Of a stretch of 64,000 bases of DNA, positions 1 through 64,000 are shown one piece after another. The number at the start of each line of letters is the position of its first letter. Within the stretch, counting starts at the first letter, position 1. Both the position numbers and the translations under genes were made by a program. The notes under the pieces are model-generated. The model saw only the letters and a list, made by a program, of their open reading frames with translations, had not been told where the DNA came from and did no database searches. Source of the stretch: Sipunculus nudus (Eukaryota; Annelida; Sipuncula; Golfingiida; Sipunculidae); NCBI GenBank assembly GCA_026874595.1, contig CM049306.1:102685142-102749141 (forward strand). The letters run 5' to 3'.

Positions 1-513
1 ATTTTAAAAGGTGTCTTAAATTTGAATTCCCCTGGTAGTTTCGATTTGAAATATGTTAAATTGAATAAACCTTATCAAAGAAATATAAGATTACGTTTTA
101 AAATACCATGAGCCTATTAAAGGGTCGGACCAGCATGCAGTTTCTCTTCAACACAGCGTCCTACATACATATGTACGTAAAGGTATATAAGTTATTTTGT
201 GCATTTGCCCTAATTAATAACTCTTGCCAAGTATTAACTTTTTTTGTATGTTTCTTTCTTTGTATGCTTATTATGACCGCTGTCCGGTATATAATAGCAG
301 TTGATTAATTTAAGCTCAATATAACGGGGCACTAGATATTAAGGCGGCTTGATAAAGTGAAACCTTGCACTAAGCATCGATCCAGCTCGAAATGTAAAAC
401 GGTTCTTGGCCTGTGCCAGTACAGGTGTAATCAGACCAACGAGAGCGGGTGTCGCATGTTTTAAAATTTAGAGCTGGATGCACAATGCGATACAACGCTT
501 TCATTGGTCTGAT

Positions 514-756
514 CACAGGCGCTTGAATCCCTATTTGTAATAAAGTCTTCATATCCCCAGTGTTCTTAAAAATACTACGAAAGAATCAGTTAAAAAAACA
601 ATAAAAAAACGGTCATACCATACTATCTATTATAATATAATAGATAGTATGGTATGACCGTTTTTTTATTGTTTTTTTAACTGATTCTTTCGTAGTATTT
701 TTAAGAACACTGGGGATATGAAGACTTTATTACAAATAGGGATTCAAGCGCCTGTG
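514..756. repeat. 243-bp perfect palindrome
   Basis: The left arm (514-634) and right arm (636-756) are reverse complements around a single central base at 635; every position I checked pairs. The centre is AT-rich (CTATTATAATATAATAG). Flanks also carry an imperfect inverted pair, TAATCAGACCAA near 427 and TTGGTCTGATCA near 504. It may be a foldback/MITE-type element or an assembly artefact from a palindromic read. No gene is seen in it. Confidence 0.93.
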
Positions 757-1500
757 GTCTGATTACAATTATTTGCTCTGTGGTGTGACCAAGAAAACCT
801 TGTTATACAAAGCATCAGTCAGAACTTAAAAGGGCATCTGGGACACTCGCAGTATATACGTGAGGAGCGTAATTATAAGCACGATAATAAATCTTTTGCA
901 TTGAATAAATGCTAATTTTTTTCTTTTGTATATGTAACTTATAAGATTCGATCTTAACTTTTCGAAGGTAGTTAAAAAAAATTAGACTTGTGTTTTTTAA
1001 TCTACATTTTTAAAATTAAATTATACGGTTTCTGAAAAATTTATAAAAACAATTTTTATTAAAATCAGAAACTTAAGTTTTATTGCGAAATAACTTTTTT
1101 ATCATATAAACAAAGCGCGTGAACTTTAACCTTCATTTTAATTGTATTAATGTCCTCCAGATGGCAGTGTTTCCTGGATGCCCAGTCCTGAACCGAAACC
1201 CACTTCAGTTATGCAAATGAAAATTTCTTTAAATTCATGAAATGAGCAATCCATCATTTTTCTCAATTTACTATCCTTTAAATGATCAGTATATATTATT
1301 TTTAAATAGAATATAGATCAAGATCACCAATGGATCAATTGTGAATTAAATTACATTAAATATTTATTAAAAAGAACATTATCATGACATTAAAATTAAA
1401 AGTGGAAAATGCATGATCGATTATGCAGTTATGTTGCATTGTTCATTCATGCAACATTTGCTTTTAAATTGATTGAAAACAGAGTTGTTTTTTTTTTCAG
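757..1500. other. 5' flank, nothing recognised
   Basis: AT-rich sequence upstream of the NISCH start. I see no coding exon, tRNA or clear core promoter. The transcription start of NISCH cannot be placed from sequence alone. Confidence 0.5.
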
Positions 1501-1726
1501 GCAAAATAGTCATCATGAAAGTTTGGACGATAGGAAACTAGGCGACACCGGAACACCAGCCGCATATGACAGGAAGTTTATAATCTGCCCATTTGACAGG
1601 AGTCGGTATATTGACATGACCAGGTTATACTTGAGTAGAAAGAAGGGAAGAAAGCAGACAGTACATGTCAGAGGTTTGTTGAAGCAGCTACTTGTAATGC
1701 GTTGATCCTGTGGTTTGGTGTGAGAC
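1501..1726 (+). other. NISCH: possible 5' UTR exon portion of NISCH
   Basis: A long T tract followed by CAG ends at 1500, a good acceptor-like signal. No other AG acceptor with a comparable tract lies before the start codon at 1727. A 5' UTR exon beginning at 1501 and continuing into coding exon 1 is therefore plausible. Short open frames here do not resemble nischarin. An in-frame TGA lies at 1721-1723, directly before the ATG. The alternative is that transcription starts inside this stretch. Confidence 0.35.
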
Positions 1727-1813
1727 ATGGCTCAGTTTGGCAGGGGCGTAGAAGGCATTAATGCCGCTCAGACAGTGCGCATCACATCAACTGAAACTGT
1801 CGAGAATTACACG
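1727..1813 (+). CDS. NISCH: NISCH exon 1 (start, PX domain beginning)
   Basis: 29 codons from ATG to ACG, then the donor GTGAGT; phase 0. It encodes [15 protein letters not shown] and then [13 protein letters not shown], the first strand of the PX domain, aligning with the human stretch ending in VDTYT. The in-frame TGA six bases upstream supports this ATG as the start. Confidence 0.85.
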
Positions 1814-4800
1814 GTGAGTGGCAACAACATGCACGCCTACCTGAATACCGTTTAGGTAGAGTCTAGAATTCAGGCTGCTGTTCTGGACACGTTAAGACAC
1901 CACGGATACATGTGAAACGTTGTAATAAATATCCAGTTTACTCCTATGTAAATATTGTAAGATTATGGTATTCTATATCCTTCCCATGTACCTCTTAGTA
2001 AGTCTTACCCTGTAATAATGTACAATTTATCCTTTCTTCACGAAATTTAACATGCTCGTATCCGTCATGATTCCTCCCTCTTGCTTGTTTACACCACTTG
2101 GCTTATGTGCACATGTCATGCCTACGTCATTTACATCCGTTGTCTTGCACCCTCCAGGCATTTGTACACACACACACATCATGGATATATTTGATGTATT
2201 TCAAGGGTTAGGGTTCACAAATAAAACAATGACTCCACCTTGTCCGTGCGAAGCGCGAGATGGGGTACGGTTTAGTGGCAGGCAGTTAACAAACGGCTGA
2301 GAGTTAATTTTTTTAAGTTTTTGCGACGTCTGGGCGCTACAGACGACGCATGCGCTTGACAAAAATTAACCCTCATTTTAACAACAACGACCAATTCTGA
2401 AAAGTAGATTTAAATATCCCCACTCGACCCCTCACACCCAACTCGTCTTGCATGGTGCAGTGGTAGCACATAGGACTTGTTAATCCATGATTGCTGGTTC
2501 GAGACCCGGTGGAGAGCTTCACAGTTGCATGTTATGTGTATTAATAATTGCATTTCTCATTACAGGTTCACCACTAGACGGAGACACAGATACATACAGC
2601 AGACATACGAACAAGAGACTTGAAACCATAAACATAGACACCAGAAGTTTATTCATTGACTCAAACTCAATGGCTCAAACAGCAGCTTGAATTCTAGACT
2701 CGCTCCACAGTGGACACCAGTGATGGTGTCGGTGTTGTTATAGATTGTAAGTTTATGCGGTTGTATGAATAATAGAATAATAATACGAATATAGAATAAC
2801 TGGCGCACCTCTCAGGGGCACAACACTTGTTAGCCCATAAGCCCGGAATATCCGCGGAATTCCCGAGGGCCTGAGTATAGAATCCGATTTTCATTTCCAA
2901 GATGGATCTTAACTGTCTGGACCGTCTTATACTAGTAGTTGGCAACATAAGCCATGACATGCCTGATGATATGACATCGACATGCCTCATTACTTCTCCA
3001 TTACATGAATCCTAAACTTCATTATACACACATAACCTCGTCCATGTAAACCAGATTCTATATTCGCTCCTTACCGAGGATATTCCTAGATTCCTCAGAC
3101 TAAAAGTTAGTGCAATTTCCCTCGACGACAGACCCATGACAGTAGGAAAACAGGACCAATACTTCTAGAATGAATAATAATCTTCCCATTTCTTCAGAGT
3201 TCCGTTCTAATCTTCGAATTATTAAGGTATATTTTACGTTTTTCCGAGCCAGATCTGACCAGCCCTGGACAACCGTCATAATAATGGTGGATCATACCTA
3301 AATCCGGCAGTTTCAGGAGAACTCTTGGAAAAAAATAAGCAGCTGACAGGCATGGATAAAGGATATGGCCAAATCGTCAGTAAAGCGAACGAAATTTAGA
3401 TTCATCAGATATACTCTTATTGTTACTAAGATTATGGAATATTGTGGAAGGCCACAACTATACCTTATATAACAATATGAAATATTCTCTTTCATTCACT
3501 TATAAATATTTATTTAAAGAATCATAACCATGCATATAGACAATCTTGATGCCTGTGGCAAATATAAAGAAACATTCTGGAAAACTGTAGTTGCAACTAT
3601 GTAATCCAGTCAACAATCAAGCCAAACTATTTGAAACAGCTAATTGTTCTAATTAGCTAGCTAATGCCTTGTTTTATAATAGCAACACCTCAAAGGCCTA
3701 ACAAGCAGGATTTGGGCCAACTAAATTGAAAAGTAATCATTACAAATACTTTTATTTCTGTAAAAAAGTTACAATTACAAACTGCTTAATTGACACAAAG
3801 TATTGATTAAATAACATTACATTTGGAAAGTATTAAATATTTATCAATAACTTCATACTATATTGTCAGAGACATGTGCTGATCATTACTATCATAAAAA
3901 GCATTTTTCATACTTGAAAGGCAGTTTATTAAATAAAAAACATAAACTAGAAATTATAACATGCCTTCTGAAGTTGTATATGAAATGAATGAAAACTGTA
4001 CTACAGAACCTTTTTGACTGCTTACATCATTTGCAGTACCAGTAGCTGAATAATTTGTAAAATAAATGTTTTAGCAGAGGGTCCTCCTTTTTTATGTGAA
4101 TTTTATTGACATCTGACTAATATAACATTCATCTTGGTACAAGTTTTTTTGGATTGAGCACGAGCATGGCTCATTAATCACTCTTTCCCTGTATGTTTCA
4201 TGTATGTCAACAAGGTCATATAATTGAGAATCTAAAAGAATGTGTCCTATAAAACGTTGTGTCCTCCCTGAACATGTTAACAGTGAATATAGATGCCAAT
4301 CCTGGAAAAAGAGTTGGAATGTAAAGAGGAAGAAGAAAGGGTAATATGGATGGATGGATGTTGTGATAAAATCTATAGACCTAATATATGAAACAATAAT
4401 GAGAATAATGCACTGTAGAAGAATTAAACGATGTAATCCAACAGATACAAATTAATTTTTCAAATTTTCACGGCCCAGTCGCCGTGGGTCTGAATTCTCC
4501 AGGAATTCTCTGGATGCTTCCATGATATTAGTATATATGGCGGTCTTCCAGGGCCGTTTGAAAAGATGTTCATAAAATCGTCCACTGTACCTTAATAAGT
4601 CGAAGATATTAACGGAACCCAGAGGAAATGGGAAGATTATTATTGAGTCTTTAGGTATGCATCCTACCTTCTTGAGTCTTCCGACGAGGGAAATAGCTCA
4701 AAATTTTATTGTGAGATATCTCGGTATTTCCGAGGATATTCCGGGTTTTACTGAGTGCCATAAGAATGAACTCCTCAATTGCTTTTTCAGTGACTGACAC

Positions 4801-7144
4801 AATGTGGAGTCCATAGATTGCACCTGCAGTTTACTGTGATTATAACGCTCCATACACAACTGTGAGATTTAACATATATCCATTGATTAATGTTCAGTAC
4901 ACCTATGTGTATTATATATTTGACCACTAGAAAACATTACTGTTCTGTTCTCAGCCCTATTTTGCACCAAGGAAGTTAAAATATGTACATAATAGTTCAC
5001 AGGCCTAAAGCCTTATACAGGACTGCCACCAAATGCAAGATGTCTACCGGGGCTGTTAATGCTTCAATTCTCTCTGGACAAATAATATCAGTTGTTGATG
5101 TTACAGGTGCTTCATGCTTTCCAGAATGGCTATTTTTTATTATGGGCCTTTCGACATACAACATTATGTGAACATTGGTTTGTTAAAACCACCGGAAATA
5201 TTTTTATTCAATTTCCCTTCTATGAGTAACAGATCGTATCATGCTATAACCCCAGTTAGCCCTTTGGTGGGCCGGCAACAAACTTTTTGGGTTGCCGTCG
5301 GCGGCTAGACACTTGTGTGAACAGGAAATGTGTTTATATCTATCCCTCTGCCTGTAGAACCATAACTGCATTAAATGCGGCGATATCCAGGATCCTGGAT
5401 ACCGCCAAATAAAAAGCTTCAGAGTAAACTGGCGAACTTAAAAACCCTTGTCGCGAAAAAAAACCATGTAAAATCAGATATTGCAATTATGACAAGGAAA
5501 CTTTAAGTAATCTAAGGAAGATACAGTATTTTATTCAAATGACCAGGAAATTCAGCTAAATATTATGTTTTGTATGTAAACTAGACTCCCTTTTAAAGCT
5601 TTGCGACCCTGGCGCTTGAAACTGTCTCAGAATCTGAAACAAAGAACTACATGACCTTTGCTCACAGAGCCAACATGGCCCGTTACCAGCCATCCTGAAC
5701 TGCATGACCTTGGCTCGCCGAGCCAACACAGCCCGTTACCAGCCATGGCTGAGGGAAACCCAGTGAAGACACCGTTCCCCGCATGTCACCGTTTATTAGG
5801 ACAGTATATATTCTTCTAATCAACATTTAAAGTGGACAAACACTGTCTAAGTGGTATGTTATATGCATATTTGATAAGATTATCTTTATTTCATAACGAT
5901 TATGACATTATTAGACCAGTTATAAGAATTTAATTGTCATGTGGAATGTCTCCAGTTTCCTCAAATCATCTTCTAGGGCTCTTGCACAGCGTAGTAAGAG
6001 AGCAGGGGAGCTATGGCTAGTAGAACTGGTACAAGTCAAGAATTCAGGCATCTGTTCCGGACATGTTGAGACAGAACTGATACATCTGAAACGTTAGTGG
6101 CAGGCAGTAAACTAACGGCTGAGGGTTAATTTTTTTAAGCTTTTGTGTCGTCCAGGCACATACGCTTAACAAAAATTAACCCTCATTTTAATAACTATGA
6201 CTAATTCTCAATAGTAGATTGAAATATCCCCAATCGAACCCTCATCTCCAGCACGTTTTCATGGCACAGTGGTAGCAGATAGGACTTGTTAATCCATGAT
6301 TGCTGGATCGAGACCCTGGATGAGAGCTTAACAATTGCACTTTATGTGTACTAATCATTGCATTACTCATTACATGTTTGCCACCAGACAGAGACATAGA
6401 TGCGTATGACATACATACAAACAAGAGACAAGAAACCACTAACATAGAAACCAGTAGTTTTATTCATTGACTCAAACTCAATGGCTCAAACAGCAGCCTG
6501 TATTCTAGACTCGCTCCATAGAACCAGTTGTGGCTCTGTTGTAAACATGGAGCCACAAGCCCCTGCCTTCATTTATCTAGCCTATGCAGGTGACAGACGA
6601 TGTACCCACTTTGAGTACATTTAGCTTGTGGTTAAGCCCCATTTGATTGGCTGGTGATTTTTTTCAGGCTAGCCTTGTTGGAATGAGTATGGAATCCAGC
6701 CTACATGGATGAGGTAATAGGGGTGTATACAGACAGATGTAATGATGTATAGGATTCATGTAATTGAGAAGTAAGATGCATTTTGATGTCATACCATCAG
6801 ACATGTCATGGCTTATGTTGATTACTACTAATATGAGATGGTCTAGTCAGTTTAGACCTGTCTTGGAAATGTAGTCCGGATTCTATACTTGGGCTACAGT
6901 GTCATTTTGTTGGTGCACCCAGCTGAAATGAGATACATGTGCCTGGCCAGCTAAAACAATCCAGTGTGCAACCCTGGTAACAAGGCTGCCTTTAGCCAGT
7001 GGTGGTGTGAAGCATCTGGTCCAGTTACAAGGACACTTACACCATATACCAGTGATGATGTAACACATGCATGCACACTGCTGCTTGAAAGAATAGCATA
7101 GGGGCACTGGGAAAGGCACCCAACCTGACCAAGGTGTTACCTAC

Positions 7145-7181
<37 letters not shown>

Positions 7182-10100
7182 CTAGATAAATGAAGGCAGG
7201 GACCTGTGGCTCTGTGTTTACAACAGACCTGCAACTGGATCTACCTCTGCCTGCTGTGTCTTGATTTAGCTACTTATTTTATCTGCCTCTTACCACTTCC
7301 TTTCATTAATTCAAATAATCATACACTCCATATTTGCACATATTCCTTTTCAAGACAAGAGCATGAGTGACCCTATTGTTGCTCAGTTTTGGGAACTTAG
7401 ACAAAACCTATTTAGCTTCAATACTTCGCAGATTTAACAACACAGATCATTAGAATATTCATATTTCAGGTGGCTGCTCAAATTTGTTCAAAAGTTTACT
7501 TGGTCAAAATGGGTGTCACATAAATTGTTGTTTCCTTGCAATGGCTGCTTAATTGGTGCAAATGTAGAATCGAGGCTGCATATTGGGGTTCCGTATTTAG
7601 TAAATGAAAACAGCTATTTGTGTTCTTGTCTCATGTTCATATTTCTGCCTTGTGCATCTGTGTCTCTGTCTGGTGGCGAACCTATAATGAGAGGAAAAGT
7701 CAAATATTACTATGGGTACACATAACATAAGTCGTATGCACTACCATCTGTTCAATGCAAGACAAGTTGAGAATTAGTGGTCAAGTGAGGATATTTAAAT
7801 CTACTATTGTGTTGAAGTTCAGAGGGAACTAACTGACCTTACATGACAACTTTTTGTGCGAGTGAGAATTGGTTGTAGTTGCTAATATGAGGGTAAATAT
7901 TTGTTAGGGACGTCGCAAAAGTTTGAAAAATTAACTGAGCATGTTCAGTGAAAGGTTAAATTGTGAAGAAAGGTTGAATCGTACATAATTACAGGGAAAG
8001 GATATACATAAGAAGTTGATAGGATACAATTAATGTACAGAGGAGTAAGTTGGATCTGTTATTGGAACATTTAATATGTATCCATAATGGATAAAGGCAT
8101 CCTAAACAGCAGCCTGTTTGATTCCGAAGTCAAGTTGATTAATCAAAATTTCCTGAGAAATTCCCATATTTCATTTTGCTCATCCATAGGGTTCAAAATA
8201 ATACAGGAGGAGGGGTCCAAAGAACCTGGGTTCCCTTCTTGTCAGGGGTGAGGGGGCTATAGCCTTATGTTAAATTAAGCTGTTGAAATACAGAATGGTT
8301 CCCCATAGATTTACGCAATAGATGACCCTTCATTGGAGCTATAAAACAACCAAAATTGCCTCCACTTGTATCTCATCCATGCCTTAATGGACCAGAACGT
8401 ACTTCCTGCAAAGTGCTTTACATGTATTAGGCCAAAAAAAATTAAAGGTATGGTTCTCAGGCACCGCCCGCATCAATTTTAAACCCCAGCATCAAAAATT
8501 TTTATTTTGATTTTCAATAAAAACTTTCCAATTTTGAGCTGCTGCCACTCTGACATTTCTTTCAAGAAGGTAAAACCATACAATTTCCTTTGTTTTGTAG
8601 GCTTTTACTTATTTAGCAAAATAAAACTGTTATTTTCATGCTTTTCCCTTATCATTTGATATTTTTATCGAAACATACCAAAAAATTTAAAATAAAAAAG
8701 CGCCCGCCCGCATTGATTTCTGAAAAAAGTGCCTGAGAACCATACCTTTTTAGCTCAGCTGACTTTCAGTCATGCTGGGCTATAGCGATGGGTCTTTGTC
8801 CGTCGTCCTTCCGTCTGTCCGTCCGGCCGGCCGTCCGTCCGTTAGCAGGGCACAAATCGTAACCGTAGGGGCTAGGGCCATGAACCCTATGCAGTCTTAG
8901 AGGTTATAAAAAGATCTCCTTGTAAAGCTGAAATTAGGTCACTGCGACCTATATTCTCGAAGTTATGGGGTGTGTTTGCATCCCCAGAAATAACTCTTTG
9001 AGACAAAATTTTCATCCAAAACCTTCCATCTTTCACATACAGCTCACCTACCAACAGGGGAAGAACCATAATTTTTTTTAGGTCAAAAGGTCAAAGGTCA
9101 AGGTCACAGGAGCCTCTTCTTTGAAAAGCCTGTGGATGCATTTTAAGCCAACCCTTTCATCCCAATTCTTTGATCTTTCACATATAGCTAACCTACTAAG
9201 TTGGAGAAGAATCCTATAGATTTTGAGGTAACAAGGTCAAAGGTCAGGGTCACAGGATCCACTTTTTTTAAAAGGTTGTGGACACATTTCAAGCTTGACG
9301 TTTCATTCCAAACCTTCCAGCACTGATATCGCTTCTCTGCCAACAGGGGAAAAGACCTGTTGATTTTGAGGTCAAAGGTCAAGTTCACAGCACCCACTTC
9401 TTGCGTGGAGTCTTTTTCAGGCAAACTTTTCAATCTGTACCTTCCATCTGTCATATATGGCTTACCTACCAATAAGGGAAGAAGCCTATTGATGTTGAGG
9501 TCAAAAAGTCAAAGGTCAAGGTCACAATATTTAATTGTTCTAAATGCTTGTGAGCATATTTCAAGTGTAACTGTTCAACCCAAACCTTCAGTCTTCACAT
9601 ATGCCACATCTATGCATCACTCAGTTTGACTCAAACTTCATATTTATGGGTCTTTTTGCTTGAATAAATAACTTATTGATTTTGGGATATGCATTAACAT
9701 AATTCTATTTACCATTTTATTCTGAAAATATGTCGCATTTTTATTTTGGCCTTAAACATTGTTTTTTTTTTCCTTATCCAATTATGAAAACCAAGATGAC
9801 TATTTTAATCCGAAAAATAATTTTTTCAATGAATAAAAATCAAATTTAATTTTCCAGGATTCATAAATTAATTGTTTAAGATATTGACCATCTTTCCTAT
9901 GACGGGGGGGGGGGGGGGGGGGGTTGCAGGAAGGAGGCGTCTGCCTGTGACACCCTATCCCCCCGGCCCACACACACACACACAAACAAAGGCAGAGTGA
10001 TTATGTTTGTGGTAGCATTGGTTAAAATTGATTTTTGTTTCTGTCTGCAAGGGTAACTAGTAGAATTACTTTTATGATGTATAAAGATAATATTTATGAA

Positions 10101-13100
10101 GGTCTAGTTATGCCCCCGCCACAAAGTGGCTGGGGCATATAGTTTTACCCATGTCCGTCATTCCGTCCTTCCGTCCTTCCGTCATTCCGAAATCAAACAG
10201 TTGTACAGACTTTTTCGCAATGCCTGCAGATATTGGCCTGATTTTTGGTGTGTGGGCAGATATAGACCAGTTAAAGATCGAGTTCGCGTTTCGTCCCGGT
10301 TGACCTACTTTTGACTGTTTTACGGCTCCAAAACTTAGAAAATTTCATGAAAAATAGCAATTTCAAGACAAATACACATGTACGGACTTTTTTTTGCAAT
10401 GCCTGCAGATATTGACCTGATTTTTGGTGTGTAGGCAGATAATGACCAGTTACAGATCGAGTTCGCGTTTTGTCCTGGTTGACCTACTTTTGAATGTTTT
10501 ACGCCTCCTTAACTTAGAAAATTTCATGAAAAATAGAAATATTCATGACAGATACACATGTACGGACTTTTATTCGCAATGTCTGCAGATATTGGCTTGA
10601 TTTTTGGTGTGTGGGCAGATATAGACCAGTTACAGATCGAGTTCGCGTTTTGTCCTGGTTGACCTACTTTTGAATGTTTTACTCCTCCTTAACTTAGAAA
10701 ATTTCATGAAAAATAGAAATATTCATGACAGATACACATGTACGGACTTTTATTCGCAATGTCTGAGATATTGGCTTGATTTTTGGTGTGTGGGCAGATA
10801 TAGACCAGTTACAGATCGAGTTTGCGTTTCGTCCCGGTTGACCTACTTTTGACCGTTTTACAGCTCCTGAACATAGAAAATTTCATGAAAAATATGAAAT
10901 TTCATGACAAATACACATGTACAGATTTTTTTTTGTAATGCCTGCAGATATTGGCCTAATTTTTGGTGTGTTGGCAGATATTGACCAGTTACAGATCGAG
11001 TTCGCGTTTTGTCCCAGTTGACATACTTTTGACCATTTGACGGTGCTCTAACATAGAAAATTTCATAAAAAAGTGCACATGTATGGACTTTTTTTCGAGT
11101 GCCTGCAGATACGGGCCTGATTTTTTGTGTGTAGGCAGATATTGACCAGTTACAGATTGAGTTCTTGTTTTGTCCCAGTTGACCTACTTTTGACCATTTG
11201 ACTGCTCCTGAACATAGAAAGTTTCATGAAAAATAGAAATTTTCATAACAAATGCATATGTACTGACTTTTTTTTCCTCAATGCCTGCAGATACCACCCT
11301 AATTTTTTATGTGGGCAGATAATGACAGTTACAGATCGAGTTCGCGTTTCGTCCCGGTTGACTTACTTTTCATTGTTTTACGGCTCCTAAACATAGAAAA
11401 TTTCACGAAAGACAGAAATTTGTATGGAAAATGCACATGTATGAACTTTTTTTCACAATGCCTGCATATACTGGCATGATTTTTGGTGTGTTGCTTGATT
11501 ATGACCCGTTACAGATCGAGTTTGCATTTTGCCCTTGTTGACCTACTTTGGACCATACGACACCTCCTGAACTTAAAAAATTTTTCAAAATTTTACAAAT
11601 GTTTCTAATTTGCCCAAGGCGGGGGCATTCGTGTCGTTCCCACACATCTAGTTTTAGTTTTTGGATCCATTTGTAAGTAACTTTCACTTGGCACCCCTAC
11701 TCCTGAGAACAACAGTTAAGTGATCAAAATGTGTATTTTAGAGGTTTTGGCCTATTTTACAATTGTTAACACAAATTATAAACAAGAGAATGTTCTATAA
11801 TAACAGGAGATATTTATATAATTATAGAAAAATAAGGGTTATATAATGTAAGGCTGTGTTGTTTGGGGTCCTTGACTCATTGTGTCTCCTAAGTCAAATT
11901 TATTGGCTTAATTTTCATATTCTGCCATAAAGTTCTGCATGTCGTTGATCACATCACCAAGAAAGTGAAGCTATATTTGAGCAGTTTTGGTCATTACATA
12001 TCAAATTTAAAAAACAATTGTTTATCAGTGTGTAAAAAAATTAAAAACCCTCTATACATGGGACTTCTTTAAATTTATACAGAATTCAGTAATGATCTGC
12101 ATCAAAGGGGTACCATAATCACACCCTGATGACAATGATGATTAACCAGCATTTATGGCCAGGACTTGTGCACTTTTATCAGAAAATGTCCAGATGTAGA
12201 TTTCAGGGAATTAAATGGTTGGTGTGAAGGGGATTCTTCAGTAACCTTAATCCATTTGACATATCTCCTGTCATGACTGACAAGCCCTAATGTTATTACT
12301 ATGCCAATGCACCTTATCTAATTATCCTTGCTGAATGGGATAGCAATGCACATTAAAGTTAGACATACTGACTGGGTCAAAGAAAGCTTCCAAGCTGAAG
12401 TTTTTAATAGTGCTCTGATCAGGAACTCTGACATGGAGAGCCGATGACACTGTTTATCTAAATTTACTTTTGTGCACAGCTAATGACTTGAATCTTTACA
12501 ATTCAGTCACATGTAAACTGATATTTATCTGTAAATACATGTCAGGATATCCTATATTAGTAATTTTACCACTACTTTATACTTTGGAATTTATACATAA
12601 ACAAGAAAAAGTCCAAAGCATATTGCCCATAAAACCCACATGGGTTTATCCAGCTGGGTATCACCGCCAAACATTAAATTGAAGAGACATATTCACAAAC
12701 CAGGCATGTTATGTTAGCTCCAGTGACATGGATCACTGCTTGATATGAGGCTGCTTCATAGGATTGAATGTGTGCAATCAGTTGTATCTGCCACTGGTGT
12801 GTTTGGTGTATCTCAGTTCACAAACCCAATACTTCATTTTATACTATGGCTTATTTCAAAACAACATATATAGTAAAACTGTTTAAAATTTTCTTTTTTT
12901 ATTCATTTTTGCTGTAAAGTATAAACTAAATATATAATTTGGTGTTTACTGGTTAGATACACAGTTATGTTTTAACATCAACGCACTTCCTGGATCAGTA
13001 TTCTTCTTCTTTAATGAGGCATGTTACCCTTAAAATATGTTCTGTGTGTGGAAGCAGATGAATCATTGGTGTCACAGAAATGCAGGACAACAATACCAGG

Positions 13101-16100
13101 AACAGAACAAAGTCTAAATTGTTACTCATTATTAATATGTTGGCCTTGTATCCAGGCCAGTGAATGGTACTTTGTCAAAATGGTATTCCCCTCAAGGTAA
13201 CATGTTGCTGTGCAAATAACGTTGTCCAGCCTACCAATTTCATAAATAGTAAATAATAAAAGATTATCTGTTCTTCTCATAACCTTCATAAAGTCAGTAG
13301 CAGACTGGAAATATCAAAGGACAAATATTATGAAATATAAATTGTTGCCCATATTTATAATCCACATCACTAATCCGGAAGTTGACTCGCTCAAATCTGC
13401 TTTTGATGGTATGTTTGAAACAGAGTATGCTAACAGAGCTGGGGTAATGCTGGTATTTTTTAAGTTACTGCAATTGAATTTTAGAAAAAAATCATATTGA
13501 ACAAATGATAAATTGGGTGTTGCATGGCCCAGCCTTTGCTATCACTGAATCTGTTCTTTTGATATTACAGGTGTATGTTATAACAGTGACAGTCGGTCAG
13601 TACACATGGATAGTGAAGCATCGGTACAGTGACTTCCTTGACATTCATGAGAAGGTGAGTCTTGCACACTGAAATCAGTAAAAATAAAATCTGTAAATTA
13701 TATTCACCTGTTTCAGTATTCCTGGAGGCTGTACCCGTCTTCTGTCTAAACCATTCTTCCGTAGACCATTGTTCCTTCCATCATTCATCCCTAGAACATT
13801 CTTCACTGGATATTCACTTGGCTAGTATCCCCAGTCCAGACCATTCACTTGACCATTCTTTCTGGGAGCCTGGGGCCATTTATAATTTGACTAGTTTTCC
13901 ATGGATGTGTGTCTTACACCTAGTCCAGTCCCTCTTTTCTTAAGGACTGTTATTGCTTAAAAGATTTTATGTTGTATTGATAACTGGTAATAAGAAACTA
14001 AGATGAACCAAATTAAAATGTTTATTTCTTTAGAATTTAGAAATTACTAGAAAATGAGGACCCATTGGGTCTTGTTGCAAAGGAAGGGTATATTGCTGTG
14101 TAGTGTGTCCCAAGAGCTGTAAGGTAGCAAACTCCCCAGACCCATAAGGTAGCGACGTTATGTGCGTGATACGGTACCAGTTATTTATGTCTTTGTGGTA
14201 ATGGGCCATGGTGAAGGTCGGCAGTGGTGAGGTGGAGAGCAGTGTAATGGAGTGCAACAGACCTGTGATGTGATGCTTCCATGATCCAGGGATTCAATTG
14301 TGTGCAAGTAGAAGGGCCAAATTGGTGTGTATCTTAAAGTTAGGGCATCTGACTGAAGCTGATAGCAAAATTGTTCCACTGTCATGGCTCATTGTAGCCG
14401 CAAAAACAAAGTTTTGCGGATACTATGTTTTTGACCGGGTTCCGCTGCCGCCGCCGTATTCATTTCCGGAGAACTCCTTTGAGGTTTGACTAATTGACCT
14501 GAAATTCGGCATGCGTATATATCCTGGATAGCTTTCTTGATTTATGACAGGTGGCGCCACCTACATTCAAGTTCGCGCTGCAGACATCCATGCTTAAATC
14601 TCAGGACTGGTTTTACGTAGATTTCTGAAAATTTGAATGTGTATAGATCTCACATAGCTCTTTATCATTCGCAAAACTGGTGGTGCCACCTGCAACCTTT
14701 TTTGCTCAGCATCTGTCTGTTTGTCTGCCGTGGGATAAAATCACTCATATCTAGGCAGTGGTTTGACATATTTGCCTAAAATTTTGCAGGTTTATACATC
14801 CTGGACAGCTTTCTTGATTTTATGACATGTGGCGCATCCTATATTCTAGTTTATGCTGCAGACATCCAAGCTCATATCTCAGCATTTGTTTGACCAATTG
14901 GGCCAAAATTTTGCATGTGTATAGATCTTACATAACTCAACTGGAGGGACCACCTGCAACCATTTTAGCACAGCTTCCGTCTGTTTGCCTGCCGTGGGCA
15001 AAAATCACTCATATCTCAGTAGTGGTTTGACTTATCTGCCTAAAATTTTGCGTGTTTAGACATCTTGGATAGCTTTTTGATTTTTTGGCAGGTGGCACCA
15101 CGTACATTCATGTTAATGCTGCAGACATTCAGGCTTATATATCAGGACTTATTGGATATATCCCCCTGAAATTTTGCATGTGTATAGATCTCACATAGCT
15201 CTTAATCATACACAAAACTGGTGGTGCCACCTGCAACTTTTATGCACAGCATCGGTCTGTTTGTCTGCCATGGGATAAAATCACTCATATCTTGGCAGTG
15301 GTTTGACTTATCTGCCTAAAATTTTGCACATGTATACAACTTGGACAGCTTTCTGGATTTTGTGGTAGGTGGCGCAACCTACATACACATTTTTGCTGCA
15401 GACATCCATGCTAATATGTAACACACCTCACTCTATTTCCTCTTGCCACTCAATCCATGCCTCACTTCACCCATTCCACTCTGATTTTGGTGGTCCGTCT
15501 GTTTGTCTGCCTTGGGCTAAAATCACTCATATCTCAGTAGTGGTTTGACTTATCTGCCTAAAATTTTGCGTGTTTATACATCTTGGATAGCTTTCTTGAT
15601 TTTTTGGCAGGTGGCGCCACGTACATTCATGTTAATGCTGCAGACATTCAGGCTTATATCTCAGGACTGATTGGATATATCCCCCTGAAAGTTTGCATGT
15701 GTATAGATCTCACATAGCTCTTAATCATACACAAAATTGGTGGGGCCACCTGCCACCATTTTTGTACAAGTCCTGTTTGTCTGCTGTGGAATAAAATCAC
15801 TCTAATACATGTAGTGGTTTGACTTATCTGCCTAAAATTTTGCACATGTATACAACTTGGACAGCTTTCTGGATTTTGTGGTAGGTGGCGCAACCTACAT
15901 ACACATTTTTGCTGCAGACATCCATGCTAATATGCAACACACCTCACTCTATTTCCCCTTGCCACTCAATCCATGCCTCACTTCACCTATTCCACTCTGA
16001 TTTTGGTGGATACATGTAGTCGCTTGTCGACTAGACATATTCTAGTTTCTGCAGGTTTTCTTGTACAAACAAAAAAACAGACAGGACAATTTTAGTAGTA

Positions 16101-19100
16101 TATAGAAGATAGATGTTTCATTATGTGATTATCCACATTGGACTGTGTATTTATTTGAAAATGCATCTAAAAATTGATATCACTAGCTCTAAAATAAAAC
16201 AATTTTCTCTTTGGTTCCCAATTCACAAAACAGTTATGACATGTGGAGACATCTTCAGAGGACAATGAAAACTTAAACACAGCCACTATGACATATAGAG
16301 ACATCTTCAGGGGAAAAAAAACTAAAAAATTGAGAAAGCAAAAGGGGGACAACAAGGGGCAGAAGCAGGTGACTGATTTTCCACAAATTTGCTTGTTAAG
16401 ACTGGTCTGTATAGGTTGTCCTCCCCTGTACCTTCAGGATTTCAGATATTTCAGACAAATTCTCAAATATCTCAAGAAATCTTGCATGGATTGATCCCAA
16501 AATCAAGTTGATCGAAGATCATGGATAGGGTTGTCATGTTCAAGAAACTGGTGGCCCCACCTATTATTCTTTACTTGTTTTTGTGCCTTTTAATACCCCC
16601 CCTTAATTGCCACTTGACAGTACTATGAGCATTATAAGTCAAAAACTAATGGACAGATTTCTTTTATATTATGCATATACGTAGATATGGGTTATGGGGT
16701 GATGTGTATTTAAATTGGGGTCATAACTTTTTCTATGAGAGTGACCTTGACCTTGAATATTCCCATATTTTGTGAAATTCACACAAAATCTTTAATATCT
16801 CAGTAAGGGATACATTGAATGATCCAAAAATCAAATTGACCGAAGATCTTGGATAGCTTTGTCTTTTGCAGAAGACAGGTGGCGCCGCCTTGCGTCGTGT
16901 TCTTGTTAAAATGATGTTAACACAATAACTTTGTAAGAATTTGAGGTACAGTCACCAAACCCACAGGTTTGATGCAGCTTATCAACGGCTAGGTCAAGTT
17001 CGAACAGGGACGACCTTGATGCATTTTTTCAAGGTCACAGCAGCGATTACGCTCAAATGATATTAGGGCAGTAACTCAAAAAGAATTTGTGGTACAGTCA
17101 CCAAACCAACAGTTTAGATGCATCTTATCAAGGGCTAGGCCAAGTTCAAATATGGATGACCTTGATGCATTTTTCAAGGTTACAGTGGCGATAAAGCTGA
17201 AATGATGTTTACTTAATATCTCACTGAGGAATGCATGGATTGGTCCAAAAATCAAATTGACATAAGGTCTTTGAAAATCTTGTTTTCTACAGAAGACAGG
17301 TGGCGCCACCTTATGTTGTTTTCTTGCTAAAATGATGTTTTAATGGAATAACTTTGATACATTTTTTCAAGGTCACAGCAGCAATAACTAAAAAAAATTG
17401 TTGGTACAGTCACCAAACTTACAGGTTCTAAGATGCATCTTATCAAGGGCTGGGGGGGGGGGGGGGTAATTGTCTGGGGATATACTATGACACCTGCGAT
17501 GCCAAGAAATATCTAGTTAGATCTGAGAATAAATGAGCAATATCTTTTACCTTGGAGAAACCAGCCTAGTTCTAGGGCCCCATTAAGTTTATTAACAATT
17601 TAGAGACTATCATTAATTTAGTTGGAAAAACAAATATTTTGAATTTATTGCAATAATTATTGTATCCCAAGACTTAAAAATTGGGGATTCTAAGCTTAGT
17701 GCATGGTCAAATGACCACCATACTACAGGCACAGAAAAACTTTGTACACAAGATAACTAAAGAAATCTGGAAGGTGCAATGTTTTTCAGAAGAAGGGGGT
17801 CAGTTTTAAATGGGTTTGCCTAACATCTCGACATACATGCTACATCTTTGGTGAAAGTAATATCTAGTTGTATATAAGTTGCTTCATCAGTAAGTTGTTG
17901 TTTGATTTTTTAAAGCAAATCTTGTGTCATCAAAGCACATTCCTGAAGTACCTGTTTATATGTTTGCATTGTGATTGATTAAATCCTCACAGATTAGGCT
18001 GTTATACATAGTCGCTGAAGGCAGCTTAGTTTTTTGTGCATATTTAAATGAAGCAAATGAGGTCACCATGTGTATCATCTTGAACATTGGACATACTGCT
18101 GATAAATTACACACAGTTACAATGACTCATATAATTAGTCTCACTGAACGACACAGGTCTTTTGTGTGTTGTCCCGTACCAGAGCAGGCTGAGGAACAGC
18201 AATGTTTATCTCTGTCCTGAACTAGAAAAAGGAGGCTTGTGTGCCAGATATTTCTATTATGAATGATGTTCAGTGTTAGGTAGATGAAATATAATATAAT
18301 ACATATATTATATATAAGTATAATATACTTACAACTGTCTATTTACACTGGACACATTCCACATGTTTATTGCAAGGATATGATTGCTTTTTATAAAGCT
18401 TTACTAATAATATTTCAGCACTGTTTAGTCTCATAGTTTTGTGGTGGAGCATACTGTATTCTTCTTTAGATTTAGGCCAGTATGTATTTGGTAAAGTCTT
18501 AATATTTTATAAAGAGCAAAATCAGCATAATGTAATACATTTGGTGCTGTTATAGTAGTTACTAAAAGTAAGTACAAATCTATATTTGCTTAATGTACTT
18601 TTTTATTGTCAGGCCGTTTAGTGTCATATATTTGGATTGTCCCCTGCAGACCATTAATGTATTCATCAAAATCTGTTCAGGCTTTGATACTACATGTGAA
18701 GTGTGCTGTGTAGACTGTATTAAGATACATGATACAGCTGATTGATATGTCTGAAATATTCTCAGTATATTGAGAGAGGTCAGCTGATGTTTACCTGCTG
18801 AGGCCACTAGGGAGGGGAGGGGGAATTTGGTTATAGGATAATTAGGTTGTCCTACTGGTAATCCCTTGATATGCCTTTATTCTGCAGTTAGCACCCACTC
18901 AGTGAACAGTAATTTGATACAGATCTATCATTTAATGCCCCCTGACACCAGGACAGTATGATACTTTCATCTGTGTAGTTAAATCCTTGTCATGCATTGA
19001 CAAACTACCTACTCATTGCCTACTTTTACAGCACTCAGAGAGTATTCAGCATTTTAGATTACCTCTTGGACCATGATCCCCTTATCTGTGTTGTGAAGTC

Positions 19101-22100
19101 CCTCTCATGATCTGTCCCTTGTTTATACACTGTAAATAGTGAGTACTAGGAGATATATCCACTCTGTTTATTACTAACCAGACCAGTATATTGACATATG
19201 TGTAAATGAAGTCTCATATGCTGGACCAGCTCTCACATGCTGACTTTATTGATTGATAATGATAGTCCTATTCAATTCTGCCATCATGGATCTTAAGTGA
19301 CTTATATTTAGTGATTTGGTTCCATCTCAAGTATCCATATCCCTATAATGATCATTTATTTTAAGATACATCAAGTGACTGAATGTCCATGTGTGGTAAA
19401 TAGCACAAGAATAATTGGTTATCTATGTGAATCATCTGACTGGTTTTGAAATTTGAACTTTGAATTGTTATGTGTTTTGTTTGTTGTCTCCTTTGTATGA
19501 AAATGTCATACTCCTGGCTTTTGGGAAAAACAGAAAAGTGACCGCTGTGTTAGAAAATATCCACATTTAAGTGAAGTGTTGTTGTCAGGTATCTGACAGG
19601 TCCAGTGTAGATTCTGCTAAACCTCTTATTTTGTCCAAGAGCAATGCCCTCTTGTAGGGTATGTTTTACATTTTAGATTCAAGCACACATTATACAATAG
19701 GCATAAAAGACTTCCAGATGTATATATTTTTAACCTATAAATATATTTTTAAGCTTCATACTTTTTACATACAGTAATATACCAACCACATCTTTATACA
19801 CTGATTATAGTTCTACTGTCTTATGTACAGAAGCTGTGTTATCCTCTTCACTACCAGTGCAGGGCACAGATTATGTTGTCTTCCTCTCATGTTTTGAGAA
19901 TTTCAGTTCTTCCCAGGGAAAACGAAAATTCCCAGTTTTCCCAGGAAAAATGAAAATTCTCATTTTTCCAGGGGAAAACAGGAATCATATCATACTATCT
20001 CTTGATTCTCATTTTTCTCAGGACAATTGAGCATTCTGGATTTTCCCAGGAAGAATGGGAATTCTTATTTTTCTCAGCTACAAATCCTTTCTATAGTTGT
20101 GGGAGGTTTATTTTGCAGAATTTACCATTATAACCAGATTTAAATGCTTTAAGTTGACCCTGATAAAAAGATATTTATATAATGTTTTGTTTTGTCATGA
20201 AAAGTAGAAAACAAATTCTTTTAAAATATTCACACATAATAATACTAAACTCCAACACATTTAAGTGGAAAACAATCACACCAGATATTTACATTTTAGA
20301 TTCAAGCACACATTATACAATAGGCATAAAAGACTTCCAGTTGAATATATTTTAAGCTGTACATATATTTTAAAGCTTCATATTTTCTTTACATAATTCT
20401 ATTTTGTATGAGTGTTTATAAATTTGTTAACCCTTTGAACAGTTCTGAATTAATGTGAAAGAAATATAATCAAAATTTCTTTTTTGAAAAAGAATAAGAT
20501 AAATATGAAAAATGAACAAAAATATAAAAGAAGTTAAAGTTGCCATAAATGATTACTGTTCATTGCAGGATAAAAGAGAATTGTTATTTTTCCTAGGTCT
20601 GAATTTTATAATTCCAGTGTCTCCTGGGAAGAATGGGAAAACTCTCAATTTCCCAGGAGAGACTGGAATTCTCATTTATCCAAGGAAGAATAAGAATTCT
20701 CATATTTTCCAAGGAAGAATTGGCATCTTTTCATTGCATCTCCTGATTTTCATTTTTCCTGGGAAGATTTCCCATTGTTCCTGGCCAGATTCTTAATCTT
20801 TCTAGATTCTCATCCTTCCCTTGACATACATCTCATTAAGCGAACAGTGATCCACGGCCTGCTGTCCTGCATGCTTCTTCAGCCAGAATCAAGTTTCGAA
20901 TAATTATATTTTAACGTAATAGCATATTTGTATAACTCTGGGTGTGTCAAGGTCCCACACAAATACAGTAAAGTGCACAGAGACTAGCTACTGAAAAAGA
21001 CAAACTCATGGCAATGGTAAGAGAGATTTAACATCTATCTCACAAGGGTGGTCTCAGGATACTCCTTGACTCCAGTCAGGTAGCAATTACATGTACTTTA
21101 GGTAGAGCTTAAATGTGAAAAGAAATATATTCAGGTGGTCATCATTAATTAAAGTTTGAAATTACATTTACATAAATTTTATTGAAATTTGGATATGTTT
21201 CTGGAGGCAATGGAATGTTGTTTAAGTATGTAAAAGCAATCTTGATTATCATCTGCATTAGTTAAGATGTTTGTGCTTTTGGAGTATGGTAATTTTACTT
21301 CATGTTGACACTGCTCTACCTGTAATTTGAATCATTGCAGCTGGTGGAGCAGTACAAGTTGGAGAAGAAGTTGCTCCCTCCCAAGAAGATCTTTGGGAAC
21401 CTGTCTGAGAGTTTTATCAAGAAGCGGCAGAAAGAATTAGAGATATATCTACAGACTGTCCTGCTTCAGCTCGGGGAGGTCCCTGTCTGCCTTGGGGAGT
21501 TCCTAGACTTCCATCGCTATGTAAGTGATTAAACCTTACCTAAGGTTCTCTCAAAATCTTTGTTAGATGTATACCCTATGGATGTGGAGGTTCTTGGTAA
21601 CCCAAATGTAAGTACATTATTTGAAACATATTGGCCATTACACTGTTGTTCAAATGTCCTACATCATCTGTTTGGCTAAATTCTCATGAACTGTTTCAGG
21701 CACATTGAGTTGGGAGGAGTAAATTTGAATGAAATTAACTTGATCACTTTACAACTGTTTTGTGCACGTTAGGCATTTATGAATTTTACAGATTTCATAG
21801 ACAGATTTGGTTGACCAGTTGAAGGCAATAATGAATGGAACATTTGTTTGTAGATATTGCAGATTTCCAAATTCTGTAGATATGCAAGGAGACTATCTAT
21901 AGTTGAAGTATATATTATAGATATATATGATCCAAAACTCATTGTTTTCTTTCCTTTTAGGAAATACATGGAATAACTCAGGCCCTGGCAGAGGAATTGT
22001 TTCATAAAGGTAACTGTATGAAAGATAACTTTGTACATATAAATGTATCACTGTAATCACTCATTCCAAACATAATTTTAAACTGAATATGTGAAAGTTA

Positions 22101-25100
22101 TAAAATTGCTTATATTTACTTTCACCAATGCAGTGATTGATTTATATATATACATAGATTTTGTGTCATGTTTGGTTAAAATCAGTAAATACACAGTTTA
22201 ATTGTAATAGAAATGTTTTGAAAATGTAACATGATAACAAAAGAAACATTCACTTGTTACACAAAGGCCTCATTTACCAGTACATCTGACAACATTGGTC
22301 AGAGGTCTAGCCCCAGCCCTGATTGGTGCTGCCATCTGGTGAATTCAATGTAAATTAACTGGATTACAACCAAATTTTAAAAGTGTAACCTTTTACATTT
22401 ACCAACAACTGGTCCAGTTAGATCATTTGTGATATATGTAGGTTGTGGATTATCAAGGTTTGCTGTACAATATTGTAATAACTGATGATAACAACACAGT
22501 GATGTTATTGCTTACTTATATGGACATAAAATAATAAAGATTCATATAATAGTGAGCTGAATAGGGTACCAATTTCTTAATTATAAGGTGTTCTCACTGT
22601 CCTGGAATTGGTGTATCAGAGCAAAACAACACTTCATATTTGATAAATAATGAGTTTGCTTATAACTTAATAAGGTGTTTAGTAGTCACAATTTGTTGGT
22701 GATCAGCAGGGTTGGCAGGTGTAAGACTATACTTTTGACTCTTCTGCTTCTTTATCTACAAATACCAAAATATTAATGGCATATTCTTAATCACTGGAGC
22801 AACCGTTCAATTTCTATTTTATTATGCAAAATTATCAAAGAAACAACAATTTTCCTGATTGTGGTGGAACCTTTCAATCCTGTTTATGTGTTTTCCAGGG
22901 GATGATATCCTGCAGGCTGGCGAAACATTCCACATAAACCCTCTACAACTTTTTGCAATCTGTAGTCGACTGCAGCTGGCAGAACCCACGTGTGGTAAGC
23001 ACAGTTCTCAATGAAAGAACTTCTTTGTAGTGCAGTTAGATTATTAAAGTGCAACAGGAACCATGCTCATTATATACATTGGTAGTCAGACAGCAGCTCT
23101 TGTTGTTTAACCGTAATGTTTAAGTTCATCTGTTTATATTTAAATATATATGTTTATATGATGCTTTTCTGATGATTTTTTTATAGAAGCTAGTGGATGT
23201 GATATTGATTACTTAGCATTTTGGATTGAATAAAAAAAGCCATTAATTAATTTTAAATTGTTGATTATATCTTGTAGTTAGTAATTCAATTTTTTTTCCA
23301 CAAGAAATTGTTTCATTTTCTTCTTGTTCTTCAGAATCTGGTGATGTCAAAAAAGATATTGGTCACATTCTTGACTTCTTTACAAGGTTGAAACAAATGA
23401 AAGTAAGTAAACTAACAGAAGTAATAATAATATTAATCAGATGAATAGTAGAATAAATTTTTAGAAATGTAATGATTAATGGTATATATTTTTGCAAGAC
23501 CCTGCTTTGCATGCCATGATATTACATTTAGTCCTTGTTCTGATTTACAAGTTGTCACATGCTGTTAAGACCTCTAGCTGTGTATTGTTACTTATCTAAA
23601 AGAAATAGTCACTGAAATGATCAGTATGTAGTTATCAATGTTGTGTTAATGAAGCTGTATTTCCTATTATCATGAATGCAGTAGCAGAATGGTCAGAATT
23701 GAAATATAATGAAATAAAAGGAGCGTTAATGGTTTACTCTTATACAATCAGGGATATGCTATACACAGTGCTACATACAAAGATTTTGGAACTTGTATGG
23801 CTCTATTTGTGGCCACCATACATGTGGAAACAATATGAACACACTGAATAGACAAAAAGACAACTTCAGCCAAAGGAGGTTACATAAATTGGGATACAAC
23901 TCTGAGACATTCTGCCAGCACTCATCTGTCAGCCATGGACTATTTTCAGTTAAGCATGATAAGCCATTTAAACCTAGTGTTAGGCACAGCCATTGCACGG
24001 CCTTGGATGTAGTATAGCTGTTGGATATTACTGACTCGGTCCAGTAATGCTTGTAAGGCTGAGAGTGATATATCCAGAAACTGAGCGGTAAATCACAGGA
24101 ATAACATTGACCAGAAATATAAATGCACAGTTCATTTGTAATATCAAGAAATATGTGCATCAAGTATATTTAGAGAGATCTCATGTTTAGATATCACTGG
24201 AGCAAATTTGGAATTGATGCCGTCATCCTTCATCAGTATCTAGTGTGATAAATGACAGACCAATGTTAAGCATAAATTTTTATTTTCCTTTGTTAAATGT
24301 GGATTTCTATTAGTTCACATCAGTCTACACACTTCTAACCCATATTAATTATTAGCTTTGTTTTATTGTATTCCATGGAACCAAAACTTTGTTGCCAATG
24401 TTCGGGTGACTTTCAATTTCATTTAAACTTTGAGCCCTCATCCGCTGCCTCGTTGTTATTCTCATCTTATTGCCCATGTTTACTGCTTGCTGCAGTTGGC
24501 CTGATCATCTTCAGCGAGGACAGTTTTACACATGTTAGCACACTACTGGATGTCTATGTGAAAATATATTGACTTAACTTAAGATTGTTTCAATGATTAC
24601 TTTAAATACTTGAGATTAATACTACCAATGATTAATCATGCTTTGGGTCTCAAGAAACTAATGAGTCGGTTGGAGGATTCTCGCGCTGTATCAATTAGCA
24701 CCAGGCTTATCAGCGGCATCTCTCTGTGCCTTTGACAAGCAAGTTTTATGACCCATGTCGGCAACATTCGACATGGCCAGACCCAGAGTTGGAACTCCAT
24801 TTATGTAACCTCCTTGTTCAGACTAATATGAAAGGCACCTGCATCCCATCTAAATGGCTTTTAAATGATTCCAGCAAATTTTGTGTTAGTTAGCCTGGTT
24901 AGAAATTGATGATTAATTTCATTTTAAATATTTATTTATATTGCTCTTTTGGAATGGGTTGGTATTTTTAGTTTCTGACTTTACTTGTTTTCTAGGTGCA
25001 AGGCAGCACAGAGTTGTTGGGCACAAGTGATATTCAGGTCAATCAGCTCGCATTTGACATGAACAAGTTCAAATCACTACAGCATTTAGAGGTCAGTTGT

Positions 25101-28100
25101 CACTGGGTTATAGACTTGTAGTTATCTCTGGTTCATGAATGCATTCATGAATATATTCTATAATATTATTTCAATAATCATTTCAGTTATATTTTATTTT
25201 AAAAAAATCATATGATTTTCTTATTATAAATTTTAAAAAAAATTATATTGGCACAATATTTGTTATTAAATTTTAATAAATAGTTAAACTCTTTTATTAT
25301 ATGTGCTGCTTATAAGTTATATGGCCAAGTCAAAATCTGTGTGACAATAGCACTCCATTTGTTTATAAAATAAATGAAATCAATCCTCTTCCCTGTCTCC
25401 AAAGATACTATCAAAATCATACATAAGCTAAACACCAACAACTCATAATAAAGCTTTTATTTATTACCACACTAAACTGGCATGTGCCTCTTTCCCAAAT
25501 CATATTTTTTATCATATATAACAGCTGAGCGCCGTGACCCATGGGTCCCTTGTTTTAGATTATCTCTGGTTATGATAGATCTGGCATAATTCACTCACAA
25601 TATAATACGTGGAAGGTATATTGCAGCTTATATTCCCAACTAATAATTTTCCTGTTCATAGAAAGATAATCACACTTCTGTCACAATTTTTAGCTCAGCT
25701 GACTGTAAGTCATCTGAGCTATAGCGATCACTCTTTGACCGTCGTCCGTCTGTCCATCCATCTGTCCGTCTGTCTGTCCGTTAACCTGGCACAAATCGTA
25801 ACCGCTGGACTTAGAATCTTGTAACTTTACATTCTGAGAGGTCCATTAAAAATCTCCTTGGAAACCAGAAATTAGGTCTCTGTTACCCATAACCTTCGAG
25901 CTATTGGGCCCCAAAGTACCCCCCCCCCCCCCAGAATATTCAAAAATTTCATACAAAAACTTCAATATCTCATTAACTACATCACTGATGGTCATGATTT
26001 TTTGCCTACATATTGATCATGAGAAGTTTCATCAGTTCCTGCAGACTGGTGGTGCCACCTGTATTTTTTTATTTTTTACGAATTTTTTTCTCTATTTCTG
26101 AGACCTTTAAAACTGTGAACATCTGTTAACAGGGCACAAATTGTAAAGACTGGACCTAGAATCTTAATTCTTGATACACTGAGAGACCTATGATAAGTCT
26201 CCATGGTAACCAGAAATAAGGTCTCTGTTACCCATATATTTAGAGCTATTGGGCCCCAAAGTACCCCCCCCCCCCCAGAATAGTCAAAAATTTCATACAA
26301 AAACTTAAATATCTCATTAACTACATCACTGATCGTCATTATTTTTTGCATACATATTGATCATGAGATGTTTCATCAGTGTCTGCAGACTGGTGGCACC
26401 ACCTGTATTTTTTTATTTTTTTACGAATTGTTTTCTCTATTTTTGAGACCTTTAAAACTGTGAAGATCTGTCAACAGGGCACAAATTGTAAAGACTGGAC
26501 CTAGAATCTTCATTCCTCACACAGTGAGAGACCTATGAAAAGTATCCATGGAAACCTGAAATAAGGTCTCTGTTACCCATATCCTTTGAGCTGTTGGGCT
26601 CCTAATTACCCCCCCAGAATAATGGAAAATTTGATAAAAACAAATTGCAACATCTCAATAACTACAACACTGATGGTCATGATTTTTGGCATACATATTG
26701 ATCAAGAGGTGTTCCATCAGTTCCTGTAGACTGGTGGTGCCACCTGTATTTTTTGAAATTTTTACAATTATTTTTCTCTATTTTTAAGACCTTTAAGGAT
26801 GTAGTTATCTGTCAACAGGGTACAAATCATAACGACTGGACCTAGAATCTTCATTCTTGATACACAGGGAGACCCATGAAAAGTCTCAATGGAAACCTGA
26901 AATTAGGTCTCTGTTACCCATATCCTTTGAGCTATAGCACTCCAAATTACAGCTCAGAATAATGGAAAAATTGTTACAAAAGCTGAAGTATCTGAACAAC
27001 TAATGCAGAGATCACCATAATTGTTTGTATGGATATTGATCATGGAGTTTTTCATCAGTTTCTGCAGACTGGTGGCACCACCTGTATTTGTTCGGTTTTT
27101 TTTACGAATTTTTCCCCCCATTTTTGAGACCTTTAAAGATATGAACATTTGTTAATTGGGCAGAAATCATAACAACTGGACCTAGAACCTTCATTCTGGA
27201 CACACTGGGAGACCCATAAAAAGTCTCCATGGAAACTTGAAATTAGGTCTCTGTTACCCATATCCTTCAAGCTATAGGACTCCGAAGTATCCCTTAGAAT
27301 AATGGACAATTTGATACAAAAGCTGAAGTATCTGAACAACTAATGCAGAGATCACCATAATTCTTTGCATGGATATTGATTATTGAGTGTTTCATCAGTT
27401 TCTGCAGACTGGTGGCACCACCTGTATTTGTTCGGGGTTTTTACGAATTTTTTTCTCTATTTTTGAGACCTTTAAGGATGCTGTCATCTGTTAACGTGGC
27501 ACAAATTGTAACAACAGGACCTAGAATCTTCATTCTTGTCATGCAAGGAGGCCAATGAAAAGTGTCTATGGAAACCTGAAATTAGGTCTCTGTTACCCAT
27601 ATCCTTCAAGCTATAGGACTCCAAAGTAATGGAAAATTTGATACAAAAGCTGAAGTATCTGAACAACTAATCCAGAGATCACCATGATTCTTTGCATGGA
27701 TATTGACCATTAAGTATTTTTATTAGTTTCTGCAGACCGGTGGAACCACCTGTTTATGCATTTTTTCTCTATTTTTGAGATATATAAATACAGTCACAAT
27801 CTTGGCCTGTTGGTTAATCTGTTTGATGCTTCAGTTGAATGGGTATATATTACCATTCTGATGATAAAATTTCCTTTTGTGAATGTCATCCCAGTCAGCT
27901 GAGTGTCATGACCCATGGGTCACTAGTTTTTCTGCACCATTTATAAAATTCATTCCATAAAACTCTTGAGCAATGATTAAAAAACACATCTTAAAACATA
28001 CACTTTTATCAGTTCCAATTGTTTCTTTGTCACCTGTTGCATAATATAAAATTTAATATAGTTACTGGATTTGCTTTGCAGCTGGAGTTATGTAATCCTG

Positions 28101-31100
28101 AAATGATCAGTGATGTAGAGGGATTAAAAAAGACATTGAAATCATTGAAAGTGAAGCATACAGTCAAGTACTTAAAGGTAGGTAATGTTTAATGTTTTAT
28201 AGCCAAAATGTTTAAGAGTATAAGGTTAATTGTATGACATGTTTTACAGGTGGTTCCTCTCTTGAAACTGTGAATATTCCAGATACAATATCACCTTATG
28301 TCAGGTTCACTTATATTAGATACCTATATATTCTGATTATTCCCAACATCTCCCTGCAGAGTCAAAGTCTGGTTGAGTATGGCTTGTATTGAACCTGTGT
28401 CAAAGTCATTATTCACTCCCCTCTACTTTGATACATCAGCACTTTACCATATACTGTTATAATTATAAGGCAGCAAAGTTTGTTGCACAAAGTTAGATAG
28501 CCCTTGATTTTCCTACGTTTTCTAATCTTAATCCTTTAAACTATTTCTTGTTCAGTTCAAGGTGAATAAATAGAAATCTTAATATAAATAATATTTATAT
28601 AATATATTAACATAAGAAATAATATATATATATGTATACACACACGAAAATATGAATTCCATGTTCTCATTTTTTAGGTAAAGATAATAATAGACATCCT
28701 TGTAAAGCCATAATATTAGATTTTCTATTTAGGAACATTTTTGTGCAAACTGATGTGTCCCCAACCATATATTTTGTAAATACAGGGGAATCTCGATTTT
28801 ATTCAAACTGATGGTATCTGGAGTTGCCCATCATAGAGAGGTGCCCATAGTAGAGATGTTACAGAGGTTTTAATCTAATTACCATTGGACTGTCTCAAGT
28901 GTTTGTAATATAGAGGTACCCATAACAGAGAGATGCCTGTAAAGAAAGGTTTCCCAGTGTATTCACCTGCAGCATCAGATTTGTAAACTCAGCATATTCT
29001 TGTTTATGTATTGTGATACCTGGTGTTGTAGGACATTTTGTTGCTGGATGTGGGTCTGTGGCATGGAGAAGGGTCAGCGCTTGTTCCTGCTTGGGTTGCT
29101 ATGACCATAGCAGACTTCAGTCATAACAGTATCAGGGCCATTGATGAATCGGTGGTAAGAGATACTTTATAACATCAACTTTCACCTTATGACTAAAAAC
29201 TGTGTATTAATATAGGAATCCTCTAGATAAATAAATCAATATCAGTATTTAAACTTGCACTGTGTGTATATTGTAAATTTCTACATGGAAACTATAACAT
29301 TGTCCTGAGGTTATATAAAATTTCTGTCATTAAATATATGTACTATGTGTATAGAAACTGGTGCCCCGCCTGGATATGTTATATTTTACATGCACTATGT
29401 ATAGAAACTGATGCCAGGCCTTGATATGCTATATTATACATTTACTGTGTGTAAAGAAACTGGTGCCCCGCTTGGAGAGCTTGGGTCTGAGTCATAATGA
29501 GCTGGCCGATATCAACCACCTGCAACACTTGAGTGCCCTAATCCAGTTGGATCTGTCATACAACCAGATCCGTCACCTTGAGGCTCTCCATACCAAACTT
29601 GGCAACCTCAAGTGTCTCACAGTGGCCAACAACAAGCTGGAGAGTCTGAAAGGTATGAGCAAAAATCAGACCACCTAACTATGGGTAATAGCTAGAGAGT
29701 CAATGTCAGACTACCTAGTGATGGGTAATAACTAGCCTACTTAGTAAGCCTCCCAGTGAGGCTTACGAGCACTCTTTTGAAAATATTGATGTGCGAGCGA
29801 GGACACAGAAATTTAGATAAATCATATAATAAGCTTAAAATAAACAAACATGGGTCTTAACTGGATGTGTGAACCATTTCTAATAAGTGAAAACGAGAAA
29901 ATTTGCAAGTGGCTACTAGCCCCGCTTAGACCCATTGTTTTGCTTGCACTTTCTGTTTTATTCACTAGATGGCACTATTTTAGGGACCAGGCAGTAAATC
30001 ATATGCTTGGAATTAAGTTGGATTTCCATGATGAATGAGCCTGAAACCTAACAGCCAGTCAGAGGAAGGACTTTGAAAACTGGCTTCTCCCTGTGTCCTT
30101 GAACCTAAAGCTACATATCATGTTTGGTTAGAAACCTGCGAGCTTCGCTTCTTTACTTTGCCCCTGGATTATACCGGTATGTTTAATTTTCTAATTTGAG
30201 CAAGACAACAAGTAAGGAGTCGAAGTTAAGGGTATGTTAGCTAGATTATGTTTGGTAATTTGGCCAAAGGAGGGACATTTAGTGATATCAGATAGGGCAC
30301 CACAAGAATGCATGCATTGCTCTCTGTCTCTGTATTATAGAGACAGACACTCTGTCTAGGTAATAACTAGAGAGCCAATGTCAGACTACCTAATCATTGG
30401 TAAAAACTAGAGTGGCTATGTCAGACTACCTAACTATGGGTAATAACCAGAGTGGCAATGTCAGACTACCTAATGATGGGTAATGAATAGAGAGCCTTTG
30501 TCAGACCACCTAACCATGGCTAATAACCAGAGTGGCAATGTCAGACTACCGAATGATGGGTAATAAATTGAGAGCCATTGTCAGACCAACTTACCATGGC
30601 TAATAACCAGAGTGGCAATGTCAGACTACCTAATGATGGGTAATAAATCGAGAGCCATTGTCAGACCACCTAACTATGGGTAATAACCAGAGTGGCAATG
30701 TCAGACTACCTGACTATGGGTAATAACCAGAGTGGCAATGTCAGACCACCTAACTATGGGTAATAACCAGAGTGGCAATGTCAGACTACCTAATGATGGG
30801 TAATAAATCGAGAGCCATTGTCAGACCACCTAACAATGGGTAATAACCAGAGTGGCAATGTCAGACTACCTAATGATGGGTAATAAATCGAGAGCCATTG
30901 TCAGGCCACCTTACCATGGGTAATAACCAGAGTGGCAATGTCAGACTACCTAATGATGGGTAATAAATAGAGAGCCATTGTCAGGCCACCTTACCATGGG
31001 TAATAACCAGAGTGGCAATGTCAGACTACCTAATGATGGGTAATAAATCGAGAGCCATTGTCAGACCACCTAACTATGGGTAATAACCAGAGTGGCAATG

Positions 31101-34100
31101 TCAGACTACCTGACTATGGGTAATAACCAGAGTGGCAATGTCAGACCACCTAACTATGGGTAATAACCAGAGTGGCAATGTCAGACTACCTAATGATGGG
31201 TAATAAATCGAGAGCCATTGTCAGACCACCTAACTATGGGTAATAACCAGAGTGGCAATGTCAGACTACCTGACTATGGGTAATAACCAGAGTGGCAATG
31301 TCAGACCACCTAACTATGGGTAATAACCAGAGTGGCAATGTCAGACTACCTAATGATGGGTAATAAATCGAGAGCCATTGTCAGACCACCTAACAATGGG
31401 TAATAACCAGAGTGGCAATGTCAGACTACCTAATGATGGGTAATAAATCGAGAGCCATTGTCAGGCCACCTTACCATGGGTAATAACCAGAGTGGCAATG
31501 TTAGACTACCTAATGATGGATAATAAATAGAGAGCCATTGTCAGGCCACCTTACCATGGGTAATAACCAGAGTGGCAATGTCAGACTACCTAATGATGGG
31601 TAATAAATCGAGAGCCATTGTCAGACCACCTAACTATGGGTAATAACCAGAGTGGCAATGTCAGACTACCTGACTATGGGTAATAACCAGAGTGGCAATG
31701 TCAGACCACCTAACTATGGGTAATAACCAGAGTGGCAATGTCAGACTACCTAATGATGGGTAATAAATCGAGAGCCATTGTCAGACCACCTAACAATGGG
31801 TAATAACCAGAGTGGCAATGTCAGACTACCTAATGATGGGTAATAAATCGAGAGCCATTGTCAGACCACCTAACTATAGGTAATAACCAGAGTGGCAATG
31901 TCAGACTACCTATTGATGGGTAATAAATCGAGAGCCATTGTCAGACCACCTTACCATGGGTAATAACCAGAGTGGCAATGTCAGACTACCTAATGATGGG
32001 TAATAAATCGAGAGCCATTGTCAGACCACCTAACTATAGGTAATAACCAGAGTGGCAATGTCAGACTACCTATTGATGGGTAATAAATCGAGAGCCATTG
32101 TCAGACCACCTAACTATGGGTAATAACCAGAGTGGCAATGTCAGACTACCTAATGATGGGTAATAAATCGAGAGCCATTGTCAGGCCACCTTACCATGGG
32201 TAATAACCAGAGTGGCAATGTCAGACTACCTATTGATGGGTAATAAATCGAGAGCCATTGTCAGGCCACCTTACCATGGGTAATAACCAGAGTGGCAATG
32301 TCAGACTACCTATTGATGGGTAATAAATCGAGAGCCATTGTCAGACCACCTAACTATAGGTAATAACCAGAGTGGCAATGTCAGACTACCTATTGATGGG
32401 TAATAAATCGAGAGCCATTGTCAGACCACCTAACTATGGGTAATAACCAGAGTGGCAATGTCAGACTACCTATTGATGGGTAATAAATCGAGAGCCATTG
32501 TCAGGCCACCTTACCATGGGTAATAACCAGAGTGGCAATGTCAGACTACCTAATGATGGGTAATAAATCGAGAGCCATTGTCAGACCACCTAACAATGGG
32601 TAATAACCAGAGTGGCAATGTCAGACTACCTAATGATGGGTAATAAATTGAGAGCCATTGTCAGACCACCTAACTATAGGTAATAACCAGAGTGGCAATG
32701 TCAGACTACCTATTGATGGGTAATAAATCGAGAGCCATTGTCAGACCACCTAACTATGGGTAATAACCAGAGTGGCAATGTCAGACTACCTAATGATGGG
32801 TAATAAATCGAGAGCCATTGTCAGGCCACTTAACTATGGGCAATAACCAGAGTGGCAATGTCAGACCACCTAACTATGGGTAATAACCAGAGTGGCAATG
32901 TCAGACTACCTAATGATGGGTAATAAATAGAGAGCCATTGTCAGGCCACCTAACTATGGGTAATAACCAGAGTGGCAATGTCAGACCACCTAACTATGGG
33001 TAATAACCAGAGTGGCAATGTCAGACTACCTAATGATGGGTAATAAATAGGGGCCATTGTCAGGCCACCTAACTATGGGTAATAACCAGAGTGGCAATGT
33101 CAGACCACCTAACTATAAGTAATAACCAGAGTGGCAATGTCAGACTACCTAATGATGGGTAATAAATAGAGAGCCATTGTCAGGCCACCTAACTATGGGT
33201 AATAACCAGAGTGGCAATGTCAGACCACCTAACTATGGGTAAAAACCAGAGTGGCAATGTCAGACTACCTAATGATGGGTAATAAATCGAGAGCCATTGT
33301 CAGACCACCTAACTATGGGTAATAACCAGAGTGGCAATGTCAGACTACCTAATGATGGGTAATAAGTCGAGAGCCATTGTCAGGCCACCTAACAATGGGT
33401 AATAACCAGAATGGCAATGTCAGACTACCTAATGATGGGTAATAAATCCAGAGCCATTGTCAGGCCACCTAACTATGGGTAATAACCAGAGTGACAATGT
33501 CAGACCACCTAACTATGGGTAATAACCAGAGTGGCAATGTCAGACTACCTAATGATGGGTAATAAATCGAGAGCCATTGTCAGGCCACCTAACTATGGGT
33601 AATAACCAGAGTGGCAATGTCAGACCACCTAACTATGGGTAATAACCAGAGTGGCAATGTCAGACTACCTAATGATGGGTAATAAATAGAGAGCCAATGT
33701 CAGACCACCTAACTATGGGTAATAACCAGAGTGGCAATGTCAGACTACCTAATGATGGGTTATAAATAGAGAGCCATTGTCAGACCACCTAACTATGGGT
33801 AATAACCAGAGTGGCAATGTCAGACTACCTAATGATGGGTAATAAATAGAGAGCCATTGTCAGACCACCTAACCATGGGTAATAACCAGAGAGGCAATGT
33901 TAGACTACCTAATGATGGGTAATAAATAGAGAGCCATTGTCAGACCACCTAACTATGGGTAATAACCAGAGTGGCTATGTCAGACTACCTAACTATGGGT
34001 AATAACCAGAGTGGCAATGTCAGACTACCTAATGATGGGTAATAAATAGAGAGCCATTGTCAGACCACCTAACTATGGGTAATAACCAGAGTGGCAATGT

Positions 34101-37100
34101 CAGACTACCTGACTATGGGTAATAACCAGAGGGGCAATGTCAGACTACCTAACTATGGGTTATAACCAGAGTGGCAATGTTAGACTACCTAATGATGGGT
34201 AATAAATAGAGAGCCATTGTCAGACCACCTAACTATGGGTAATAACCAGAGTGGCAATGTCAGACTACCTAATGATGGGTAATAAATAGAGAGCCATTGT
34301 CAGGCCACCTAACTATGGGAATAACCAGAGTGGCAATGTCAGACTACCTAATGATGGTTAATAAATAGAGAGCCATTGTCAGACCACCTAACTATGGGTA
34401 ATAACCAGAGTAGCAATGTCAGACCACCTAACTATGGGTAATAACCAGAGTGGCAATGTCAGACCACCTAACTATGGGTAATAACCAGAGTGGCAATGTC
34501 AGACTACCTAACTATGGGTAATAACCAGAGTGGCAATGTCAGACTACCTAATGATGGGTAATAAATAGAGAGCCATTGTCAGGCCACCTAACTATGGGTA
34601 ATAACCAGAGTGGCAATGTCAGACCAACTAACTATGGGTAATAACCAGAGTGGCAATGTCAGACCACCTAATATGGGTAATAACCAGAGGGGCAATGTCA
34701 GACCAACTAACTATGGGTAATAACCAGAGTGGCAATGTCAGACTACCTAATGATGAGTAATAAATAGAGAGCCATTGTCAGACCACCTAACTATGGGTAA
34801 TAACCAGAGTGGCAATGTCAGACTACCTAATGATGGGTAATAACTAGAGCCTATGTCAGACTACCTAACAGTGTGTAATAACTAAAGAGCCAATGCCAGA
34901 CCACTTTATAATGGGTTATAACTAGAGATTACATGTCAGACAACCTAACAATGGGTAATAACTAGATTGCCTATGTCAGACTACCTAATCATTGGTAATA
35001 ATTAGAGCCAATGTCAGACTACCTTACGATGGGTAATAACTAGACAGCGGATGCCAGACCATCTAACCATATTACAAGCTGTGAATAAGTAGCTTAATAA
35101 AATTATTATGGGAAATGTCTCCAGTTCATCACATCTCTATCACAGAGCTTTTGGTGAAAGGTTTGTTTGATAGTTTTGTTCATTCACTCTGGCTGGTTAA
35201 ATGGTAATTATTGATACATTTGAATATGGAACAGGGACTTGATTTTCAGATGAACATTTTTTGTAAGATAATTTGTAGATCTCAAAGTTCAGCTAAATGG
35301 CTCTTCTTTTGTTTTCAGGTTTTGCTAAACTATACTCTTTACAAACACTGGATGTCAGCAACAATGAAATTTCTCAGGTATGTTACATGGAGGTGACAAG
35401 AGGTCCAGGTGGATGGAAGTTTGAATAAACAACACTTTTCAGAATTTATGCTCAAAATTTCATATTTCCCCCATTTTCTTTATGCTCTGAAGTTTTCATA
35501 TTTACCCCCTTTCCTGTGTCCTGAAGAGTGTATGGCGTTAATCTATCAAAGTCATTGATTATAAATAAATACAGATCTATAGGCTACTAGATATTATAGT
35601 ATTATTTAAACTCTCATACCATTATATACTTGAAATTACTGTTTTCCTGAATATATGAAATTTCTGTTGGTATAATGTTGCCTCACCACTTCAGTGTTAT
35701 TTATACTGTAGGTCCTGGAGGTGAGACATATTGGAGGTCTGCCATGCCTTGAGAGCCTCATCTTGACCAGTAATCCTGTGACCATTGTCCTCGACTACAG
35801 GACCAGAATTCTAGAACTGTTTGGGACCAGGGCTGCAGAGGTATTGGTGTAGTGTTGCTTTCTTGGTTGCAGTAATGCTATCATTACTGAACCATTATGA
35901 TATCATACAAGTGACCACAGGAAAAGTAACTGTGTCATCTGAATAAAAACACTTGCAATTCATATTTCTGTCTGGGAAAAAAAACTGCTTGAATGTCTGA
36001 AATTAAATTTTTGTTGTCATTCATTCTTTGTGAATATAAATCCTGTTTGTAATCTTGGTTTATTTTCTATTTGCTAAGGTATTTTTCAGCAAGGGAGGAT
36101 AGAAGCTCATGTAATTTTATGTGCCCACAACATCTGGTGAAGAGGATTTTAATTAAGTATTTTATCACAAAGCCTCTGTCATTGTCATATTGATACCTTT
36201 ATACAAAGGCCACATTTCCTGTATATTGTACTTGCTTGTCAATTGTTTGCTATAACTGTAATGTAAAAAGGCCACAATATTGTTCCACTCTAGGTGTCAT
36301 TGGATAATCAAAAGCCAACTCAGAAAGAAGTGGATACAGTAAATATACTGCTGGCAATACAAAAGTCCAAGGACATCAGGGTCAAAGGGAAAAAGGCTGG
36401 CAAGAAAGTGAAGGTAGGCTGTTGTGCTGGTACAAATTCTCCGTTTACTAGGCATGGTGTTAGCATGGTCATCATTTTTCTTCTGCTGCTGAATACAAGA
36501 TCATAAGTTAGCTAGAGAAAGGAAGGGCAAATCAAAATTTCATTACACTTGAAATGTTATCCAAGACTATATGTTTTATTAAGTTATCTGCATCTCGGTC
36601 TTTCACCACAAAATAATAAAACTTACAAAATTTAAAAAAAAAAGGAATTACTGGAACTTCAGGTATTTCCTGTTGCTAATAAAATGATTGTCAATGATCT
36701 ATAACTGAATCAAGTACCTGTTACTGCTTAATATGAATATGTTCACTTTTTCCATATCTTAAAAAAATATGAAAGTTTTGAAATTATGATCAGTTAACCC
36801 ACTGTCAATCTGTTGTCTGAAATGAATTGGAATATTGCTTTTGTTATGTATCCAGGTAAAAATAGCAACTGGTGATTTGCATGTCAGGCTGTTTGGAATG
36901 TTATTTCATGGTATGTATTCAACTATTAATGCTTACTGAGACATTCACAGAATATCTTCAGTGTATGCTACCTTCAGGTGTATATTTGGTTGTTTATTTC
37001 CTGTTCATTTTCTTACTGAACATTCAGGCTTGAGACTTAATTTTCCTGACAAAACCAATCATTGGGGAATTTCAGCTGTGATTATCAGATGATGTCTACC

Positions 37101-40100
37101 TGCAGCAGTATAATATAACCAGATGTCAGAGCTTGGTCAATTTATCTGGTAATGCTAATGACCGTCGGATGAAGGCATCAGCAGTAAATCTGGCCACGCA
37201 CACATAATTAAATTGCAAGATGTTAGAGTAACATGTTGGAGCTGTCTTTTGCAATTGATACTTTTTTATATTCAAAGGTATAAAATTATATATATTATCA
37301 TCTGGCAAATTCCAAATAACTGACTTAAATTCCGTAACCTTAACTTTATTACGTGAATGTATCCAGGTGTCAGAAATTAATAAATACAGGAGCCTTACTG
37401 GATGAAAATCACACGTATCTCTCTAATATGACTGAGTATAGATAATCACAGCTGGGATTAGTCTGTTTTGTCAGGTATATATCTGGTAGCTTAATCACCG
37501 CAGCTGGTTGTGCCTCCCCCACTTCAGGTAGCCACAGAGGTGAACATTACAGATAACGAGGGCGGGAGTCAGAGTGAACCGTCAGGGCAGGACTCCAGTA
37601 ACCTTCCAGGTAATCACGTATGTATCTTGAGTTCTTTTCTCTCTTCCTGTATCACTGATCGCACTCGCTGCACATCTAGTCTGCTGTTAGATCTTCCAGG
37701 TAATTATATACTGTCACTCACACCCTGTACAGCACAGAACACAGCATGGCTCAGCCTCACAGTTGTACACTAAGTGTTGCACCAACTAATTTGCATATGA
37801 ATATTATTTTGATACTAGCAAATTAAGACTTTATGAATATTTAGGATGTGTAAAATATTCCATTAACATTAGCAGGAGACTATGAGGCATCATTCATTAG
37901 TTTTGATTTCTCATGCATGATTTAACAGAAAACCAAATCATTAACGTACAAATGCCTTACAATTATCATCTTTAAATATTTTATGTAGTTTTCTCATCAT
38001 TGGAACTAATTAGCCAATAATTGTATCCCAGACTAAGTCAGGATACTTCGGTTTAGGAACAGTCGCATTGCCGCCGCAGAGATTTCTTTCAGGCGAGATA
38101 ACTCGAAAAATATTTCATGTCATGACCTTTACTAGGAGACTGACCTTGACCTTGTGAAGTTCCATTTTGGGGAAAATCCCACAAATTCTTAGATATCTCA
38201 AGAAATATTGCATGGGTTGATCCAAAAATCAAATTGACCGAAGATCTTGGATAGATTTGTCTCCTGTGGAAGACATGTGGCGCAACCTATCCTTTTCTTG
38301 TATTTGAGCCTTCTAATACCCCATCATCGCCACTTGACAGTTCTGTAAGTATTATTAGTAAAAAGCTAATGGACAGATTAGGCTAAAATTATGCATGTCC
38401 ATTGATCTTGGATACCTCCATCTTGTATTCAAGACTGGTAGTGCAATCTAAAATTGTTTTTGTGTGGTGTCCATCCGTACATTTGCTTTATGTGAAAATT
38501 GCTCATATCTCAGGAGTGGTTCAATGTATTGGTCTGAAATTTTGCATGTACTTCCATCTTGGGGAGTTTTCTCATAAAGCTGACATGTGGTACCACCTAC
38601 CCTTCCATTTTCCTAGTATAAATTAATGCCCTTTTCTTGGGCATGATTTGCCAGTTTGGCCTGAAATAATGCTTGTCCATAGTTCTCGGGTACCTCCATT
38701 TCACATTCAAGACTGGTGGCGCCATCTGCAATAGTTTGCGTGTGGTGTCTATCTGTAGATTTGCTGTAGGTGAAAAGTGCTCATATCTGAGGAATCGTTC
38801 ATAGTGTTGGTCTGCAATTTAGAATGAATATATATCTTGGAGAGTATACTCATGAACCAAACAGAAGGCTTCACCTAAATTACCATTGTATAAATTAATC
38901 CCCTTTTCTCAAGAGTGATTCACCATATCGGCCCCCAAATTTTTCTTAAAAAATTTTTTTTAAGTTGATAGATGGAAGAAACCATGGTTGCCTACCAAGT
39001 GTCAGTATATGCTGCTGAAGATGGGGGCCTATTCTTAATGGGGGGGGGGGGGGGGGGGGGGTTCTAGGGATACTATGGCACCTGTGGTGCCAAAAATTTC
39101 TAGTTTAATTAATTGATTTAAAGTAATGTCTGTCACAGTTTCCATGGACAATTTGAACCCTGCATGTGCCATTATTTATTTAGCTAACTGAGATCCAGTA
39201 CCAGAACCGTGTATGGCATTTGTGATATTGCTAACATTGTTTGGTTTCTTGTCAACCTGTAACTTTACAACCTGTAACTTTTGTTTACTAATAGTAAACA
39301 TTAACAAATATGATCACTAAAACATGAGAATTAAGGTTTTTGCAGCTTAATTGTTATTAACCAGATTTTACTAAGTTTCATATGGTGAACATAGCATACT
39401 GGATGCTACCCTTAAGACTAGAGCTAACATAACTGCATGTGTTACTCTCCCTGCATGTAGTGATATCTGATAGAAAGCTTTGGTTGGTGAGATCACATAC
39501 CCTCTGTATAAGTCATGTGACTTAATATAATTTTGTTTTGATATTGAGGAAACGGGGAGTGATCATTTTTATGTAAGAAGGTTTAAAATTTCACAATTTT
39601 GTTCTGATGCTCAAAACTATAAACACATTAAAAAATGGGTAATGTAGTCTGGCATATTATAAAATATCATCAAAATCTGGGGTGTCATATTTGGGGCTAG
39701 AGATTTATTTTATACCTTATTGATATGTCAAGACCTAAAGTATTCCATAGTACAGATGGTGATGTATCTGCAGTGACAAAGGTGACAGATGAGGTTGTGG
39801 GGCAGAATACGGAGGGTGGAGAAAGCGATGCTTTCCGTTGTCATGTGGAGGACATACGCAGGCAGGGGGGTCCTGGCTGGCTTAGCATGTACAACCAGCT
39901 TCACCGCACATCAGCTAACCTCCAGGTAGATAAGTAACTAACTTGATACCCTTACAGGTGGATAAGTGACAAACTTCATATCACTATAGGTAGATAAGTA
40001 ACAAACTACATATCCCTACAGGTAGATAGGTAACAAACTACATATCCCTACAGGTAGATAAGTAACAAACTTCATACTCTTACAGGTAGATAGGTAATTC

Positions 40101-43100
40101 ACAACATACCCTAACAGTGGATAAGTAATTCACTACATATCCTTATATGGAGATAAGTAACAATCTACATACTCTTGTTCATAGGTAGATATATCACAAA
40201 CTACAAACCATTACTGGTAGATAAGTAAGCCATTACATACCCTTACAGATAGATAAGTGACTCACTACATCATACAGATATATCATTGAACTACCACACC
40301 CAGCCCCACCACCCTCTGCTGGCCACAAGATAAGTTATTCACAACATCTTACAGTCAGATAAGTAATAAACTACATCATAAAGGTTGATAATAGACAATT
40401 TCCTACAGTTAGGTAAGTAGCAAAGTAAAACCAGCTTAACCATACAACAGCTAACATCCAGGTAGATATGTAACTCATTAAGATACGTAACTCATTATAT
40501 CTTTCAGTGAGGTATGTAACCAATTTTATACCCTGTTTTACCAGTGTATTGTAACAAGCTTGACCCTTTGTGTTCATGTAATCCTGTTCAGCCTGTAATT
40601 GTCTGCACCATTAACATCACTCATCAGTATCATAACACCTTATTTAATACATATATTTCCTTAACAAGTTTATGATTCATTTAATATATCTTGATGACCC
40701 AAAAAATGTACCGGAGAGTCCAAACAATATTTTAACTGCAGGAGATGCTCAAACATCTGAACATATTTATAACTGGTAGGTCATCAGGAACATTGTGATT
40801 GGTTGTCCTCTTGTCTGTGCAATTAGATCCTCTTTTTGGACTTCTGATTTGCTCAGTGTTTTGTCATCATAGCTTATTCGAATATTAAATCAGTCACGCT
40901 CTCTGTAGGTTTAAAGTTCATCGGTAACTATTTAATTTGAACAAGTTAAGTACAAAAACTTATATTTTCTTTGGATCTGATTGAATTGAATGGAAGCCCA
41001 TCTGTCCACTTGCAGAGGGTGCTGCATGTTCTCAGCATGTGTCCCACCAGAGGGTCACAGTGCCAGGGTTTTACTCTACTAATATTGCTCCATGCTATTT
41101 TATAAAACTTAAGTACACAGTTAAACCACTGACATCTGAGAATAGTCTTCTCCAAAGATGTTTAATTTCAGATTAAAATGGTAAAATCAGATCCACACAG
41201 AAGCTCAAAGTTGAACCATGAAAGTGTTGACCTATTACAGCTTGCATTGACAGAGCGTCATACTGAAATGTATCCATGATGTAACCTATACCTAATGCTC
41301 AAATTAGAATGATAAGCAAAATCCTTTCAGTACATACCTCTGCAAAGGCAAACAGTCATACTGGATCTGTCCTGTTTTTTTAACATACATTATAATTGAA
41401 TGAAATTTCACCTTTGCTCATATTCTGGACTTTAACATATTTATATGGAAATCACTAAATAGTCTTTGCATAAATCTGTTAACAAATAAACAAATACTTT
41501 TGGAAACATAACCTCCTTATGAAAAATATAATAAATATGAAAATAAATGAGATTATTGTCTGCTGAACTATAGCTTAGATCTTACATGTCAGCATGGGTG
41601 CTTGGACTTCTTATTTGTGACTCACCTTTGATTAAAGTGGTGAACGGGTGCATCATACTTTTATACAAAAAAACTGTTATTAAGTAATGTTTCAAACAGT
41701 TCAAGAGAACACAGTGGTGACATCACAGTTGTTTTAAACAATATTTGCCCTAATTCAGACAACCTCTGTAATATAAATATGTTTCCTATGTTATAGGGAT
41801 AAACAAATATGGCCTCCTTCAGAGGATGCCAGTGTCTTTTGCATTTGTTCTATAGATAAATCGACATCATCACAAAGTGAATATATTTGTCCACAGGGAT
41901 GTTAAAACAGATAAATTAAAATAAGTGCCTAGGCTTCGTGCTTTTTGGATTTGTTTTCTGGCAGACTAAATCCAGTGGTTAAAAATTGAAATGTCAATAA
42001 CATTTAATGAATTTTTGAAGAAATAGTATGATTAAAAGATATTGTACACATAGGTGAGGGTACAGTAATCAGATATCATCTGGTGTTATGGGTTTCCATA
42101 TGTTTGAATTAATCAGATTTAGAATAGGATTTTAGTTCAATCCTTTATAGATTTATTGCATTTCTAAAGCATTCCTTCATATCATGAAGGAGTTATTTAT
42201 TGAGATAGTTCTTATTTATGAGTAATGAGACTGATTAGAGTGAAAAATTGGTTATTTTATGAAGATAAAGCTTTTATTATTTCTGATTTGCTCAGTTAAC
42301 AAGAAATTACAGAAATTAACAAAATTAAGAAACTTACAAAATCAGTGTGTGTATTGTGCTTTTATCTTTACTACAAGAGCGTAAATCATGAAGATGGAAC
42401 TCACCAGGAGCAGAAACAGATCCTGGAAGTGACACCAGAAGGCGCTAGTGCAGCTGCAGCCACGGAATCCTCGGCAGGATCCAGCCATGCCAAGACCCTG
42501 CCTGTGTCTGTCCTCAGCTCCCCACCTGAGCCAGCGTATGGATATTCTAGCCCTAACAGGTGTGATATACTCATTGTCTGTAACAGAAAGAAATGAAAAG
42601 ACATAGATATACTGAGAAAATCACTGACACACTCTTTCTTCCTTTAAACACTGTTTTGAGCTTTAACCCTTTACTGTTTACATTTATTTTAGATTTCCGA
42701 CAAATTCTGACACTGTTCTTGCATACATGCTGCATATAAATGCAGTATGCAATTACTTCTAGTGATCAAAATCATAAATAAATGTAAATGGTTATAAAGC
42801 TGTAAATTTCATATTTTAGAGGAGTGTAATGCATGCTGGCATGATGAATATGGTGACTTTTCACTTGATATAAAAGATGAATCTGATCCATGCAGGACAG
42901 ATATTAAATGGAAATATGACACAGCTACTTTGATTATCCCTTATCTCTGAGACTGATCATCGGTGCACTGGAAAAGAGTAACCTCATTCAGTTTTGCCAT
43001 GTTTTATTAACTCAAGTGTGTAGGTACTTAACTATAATTCAGTTTACAGACATTAAGCTCACCCATTGTAACCTCTGAAAAATCAAACGGAAGGGTTAAG

Positions 43101-46017
43101 GATTGCAGACCTCTGATCACTCTTAAATAGAGGCAAGTTACCTCTTTTCCTCACAAGTAAACATTCACTGGAAATTCTGTGCATATCAGAGAAAACTCAG
43201 ATATTTCAGCTGGTCCACATGTTAAAACTTCCTTATTGTATTATAACTCATTGGAGTTTTGCTAACAATTAAAACCAAAATTTTACCATGCAATAAATAT
43301 CTCATCAGTAAAGAGCAGTGACATTGAACAACTATAGCTTCTATTCCATGACCATTTCAGTGTGACCCAAAGAATTAATATACTACCTTTTAGAAACATT
43401 ATTTTAAGGGAAAATTTAAATATTATAAGTAATTGCTATTTCTTAAATCAAATCATCAAATTTCTAATTACTAGAACCTAAAACATGGAAGGCCAGGATT
43501 TAGGAAGATGAAATTAACTCATGGTTTCGTTTCTTTCACAGCCTGTCATCAGAAGAAATATTAGACAATGATGACCAAGGAGTCATTCTGCCAGCAGACC
43601 TACCAGATGCCAACAACATTGATTATACTGACTACCTTAAAACCCTCATCCCTGATACTCAGGCCCTACAGCGATCATCTGGCATCACACATCAGACCGA
43701 AAGTACTCCACGACCCTCCTACCTCTGCTGGTGTCAGATGAAACGATACAACAAACCTGAACATTCAGTACCAGTGTGTCTACTTCTAGTTCGCCCAAAC
43801 CTTCATATATTCCGTGTAGAAAGTTGGTGTGGGATCCACACTGAGGCTCCAAAAGTCAGCCATATTTATTGCCTCCCTTTACCGAACATTCAGCAGGTGA
43901 ATCTAGGTCATTGGAGTCTGTCTTTGAGGATCGAAGAAGCGTTTGTCGGCCCTCAGGGAACTTTCACTTTTATCAAGGATCATTTGATGATGCGCGAGTT
44001 TCTCAAAAGTCTGCAAGAGAACTTCAGGATCAGCCAGAGTGGTCCGTATAAAGAAGAAGAACTTCCTCTAAGTCAGGCCCAGGACTTGGCTACATGTGTA
44101 CGACATTGTCACCTGTCAGAACTAGATATCACTTGTGCAACAAACATCAAACTTTACATGATAGTCCGCAGTACCATCGTATACAACCTAGAGAAAGCAT
44201 CTTCAAAACTAGAGGTGCGATCAATGATTTTAACCTCAAACCAGATGTTTTTACTCAAAGAAGATTACACTCATACTCCAGTGCCAACATTTGCTATTGG
44301 TCCATCTAATATCCCAGAGTTCCAGATTGTAGCAGAAATCCCAGTAAAGCAGTCTATGTCCTCCTGTCACCTTTATGATTTCAATGACAAATCGATGGAG
44401 AAAGTTGATGTTCCGCCTGGTATGCACTTGCCAGGGTCAGGGATCAAACTGAGTTTTATCGCAGAAGATCCAAATGATATCAAGGAGCTGGATTTGGTCA
44501 TGTACAGCAGTGAACAACGTGACTTCTTCTTGGCCAGACTGACAGATATGAGATGTCAGAAATCATCACCAGAGCATGTAGTGTCTACCCACGATGCACC
44601 TGTGACAGCTGACAACTTGACCAGCGGTTACAGTCATCAGAACACTCCAGTCATAATAGCAGAGTCAGCTGAGGGTGTCAACAATGTCAGTCAGAGCACT
44701 AGCAGACCAGTTCCTCCAACTAATTTGAATATTCATGAGCATGCAAATCAGTACCCTACAGTGGAGCTGCTTTCACATTTAACAACATGTAATGAGAGGC
44801 TGAGTCTTCAGCAGCCTTTGTCAAGACACATGAAGAATCTTGCCTCCATGACAGGAGAGGAGTTGGTGAATTTTTTTCACAGCAGTATTGCGTCAATAGG
44901 AATGAAAACTGAGGAACTGTATCACATACTCTGGACGTCTGTGATTCTCTTCACCTCTCCTGGCACAGAGATCCCTTCTTGTGTCCTGCTCACCAGCAAG
45001 TCTGTCTACTTCCTGTCAGACCAAGCACCATCGGGTGGGAAAATTAAACAGTGGCCGACACATCACAGGAACAGATCGGATGGAACACACAACAGAAACA
45101 ATTCTGCAGGAGAAAGTCACCATTCATCTGGAATTCTAGCAAAACCTGACACTGCCGACCTGAAGCTTCTGAAAGCATATAAAACAATAGCGCTGAGTGA
45201 CATCAAGCAGGTACACATTGGTCTGTTTGATCAGAGATTCCGCTTAACAGGCAGGACTCCTGATAAAATCATCTCTTGTGTGGTGCGAGACAGTGAGTTG
45301 ACTGGGGTCTTTATACAGCAGTTGATTTCTGTGCTTGGGCTGGTCACTCCGTCACCCTCCCCTGACATCCTGACGCCAGACACAGAGGCAGATTTCTACA
45401 AGATGTTCTCAGCCCCAAAAAGGAGTTTAAGTCAGGGGATGGTACTGGGTAGTAATGTGCGGTTTCTCTACCCAAATGAAGACATCGTTCAGGACGTTCT
45501 GTGCCTTGTGGCCAGCCATGCTCGGGAACCTGATACAGACACAAGTCTGTTGATGTACTCTTGTTTGTTTCTCAGTGACTCTCCTGAAGAACAAGTCCAA
45601 CCAGGTAAGATGAAATGCACTCCACGAACTCTTGTACTGACCAACTCCCATGTGACTTTACTGAGGGAAGACCATGTCAGCTATCCCTTGCCAGACTTCA
45701 TGAAAACATTGCCAGAATACCCACATTACGATGTGGATGAAATCCGCCATATTGAATCATTAAACAGCATTCGTGTGAGTGATTTTGGATCACATGATGT
45801 GACTCTGGTGTTTGTTGATGAGCCAGAAGAGCTGGTTGTTGACACCAGTGTAGATTATTACAGTGAACAAGATGAATCCAGCTTGCAAATCCCTCAGGTC
45901 TCACGCACCTTGCTGCTACAGAGTTTGTCTGAGAAAGAAAGACTGGTCAATTTAATCAGTAGGCAGTGGTCAGAATTGCATGATGGGAAAGAATTGTCCA
46001 TTCAAGTTGGCTCATGA
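1727..46017 (+). CDS. NISCH: nischarin (17-exon spliced gene, whole span)
   Basis: Animal nischarin binds PI3P on endosomes through its PX domain and, in mammals, binds integrin alpha5, Rac1/PAK1, LIMK and LKB1 to restrain migration; it is also the imidazoline-receptor candidate IRAS. Seventeen exons join in phase to 4308 nt, about 1435 aa (human about 1504). Order by residue: PX about 17-121 with KHRYSDF and LLPPKK; conserved helical segment [14 protein letters not shown] at 118-131; LRR region about 189-421 with LSHN and LDLSYN repeats; linker about 422-667; C-terminal region with four probable PH-like modules about 668-1423. The ATG at 1727 is preceded in frame by TGA. The long acidic poly-Glu tract I recall in human nischarin is not evident in the linker. 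No signal peptide or membrane segment is seen. Identity is firm; the exon 15 and 16 starts are the weakest borders. Confidence 0.93.
2271..2700 (+). repeat. SINE-like repeat with tRNA-Asn-like head, copy 1
   Basis: At about 2446-2517 there is a tRNA-like segment: box A TGGTGCAGTGGTAGCA, an anticodon-like CTTGTTAA (GTT, Asn) and box B GGTTCGAGACC. The anticodon loop is too long and the acceptor stem does not pair, so it is not a working tRNA. Similarity to a second copy at 6092-6520 runs from the tRNA-like head to GACTCGCTCCA and also upstream into an arm with an inverted pair (GTTAATTTTTTTAAG / AAAAATTAACCCTC). Confidence 0.75.
2860..3065. repeat. left arm of inverted repeat paired with 6690-6890
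   Basis: This stretch (GACATGCC, GTAGTTGGCAACATAAGCC, TACATGAATCCTA and other blocks) recurs in reverse complement around 6690-6890 (GGATTCATGTAATTG, GACATGTCATGGCTTATG). The arms are diverged. Together with the direct copies of the SINE-like unit they form a composite repeat block in intron 1. Confidence 0.65.
3061..4760. mobile_element. possible DNA element with ~230-bp diverged inverted arms
   Basis: Arms at about 3061-3295 and 4505-4760 are reverse complements. For example GAAATGGGAAGATTATTATT and ACCTTAATAA at 4590-4650 match 3168-3230 inverted, and CGAGGGAAAT matches ATTTCCCTCG. The outer ends carry CCGAGGATATTCC. The 1.2-kb interior shows no transposase ORF. This may be a non-autonomous TIR or foldback element. 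Confidence 0.6.
4766..6010. other. intron 1 sequence with one short tandem duplication
   Basis: No gene is seen. A unit of about 53 bp is present twice at 5646-5748, each copy with GAGCCAACA and CCCGTTACCAGCCAT. The rest looks like unique intron. Confidence 0.55.
6011..6520 (+). repeat. SINE-like repeat with tRNA-Asn-like head, copy 2
   Basis: Direct copy of the 2271-2700 unit. tRNA-like part at about 6258-6330: GGCACAGTGGTAGCAG, GACTTGTTAATCC, and GGATCGAGACCC, so box B carries a change. A further block at 6040-6095 (CAAGAATTCAGGC to CATCTGAAACGTTAG) matches 1863-1922, so the repeated unit may extend further 5'. Confidence 0.75.
6690..6890. repeat. right arm of inverted repeat paired with 2860-3065
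   Basis: Reverse-complement partner of the block just after SINE-like copy 1. A SINE-like copy and this arm lie close together at both sites, but with different relative orientation. Confidence 0.6.
7146..7180. repeat. 35-base C tract
   Basis: An uninterrupted run of C. Exact length in the assembly is uncertain because such runs slip in amplification and sequencing. Confidence 0.9.
7640..7965 (-). repeat. SINE-like repeat, copy 3 (inverted, eroded)
   Basis: Read on the minus strand it matches copies 1 and 2: GTAGATTTAAATATCC, AACTTGTCTTGCAT with GATGGTAGTGCATA in place of box A, then CGCCACCAGACAGAGACAC. Box B is not recognisable. It is an old copy. Confidence 0.6.
8444..8749. mobile_element. 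MITE with 21-bp perfect terminal inverted repeats
   Basis: AAAGGTATGGTTCTCAGGCAC at 8444-8464 is the exact reverse complement of 8729-8749. The interior is AT-rich with two GCCCGCAT(C/T)(A/G)ATTT blocks in direct orientation and no ORF. The element directly abuts the 5' end of the repeat at 8751. Confidence 0.88.
8751..9640 (+). mobile_element. family-A element (AGCTCAGCTGAC 5' end), 3' truncated
   Basis: Begins TAGCTCAGCTGACTTTCAGTC, then a CCGTCCGTC-rich stretch, GCACAAATCGTAACCG and several units with GGTCAAAGGTCAAGGTCACAG. The 5' end matches those at 25691, 48711, 57227, 57681 and 61371. The family 3' end (CAGCTGAGC..CCTTG) is absent. A 20-base G run lies just downstream at 9904-9923. 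Confidence 0.7.
10109..11651 (+). mobile_element. Helentron-like element with 179-bp central tandem repeats
   Basis: The 5' subterminal ATGCCCCCGCC (10110-10120) is the reverse complement of GGCGGGGGCAT (11618-11628). The 3' end is CTAG (11648-11651) followed by TTTT. Between them is a CCGTCCTTCCGTC run and about seven to eight copies of a 179-bp unit carrying CTGCAGATATTGG, TTTTTGGTGTGT and CAGATCGAGTTCGCG. No ORF of note. The plan fits 'pearl'/HINE-type non-autonomous rolling-circle elements of bivalves; the class is inferred. Confidence 0.75.
11652..13570. other. intron 1, 3' part, nothing recognised
   Basis: AT-rich unique-looking intron sequence ending in the exon 2 acceptor TGATATTACAG. 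No RNA gene, exon or repeat element recognised. Confidence 0.55.
13571..13654 (+). CDS. NISCH: NISCH exon 2 (PX core)
   Basis: 28 codons, phase 0 to 0, acceptor ATTACAG and donor GTGAGT. Encodes [15 protein letters not shown] then [13 protein letters not shown]. The Arg of RYSDF is the residue that contacts the 3-phosphate of PI3P in PX domains. Human nischarin has KHRYSDFHDLHEK at this place. Confidence 0.95.
14391..16045 (+). mobile_element. Helentron-like element (GCGGATAC family), copy 1
   Basis: Starts ATTGTAGCC with CAAAGTTTTGCGGATACTATG, matching the copy at 56455. The 3' end has GGTGGATAC, the hairpin TAGTCG-CTTGT-CGACTA, then 8 bases and CTAG followed by TT. In the 56455 copy the 5' end reads GTATCCACC, giving a subterminal inverted repeat with GGTGGATAC. 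Internal units carry AAAATTTTGC, TCTTGGATAGCTTT and GGTGGCGCCACC. A segment of about 0.5 kb (from about 15010 to 15493) is repeated at about 15494-16015, and the first copy ends inside GATTTTGGTGG, short of the hairpin. Confidence 0.78.
16160..17516 (+). mobile_element. Helentron-like element sharing its 3' end with 38020-39103; 5' end unclear
   Basis: Ends in an imperfect hairpin (TGACACC-TGC-GATGCCA), then AAGAAATAT and CTAG (17513-17516), followed by TTAG. Internal units have GACCGAAGATCTTGGATAG and GGTGGCGCC(G/A)CCTT, plus about 170-bp units with GTACAGTCACCAAAC. A G run lies at about 17451-17466. The exact 5' boundary could not be set. Confidence 0.55.
17517..19663. other. intron 2 middle, nothing recognised
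   Basis: AT-rich intron with no recognised exon, RNA gene or repeat family. Confidence 0.5.
19664..20800. repeat. local duplication with CCCAGGAAAAA-type short tandem units
   Basis: A 53-base block (TTTACATTTTAGATTCAAGC onward) at 19664-19716 recurs without visible change at 20288-20340. Each is followed a few hundred bases later by a run of about 30-40-bp units with TTTCCCAGGAA, AATGGGAATTCTCATTTTTCC (19900-20075 and 20590-20800). Two copies of a duplicated segment, spaced about 620 bp. Confidence 0.7.
21341..21520 (+). CDS. NISCH: NISCH exon 3 (PX C-terminal half)
   Basis: 60 codons, phase 0 to 0, acceptor ATTGCAG, donor GTAAGT. Encodes [20 protein letters not shown] then a helix with [15 protein letters not shown] and [15 protein letters not shown] is the proline-rich loop typical of PX domains, and the helix matches human VEKREKDLEVYLQKLL. 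Confidence 0.95.
21961..22009 (+). CDS. NISCH: NISCH exon 4
   Basis: 49 nt, acceptor CCTTTTAG, donor GTAACT; ends with the first base of a Gly codon. Encodes [17 protein letters not shown], next to human EINGITAALAEELFEKG, which closes the PX region. Confidence 0.93.
22899..22994 (+). CDS. NISCH: NISCH exon 5
   Basis: 96 nt, acceptor TTTTCCAG, donor GTAAGC. Completes the split Gly codon. Encodes [19 protein letters not shown] then [12 protein letters not shown], matching the human VFAIGPLQLYAVTEQL stretch. Ends on the first base of a Glu codon. Confidence 0.92.
23335..23402 (+). CDS. NISCH: NISCH exon 6
   Basis: 68 nt, acceptor TTCTTCAG, donor GTAAGT, ending in phase 0. Encodes [20 protein letters not shown] and QMK; human has DLGHILDFTCRLKYLK. 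This joins the PX and LRR regions. Confidence 0.93.
24996..25091 (+). CDS. NISCH: NISCH exon 7 (LRR region starts)
   Basis: 32 codons, phase 0 to 0, acceptor TTTTCTAG, donor GTCAGT. Encodes [20 protein letters not shown] then [12 protein letters not shown], similar to human [20 protein letters not shown] / SIFKSLHQVE. Confidence 0.9.
25122..25571 (+). mobile_element. family-A 3' end copy flanked by a 12-bp direct repeat
   Basis: Matches 59910-60212 almost base by base, including CAGCTGAGCGCCGTGACCC and the CCTTG 3' end (CTTG 25549-25552). TTATCTCTGGTT stands at both 25122-25133 and 25560-25571. The copy lacks the 5' part of the family. Confidence 0.7.
25691..27926 (+). mobile_element. family-A element, full length, ~340-bp central repeats
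   Basis: Starts TAGCTCAGCTGACTGTAAGTC; near the 3' end AGTCAGCTGAGT (27893-27904) gives the subterminal inverted repeat. The 14-bp palindrome TGACCCATGGGTCA (27909-27922) directly precedes CTAG (27923-27926), followed by TTTTT. Six units of about 340 bp each carry GCACAAATTGTAA, GGACCTAGAATCTTCATTC, AATTAGGTCTCTGTTACCC, a C run or CCAGAATAATGG and CTGCAGACTGGTGGCACCACC. No protein is encoded. Confidence 0.82.
28082..28177 (+). CDS. NISCH: NISCH exon 8
   Basis: 32 codons, phase 0 to 0, acceptor GCTTTGCAG, donor GTAGGT. Encodes [20 protein letters not shown] then [12 protein letters not shown]. The counterpart human segment (SHCDAKHIRGLVASKPTL and on) is poorly conserved, so identity rests on phase and position. 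Confidence 0.85.
28783..28959. mobile_element. possible small mariner-type MITE, TA flanks
   Basis: Starts CAGGGGAATCTC and ends GGTTTCCCAGTG, with TA on both sides (28781-28782 and 28960-28961). Internal blocks CATAGAGAGGTGCCCATAGTAG and ATAGAGGTACCCATAACAGAG repeat. The inverted ends match only partly. Confidence 0.45.
29032..29154 (+). CDS. NISCH: NISCH exon 9 (LRR)
   Basis: 41 codons, phase 0 to 0, acceptor GTTGTAG, donor GTAAGA. Encodes [20 protein letters not shown] then [21 protein letters not shown]. Human: [28 protein letters not shown]. The [10 protein letters not shown] stretch is an LRR consensus. Confidence 0.94.
29342..29456 (+). repeat. ~50-bp tandem repeat of the exon 10 acceptor region
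   Basis: ACTATGTGTATAGAAACTGG at 29342, ACTATGTATAGAAACTGATG at 29394 and ACTGTGTGTAAAGAAACTGG at 29444 are three tandem copies about 50-52 bp apart. The third runs into exon 10. The first two keep the AG|AAACTGGTGCC layout but diverge afterwards. Confidence 0.85.
29457..29652 (+). CDS. NISCH: NISCH exon 10 (LRRs)
   Basis: 196 nt, donor GTATGA, ends on the first base of a Gly codon. The acceptor is GTGTAAAG with a weak pyrimidine tract. Encodes [58 protein letters not shown] and KLESLKG; three LRRs very close to human (LDLSYNKLSSLEGLHTKLGN). The start is set by phase with exon 9 and by similarity from KLVP on. Confidence 0.94.
29668..29732. repeat. first monomers of the 40-bp minisatellite
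   Basis: GACCACCTAACTATGGGTAA and GACTACCTAGTGATGGGTAA lie 15-20 bp inside intron 10, before a non-repeat interruption of about 0.6 kb. They are the same monomer as the array at 30358. Confidence 0.8.
29733..30357. other. ~625-bp interruption of the minisatellite
   Basis: Both edges lie at TAATAACTAG of the repeat unit (29723-29732 and 30361-30370), as if a segment was inserted in the array. The left end has a hairpin (GTAAGCCTCCCAGTGAGGCTTAC), the right end GTCTCTGTATTATAGAGAC. No ORF resembling a transposase. Confidence 0.5.
30358..35065. repeat. 4.7-kb minisatellite, 40-bp unit, about 118 copies
   Basis: Two main monomers: type A TAATAACCAGAGTGGCAATG+TCAGACTACCTAATGATGGG and type B TAATAAATCGAGAGCCATTG+TCAGACCACCTAACTATGGG, each 40 bp. 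They form 80-bp A-B dimers and 120-bp A-A-B trimers. Rare variants (TGACTATGGG near 30711, 31111, 31271, 31671) recur at larger spacing, so blocks were copied as higher-order units. Monomers at both ends are more diverged. TAATAA in each unit prevents long reading frames in that frame. Confidence 0.95.
35319..35377 (+). CDS. NISCH: NISCH exon 11 (LRR)
   Basis: 59 nt, acceptor GTTTTCAG, donor GTATGT. Completes Gly, ends in phase 0. Encodes [19 protein letters not shown]; human HKLYSLVNLDLRDNRIEQ. Confidence 0.94.
35712..35840 (+). CDS. NISCH: NISCH exon 12 (last LRR and cap)
   Basis: 43 codons, phase 0 to 0, acceptor ACTGTAG, donor GTATTG. Encodes [38 protein letters not shown] and TRAAE. Human: IGSLPCLEHVSLLNNPLSII and DYRTKVLAQFGERASE. 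Confidence 0.95.
36294..36413 (+). CDS. NISCH: NISCH exon 13
   Basis: 40 codons, phase 0 to 0, acceptor CACTCTAG, donor GTAGGC. Encodes [30 protein letters not shown] and a basic tail [10 protein letters not shown]. Human: VCLDDTVTTEKELDTVEVLK / AIQKAKEVKSK. Confidence 0.94.
36414..37527. other. intron 13, nothing recognised
   Basis: AT-rich, no repeat family or RNA gene recognised. Ends at the acceptor CCCACTTCAG before exon 14. Confidence 0.5.
37528..37609 (+). CDS. NISCH: NISCH exon 14 (linker)
   Basis: 82 nt, acceptor CCACTTCAG, donor GTAATC at 37610; ends on one base. Encodes [20 protein letters not shown] and QDSSNLP, a low-complexity acidic/Ser linker with no clear human match. A second donor in the same frame lies 90 nt downstream at 37700, so the exon may be longer in some transcripts. 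Confidence 0.75.
38020..39103 (+). mobile_element. Helentron-like element in intron 14
   Basis: The 5' GTATCCC (38023) is the inverse of GGGATAC (39067). The 3' end has the hairpin TGGCACC-TGT-GGTGCCA (39076-39092), then AAAATTT, CTAG (39100-39103) and TTTAATT. Internal units carry TGACCGAAGATCTTGGATAG, TTCAAGACTGGTGGCGCCATC and TTTTGTGTGGTGTCCATC. A 22-base G run lies at 39040-39061. Confidence 0.75.
39741..39925 (+). CDS. NISCH: NISCH exon 15 (linker); start uncertain
   Basis: The donor CAG|GTAGAT at 39926 is clear. Two AG sites fit the phase left by exon 14: AAAG before 39741 (185 nt) and ACAG before 39756 (170 nt). Both read on as [20 protein letters not shown], then [20 protein letters not shown] and [11 protein letters not shown] recognise no domain; an open frame of this length with good composition and a fitting phase supports an exon. 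Confidence 0.7.
39926..40270 (+). repeat. 32-bp tandem array starting at the exon 15 donor
   Basis: GT of CAG|GTAGATAAGTAAC recurs at 39926, 39958, 39990, 40022, 40054 and 40086, exactly 32 bp apart. Each unit begins as a donor and ends CCCTACAG or CCCTTACAG, so each junction reads AG|GT. Later units (to about 40270) are diverged. Confidence 0.88.
40428..40475 (+). pseudogene. NISCH: duplicated remnant of exon 15 3' end with donor
   Basis: AACCAGCTTAACCATACAAC and AGCTAACATCCAG|GTAGAT copy the exon 15 end; translation [11 protein letters not shown] against [15 protein letters not shown] lies directly before it in frame, so it is probably a relic of a segmental duplication. Confidence 0.7.
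40541..42377. other. intron 15, 3' part, nothing recognised
   Basis: AT-rich unique-looking intron sequence; no exon, RNA gene or repeat family seen. Confidence 0.5.
42378..42559 (+). CDS. NISCH: NISCH exon 16 (linker)
   Basis: 182 nt, acceptor TTTACTACAAG, donor GTGTGA, ending on two bases of a Ser codon. Encodes [39 protein letters not shown] and [21 protein letters not shown]. An Ala/Ser/Pro-rich, probably disordered linker. Phase fits both neighbours. CAAGAG gives a possible alternative acceptor two bases later that would break phase. Confidence 0.78.
43542..46017 (+). CDS. NISCH: NISCH exon 17 (C-terminal half, stop)
   Basis: 2476 nt, acceptor TTTCTTTCACAG, stop TGA 46015-46017. The frame is open before the internal ATG at 43738, so the exon start at 43542 is used, adding [15 protein letters not shown] and more. 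Strong matches to human: [13 protein letters not shown] (ELFHSSIAEV), [18 protein letters not shown] (NVGLFDQHFRLTGSTP), [25 protein letters not shown] (SSEIFLLDEDCVHYPLPEF) and ISRQWSEL near the end. Four beta-rich modules each end in an amphipathic helix: A1 43711-44025, B1 44146-44550, A2 44860-45336, B2 45457-45978. In mammals the C-terminal region is needed for several partner contacts; module function here is not known. Confidence 0.96.
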
Positions 46018-46213
46018 TTGGATCATGTCTTCTGTTTCAACTTAATTGCCACTGAATTTCATGATGGGAAGGGATCATCCTTTCAAGTTGGCTCTTGATT
46101 GGATGACATCTTTTGATTAATCAGAATTGTATGATGGGAAGGGGCTATCTTTATATGCAGGCTTTTGATTGGATAAAATATATAAGCATGTCATTGTACA
46201 TAACAGAAATAAA
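46018..46213 (+). other. NISCH: NISCH 3' UTR with repeated stop-codon segment and AATAAA
   Basis: The last 45 nt of the CDS (45973-46017) recur at 46054-46098 and 46124-46168, with a partial copy near 46265. AATAAA stands at 46208-46213, the first good poly(A) signal after the stop. Others further on (near 47405) would give a longer UTR. Confidence 0.65.
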
Positions 46214-47022
46214 TCTTTCATTTAGATCTTATATTGGTTTGATAAAATCTTCTTGTGTGACAACATTGCATGATGGGAAGGCAGTATTCTCCTGAAAGAT
46301 CTAACCTGGTAGTATTTAATCATTGCATTAGTGAGCTCTGTCCTGTTATTGCTTCTGCAGATTTGCAAGTAACTTAACTTTTTGTTTCTATAAATTTTAC
46401 ACAATAGATGGTAGTTGTGTACAGTAGAAATGGGTTGCAGTGTGATCCATATGTAAAATATGAGAAAACCTGTGATGTACATATATAGCCTATGTAGCCA
46501 GGCAGTTGCACATATAGATAATGATTCTCGAACAACTATTTGATGAACACAGATTACTCTAATTGATGTACATGTATGTATGCAATTATATTATCACAAA
46601 TGTAAACCATGTTATACAAGTGTGTTGAGTATTGTTATCAGATTGCAATGGTTATTATTTGTAACAGATCTGAGTTGCACCATATCATCCATTCCACTAA
46701 TATTTGTTAACTTCATCATGCATTTGTACATATTTCCTATCATTTGATATCATTTTATGTATATGTGCTGGACATGAATGTAGTGGTAGTTTCTATTATG
46801 GGGATCATGTGTTGTTTCTATTACTGGATTGCACAAAACTGCAAAGAGTTCAAAGACTTATACACTGACTGACCTACTGTTTGTAAGCTTATATACCTGT
46901 GTTATAGAACTGTGTGGAGGGTAGATATGCTGAACGCTTGAAATAATTGAAACTAGATATGTGTAATCATACTACTACCTAGATACCCTGCAAGGATCCC
47001 TTAGTCAAGCTTCCATGTGTTG
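46214..47022. other. downstream of NISCH, nothing recognised
   Basis: AT-rich sequence, possibly an extended 3' UTR. No ORF with recognisable similarity. Confidence 0.45.
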
Positions 47023-47024
47023 TA

Positions 47025-47185
47025 CAGTGAAACCCATTGAAAGACCACCTGTCTATTAAGACCACCCTTGGATGAACCTGAAAGCATTCACGTTGGTTAT
47101 AAATGACCTGTCTAATAAGACCACCAATGAGTTAAGGCCATTTTTAGCCAGTCCCATGGGTGGTCTCATAACACAAGCTTCACTG
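47025..47185. mobile_element. 161-bp mariner-type MITE
   Basis: CAGTGAA at the left end and TTCACTG at the right end, flanked by TA on each side (47023-47024, 47186-47187). Inside, AAGACCACC repeats and GGTGGTCTC near the right end is its inverse. TA target sites and CAGTG ends fit Tc1/mariner non-autonomous elements. Confidence 0.75.
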
Positions 47186-47493
47186 TACAATGGTGTCACT
47201 CTTCAGTGACAGTTTCTTCTGACCAGTGGTTGAAAAAAATATGTGAAGGTGATCTAGATTGCCTCTAAAATTTAATGGATTATTCCTTTGGTGTTACCCT
47301 GTATATAATTTGTTGTGTAAATTTGCTAAGAAGTAACAGGCCAGCCAATTGGCCCACCAGTGAACCAAGGGAAAAACATAATTATTGTGCAGGTATCAAA
47401 AAAACTAATAAAACCTCAGTTTTCAGGATTGACAAGAAATGCAATTTAATGTTTGTTGGTAGGCCAATGAAAAATGTTATACTTGTTGTCATT

Positions 47494-48547
47494 TTGTTGT
47501 CCCCCACTCCGTGGATGCGGGGATATTGATTTGGGTTTGTCTGTGTTTCTGTCCATCTGTCTAGCTGTCCATCTGTCTGTCTGATACTTTGTCTGTCTGT
47601 CAGGTTTTCGTTTCCCTGCGATAACTTTCCTAAATATTATCCGATTTCATTCAAATTTTGGTCAGTGATTGCTCTCAAGCTTACCTAGGTTGGGATTGGT
47701 TTTGGAGTGTCTGGCTTCTGTCTGTCTGTCACTTTGTCTGTCCATCTGTCAAGTTTTTGTTTCCATGCTATTACTTTCCTAAATATTATCCAAATTCAAT
47801 CAAGTTTGGGTCAGTGATTGCTCTCATGCATACCTTGGTTGGGATTGGTTTTGGAGTATCTGGCTTCTGTCTGTCTGTCTGTCACTTTGTCTGTCTGTCT
47901 GTCAGGTTTTCGTGTCTGTGCCATTACTTTACAAAATTTTATCTGATTTCATTCAAATTTTGGTCAGTGATTGCTCTCATGCTTACTTTAGTTGAGATTG
48001 GTTTTGGAGTGTCTGGCATCTGTCTGTCTGTCCGTCACTCTGTTTGTCAGTCCCTCAGATTTTCATTTCCATCTGATTACTTTCCTAAATATTATCTGAT
48101 TTCATTCAAATTTTGGTCAGACATTGCTCTCATGCATACCTTGGTTGGGATTGGTTTTGGAGTGTCTGTCTTTGGTCTGTCTGTCACTTTGTCTGTCCAT
48201 CTGTCAGGTTTCTGTTACCCTGCTATAACTTTCCTTAATGTTATTCAATGTCAGTCAAATTTTGGTCAGTGATTGCTCTCATGCTTACCTTGGTTTTGAA
48301 TTGTTTAAAGTGTCTTGCTTATGTCCCTCTGTCTGTCTGTCACTGTCTGTCAGTTTGTCAGGTTTTCGTTTCTGTAGGATAATTTTCCTAAATCTTATCC
48401 GATTTCATTCAATTTTTGGTCAGTGATTGCTCTCATGCTTACCCTTGTAGGGATTTGTTTTGGAGTGTCTGGCTTCTGTCTGTCTGTCTGGTTGTCTTTG
48501 ACAACTAGATCCAAAAGCGGGGGACATTAATTCCACGAATTTGCTTG
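47494..48547 (+). mobile_element. Helentron-like element with ~152-bp central repeats
   Basis: 5' GTCCCCC (47499-47505) is inverse to GGGGGAC (48519-48525); 3' end CTTG (48544-48547) followed by TTT. Six units contain TTTTGGTCAGTGATTGCTCTC, TTGGGATTGGTTTTGGAGTG and CTGTCTGTCTGTC runs. The unit is close to a multiple of three, which keeps a 204-codon frame open by chance (47658-48272). Confidence 0.78.
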
Positions 48548-48710
48548 TTTAGTTTAGTGATGTTATTTGATAATGCAATTATGTGAACGATTATTGATAC
48601 ATTTGTTGCCAGAAAATATGAATTGCTTAGTAAGATAATACATATTATTCCTTTGTATTCCATATTATTTCTTCTTGAGCTGATCTTTTCATAAATTTTT
48701 GTTTTTTAAG

Positions 48711-49365
48711 CTCAGCTGACTGAAATTCATCTGATCTTTAATGATGGGTCTTTGTCCATCACAAATTTTAACCACTGGACCTAGAAACTTCTAACAGCAC
48801 ATCCAGGGATTTCAATAAAAAAATCTCTTTGGAAACCTAACATTGGGAACCCCCCCCCCCCCCCCCCCAAGAATTATAAATAATTGGATACAAAAGCTAG
48901 AGTACCTTAATAACTAATGGATTGATCACCATAATTTTTTGCATACATATTGATCATCGACTCTTTTTTATCAGTTCCTGCAGACTGATGGCTCCATCTG
49001 TATTTTTTTCCTTTTTTTAACACATTTTTTTTCTCTCCATTTTTGAGACCTTCAAATAAAGTGGTCATCTGTTAACAGGGCACAAATTGTCACTGTTGGA
49101 CCTAGAATCTTCTAACATGACATGAAAGAGGACCATAAAAAATCTGTTTTGGAAACCTGTAAATAGGTCTCTGTTACCCATATCCTCTGAACTATCAGGT
49201 TCCTAAATACCCCCCCCCCCCCCAGAATAATTAAAAATTTGATACAAAAGCTCCAATATCTGAATAACCAATGCATGGATGGCAATGATTCTTTGCATTC
49301 ATATTGATCATGAAGTGTTTCATCAGTTCCTGCAGACCTATGATGCCACCTGTATTTTTTTTTTT
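48711..49365 (+). mobile_element. family-A element, 3' truncated
   Basis: Starts AGCTCAGCTGACTGAAATTC; two units with GGACCTAGAA(A/T)CTTCTAAC, C runs (about 48851-48867 and 49211-49223) and CTGCAGAC. It stops at a T run where the next element begins at 49366. Confidence 0.7.
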
Positions 49366-52300
49366 TTAGCGAACCTGTGAGCTATGCGATGGTGTGGTGT
49401 CGGCCGTCGTCCGTGGTCCGTCGTCTGTACGTTAACCTATACTATCTTGAAAACAGCAAGAGTTAGCATCATGAAATTTTATGCAAAAAATTAGTCATCT
49501 AAAAAACTCAATCGGATTTTGCTTATTTTTTGGCTAACTGCATTTTCTTAAATTTTATAGGGAAAAAGCAAAAAAACCTTAAAAATCTTCTTTTCCGAAA
49601 CTGTTCAGCCAAATTGTCCAATATTTCACAGAAATGATTCCTTGAACAATCTTTCTCAAGTTTGTTCGAATGGTTTAGGTTTGGTGATTTTTGGCCAAGT
49701 TACAGGAAGTTGAACTTAGTCATCTGTCAAAAAAAGCATACTAAAATTACAATCTCAGAAACAGCTGAAGCTATCATCACCAAATTTTATGCCAGTGTTG
49801 GTCACGTGAGTCATATCTGAATTTGAGGTATAGGTGGCGCCACCTGCATCGGCCTTTATTGTAGGGGGGTCATCACTGCCCGTATCATACTGACGGCTAC
49901 AAAATTCTGAATAATTCTTATAATAATTGTCTGTTATGGTTCCAAAGAATGAATTTTGGCTGAATTATAAAGATTGAATTGAGTCATTTTACCATATATA
50001 TAGCTGTGTGAAGCAGATACATCTAGCCGGGCATCAGTTTATCAGCATCCATTGCATCATGCCTCTATAGACATTTAGATTTCAGGATATCTATGGTTAA
50101 TATTGACAAGAATGTTTTTTTAAAAGCTTTTAAAAAATGTACATTCATGATTTTAGATATTCCTCATGCCAGGCATTGTTTCCAATCACAGGTATACAGC
50201 TCTCTGTGGGTATATAAAGACGGCTGTACATGGATTATAAATAATTGGTAACCATACTCAACTTAATTCAGATTTTGCCATCAGTGAGATGTATCTGTAT
50301 TATAATTTTGCATTCAGTTTTCAATAAAAACCTTAAAAAAATCTTCTCCTCCGAAACTGTCAAGCCAAATTATTCAATATTTCACAGAAATAATCATATC
50401 TGAATTTGAGGTATAGGTTGCGCCACCTGCATCGGCCTTTATTGTAGGGGGGTCATCACTGCCCGTATCATACTGACGGCTACAAAATTCTGAATAATTT
50501 TTATAATAATTGTCTGTTATGGTTCCAAAGAATGAATTTTGGCTGAATTATAAAGATTGAATTGAGTCATTTTACCATATATATAGCTGTGTGGAGCAGA
50601 TACATCTAGCCTGGCATCAGTTTATCAGCATCCATTGCATCATGCCTCTATAGACATTTAGATTTCAGGATATCTATGGTTAATATTGACAAGAATGTTT
50701 TTTTAAAAGCTTTTAAAAAATGTACATTCATGATTTTAGATATTCCTCATGCCAGGCATTGTTTCCAATCACAGGTATACAGCTCTCTGTGGGTATATAA
50801 AGACGGCTGTACATGGATTATAAATAATTGGTAACCATACTCAACTTAATTCAGATTTTGCCATCATAAAATAATCTTTTATACCATCTCTCTCAAGTTT
50901 GTTCGAATGGTTCAAGTTCGGTGAATTTTGGCCAAAATTACAGGAAGTTGAACTTAGTCATCTGTCCAAAAAAGCACACTAAAATGACAGTCTCAGAAAT
51001 GGCCGGAGCTATCATCACCAAATTTTATGCCAGTGTTGGTCACATGAGTCATATATGAAATTCAGGTATTGGTGGTGCCACCTGCATTGACCTTTTTTTG
51101 TACGGGGTCATTGGTCATCTGTACATTAACCCATAATTTCTCAGGAATAGCAGGAGCTACCAGCCCCAGATTTTATGCAATAATCTGTCACATATAAAAT
51201 TTTGTGGGATTCAGCTTTTTTTTCTTTACTATTTACTTAGATATTATAGGGAAAAAGCTGAAATACTTTTAAAAGTCTTCATGTAAACGGTCCAGCCAAA
51301 TTGTTCAATATTTTACAGAAATGATCCCAGAGGCAAGCCCTCTCAAGTTTGTTCAAATGGTTCGCACTTGATGAATTTTAGTGGAGTTACATGAATTTGA
51401 ACAGTCATTCAGCCAAGTAAGCATACTGACAAAGTAATCTCAGAAATGCAGAAGCTAGCATTACCAAGTATTGTGCAAATGATGGTCACATGACTCATAT
51501 TTGAAGTTGCAGATTTTGTGGTGCCACCTACATTGACCTGTTTTTTATGGGCAAAACCTCACAATTTTAGCCTCTTTCAGCTTTAAATGTTAATGATGAA
51601 ACTTTCAAGTTGAATCGTTCAATTTTTCAAAAGAACTATCCTAGGACATGGTTCTTTCAATCATATCAGAAAAGCTTAAGTTGGTCTTATGGCCATTATT
51701 ATGTCTATTCTTCTACAAAATTATTGTTTCAATTATAACTTCTGTAACATTGCACAAAAATTATTCTTAGGTCGCCTTTGTTCAAGTTTACTTGAATGAT
51801 TTTTTGCAGAATTATTGATCCTTTAACAATAAAAGGACTGCATCTTTTATCATTCTAGATATTTTGAATATGTCAGCTTTAAAAAAAAGCATTTTAGCCA
51901 AAGTCTTTCAGTATGTGTTAACAGTTTTACCATCAGGCCAAGATTGTGTATCTTTAATAGGTTGAGAAACTGCCAACTGTTTCAGATTTGGCAACAGATC
52001 AAGAGTTCAATCAGTGCAGCCAGATATAGGTCAAGAGTTCAATCAGTGCAGCCAAGCACAAGGCATGTGATCACCTCATGGGTGACATGTGAACACCTCA
52101 TGGGCACCATGTGATCACTTCATGGGTGTCATCCCCCTCAGGGCAGGGCCCCTGCATGAGCTTATGCAGTGGTGTGGCTACTATTTCAGATTTGGCAACA
52201 GGCTAGAGGTCAGTCTGGATCTATTTATAGCTCTGTCAGACTGCCAACTGTATCAGATTAGGCAACAAGTCAAGAGTTCACTCAGTGCAGCCAGGTATGG

Positions 52301-53111
52301 GTCAGGAGTTTACTCAATGCAGTAGCTGCATTCTATTTATAGCATTGGCAGACTGCATACTGCATCAGATTTGGCACCAAAGTTCAGCTTGGATCTATTT
52401 ATATCTTTGGCAGAGTGCCAACTGTGTCAGACTATGCAACAGGTCAAGAGTTCATTCAGTGCAGCCAGGTACAGGTCAAAAGTTCACTCAGTCTAGCCAG
52501 GTGCAGGTCATGAGTTCACTCAGTGCAGTAGACTGAGCCAGCAAATTTGTCACAGTTCACTTGGGGCAACTGCCTTTCTCACCTAAGCCTGGTCAGCCCC
52601 ATGCATCAGACTCAAGGTAAGTTTGATGTATTGGCCTGATATTTTGACCTGTCTGTGTGTCTTTGATGCCTTTCTCATTCACAAGACAGGTGACTCTTGC
52701 ACAGTGTATGTGCATGCTTATTTCTACAGAGAAAATTTGATATATCAGCCTGAAATTGGGCATATATATACTTATCGAATAGCTTTGTTGTATACAAGAC
52801 TGGTGGTGCCCCTACAGTGTGTGTTCCTGCTTATTTTCAGGAGGGGTTTGATATATGAAACTGAAATTGGGCATATGTATATATCTCTGATAACTTTGTT
52901 GTATACAAGACTGGCGGTGCCAGCTACAGTCATTTTTGTGTTGTGTGCACCCATGCCAGAATTTCAGCAGTGATGTTTGTGTAATTGTTTCTTATTCAAA
53001 ATGTTTAGTACTTGCATTGTTCATATACATGAGAAGTAATGGTCCAGCATTGAAGCATTATACCTGGTGTATTTCCATATGCATAGGTTCGCATTAGGCC
53101 TGTAGGCCTTG
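49366..53111 (+). mobile_element. 3.7-kb Helentron-like element (GCGAACCT family)
   Basis: 5' GCGAACCT (49369-49376) is inverse to AGGTTCGC (53085-53092). Two AGGCCT palindromes (53096-53109) precede CTTG (53108-53111) and TTTC. Internal units of a few hundred bp carry CAAATTTTATGC, TTTGTTCGAATGGTT and GTGGCGCCACCTGCAT. A 473-bp segment is duplicated inside (49811-50283 and 50394-50866), and a short-repeat zone with GAGTTCA(A/C)TCAGTGCAG fills 52000-52540. No replicase ORF. Confidence 0.68.
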
Positions 53112-56094
53112 TTTCATACCAAGCAGGTGCATGTATTGATTTAATCTAGTCTTAATGACTGCTGCAGCTTCCATATTTTTACAGTCATTATGTGAAGGTA
53201 GTATGCCTAAAGCTGTAAAATAAAGCATCCCTTTATAATAGTAGTGGAAGAAATCATGAACAATAATAACTAAATGAAAATATTTTGCCATATTTGTTTT
53301 TCAGTGCTCATAATCAAACATAGCCTAAATTAAATATCAATTGCACACTAAGGGTGTGCAAGATTAAACACAAGATCAGATGTCTGCTGTTTGAAAAGGT
53401 CAACATTCTATACCAAAGGAAGTCTCTGAAAGGCAGGCAAAACAGAAACTTCAACTTAGTAAATTTTTTAGTATATTTTTTAGTACATTTCTTCAGATGT
53501 GAATTCCTGACTACCCACCACTACCATGTGGCATTTCAGTCCATATAAAATAAAATATCATCAACTATTTTTTCATGAATACCTGCAATGTTGTGTATCA
53601 ATACCTGCAATGTTGTGTATCAATACCTGAGATGTTTGGATTCCTGACTACCCATGGGGCATAATACTGGATAGTCTTTAATGACGAGTAACCATGGCAG
53701 CCACAGGAATGTCTCATGGGAGAACAGTGATATGATCTCCTGTCATCCTGCACAGGACATATTTAGTTCTGCAGCAAATATTTTGAATGGTTCTCATGGG
53801 TTATTGTCGGAATGTCTTGCGTTGTTGGTGTTTGTCTAGACAGAGGAAAGAAATACCAACGGTACAGATGTCTCCTTCAGTGCTGAAGTTCAGGTTGTGC
53901 TGAATCCTCTGAACATAACAGCTCCTCATTAAGCCTGGAACTTTTTTATCTTGATTCTTCTTTAATATAAACTATTTTACAAATTTAGTTACGGCAAATG
54001 AGAACCTCATAGCTCGGACATTGTAGAAATTCATTGTCTGGTTAAAATATCATACAAACTTTTACCAACTTCACAAGCAGTAGGTGGAGCACTACAGCTC
54101 TGTCATCACTTAATTTTGGTTTGGTTCTTCTAGGATATCAGGTATTATACCAGCATCATCTGTTCATGGCAACCCAATATAGCTCTGACATCACAGAATT
54201 TCACTTTGTTTCTTCAGTGATATCAAAGTTTCACCCATTACACTACTACTAAATCAGAACTGTGTGGTTATGACATGAAACCACCTTGACTCAAATCCGA
54301 AAATACTTTACCAACATTGCAAATCCTAAATGCCATGAATGTCATAATGGCCCCTTTCAGGTTTGCTGCATGTTAAATGCACAATTTTTATTACAGATTA
54401 CTCATAGATAAAGAAGAATGTGTTTAAATCCTGACTCCAGATTACTGCACATGTTTAATAAATATTTTATGAAACCATGAGCTGAACAAAATCTGTATTT
54501 GCAAGTATTCTATTCATTTTAGTTGGATATGCTTGCTTGGCTGAATGTCTTAGTGGGGATCCATTTTAACTAGCCTGTGTGAATCAAATTCTTAATATCC
54601 TGTGTATTTATATTTAGGGGTTCACAAATACTCGATGTGAGTTTTAATCTACATTTTTTATATTTTAAAATTTTATGGGTCACTCAAGCATAATTAAGAA
54701 CAAACCAATATACATGAGACATGTACAACAGATTTGTTAAAGTGATATATTTAGCTGTAGCTTAACAAAAATTCATCAACATTATTCTTTGCATCATGCT
54801 TATTGATTGCAGTATAAAATACTTTCATAATGATTTTCACAGCACACTAATCTGTGAATTCTAAAGATGATCACAGTCCACTTGACAGTAGGTGGATTGC
54901 CTTTGTGGATTAAACAAGAGTAAAACATACACTAGTGCTAGCATAAGTATAACTTATAAGCCTTCTGAATCCAAGCACACACGCACTCATAACGTTGATG
55001 AATGTATGATGAACTTAACTATGAAAGAATATACGTCATGTTATGTTTGTAAAAAAAAGTCAAAACAAGTACTTTGCAAGAAATGCTAGCTGATGGTGTC
55101 ACTTAAAAGATGTTCATATTTAAAAATGGGGAAGGGTAGAAAAAGGTGAAGTTTGATGACTTCTGCCACAGGAAACATTCCAGCATAACAGTTATAGTCT
55201 AATTAAAAGAAGAAATTTAAATGTTAATTGCGCAGTGGAGGATTTGTTTTCATGCCAGCAGTGTTAGCAAGATTAACATTTTATACATTATATGCACTAT
55301 CATTGTGTAAACTTAGTTAATAAAAGATACAGAATATTTTGATTTGTTGTTATTCTTCAAGAATTCTCCGAAGCTGTCTCCTCGCTCACCCCACAATTCT
55401 GAAAACGGAAAGAAGAGACTCATGTTTACTTGCCATGTCATCATTTAACTTTGAACCACAAATTTTATTGTAGCCACCTCTTCCCAAACTAAAGTTCTTT
55501 CCATCCCCTACAGTTCCCAACCATTTGTAATTATACATAACCAAAATATTAACTGAACCTCAGTGTCAAAGTTGAGATATTCTCAATTTTCACTTATCAT
55601 TCATGCATCATTAAACCAACTGCACTCCTTATTTCATGGTAAAGCATGTTTGTAACTTGTAATATCTTAACCTTTGCAAAATAAAGAATTGGTTTATATT
55701 TATGACAAAATTTAAAAAAAATTGAAATCTGTCAATTATTTAAAATATTACTCCGACAAGTGCTAATTAAAGATGTCAGTACATTTGACTAATGACATTA
55801 AGACTCGTGGCTGTATCAGCTGTTACATGATACTGGGTAAATAATCAAAATTCATATTACTGATTCCTTTATTCCAGTTTATAAAAATAAACATTCCCAA
55901 CTCCAGTTTTGCTCATTTTATAATATATTGGTTTGTTTTGATCCTTGGGTTATTTTTAACACGTATTAGTTTCAAAACTGAGATAACTTTTCTTTTTTTT
56001 CTGATACATGTTTAAACAAAAAATTTTCAAATATGATAAAAAAATCAGATCTTAAAGACAAGTTCTCATATAATGTTAATAATTGTCATGAGTG
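53112..56094. other. intergenic stretch, no gene recognised
   Basis: AT-rich. A 22-bp unit (AATACCTGCAATGTTGTGTATC) is repeated at 53579-53625, and TTCCTGACTACCCA occurs twice (53505, 53640). A 65-codon frame ending CYVCKKKSKQVLCKKC (54892-55089) has paired cysteines but no support as a gene. Confidence 0.5.
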
Positions 56095-56454
56095 TCTTGC
56101 TATGTTTAGTGTGTTGACAGTGATGTGACAGTATTCAAAAGTGAATATAATAGTTTTTTTTTTATAAATTAAAGCCATAAAACCAGGTACTTTTATCATT
56201 ATTTGTATTTGTATATCCTGGATTCCCAACAGTTTCATTTGACTGATACTGAATAATTACAAGATACTGAGTGAATACTTTATAATTGTATTTGAATATG
56301 AATACAAACATTCATAGTTCCATCATGAAAATTAATAAAAATACCAATACAGGTAAAAAGAAAGTATTCAAATGTGATGCTTTCAAATACTATCAAAATG
56401 TATTCATAAATGCATTCCTGAATATATTTTATAATATTATTTCAATAATCATTT
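56095..56454 (+). repeat. family-A-related segment interrupted by an insertion
   Basis: Matches 59590-59966 (AAAGCC(A/G)(T/C)AAAACCAGGTACTT, GGATTC(C/T)CAACA, TTATTTC/TAATAATCATTT) and stops at AATCATTT, where the GCGGATAC element begins. The matching sequence resumes with CAGTTATA after 57179. Confidence 0.75.
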
Positions 56455-57176
56455 ATTGTATCCACCAAAACAAAGTTTTGCGGATACTATGTTTTTGACC
56501 GGGTTCCTCTGCAGCGTACGTTTCCGGAATAGAACTCTGAGACCACTGGACAGATTTTCCGAAATTTTACATGATTATCAGGTCACATGTGAACTGGCGC
56601 CAAAATATTTTGCTTTGACCTCAGACCTTTCCTCTCTCCAGTGCGTCCATCTGTGCGTCTGCTTTGACTTATTAACCCACATATCTTCAACTCATTTGAC
56701 CTATCAGGAAAAAATTTTGCACAAATGCTGCCCTTGGATAGCTTTATAACATCATACATAAAAAATGGTGGTGCCACCTGCAACCATTTTTGTACAGCGT
56801 CCATCTGTCTGCCGTTGGATAAATTCACTCATAGGCCTATCTCGGCAGTGGTTTGACTTATCTGCCTAAAATTTTGCATGTATATACATCTTGGATAGCT
56901 TTCTCGATTTTGTGGCAGGTGGCACCATCACTTTCACGTTCAGGCTGCAGACATCCAGGCTGATATCTCAGGACTGGTTTGACTTATCTGCCTAAAATTT
57001 TGAAGTTGTATACAACTTGGATAACTCTCTGGATTTTGTGGCAGGTGGCCCCACCTACATACACACTACATACCTCACTCTGTTTCCCCCTGCCACTCAA
57101 TTCATGCCTCACTTCACCCATCCCACTCTGATTTCGGCGGATACACGTAGTCGCTTGTCGACTACCCGAATTCTTG
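56455..57176 (+). mobile_element. Helentron-like element (GCGGATAC family), copy 2, nested
   Basis: ATTGTATCCACCAAAACAAAG at the 5' end; 3' end GGCGGATAC, hairpin GTAGTCG-CTTGT-CGACTAC, CCGAATT, CTTG (57173-57176). Internal AAAATTTTGCATGTATATAC and GGTGGTGCCACCTGC units as in copy 1 at 14391. It sits inside the family-A-related segment. Confidence 0.82.
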
Positions 57177-57226
57177 TTTCAGTTATAATATTAAAAAATC
57201 TTTTAAGGTGACACTGTTACATTTTT

Positions 57227-60212
57227 AGCTCAGCTGACTTTAAGTCATCTGAGCTATAGTCATGGTCCATTGTCCATCGTCCTACCGTCTATTTGTCCGT
57301 CTGTAGATGTGGCACGTTTTGAAACCGTAAGACCAAGGAATCCAAAATTCGGCACAATGTTAGATGTCCCCAAGATCTCCTACCAAGCTGAAAACTGGGT
57401 CTTTACAATTTCGTTCCTTTGAGAAATTAAGGAAAAACATCAATTTGTTATTAAAAACCTATTTTCATACTGCAGGACTGCTTAATATCAGAACCACTAA
57501 TCTGATTCCTCATATTTACCATAAATATTACTCTATATAGTTCCTATGTATACATGCCAGAAATTAGGTCTGTATTTTATAATTTAAAAAAGTAATGGGC
57601 CAAACATAATGCATTTTGTAAAAAATCAGGAAAGATATTTGATCACTTAACACAAAACATGTTAAAGCTAAGTACTTTTTAGCTCAGCTGACTATAAGTC
57701 ATCTGAGCTATAGTCGTGGTCCATTGTCCGTCGTCCGTCCATCTGCCTGTCTGTCCCTCCGTCCGTCTGGATGTCCATCCGTAAGACTGGCACGTTTCGA
57801 CACCATTGGACCTATGAATATGAAATTCAGCATACAGTTAGATGTCCCCAAAATCTCCTACCATGCCGAAAATTTGGTCAATAGGACTTTGTTCCTTCGA
57901 GATATTAAGGAAAAACCTCAATTTTTTATTAGAAATCTGTTTTTACACTTCAGGACTGCCTAATATCAAAACCACTCATCTGGTTTTCTTCATATTTATC
58001 ATAAATATTCCTCTATATAGTTCCTATGTACATGCCAGAAATTAAGTCAGTATTATTTAATTTAAAAAAGTTATGGGCCCAAACATAATGGACTTTGTAA
58101 AAAATCAGGAAAGATATTTGGTCACTCAAGACCAAAAGTGTTAAAGGTAGGGACTTTTTTTCAGTGATACAACTTTAATCAATCAAAATTTAATTGTATA
58201 CCAAAAATTAGATCAAAATCGGTTAAATTTTTTTAAATATTGGCAAAAATATAAAATTGGTACCTTAAATTTTGCCCAAATTTGGCCACGGCACGTTTTT
58301 TTCCTGTAAGTACTGTGGAGTTAATTTTTTTGTTAGCATTTTGTCTGTTAACACCAAAAATTTGAAACCAGTTGATCAAAAACTGTAGATTTTATTCAAG
58401 ATTTCAAGCACCATGTCACATATTGTTTACATCAAACTAGTGTTATGCAGTTTGCTAGAGCTCAGCTCCCCAGCTTCAGCTTTAAGTTCCTAAAATTTGG
58501 CATACAGTTAGATGTCTCCAAAATCCCCTACCATGCCAAGAATTTTATCACTAGGACCTAATTCTTTCGAAATATTAATGAAAAACTTCATTTTTCCATT
58601 AAAAACCCATTGTTACACTGTAAGAATGACTAATATCAAAACCACTGATCTGACTTTGATCTTATATAATATACATATTTTTCTATACATTCGCTATGCA
58701 CATGCCAGAAATGATGTCAGTATTGCGTAATTGTTTTAAGTTATGGGCCCAAACATAATGCACTTTTTAAAAAATCAAGAAATATATTTACTCCCTTAAC
58801 AAGAGGATTGCTGAAGCTAGAGATTTTTTGTCAGGGATGTAACATTATTAAATCAAGATTCAATTGAATACAAAAAATTAGTTCTGAATTTTTCAAATTT
58901 TATAAGTTATTAGTATAAATATAAAATTTGAACCTTAAATTTGCCCAACTTTGACCATGGCACGTTTGTTTCCTGAGAGCACTGATGATATAATTTTCAT
59001 ATCATGCACACATAAGGATTTCATCTTTGTAGTTTAGAAAGCTGAAAGAAATTGGCCAAATATTGTAGCTTTTATTAATGTTTTTATGAGACCATGTCAG
59101 ACCCAGGTTCAATCCAGCCCCTCTTCAGTCACCTGTATGTTGACCTTGTTGACCTTTCATCAGATTATGCATGCTTGAGGGAAGCATACACTGGGTCAGC
59201 CAGGCAGCTAATGCCCAGCCACAGTTGATCCAGGTGTCCAACCCAACTCATCTAGTAGTTGTTTTGAAAAACAACATAACAATAAACAATAAATTAATAA
59301 TTTTGTATTGTTTTTTATAACAAATTAAATAAAAATTAATAGAAAAATAATTTGATAGTTGAAGAGTAACAGAAAATTAATTTGCAGTTACTGATGATGT
59401 AAGAATCTTGTATGGATGGATAGAATGTCATTGTTATTCCAAATAATACCATGCAGTCACCTTTGGTATTTTTCAGTTAAATTTTAATGATAAAAAAAAT
59501 AAATCATTATTCATTACTAATCATTAGGGATCATATGAAGGAAATTAATGATAGACAAAGATGCAGTTGATAATATTAATCTAGATTCCTACTGTGTCTA
59601 GTGTGTAGATTGATGTGAAATTAGTCCAAAATGAATATATTACATTTATTTTTTTTTTCAATATAAATAAAAGCCGCAAAACCAGGTACTTATGATCATT
59701 ATTTAAATGTGTGAATTTTGTATATACTGGATTCTCAACATCATTGTTTGGTGAAAACAATATAAATACCAGACATGGTGCGAATACTTTGCAATTGTAT
59801 TAAAATACGAATATGAAAATGTACTGCATTATAAAATTTCTTGCATAAAGACTGGGAATTCAGGTAAAAATAAAACTATATGAATACCAATGCAAATACT
59901 TTCAAAATGTATTCATGAATGCATTCATGGATATATTCTTTAATATTATTTTGATAATCATTTCAGTTATATTTCATTTTAAAAAATCATACAATTCTCT
60001 TATTATTTTTTTATTAAAAATTATATTTGGGACAATATTTGTAATTTTTTTTAATAAATAGTTAAACTCTTATATTATATGTTCTGCTTATAAGTTATAT
60101 GGCCAAGTCAAAATCTGTGTGACAATAGTACTCAATTTTTTAATCATTTCTAAATCATATTTTTCTATCATATATAACAGCTGAGCGCCGTGACCCATAG
60201 GTCCTTTGTTTT
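57227..60212 (+). mobile_element. family-A tandem copies
   Basis: 5' ends AGCTCAGCTGACTTTAAGTC at 57227 and AGCTCAGCTGACTATAAGTC at 57681, both with CATCTGAGCTATAGTC and GTCCGTC runs. Units of about 450 bp carry GATGTCCCCAA(A/G)ATCTCCTACC and ATGTACATGCCAGAAATTA. The 3' portion (59590-60212) ends CAGCTGAGCGCCGTGACCC and a changed terminus, CCTTTG. Confidence 0.7.
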
Positions 60213-61367
60213 CTCCATCTTTTTGCCTGTTTAAAATATACAATAATTATGAATAAACTTTTTTATCCTGTAAGCACTGTTGAATTAAATTTCATATCCT
60301 GTATGTATATGCAAGGGTGCAATAATTGTTTGAACAGTAGTTCTATTGCTATGGCATAAAATTTAAAAATTTAAGAAAATATTTACAGAGAGACAGAGGT
60401 CCTTCCACCTGTTGAATGGGGATGTTATGGCAACTGTATACATATGATTAAATAGAAAAAAAAGGGTTTATTAAAGAAATTGGATCTCACTAGACAAATG
60501 TGTAAATGTTGAATTGTCAACAGCTTATCAAAAAGGTAACCAATGGAAACGCATGGTCAGATCTCAAAATATTATTTGCAACAATTTCCTCAATCATATC
60601 AACCAACCATGGCCTAGATAACCTCTTCCTCTCAGACTTTATCTACATTTCATAATATTTTAGATATTAACCTTCCAGTGTTTGAGTAGTGTTGTCTGTC
60701 TCTCTCTCTCCTTTTCTCTCTAAATCCAACTCCTTGCTGCCCTCACTGTTCCCTTCTCCGAACCCCATCCTAGTGTCAGTCTCAGTAAACAATAACAAGA
60801 TGAATCAGATATATTCATATATTATATTATGTATAACTATTTGTTCATAGGTACCTATGTACATGCCATAAATTATGTCAATATTGTGTAATATGTAGAC
60901 GTGGTGGGCATCAAAATAATTAACCTTGTCAAGACTGAAGAGATATCATGTCATACAGTGACAAATTCATAAATCCCCTCATCAGCATAGTTAATCATAA
61001 CATCATATCTGTCAAATTGAAATCTTTCAGACTTCCATACACTATAGATCCTTCTACAAATAGCCTTATCATCATTCTCCTGCTGCTTATTACTGCTATC
61101 ATTGAATTCATATTTGCTCAAATATATCGCTATTTTCAACCCTCCCAAATAAATAAAAAAAATAAAACACTATATTTTACTCCATATTAATCCATCAGTC
61201 AGGTTATTTCATATATCATTTACTCACATATTACATTATATTCCTTTATTATAGCGCGATATGTCCATAATATTCATAAGCTTTATCGACTCGATATAGT
61301 ATTACAATGGTGATACATTTATAATCCAATCACGATCAGCTGAGCGCCGTGACCCTTTGGTCCCTTG
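60213..61367 (+). mobile_element. AT-rich segment ending in a family-A 3' terminus
   Basis: No gene seen. CAGCTGAGCGCCGTGACCC and CCCTTG end at 61367, with TTT following. The 5' end belonging to this terminus could not be found. Confidence 0.5.
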
Positions 61368-61369
61368 TT

Positions 61370-61927
61370 TAACTCGGCTGACAAAAACTCGCCTGAGCTT
61401 TGGTCATGGTCCTTTATCCGTCATCCGTTGACAGGGCACGTTTTAAAATCGTTGGACCTACGAATCCAAAATTTTGCATACAGATAGATGTCCCCAATAT
61501 CTTCTACCATGCCGAATATTGGGTCACTAGGACTACTTTCATTCGAAATATTAAGGAACAACCTCAATTTTCCATTGAAAACGCATTGTTACCCTTCAAG
61601 ACTGTCTAAATGAAAACCACTGTTCTGACTTTGATCATATTTAATATGTGTATTCCTCTATATATTTCCCATGTACATACCAGAAATTAGGTCAGTATTG
61701 TGCAATTTCTTGAAGTATGGGCCCCAGCATAATGCACTTTGTAAAAAAAATTATGAAATTTATTTACTCACTTAACATAATTGTTGAAGCTAAAGATTTT
61801 TTCAGGGATATATCTTTATTAAAACCAGTATCTTAAAATTTGTCCAGATTTGACCATGGCACGTTTTTTTTTCCAGTAAGTGCTGTAGATTCGATTTTCA
61901 CTGCATGCAGATATAAGCATTTCACCT
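61370..61927 (+). mobile_element. family-A element, 5' end abutting the previous 3' end
   Basis: AACTCGGCTGACAAAAACTC and GCCTGAGCTTTGGTCATGGTC form the 5' hairpin. One unit follows with GATGTCCCCAATATCTTCTACC, then GACCATGGCACGTTTT. Truncated at about 61927. Confidence 0.65.
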
Positions 61928-62323
61928 GTTAAAATCTGCGTTGGCGCAGGGTCGTCTGTCCGCCGTCCTCTGTACGTTAACCCATATTATCTCAAAAACC
62001 CTAGCATCACCAAATTTTATGCAAAAAAAAATTTAAAAAAATAAGTCACCTTATAAAGGACGGTTTTTGCTCAGTTATTGCTTATATGATGATTGGTCCA
62101 TACATGGGAGAATTTCATAACCGTCAGGATATTGCCGACAATTAGTGATCTTAGGTTTCTTTTAACTTTATCTTAAGAACTGTTCACGCGATCACTCTGT
62201 AATTTAATATGGTGACTGGTGCCTGTTAAAATCAAATGTGGCTGCCAGACAGCCATCTTGAATTCCTGGGCATACCTGGGTCCTTACCAAGGATCTTAAC
62301 AGTTCCGGCACATCAGTTCTTGT
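61928..62323 (+). mobile_element. truncated repeat with CTTG 3' end
   Basis: Begins GCGTTGGCGCAGGGTCGTCTG with GTACGTTAACCCATATTATC, like the GCGAACCT family just after its 5' end. Ends GGCACATCAGTTCTTG followed by TTTTT. Confidence 0.45.
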
Positions 62324-62378
62324 TTTTCATTTTTGGCTCAATTAATGGCCATTCTGAAACTAACAAATAGCAGTATTG

Positions 62379-64000
62379 TTAGCGAACTTGTGAGCCTTTG
62401 CGATGGTGTAGCGTCCTCCGTCTTCTGTAAATGAACCCATACTATCTCAAAAATGGCAGGAGCTAGCATCACAAAATTTTATGCAAAAAAATCAGGGAAA
62501 CTTTACAACTTTACAACTTTACAGGGAAAAGGCTAAAAAAAAAACTTTAAAAATCTTTTCCCAAACTGTCCAGTCAAATTGTTCAATAGTTTACAGAAAT
62601 AATCTCTGGAACAATCTCCCTTAAGTTTGTTCGAATGGTTCCAGTTCGTTGAATTTTGGCCGGGATACAAGAAGCTGAACTTAGTCATTTGGCCAAAGAA
62701 GAATACTAAAATTACAATAAAATATCAGAAACGGCTTGAGCTATCATAACCACATTTTATGCAAATGTTGGTCATATGACTCATATTTGAAATTAAGGTT
62801 TTGGTGGCGCCACATGGATCAACCTTATTTTCTACGAGGGTCATCGGTCACCAGTACATAAACCAATAATTTCTCAGGAATAGCGGGAGCTAGCATCCCC
62901 AAATTTTATGCAAAAACCTGTCACATATCAAATGTTGTGGGATTGAGCTTTTTTGTGGCGCCACCATCATTAACTTACTTTTTACCGGGGGGGGGGGGGG
63001 GGTTAAAAAACCTTTGAAAATCTTCTTCTCTGAAATCATTCAACCAAATTGTCCAATATTTCACATAAATGACCCCAGAGACGAGCTCTCTCAAGTTTGT
63101 TCAAATGGTTTGGGTTAGCTGAATTTTGGCCGAGTCACTGGAATATTAACTTAGTCATTTGGCCAAGCAAGCGTACAAACATAATCTCAAAAACGACAGG
63201 AGTTTTGTGCAAATGTGGGTCACATGACTCATATTTGAAATTGCAGTTTTTGTGGCGCCACCTACATCGACCTGGTTCTATAACGTTCAAAAACTTCATA
63301 ATTTTTGCCTCTTTCAGCTTAAAAATGTTTAATAATGAAACGGTCACGCTGAATCGTTTAATTTTTCACAAGAATTATACTAGGGTAAGGTTCTTTCAAT
63401 TGTATTAGAATAGATTGGATTCGTTGATTTTTTATAGAGTCATAGAAAGCCGAAATTGGTCTTGTAGCCATTAGTAAGCCTATTTCAAACTGAGGGCTGC
63501 AATAGTCTTCTTCTGCAACACTGTTGTATCAACTTCTGTAACATTGCACAAAAATGATTCTTAGGAGGCCTTTGTTCAAGTTTACTTAAATGATTTTTGG
63601 TAGAATTATTGGACGTTTAACAATGAAAGGACTGCATCTTTATTATTCTAAGCATTTTGATAAAAAAAAATTTATGGATATGTCAGCTTGAAAAAAAAAC
63701 ATTGTAGTCAAAGTCTTTCAGTATGTGTAAACAGATTTACCAAAAGGCCAATATTGTGTCTGTAGCTGTAAATAGCTTGGCAGACTGCCAACTATTTCAG
63801 ATTTAGCATCAGCAGTAGCTGCAGCTAGCAATTTGTTCCGGTTCACTCGGGGCAACTGCCTTCCTCACCTTAGCTTGGTCAGCCCAGTGCACCTGACTCA
63901 AGAGAAATTTGATGTATTGGCCTGTTATTTGGACATGTCCGTGCATCTTTAATGGCTTTTTCATACACAAGACTGGTGTTGCCACCTAAAATTACTTTTG
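62379..64000 (+). mobile_element. GCGAACCT-family element, cut by the window end
   Basis: TTAGCGAACTTGTGAGC start; collinear with 49366 onward. It lacks the duplicated 473-bp segment and the short-repeat zone at 52000-52540 but keeps the blocks CTCGGGGCAACTGCC and TTGGTCAGCCCA. A 16-base G run lies at 62987-63002. Confidence 0.7.

Follow-up and report, generated by a model that had tools for sequence, protein, structure and literature searches.

The 64 kb stretch of Sipunculus nudus DNA analysed here, called the window in the following, contains six repeat families, which we labelled A to F. It raises the question of what kind of element these repeats are and why all of their 12 3'-end matches and all of their 16 BLAST segments lie on the plus strand. 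An earlier sequence-only reading had placed five families, and a sixth as fitting too, on one Helentron-like plan. We found the same anatomy throughout A to F, i.e. a 5' hairpin, an inverted copy of its arm near the 3' end, a 3' hairpin, CTAG or CTTG, and T's, with the 5' hairpin of E as the exception. A pair of subterminal inverted repeats is present in the window for all six families. In A, B, C, D and F the subterminal repeat (subTIR) is palindromic, as the arm forms half of the 5' hairpin; no clear hairpin adjoins the 5' arm of E, for which the window copy's 5' end is the only one inspected. A microsatellite of the GTCC/TGTC/CGTC type directly follows the 5' hairpin or arm in A, C, D and E. 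The window contains the following putative HINEs (non-autonomous Helentrons), fragments of these, and one gene.

8752-8953, + strand: 5' fragment of HINE C
10110-11651, + strand: HINE A, both ends shared with 20 of 20 fetched genome copies; 5' hairpin at 10110-10138, TCCGTC-type microsatellite at 10154-10189, 179-bp tandem array up to about 11583, 3' arm at 11618-11628, mutated 3' hairpin, CTAG at 11648-11651
14394-16045, + strand: HINE B, copy 1
16365-16395, + strand: weak D-like 3' end with 8/31 mismatches, which may be chance
17212-17518, + strand: F-related 3' fragment ending in CTAG
25520-25552, + strand: 3' end of a C-like subfamily, 5/33 mismatches to the C pattern, of the type found behind the L031/L032 Rep-helicase
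25692-27926, + strand: full copy of HINE C with 5' hairpin, CGTC microsatellite, 340-bp tandem array, 3' arm, hairpin TGACCCATGGGTCA and CTAG; its terminal 36 bp agree with the 3' terminus of Rep-helicase elements
38023-39104, + strand: HINE F with 5' hairpin, 3' arm, hairpin TGGCACC-TGT-GGTGCCA and CTAG
43504-46014, + strand, as the elements: ORF of a nischarin-like gene (C-terminal PH domain)
47499-48547, + strand: HINE D with 5' hairpin, TGTC microsatellite, tandem array of about 153 bp, 3' arm, AATTCCACGAATT palindrome and CTTG
48709-49367, + strand: 5' part of HINE C, which stops where E starts
49368-53111, + strand: HINE E (outer ends)
56458-57176, + strand: HINE B, copy 2
57227-57304, + strand: 5' part of HINE C, 50 bases past B copy 2
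57681-57762, + strand: 5' part of HINE C
60176-60208, + strand: 3' end of the C-like subfamily, 7/33 mismatches
61335-61367, + strand: 3' end of the C-like subfamily, 6/33 mismatches
62382-63978, + strand: E-related fragment

Summed over BLAST and 3'-end matches, the element segments amount to about 15.3 kb of the 64 kb. The earlier statement that these elements dominate the locus was therefore too strong, as they make up about a quarter of the window. All motifs quoted in the sequence-only reading were located where claimed, but GTATCCACC and GGTGGATAC, given there as the pair of a single copy, come from two different B copies. The 3' arm at 16005 (GGTGGATAC) is part of the B copy starting at 14394, and the terminal arm of the copy at 56458 is GGCGGATAC (57136).

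The fixed 3' end expected from such a plan was found in the sampled genome copies, which share a single stop position per family (A 20/20, B 7/7, D 5/5, F 5/5, E 3/3). Past the hairpin, the terminus reads CTAG in 19 of 20 copies of A (CTGG in the other), in 7/7 of B and in 5/5 of F, and CTTG in 4 of 5 copies of D (CCTG in the other) as well as in 3/3 of E, where CT belonged to the search pattern; in each family T comes next. For C, the window copy shows the 3' terminus, and so do autonomous loci. The 3' hairpin of A, GTGTCG-TTC-CGACAC, is present in genome copies, and the window copy is mutated there. Both arms and both ends of A are common to all 20 fetched copies, which had been picked for carrying both arms. 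Moreover, the 5' arm of D was present in four of five fetched copies, and the fetched stretches included the 5' end in 0/7 cases for B and 0/5 for F. Counted on both strands, the genome holds 7,835 matches to the A arm (two arms per element; 107 with the reversed pattern). With reversed controls of 0 throughout, there were 5,462 matches to the 3' end of B, 6,429 to that of C and 1,102 to that of F, and at up to one mismatch 339 to that of D and 9,064 to that of E.

The insertion sites bear on the class of element. T's occupy two positions on either side of A in 20/20 copies, and once the T's are removed the match between the two junctions averages 0.75 compared with 0.70 in randomly paired flanks; a six-base junction match occurs in one of 20 copies (L001). 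For B, one nested copy has a corresponding empty site, and in C to F T's adjoin the ends in sampled copies. The outcomes that were to refute the earlier reading did not appear: sampled copies share their 3' end, and no target-site duplication (TSD) beyond the T's was seen in A, except for L001, or at the one empty site of B. Short inverted arms, high copy number and the lack of visible coding capacity would also suit MITEs, i.e. TIR transposons, and pearl elements were at first classed as such. However, a TSD of constant length, as in MITEs, was found neither in A nor at the one B site, the arms are subterminal with T outside, the 3' hairpin is asymmetric and the targets are T tracts. Besides, the 3' ends of A and C are common to Rep-helicase elements, and we consider a MITE origin extremely improbable.

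None of the at least 143 Helitron_like_N matches listed (150 of 195 candidates scored) fell within the window, eight of whose ORFs were scanned; 26 Rep loci out of those listed were inspected. Rep-helicase loci encode Helitron_like_N, PIF1, Exo_endo_phos and OTU or tegument-DUB domains. In H1 the Rep, PIF1 and endonuclease domains were all above the cut-off, and in H4 Rep and PIF1 were, with Exo_endo_phos at 22.5 bits (cut-off 24.5). The C-terminal piece of L049 gave an endonuclease score of 23.0 bits, and the pieces of H6 gave Rep and PIF1 and no endonuclease match. The search for a Rep-helicase element with the same ends, suggested by the sequence-only reading, succeeded for the 3' ends of C (eight loci) and A (one fetched locus, L049), but no partner for B, D, E or F was found among the 26 loci. 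Four loci with the C-type end (L046, L047, L051, L052) are about 98% alike, and their mutual match stops at this end, with CTTG directly before TT. Two more distant Rep lineages, L031/L032 (H6) and L048/L050, have variant C ends, and the hairpin of the latter shows one paired change (2/11 rows, one event). In the 3' region of L049, 30 of the 40 other scored matches (40 of 384 candidates scored) stop at query positions 584-590, where CTAG and TT lie at 580-585. Seventeen of the 26 loci (H1-H3, H5, L033-L045) were without any A to F end within the fetched stretch; H5 is 93% identical to H4 over 6 kb and yet belongs to this group. A B-type terminus for H4 was rejected. The B element lies nested at one position in three copies and is absent from H5, and therefore represents an old insertion. 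A weak AGCTCACCTGATT near the left side of H4 was likewise rejected as a C-type 5' end, as a hairpin partner is lacking and homology extends beyond it. In the fetched 5' stretches we found no autonomous 5' end resembling the HINE arms, and in two copies the match ran on to the outer limit of the stretch.

The HINE plan has already been published for Cg_HINE/pearl of Crassostrea gigas (Vojvoda Zeljko et al. 2020, PMC7492417). It comprises a 5' subTIR with an adjacent inverted repeat, a microsatellite, satellite-like central repeats, a 3' subTIR with a palindrome, and T-rich insertion without TSD. Our families resemble it in plan. That study could not tie Cg_HINEs to autonomous elements; in the present genome, two end types connect to such elements via their 3' ends. 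Similar features were described for HINE, DINE-1 and Helentrons of mite and flies, namely palindromic subTIRs, a 3' palindrome, insertion into T-rich or TT sites with a variable number of T's and an unmodified target, and a Rep-helicase-endonuclease as partner (Thomas et al. 2014, PMC4067079). The three Drosophila DINE-1 are reported there to be 98% identical to their partner; in our case, HINE and autonomous element have the terminal 30-40 bases alone in common, and their bodies differ. It is highly probable that families A to F are HINEs moved in trans by a Rep-helicase-endonuclease that reads their hairpin-bearing ends. The earlier claim of related non-autonomous rolling-circle elements thus holds for the plan, but no kinship among the families emerged beyond it.

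We then return to the common strand of these elements. Among mapped elements, pairs from different families agreed in strand in 87/102 cases (85%) at 5-20 kb, 130/165 (79%) at 20-50 kb, 187/281 at 50-100 kb and 304/503 at 100-200 kb, values that none of 2000 strand shuffles reached. At 200-400 kb the agreement was 455/898 (51%), which 755 of 2000 shuffles reached. After clusters of mapped elements were collapsed, agreement at 5-20 kb was still 85-86%. The bin below 5 kb, whose value no shuffle reached either, includes nine different-family pairs less than 1 kb apart, three of them B-E pairs at 173-179 bases, and may therefore hold composite units; weight was accordingly put on the bins from 5 kb upwards. 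The 322 elements form 85 same-strand runs compared with 161 (sd 9), and in one such run at C1:114,280-1,075,372 33 mapped elements of four families lie on one strand. Moreover, copies of A had the strand of the nearest B, C, E or F element in 18/20 cases. The Cg_HINE study reports integration in both orientations and, in the passages considered, no regional co-orientation (PMC7492417).

Orientation also tends to follow genes. In a small, post hoc sample, elements lay on the coding strand in seven of eight kinase loci with a counted match, L053 being a clear exception. Short D matches (32-46 bases) in L056, L057 and L062, which lie in or resemble the TGTC microsatellite of D, were left out of this count; those in L056 and L062 are on the gene's strand and those in L057 are opposite. 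Over the 16 Mb mapped at the start of C1, the kinase motif had one match (C1:9135112, which is L053), the zinc-finger motif two and the ankyrin motif none. As a small control, LINE reverse-transcriptase motifs had the strand of the nearest HINE in 4/4 cases within 20 kb, 10/13 within 50 kb and 12/18 within 100 kb. Co-orientation may therefore not be special to HINEs.

Several processes could produce such a pattern. An inserter seeking T's, which adjoin the sampled A to F ends, might passively follow an excess of T runs on the coding strand. In 14 gene loci, however, the coding strand has 755 T versus 657 A runs of at least four bases and 238 versus 235 of at least five, and in the five loci without any element match the T and A runs of at least four number 215 and 233. 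These ratios are far from 7 to 1, which makes this explanation very unlikely. Selection would act later: both strands would receive insertions, and those antisense to genes would be purged for disturbing the transcript. The coding-strand position of elements near kinase exons (7/8 loci) and the possible co-orientation of LINE motifs (10/13 within 50 kb) are in line with it. Nevertheless, the 85-86% agreement at 5-20 kb could arise in this way only if almost every element sat within a transcription unit, and the one-strand run of 33 elements from four families also argues against it. We regard selection as a rather unlikely cause.

Replication-fork direction could set orientation through the lagging-strand template, in which case the gene correlation would merely follow from the tendency of forks to run with genes. 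The coherence over about 100-200 kb agrees with this, and with co-directional forks the lagging-strand template would, by reasoning, be the coding strand. However, transcription itself explains the agreement with gene strand equally well, and fork direction as the determinant seems to us somewhat doubtful. Precedent comes from the IS200/IS605 elements, which are bacterial, use an HUH-type nuclease and move by peel-and-paste, to our knowledge without a helicase. Their orientation recapitulates replication direction and reflects which template strand is single-stranded (PMC5371812). We propose by analogy that the HINEs work like IS200/IS605, without being members of that group.

In the mapped stretch, different families have the same insertion direction across about 100,000 bases, and this direction tends to go with that of genes, which suggests entry into one exposed strand. 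Rep would nick at the 5' hairpin, one strand would be peeled away from the donor, the 3' hairpin with CTAG or CTTG would end the transfer, and the peeled strand would be joined between T's of a target strand that lies exposed. In this way the strand of the element would at once be the strand of the target, so that the direction of an insertion would tell which strand was open. Both the regional co-orientation and the preference for the coding strand fit this reading. Transcribed DNA might offer its non-template strand as the open one; where forks run along transcription, the lagging-strand template would do so equally well. It is quite possible, and put forward tentatively, that entry of Helentron-type elements is confined to whichever strand lies open in the germ line. 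The strands of the thousands of HINEs in a genome would then be a record, in domains of about 100-200 kb, of the polarity of transcription or of forks.

The HINE plan itself is known; what is new is the link of two end types to Rep-helicase elements by their 3' ends. The regional co-orientation offers a testable handle on whether the target that Helitron-like elements use in vivo is single-stranded DNA, and on when such DNA is open. If it reflects insertion bias and not selection, the direction of germ-line transcription or replication could be approximated from HINE strands by sequence alone, which, if true, would be of use in species lacking functional data. If the open-strand reading is true, eukaryotes would have their own version of the IS200/IS605 rule.

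All motifs quoted for the repeat families A to F in the sequence-only reading were found in the window (G000:C1:102685142-102749141 of a 1.43 Gb genome). The common plan proposed there was borne out and is slightly richer than stated, except that no clear 5' hairpin was seen in E when its ends were read in the window. The subterminal inverted repeat, or arm, forms one half of a 5' hairpin in five families (A, B, C, D and F). A microsatellite of the GTCC/TGTC/CGTC type follows the 5' end in A, C, D and E, and long tandem repeats lie inside A (179 bp), C (340 bp) and D (about 153 bp). On the 3' side an inverted arm copy is followed by a second hairpin, CTAG or CTTG and finally T. The families are HINEs, i.e. 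non-autonomous Helentrons, a plan already described in oyster (PMC7492417) as well as in mite and fly (PMC4067079). The window also holds a 4.7 kb array (30359-35067) in which an 80-bp unit with two 40-bp halves is repeated about 59 times; the array showed no tie to any HINE family.

The predicted fixed 3' ends held in the genome copies sampled, and insertion without target duplication held in those of A and at one B site. For A we took inverted arm pairs with 150-base flanks from the start of the genome listing until there were twenty, leaving out three listed pairs with spans of 3.2-6.4 kb. All 20 copies end alike (CTAG in 19, CTGG in one, then TT) and have T's before the 5' arm. The 3' hairpin, damaged in the window copy, is present in genome copies, and one copy (L020) carries a paired change in it. 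Fixed 3' ends before T's were likewise found in the fetched copies of B (7), D (5), F (5) and E (3); the 5' end was seen in four of the five D copies, while those of B and F lie beyond the stretch covered. Apart from a six-base match in the A copy L001, no repeat beyond the T's was found in the A junctions, where the match with T's removed averaged 0.75 bases versus 0.70 for shuffled flanks. Moreover, one Rep-helicase lineage carries a nested B copy of which locus H5 is the empty counterpart. The empty site reads CTTCTTTTTAGG and the filled one CTTCTTATT-element-TTATAGG, so that a duplication would comprise a few T/A letters at most, in flanks only about 71-73% alike.

Further observations concern abundance and neighbouring insertions. 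D (fetched copies L074-L078) is far rarer than the other families, its 23-base 3' motif giving 339 matches with at most one mismatch, 95 of them exact. L001 and L046, a C-type autonomous element, both stand before the same sequence, TTTATCATATATAACAGCTGAGC, which closely precedes a C-like element's 3' arm; this suggests that the insertion point was reused. Head-to-tail elements of the same direction occur in L066 (around 700-760) and L004 (near 85), the next one beginning within the T-rich stretch after the preceding CTAG end. At C1:6600180, 7034591 and 7261362, B and E 3' ends share a strand and a spacing of 173-179 bases, as if a composite unit had been copied together.

The sequence-only reading had proposed a search for Rep-helicase elements with the same ends; elements sharing the 3' end do exist for A and C. 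The genome search with Helitron_like_N, the Rep domain, listed 143 matches from 150 of 195 candidates scored, and 26 loci were examined, six of them over 14 kb and the other 20 over a stretch downstream of Rep. Nine have a HINE-type 3' end, namely C-type in H4, H6, L046, L047, L048, L050, L051 and L052, in each case downstream of the Rep match on the same strand, and A-type in L049. Four C-type loci in different places are about 98% alike, and their mutual match stops at the CTTG-TT end. L048 and L050 form a subfamily with the hairpin altered on both sides at one pair (two of 11 rows, one event). For the A-type 3' region, 30 of 40 other scored matches (384 candidates) stop at query positions 584-590, CTAG-TT being positions 580-585; for one of these matches, C5:20312746, Rep was matched on the same strand at 3.4 kb upstream. 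The autonomous proteins examined carry Rep and PIF1 helicase domains. The endonuclease exceeded the curated cut-off in H1 and fell just under it in H4 and L049, with no match in the H6 pieces. Deubiquitinase-type domains, described in Helentrons (PMC9741609), were found in autonomous elements (L021, L027), OTU in H1 and herpes-tegument-like in H4. The link consists of 3' ends: no body shared by a HINE and its partner was found, and the 5' stretches fetched from autonomous elements contained no HINE-like 5' ends. Among the 26 loci there was no partner for B, D, E or F, and 17 had none of the six ends, including H5, whose identity to H4 across 6 kb is 93%.

Unexpectedly, elements of different families tend to be co-oriented regionally. 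In the window, the plus strand holds the 12 3'-end matches detected at up to 27% mismatch, all 16 BLAST segments and the nischarin-like reading frame; the minus-strand matches are solely A and C 5' hairpins read backwards. We mapped 322 elements on C1:0-16.4 Mb (the first 100 listed each of B, C and E, and 22 of F).

Strand agreement by distance (between different families; all families, clusters under 5 kb collapsed)
under 5 kb: 26/28
5-20 kb: 87/102; 90/105
20-50 kb: 130/165; 132/175
50-100 kb: 187/281; 195/296
100-200 kb: 304/503; 319/531
200-400 kb: 455/898

Strand runs numbered 85 versus 161 expected (sd 9), with a minimum of 127 in 10,000 shuffles. The between-family agreement was reached by none of 2000 within-family shuffles in each of the five bins below 200 kb and by 755 of 2000 at 200-400 kb; a simple decay fit gave a decay length of about 100 kb. 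Among A copies, with strand taken from their own sequence, 18 of 20 agree with the nearest element of another family. The longest one-strand run comprises 33 mapped elements of four families (C1:114280-1075372, minus strand).

Several explanations were weighed. As a control we used LINE reverse-transcriptase motifs (63 on C1 among 100 listed of 1,008), which agreed with the nearest HINE in 4/4 cases within 20 kb, 10/13 within 50 kb and 12/18 within 100 kb; LINE-HINE pairs agreed in 5/5 cases under 20 kb, 7/12 at 20-50 kb, 12/30 at 50-100 kb and 26/51 at 100-200 kb. This partial co-orientation weakens the case for an effect specific to Helentrons; chance may account for it, or elements in this genome may be co-oriented more generally. 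Of 69 kinase-motif matches, the first 14 were taken, with 5 kb around each, to compare gene strands. Eight loci have a HINE match (short D hits left out), on the coding strand in seven and opposite to it in L053. In L056 a C 5' end, seen in a fuzzy scan only, is on the coding strand too. Two zinc-finger matches fall within the mapped region. C1:15236866 shares the strand of an element 6.6 kb away; the strand also agrees at C1:2748429, but there the closest mapped element lies at about 106 kb, a distance at which agreement says little. All these gene counts are small and were examined once the orientation pattern had been noticed. Target availability does not explain the coding-strand bias, since the coding strand has only 755 T-runs versus 657 A-runs. 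The main rival is purifying selection behind the orientation pattern.

We favour the reading that the transferred strand would be joined into T-rich DNA on whichever strand is open. Either transcription or replication could open it; with forks running with genes, both predict the same strand. In the literature on Helitron, Helentron and DINE-1 orientation and strand bias, covered in part and with few subscription journals, we found no description of such co-orientation. As far as our searches go, the orientation effect is new, as are the 3'-end links of A and C to autonomous elements.
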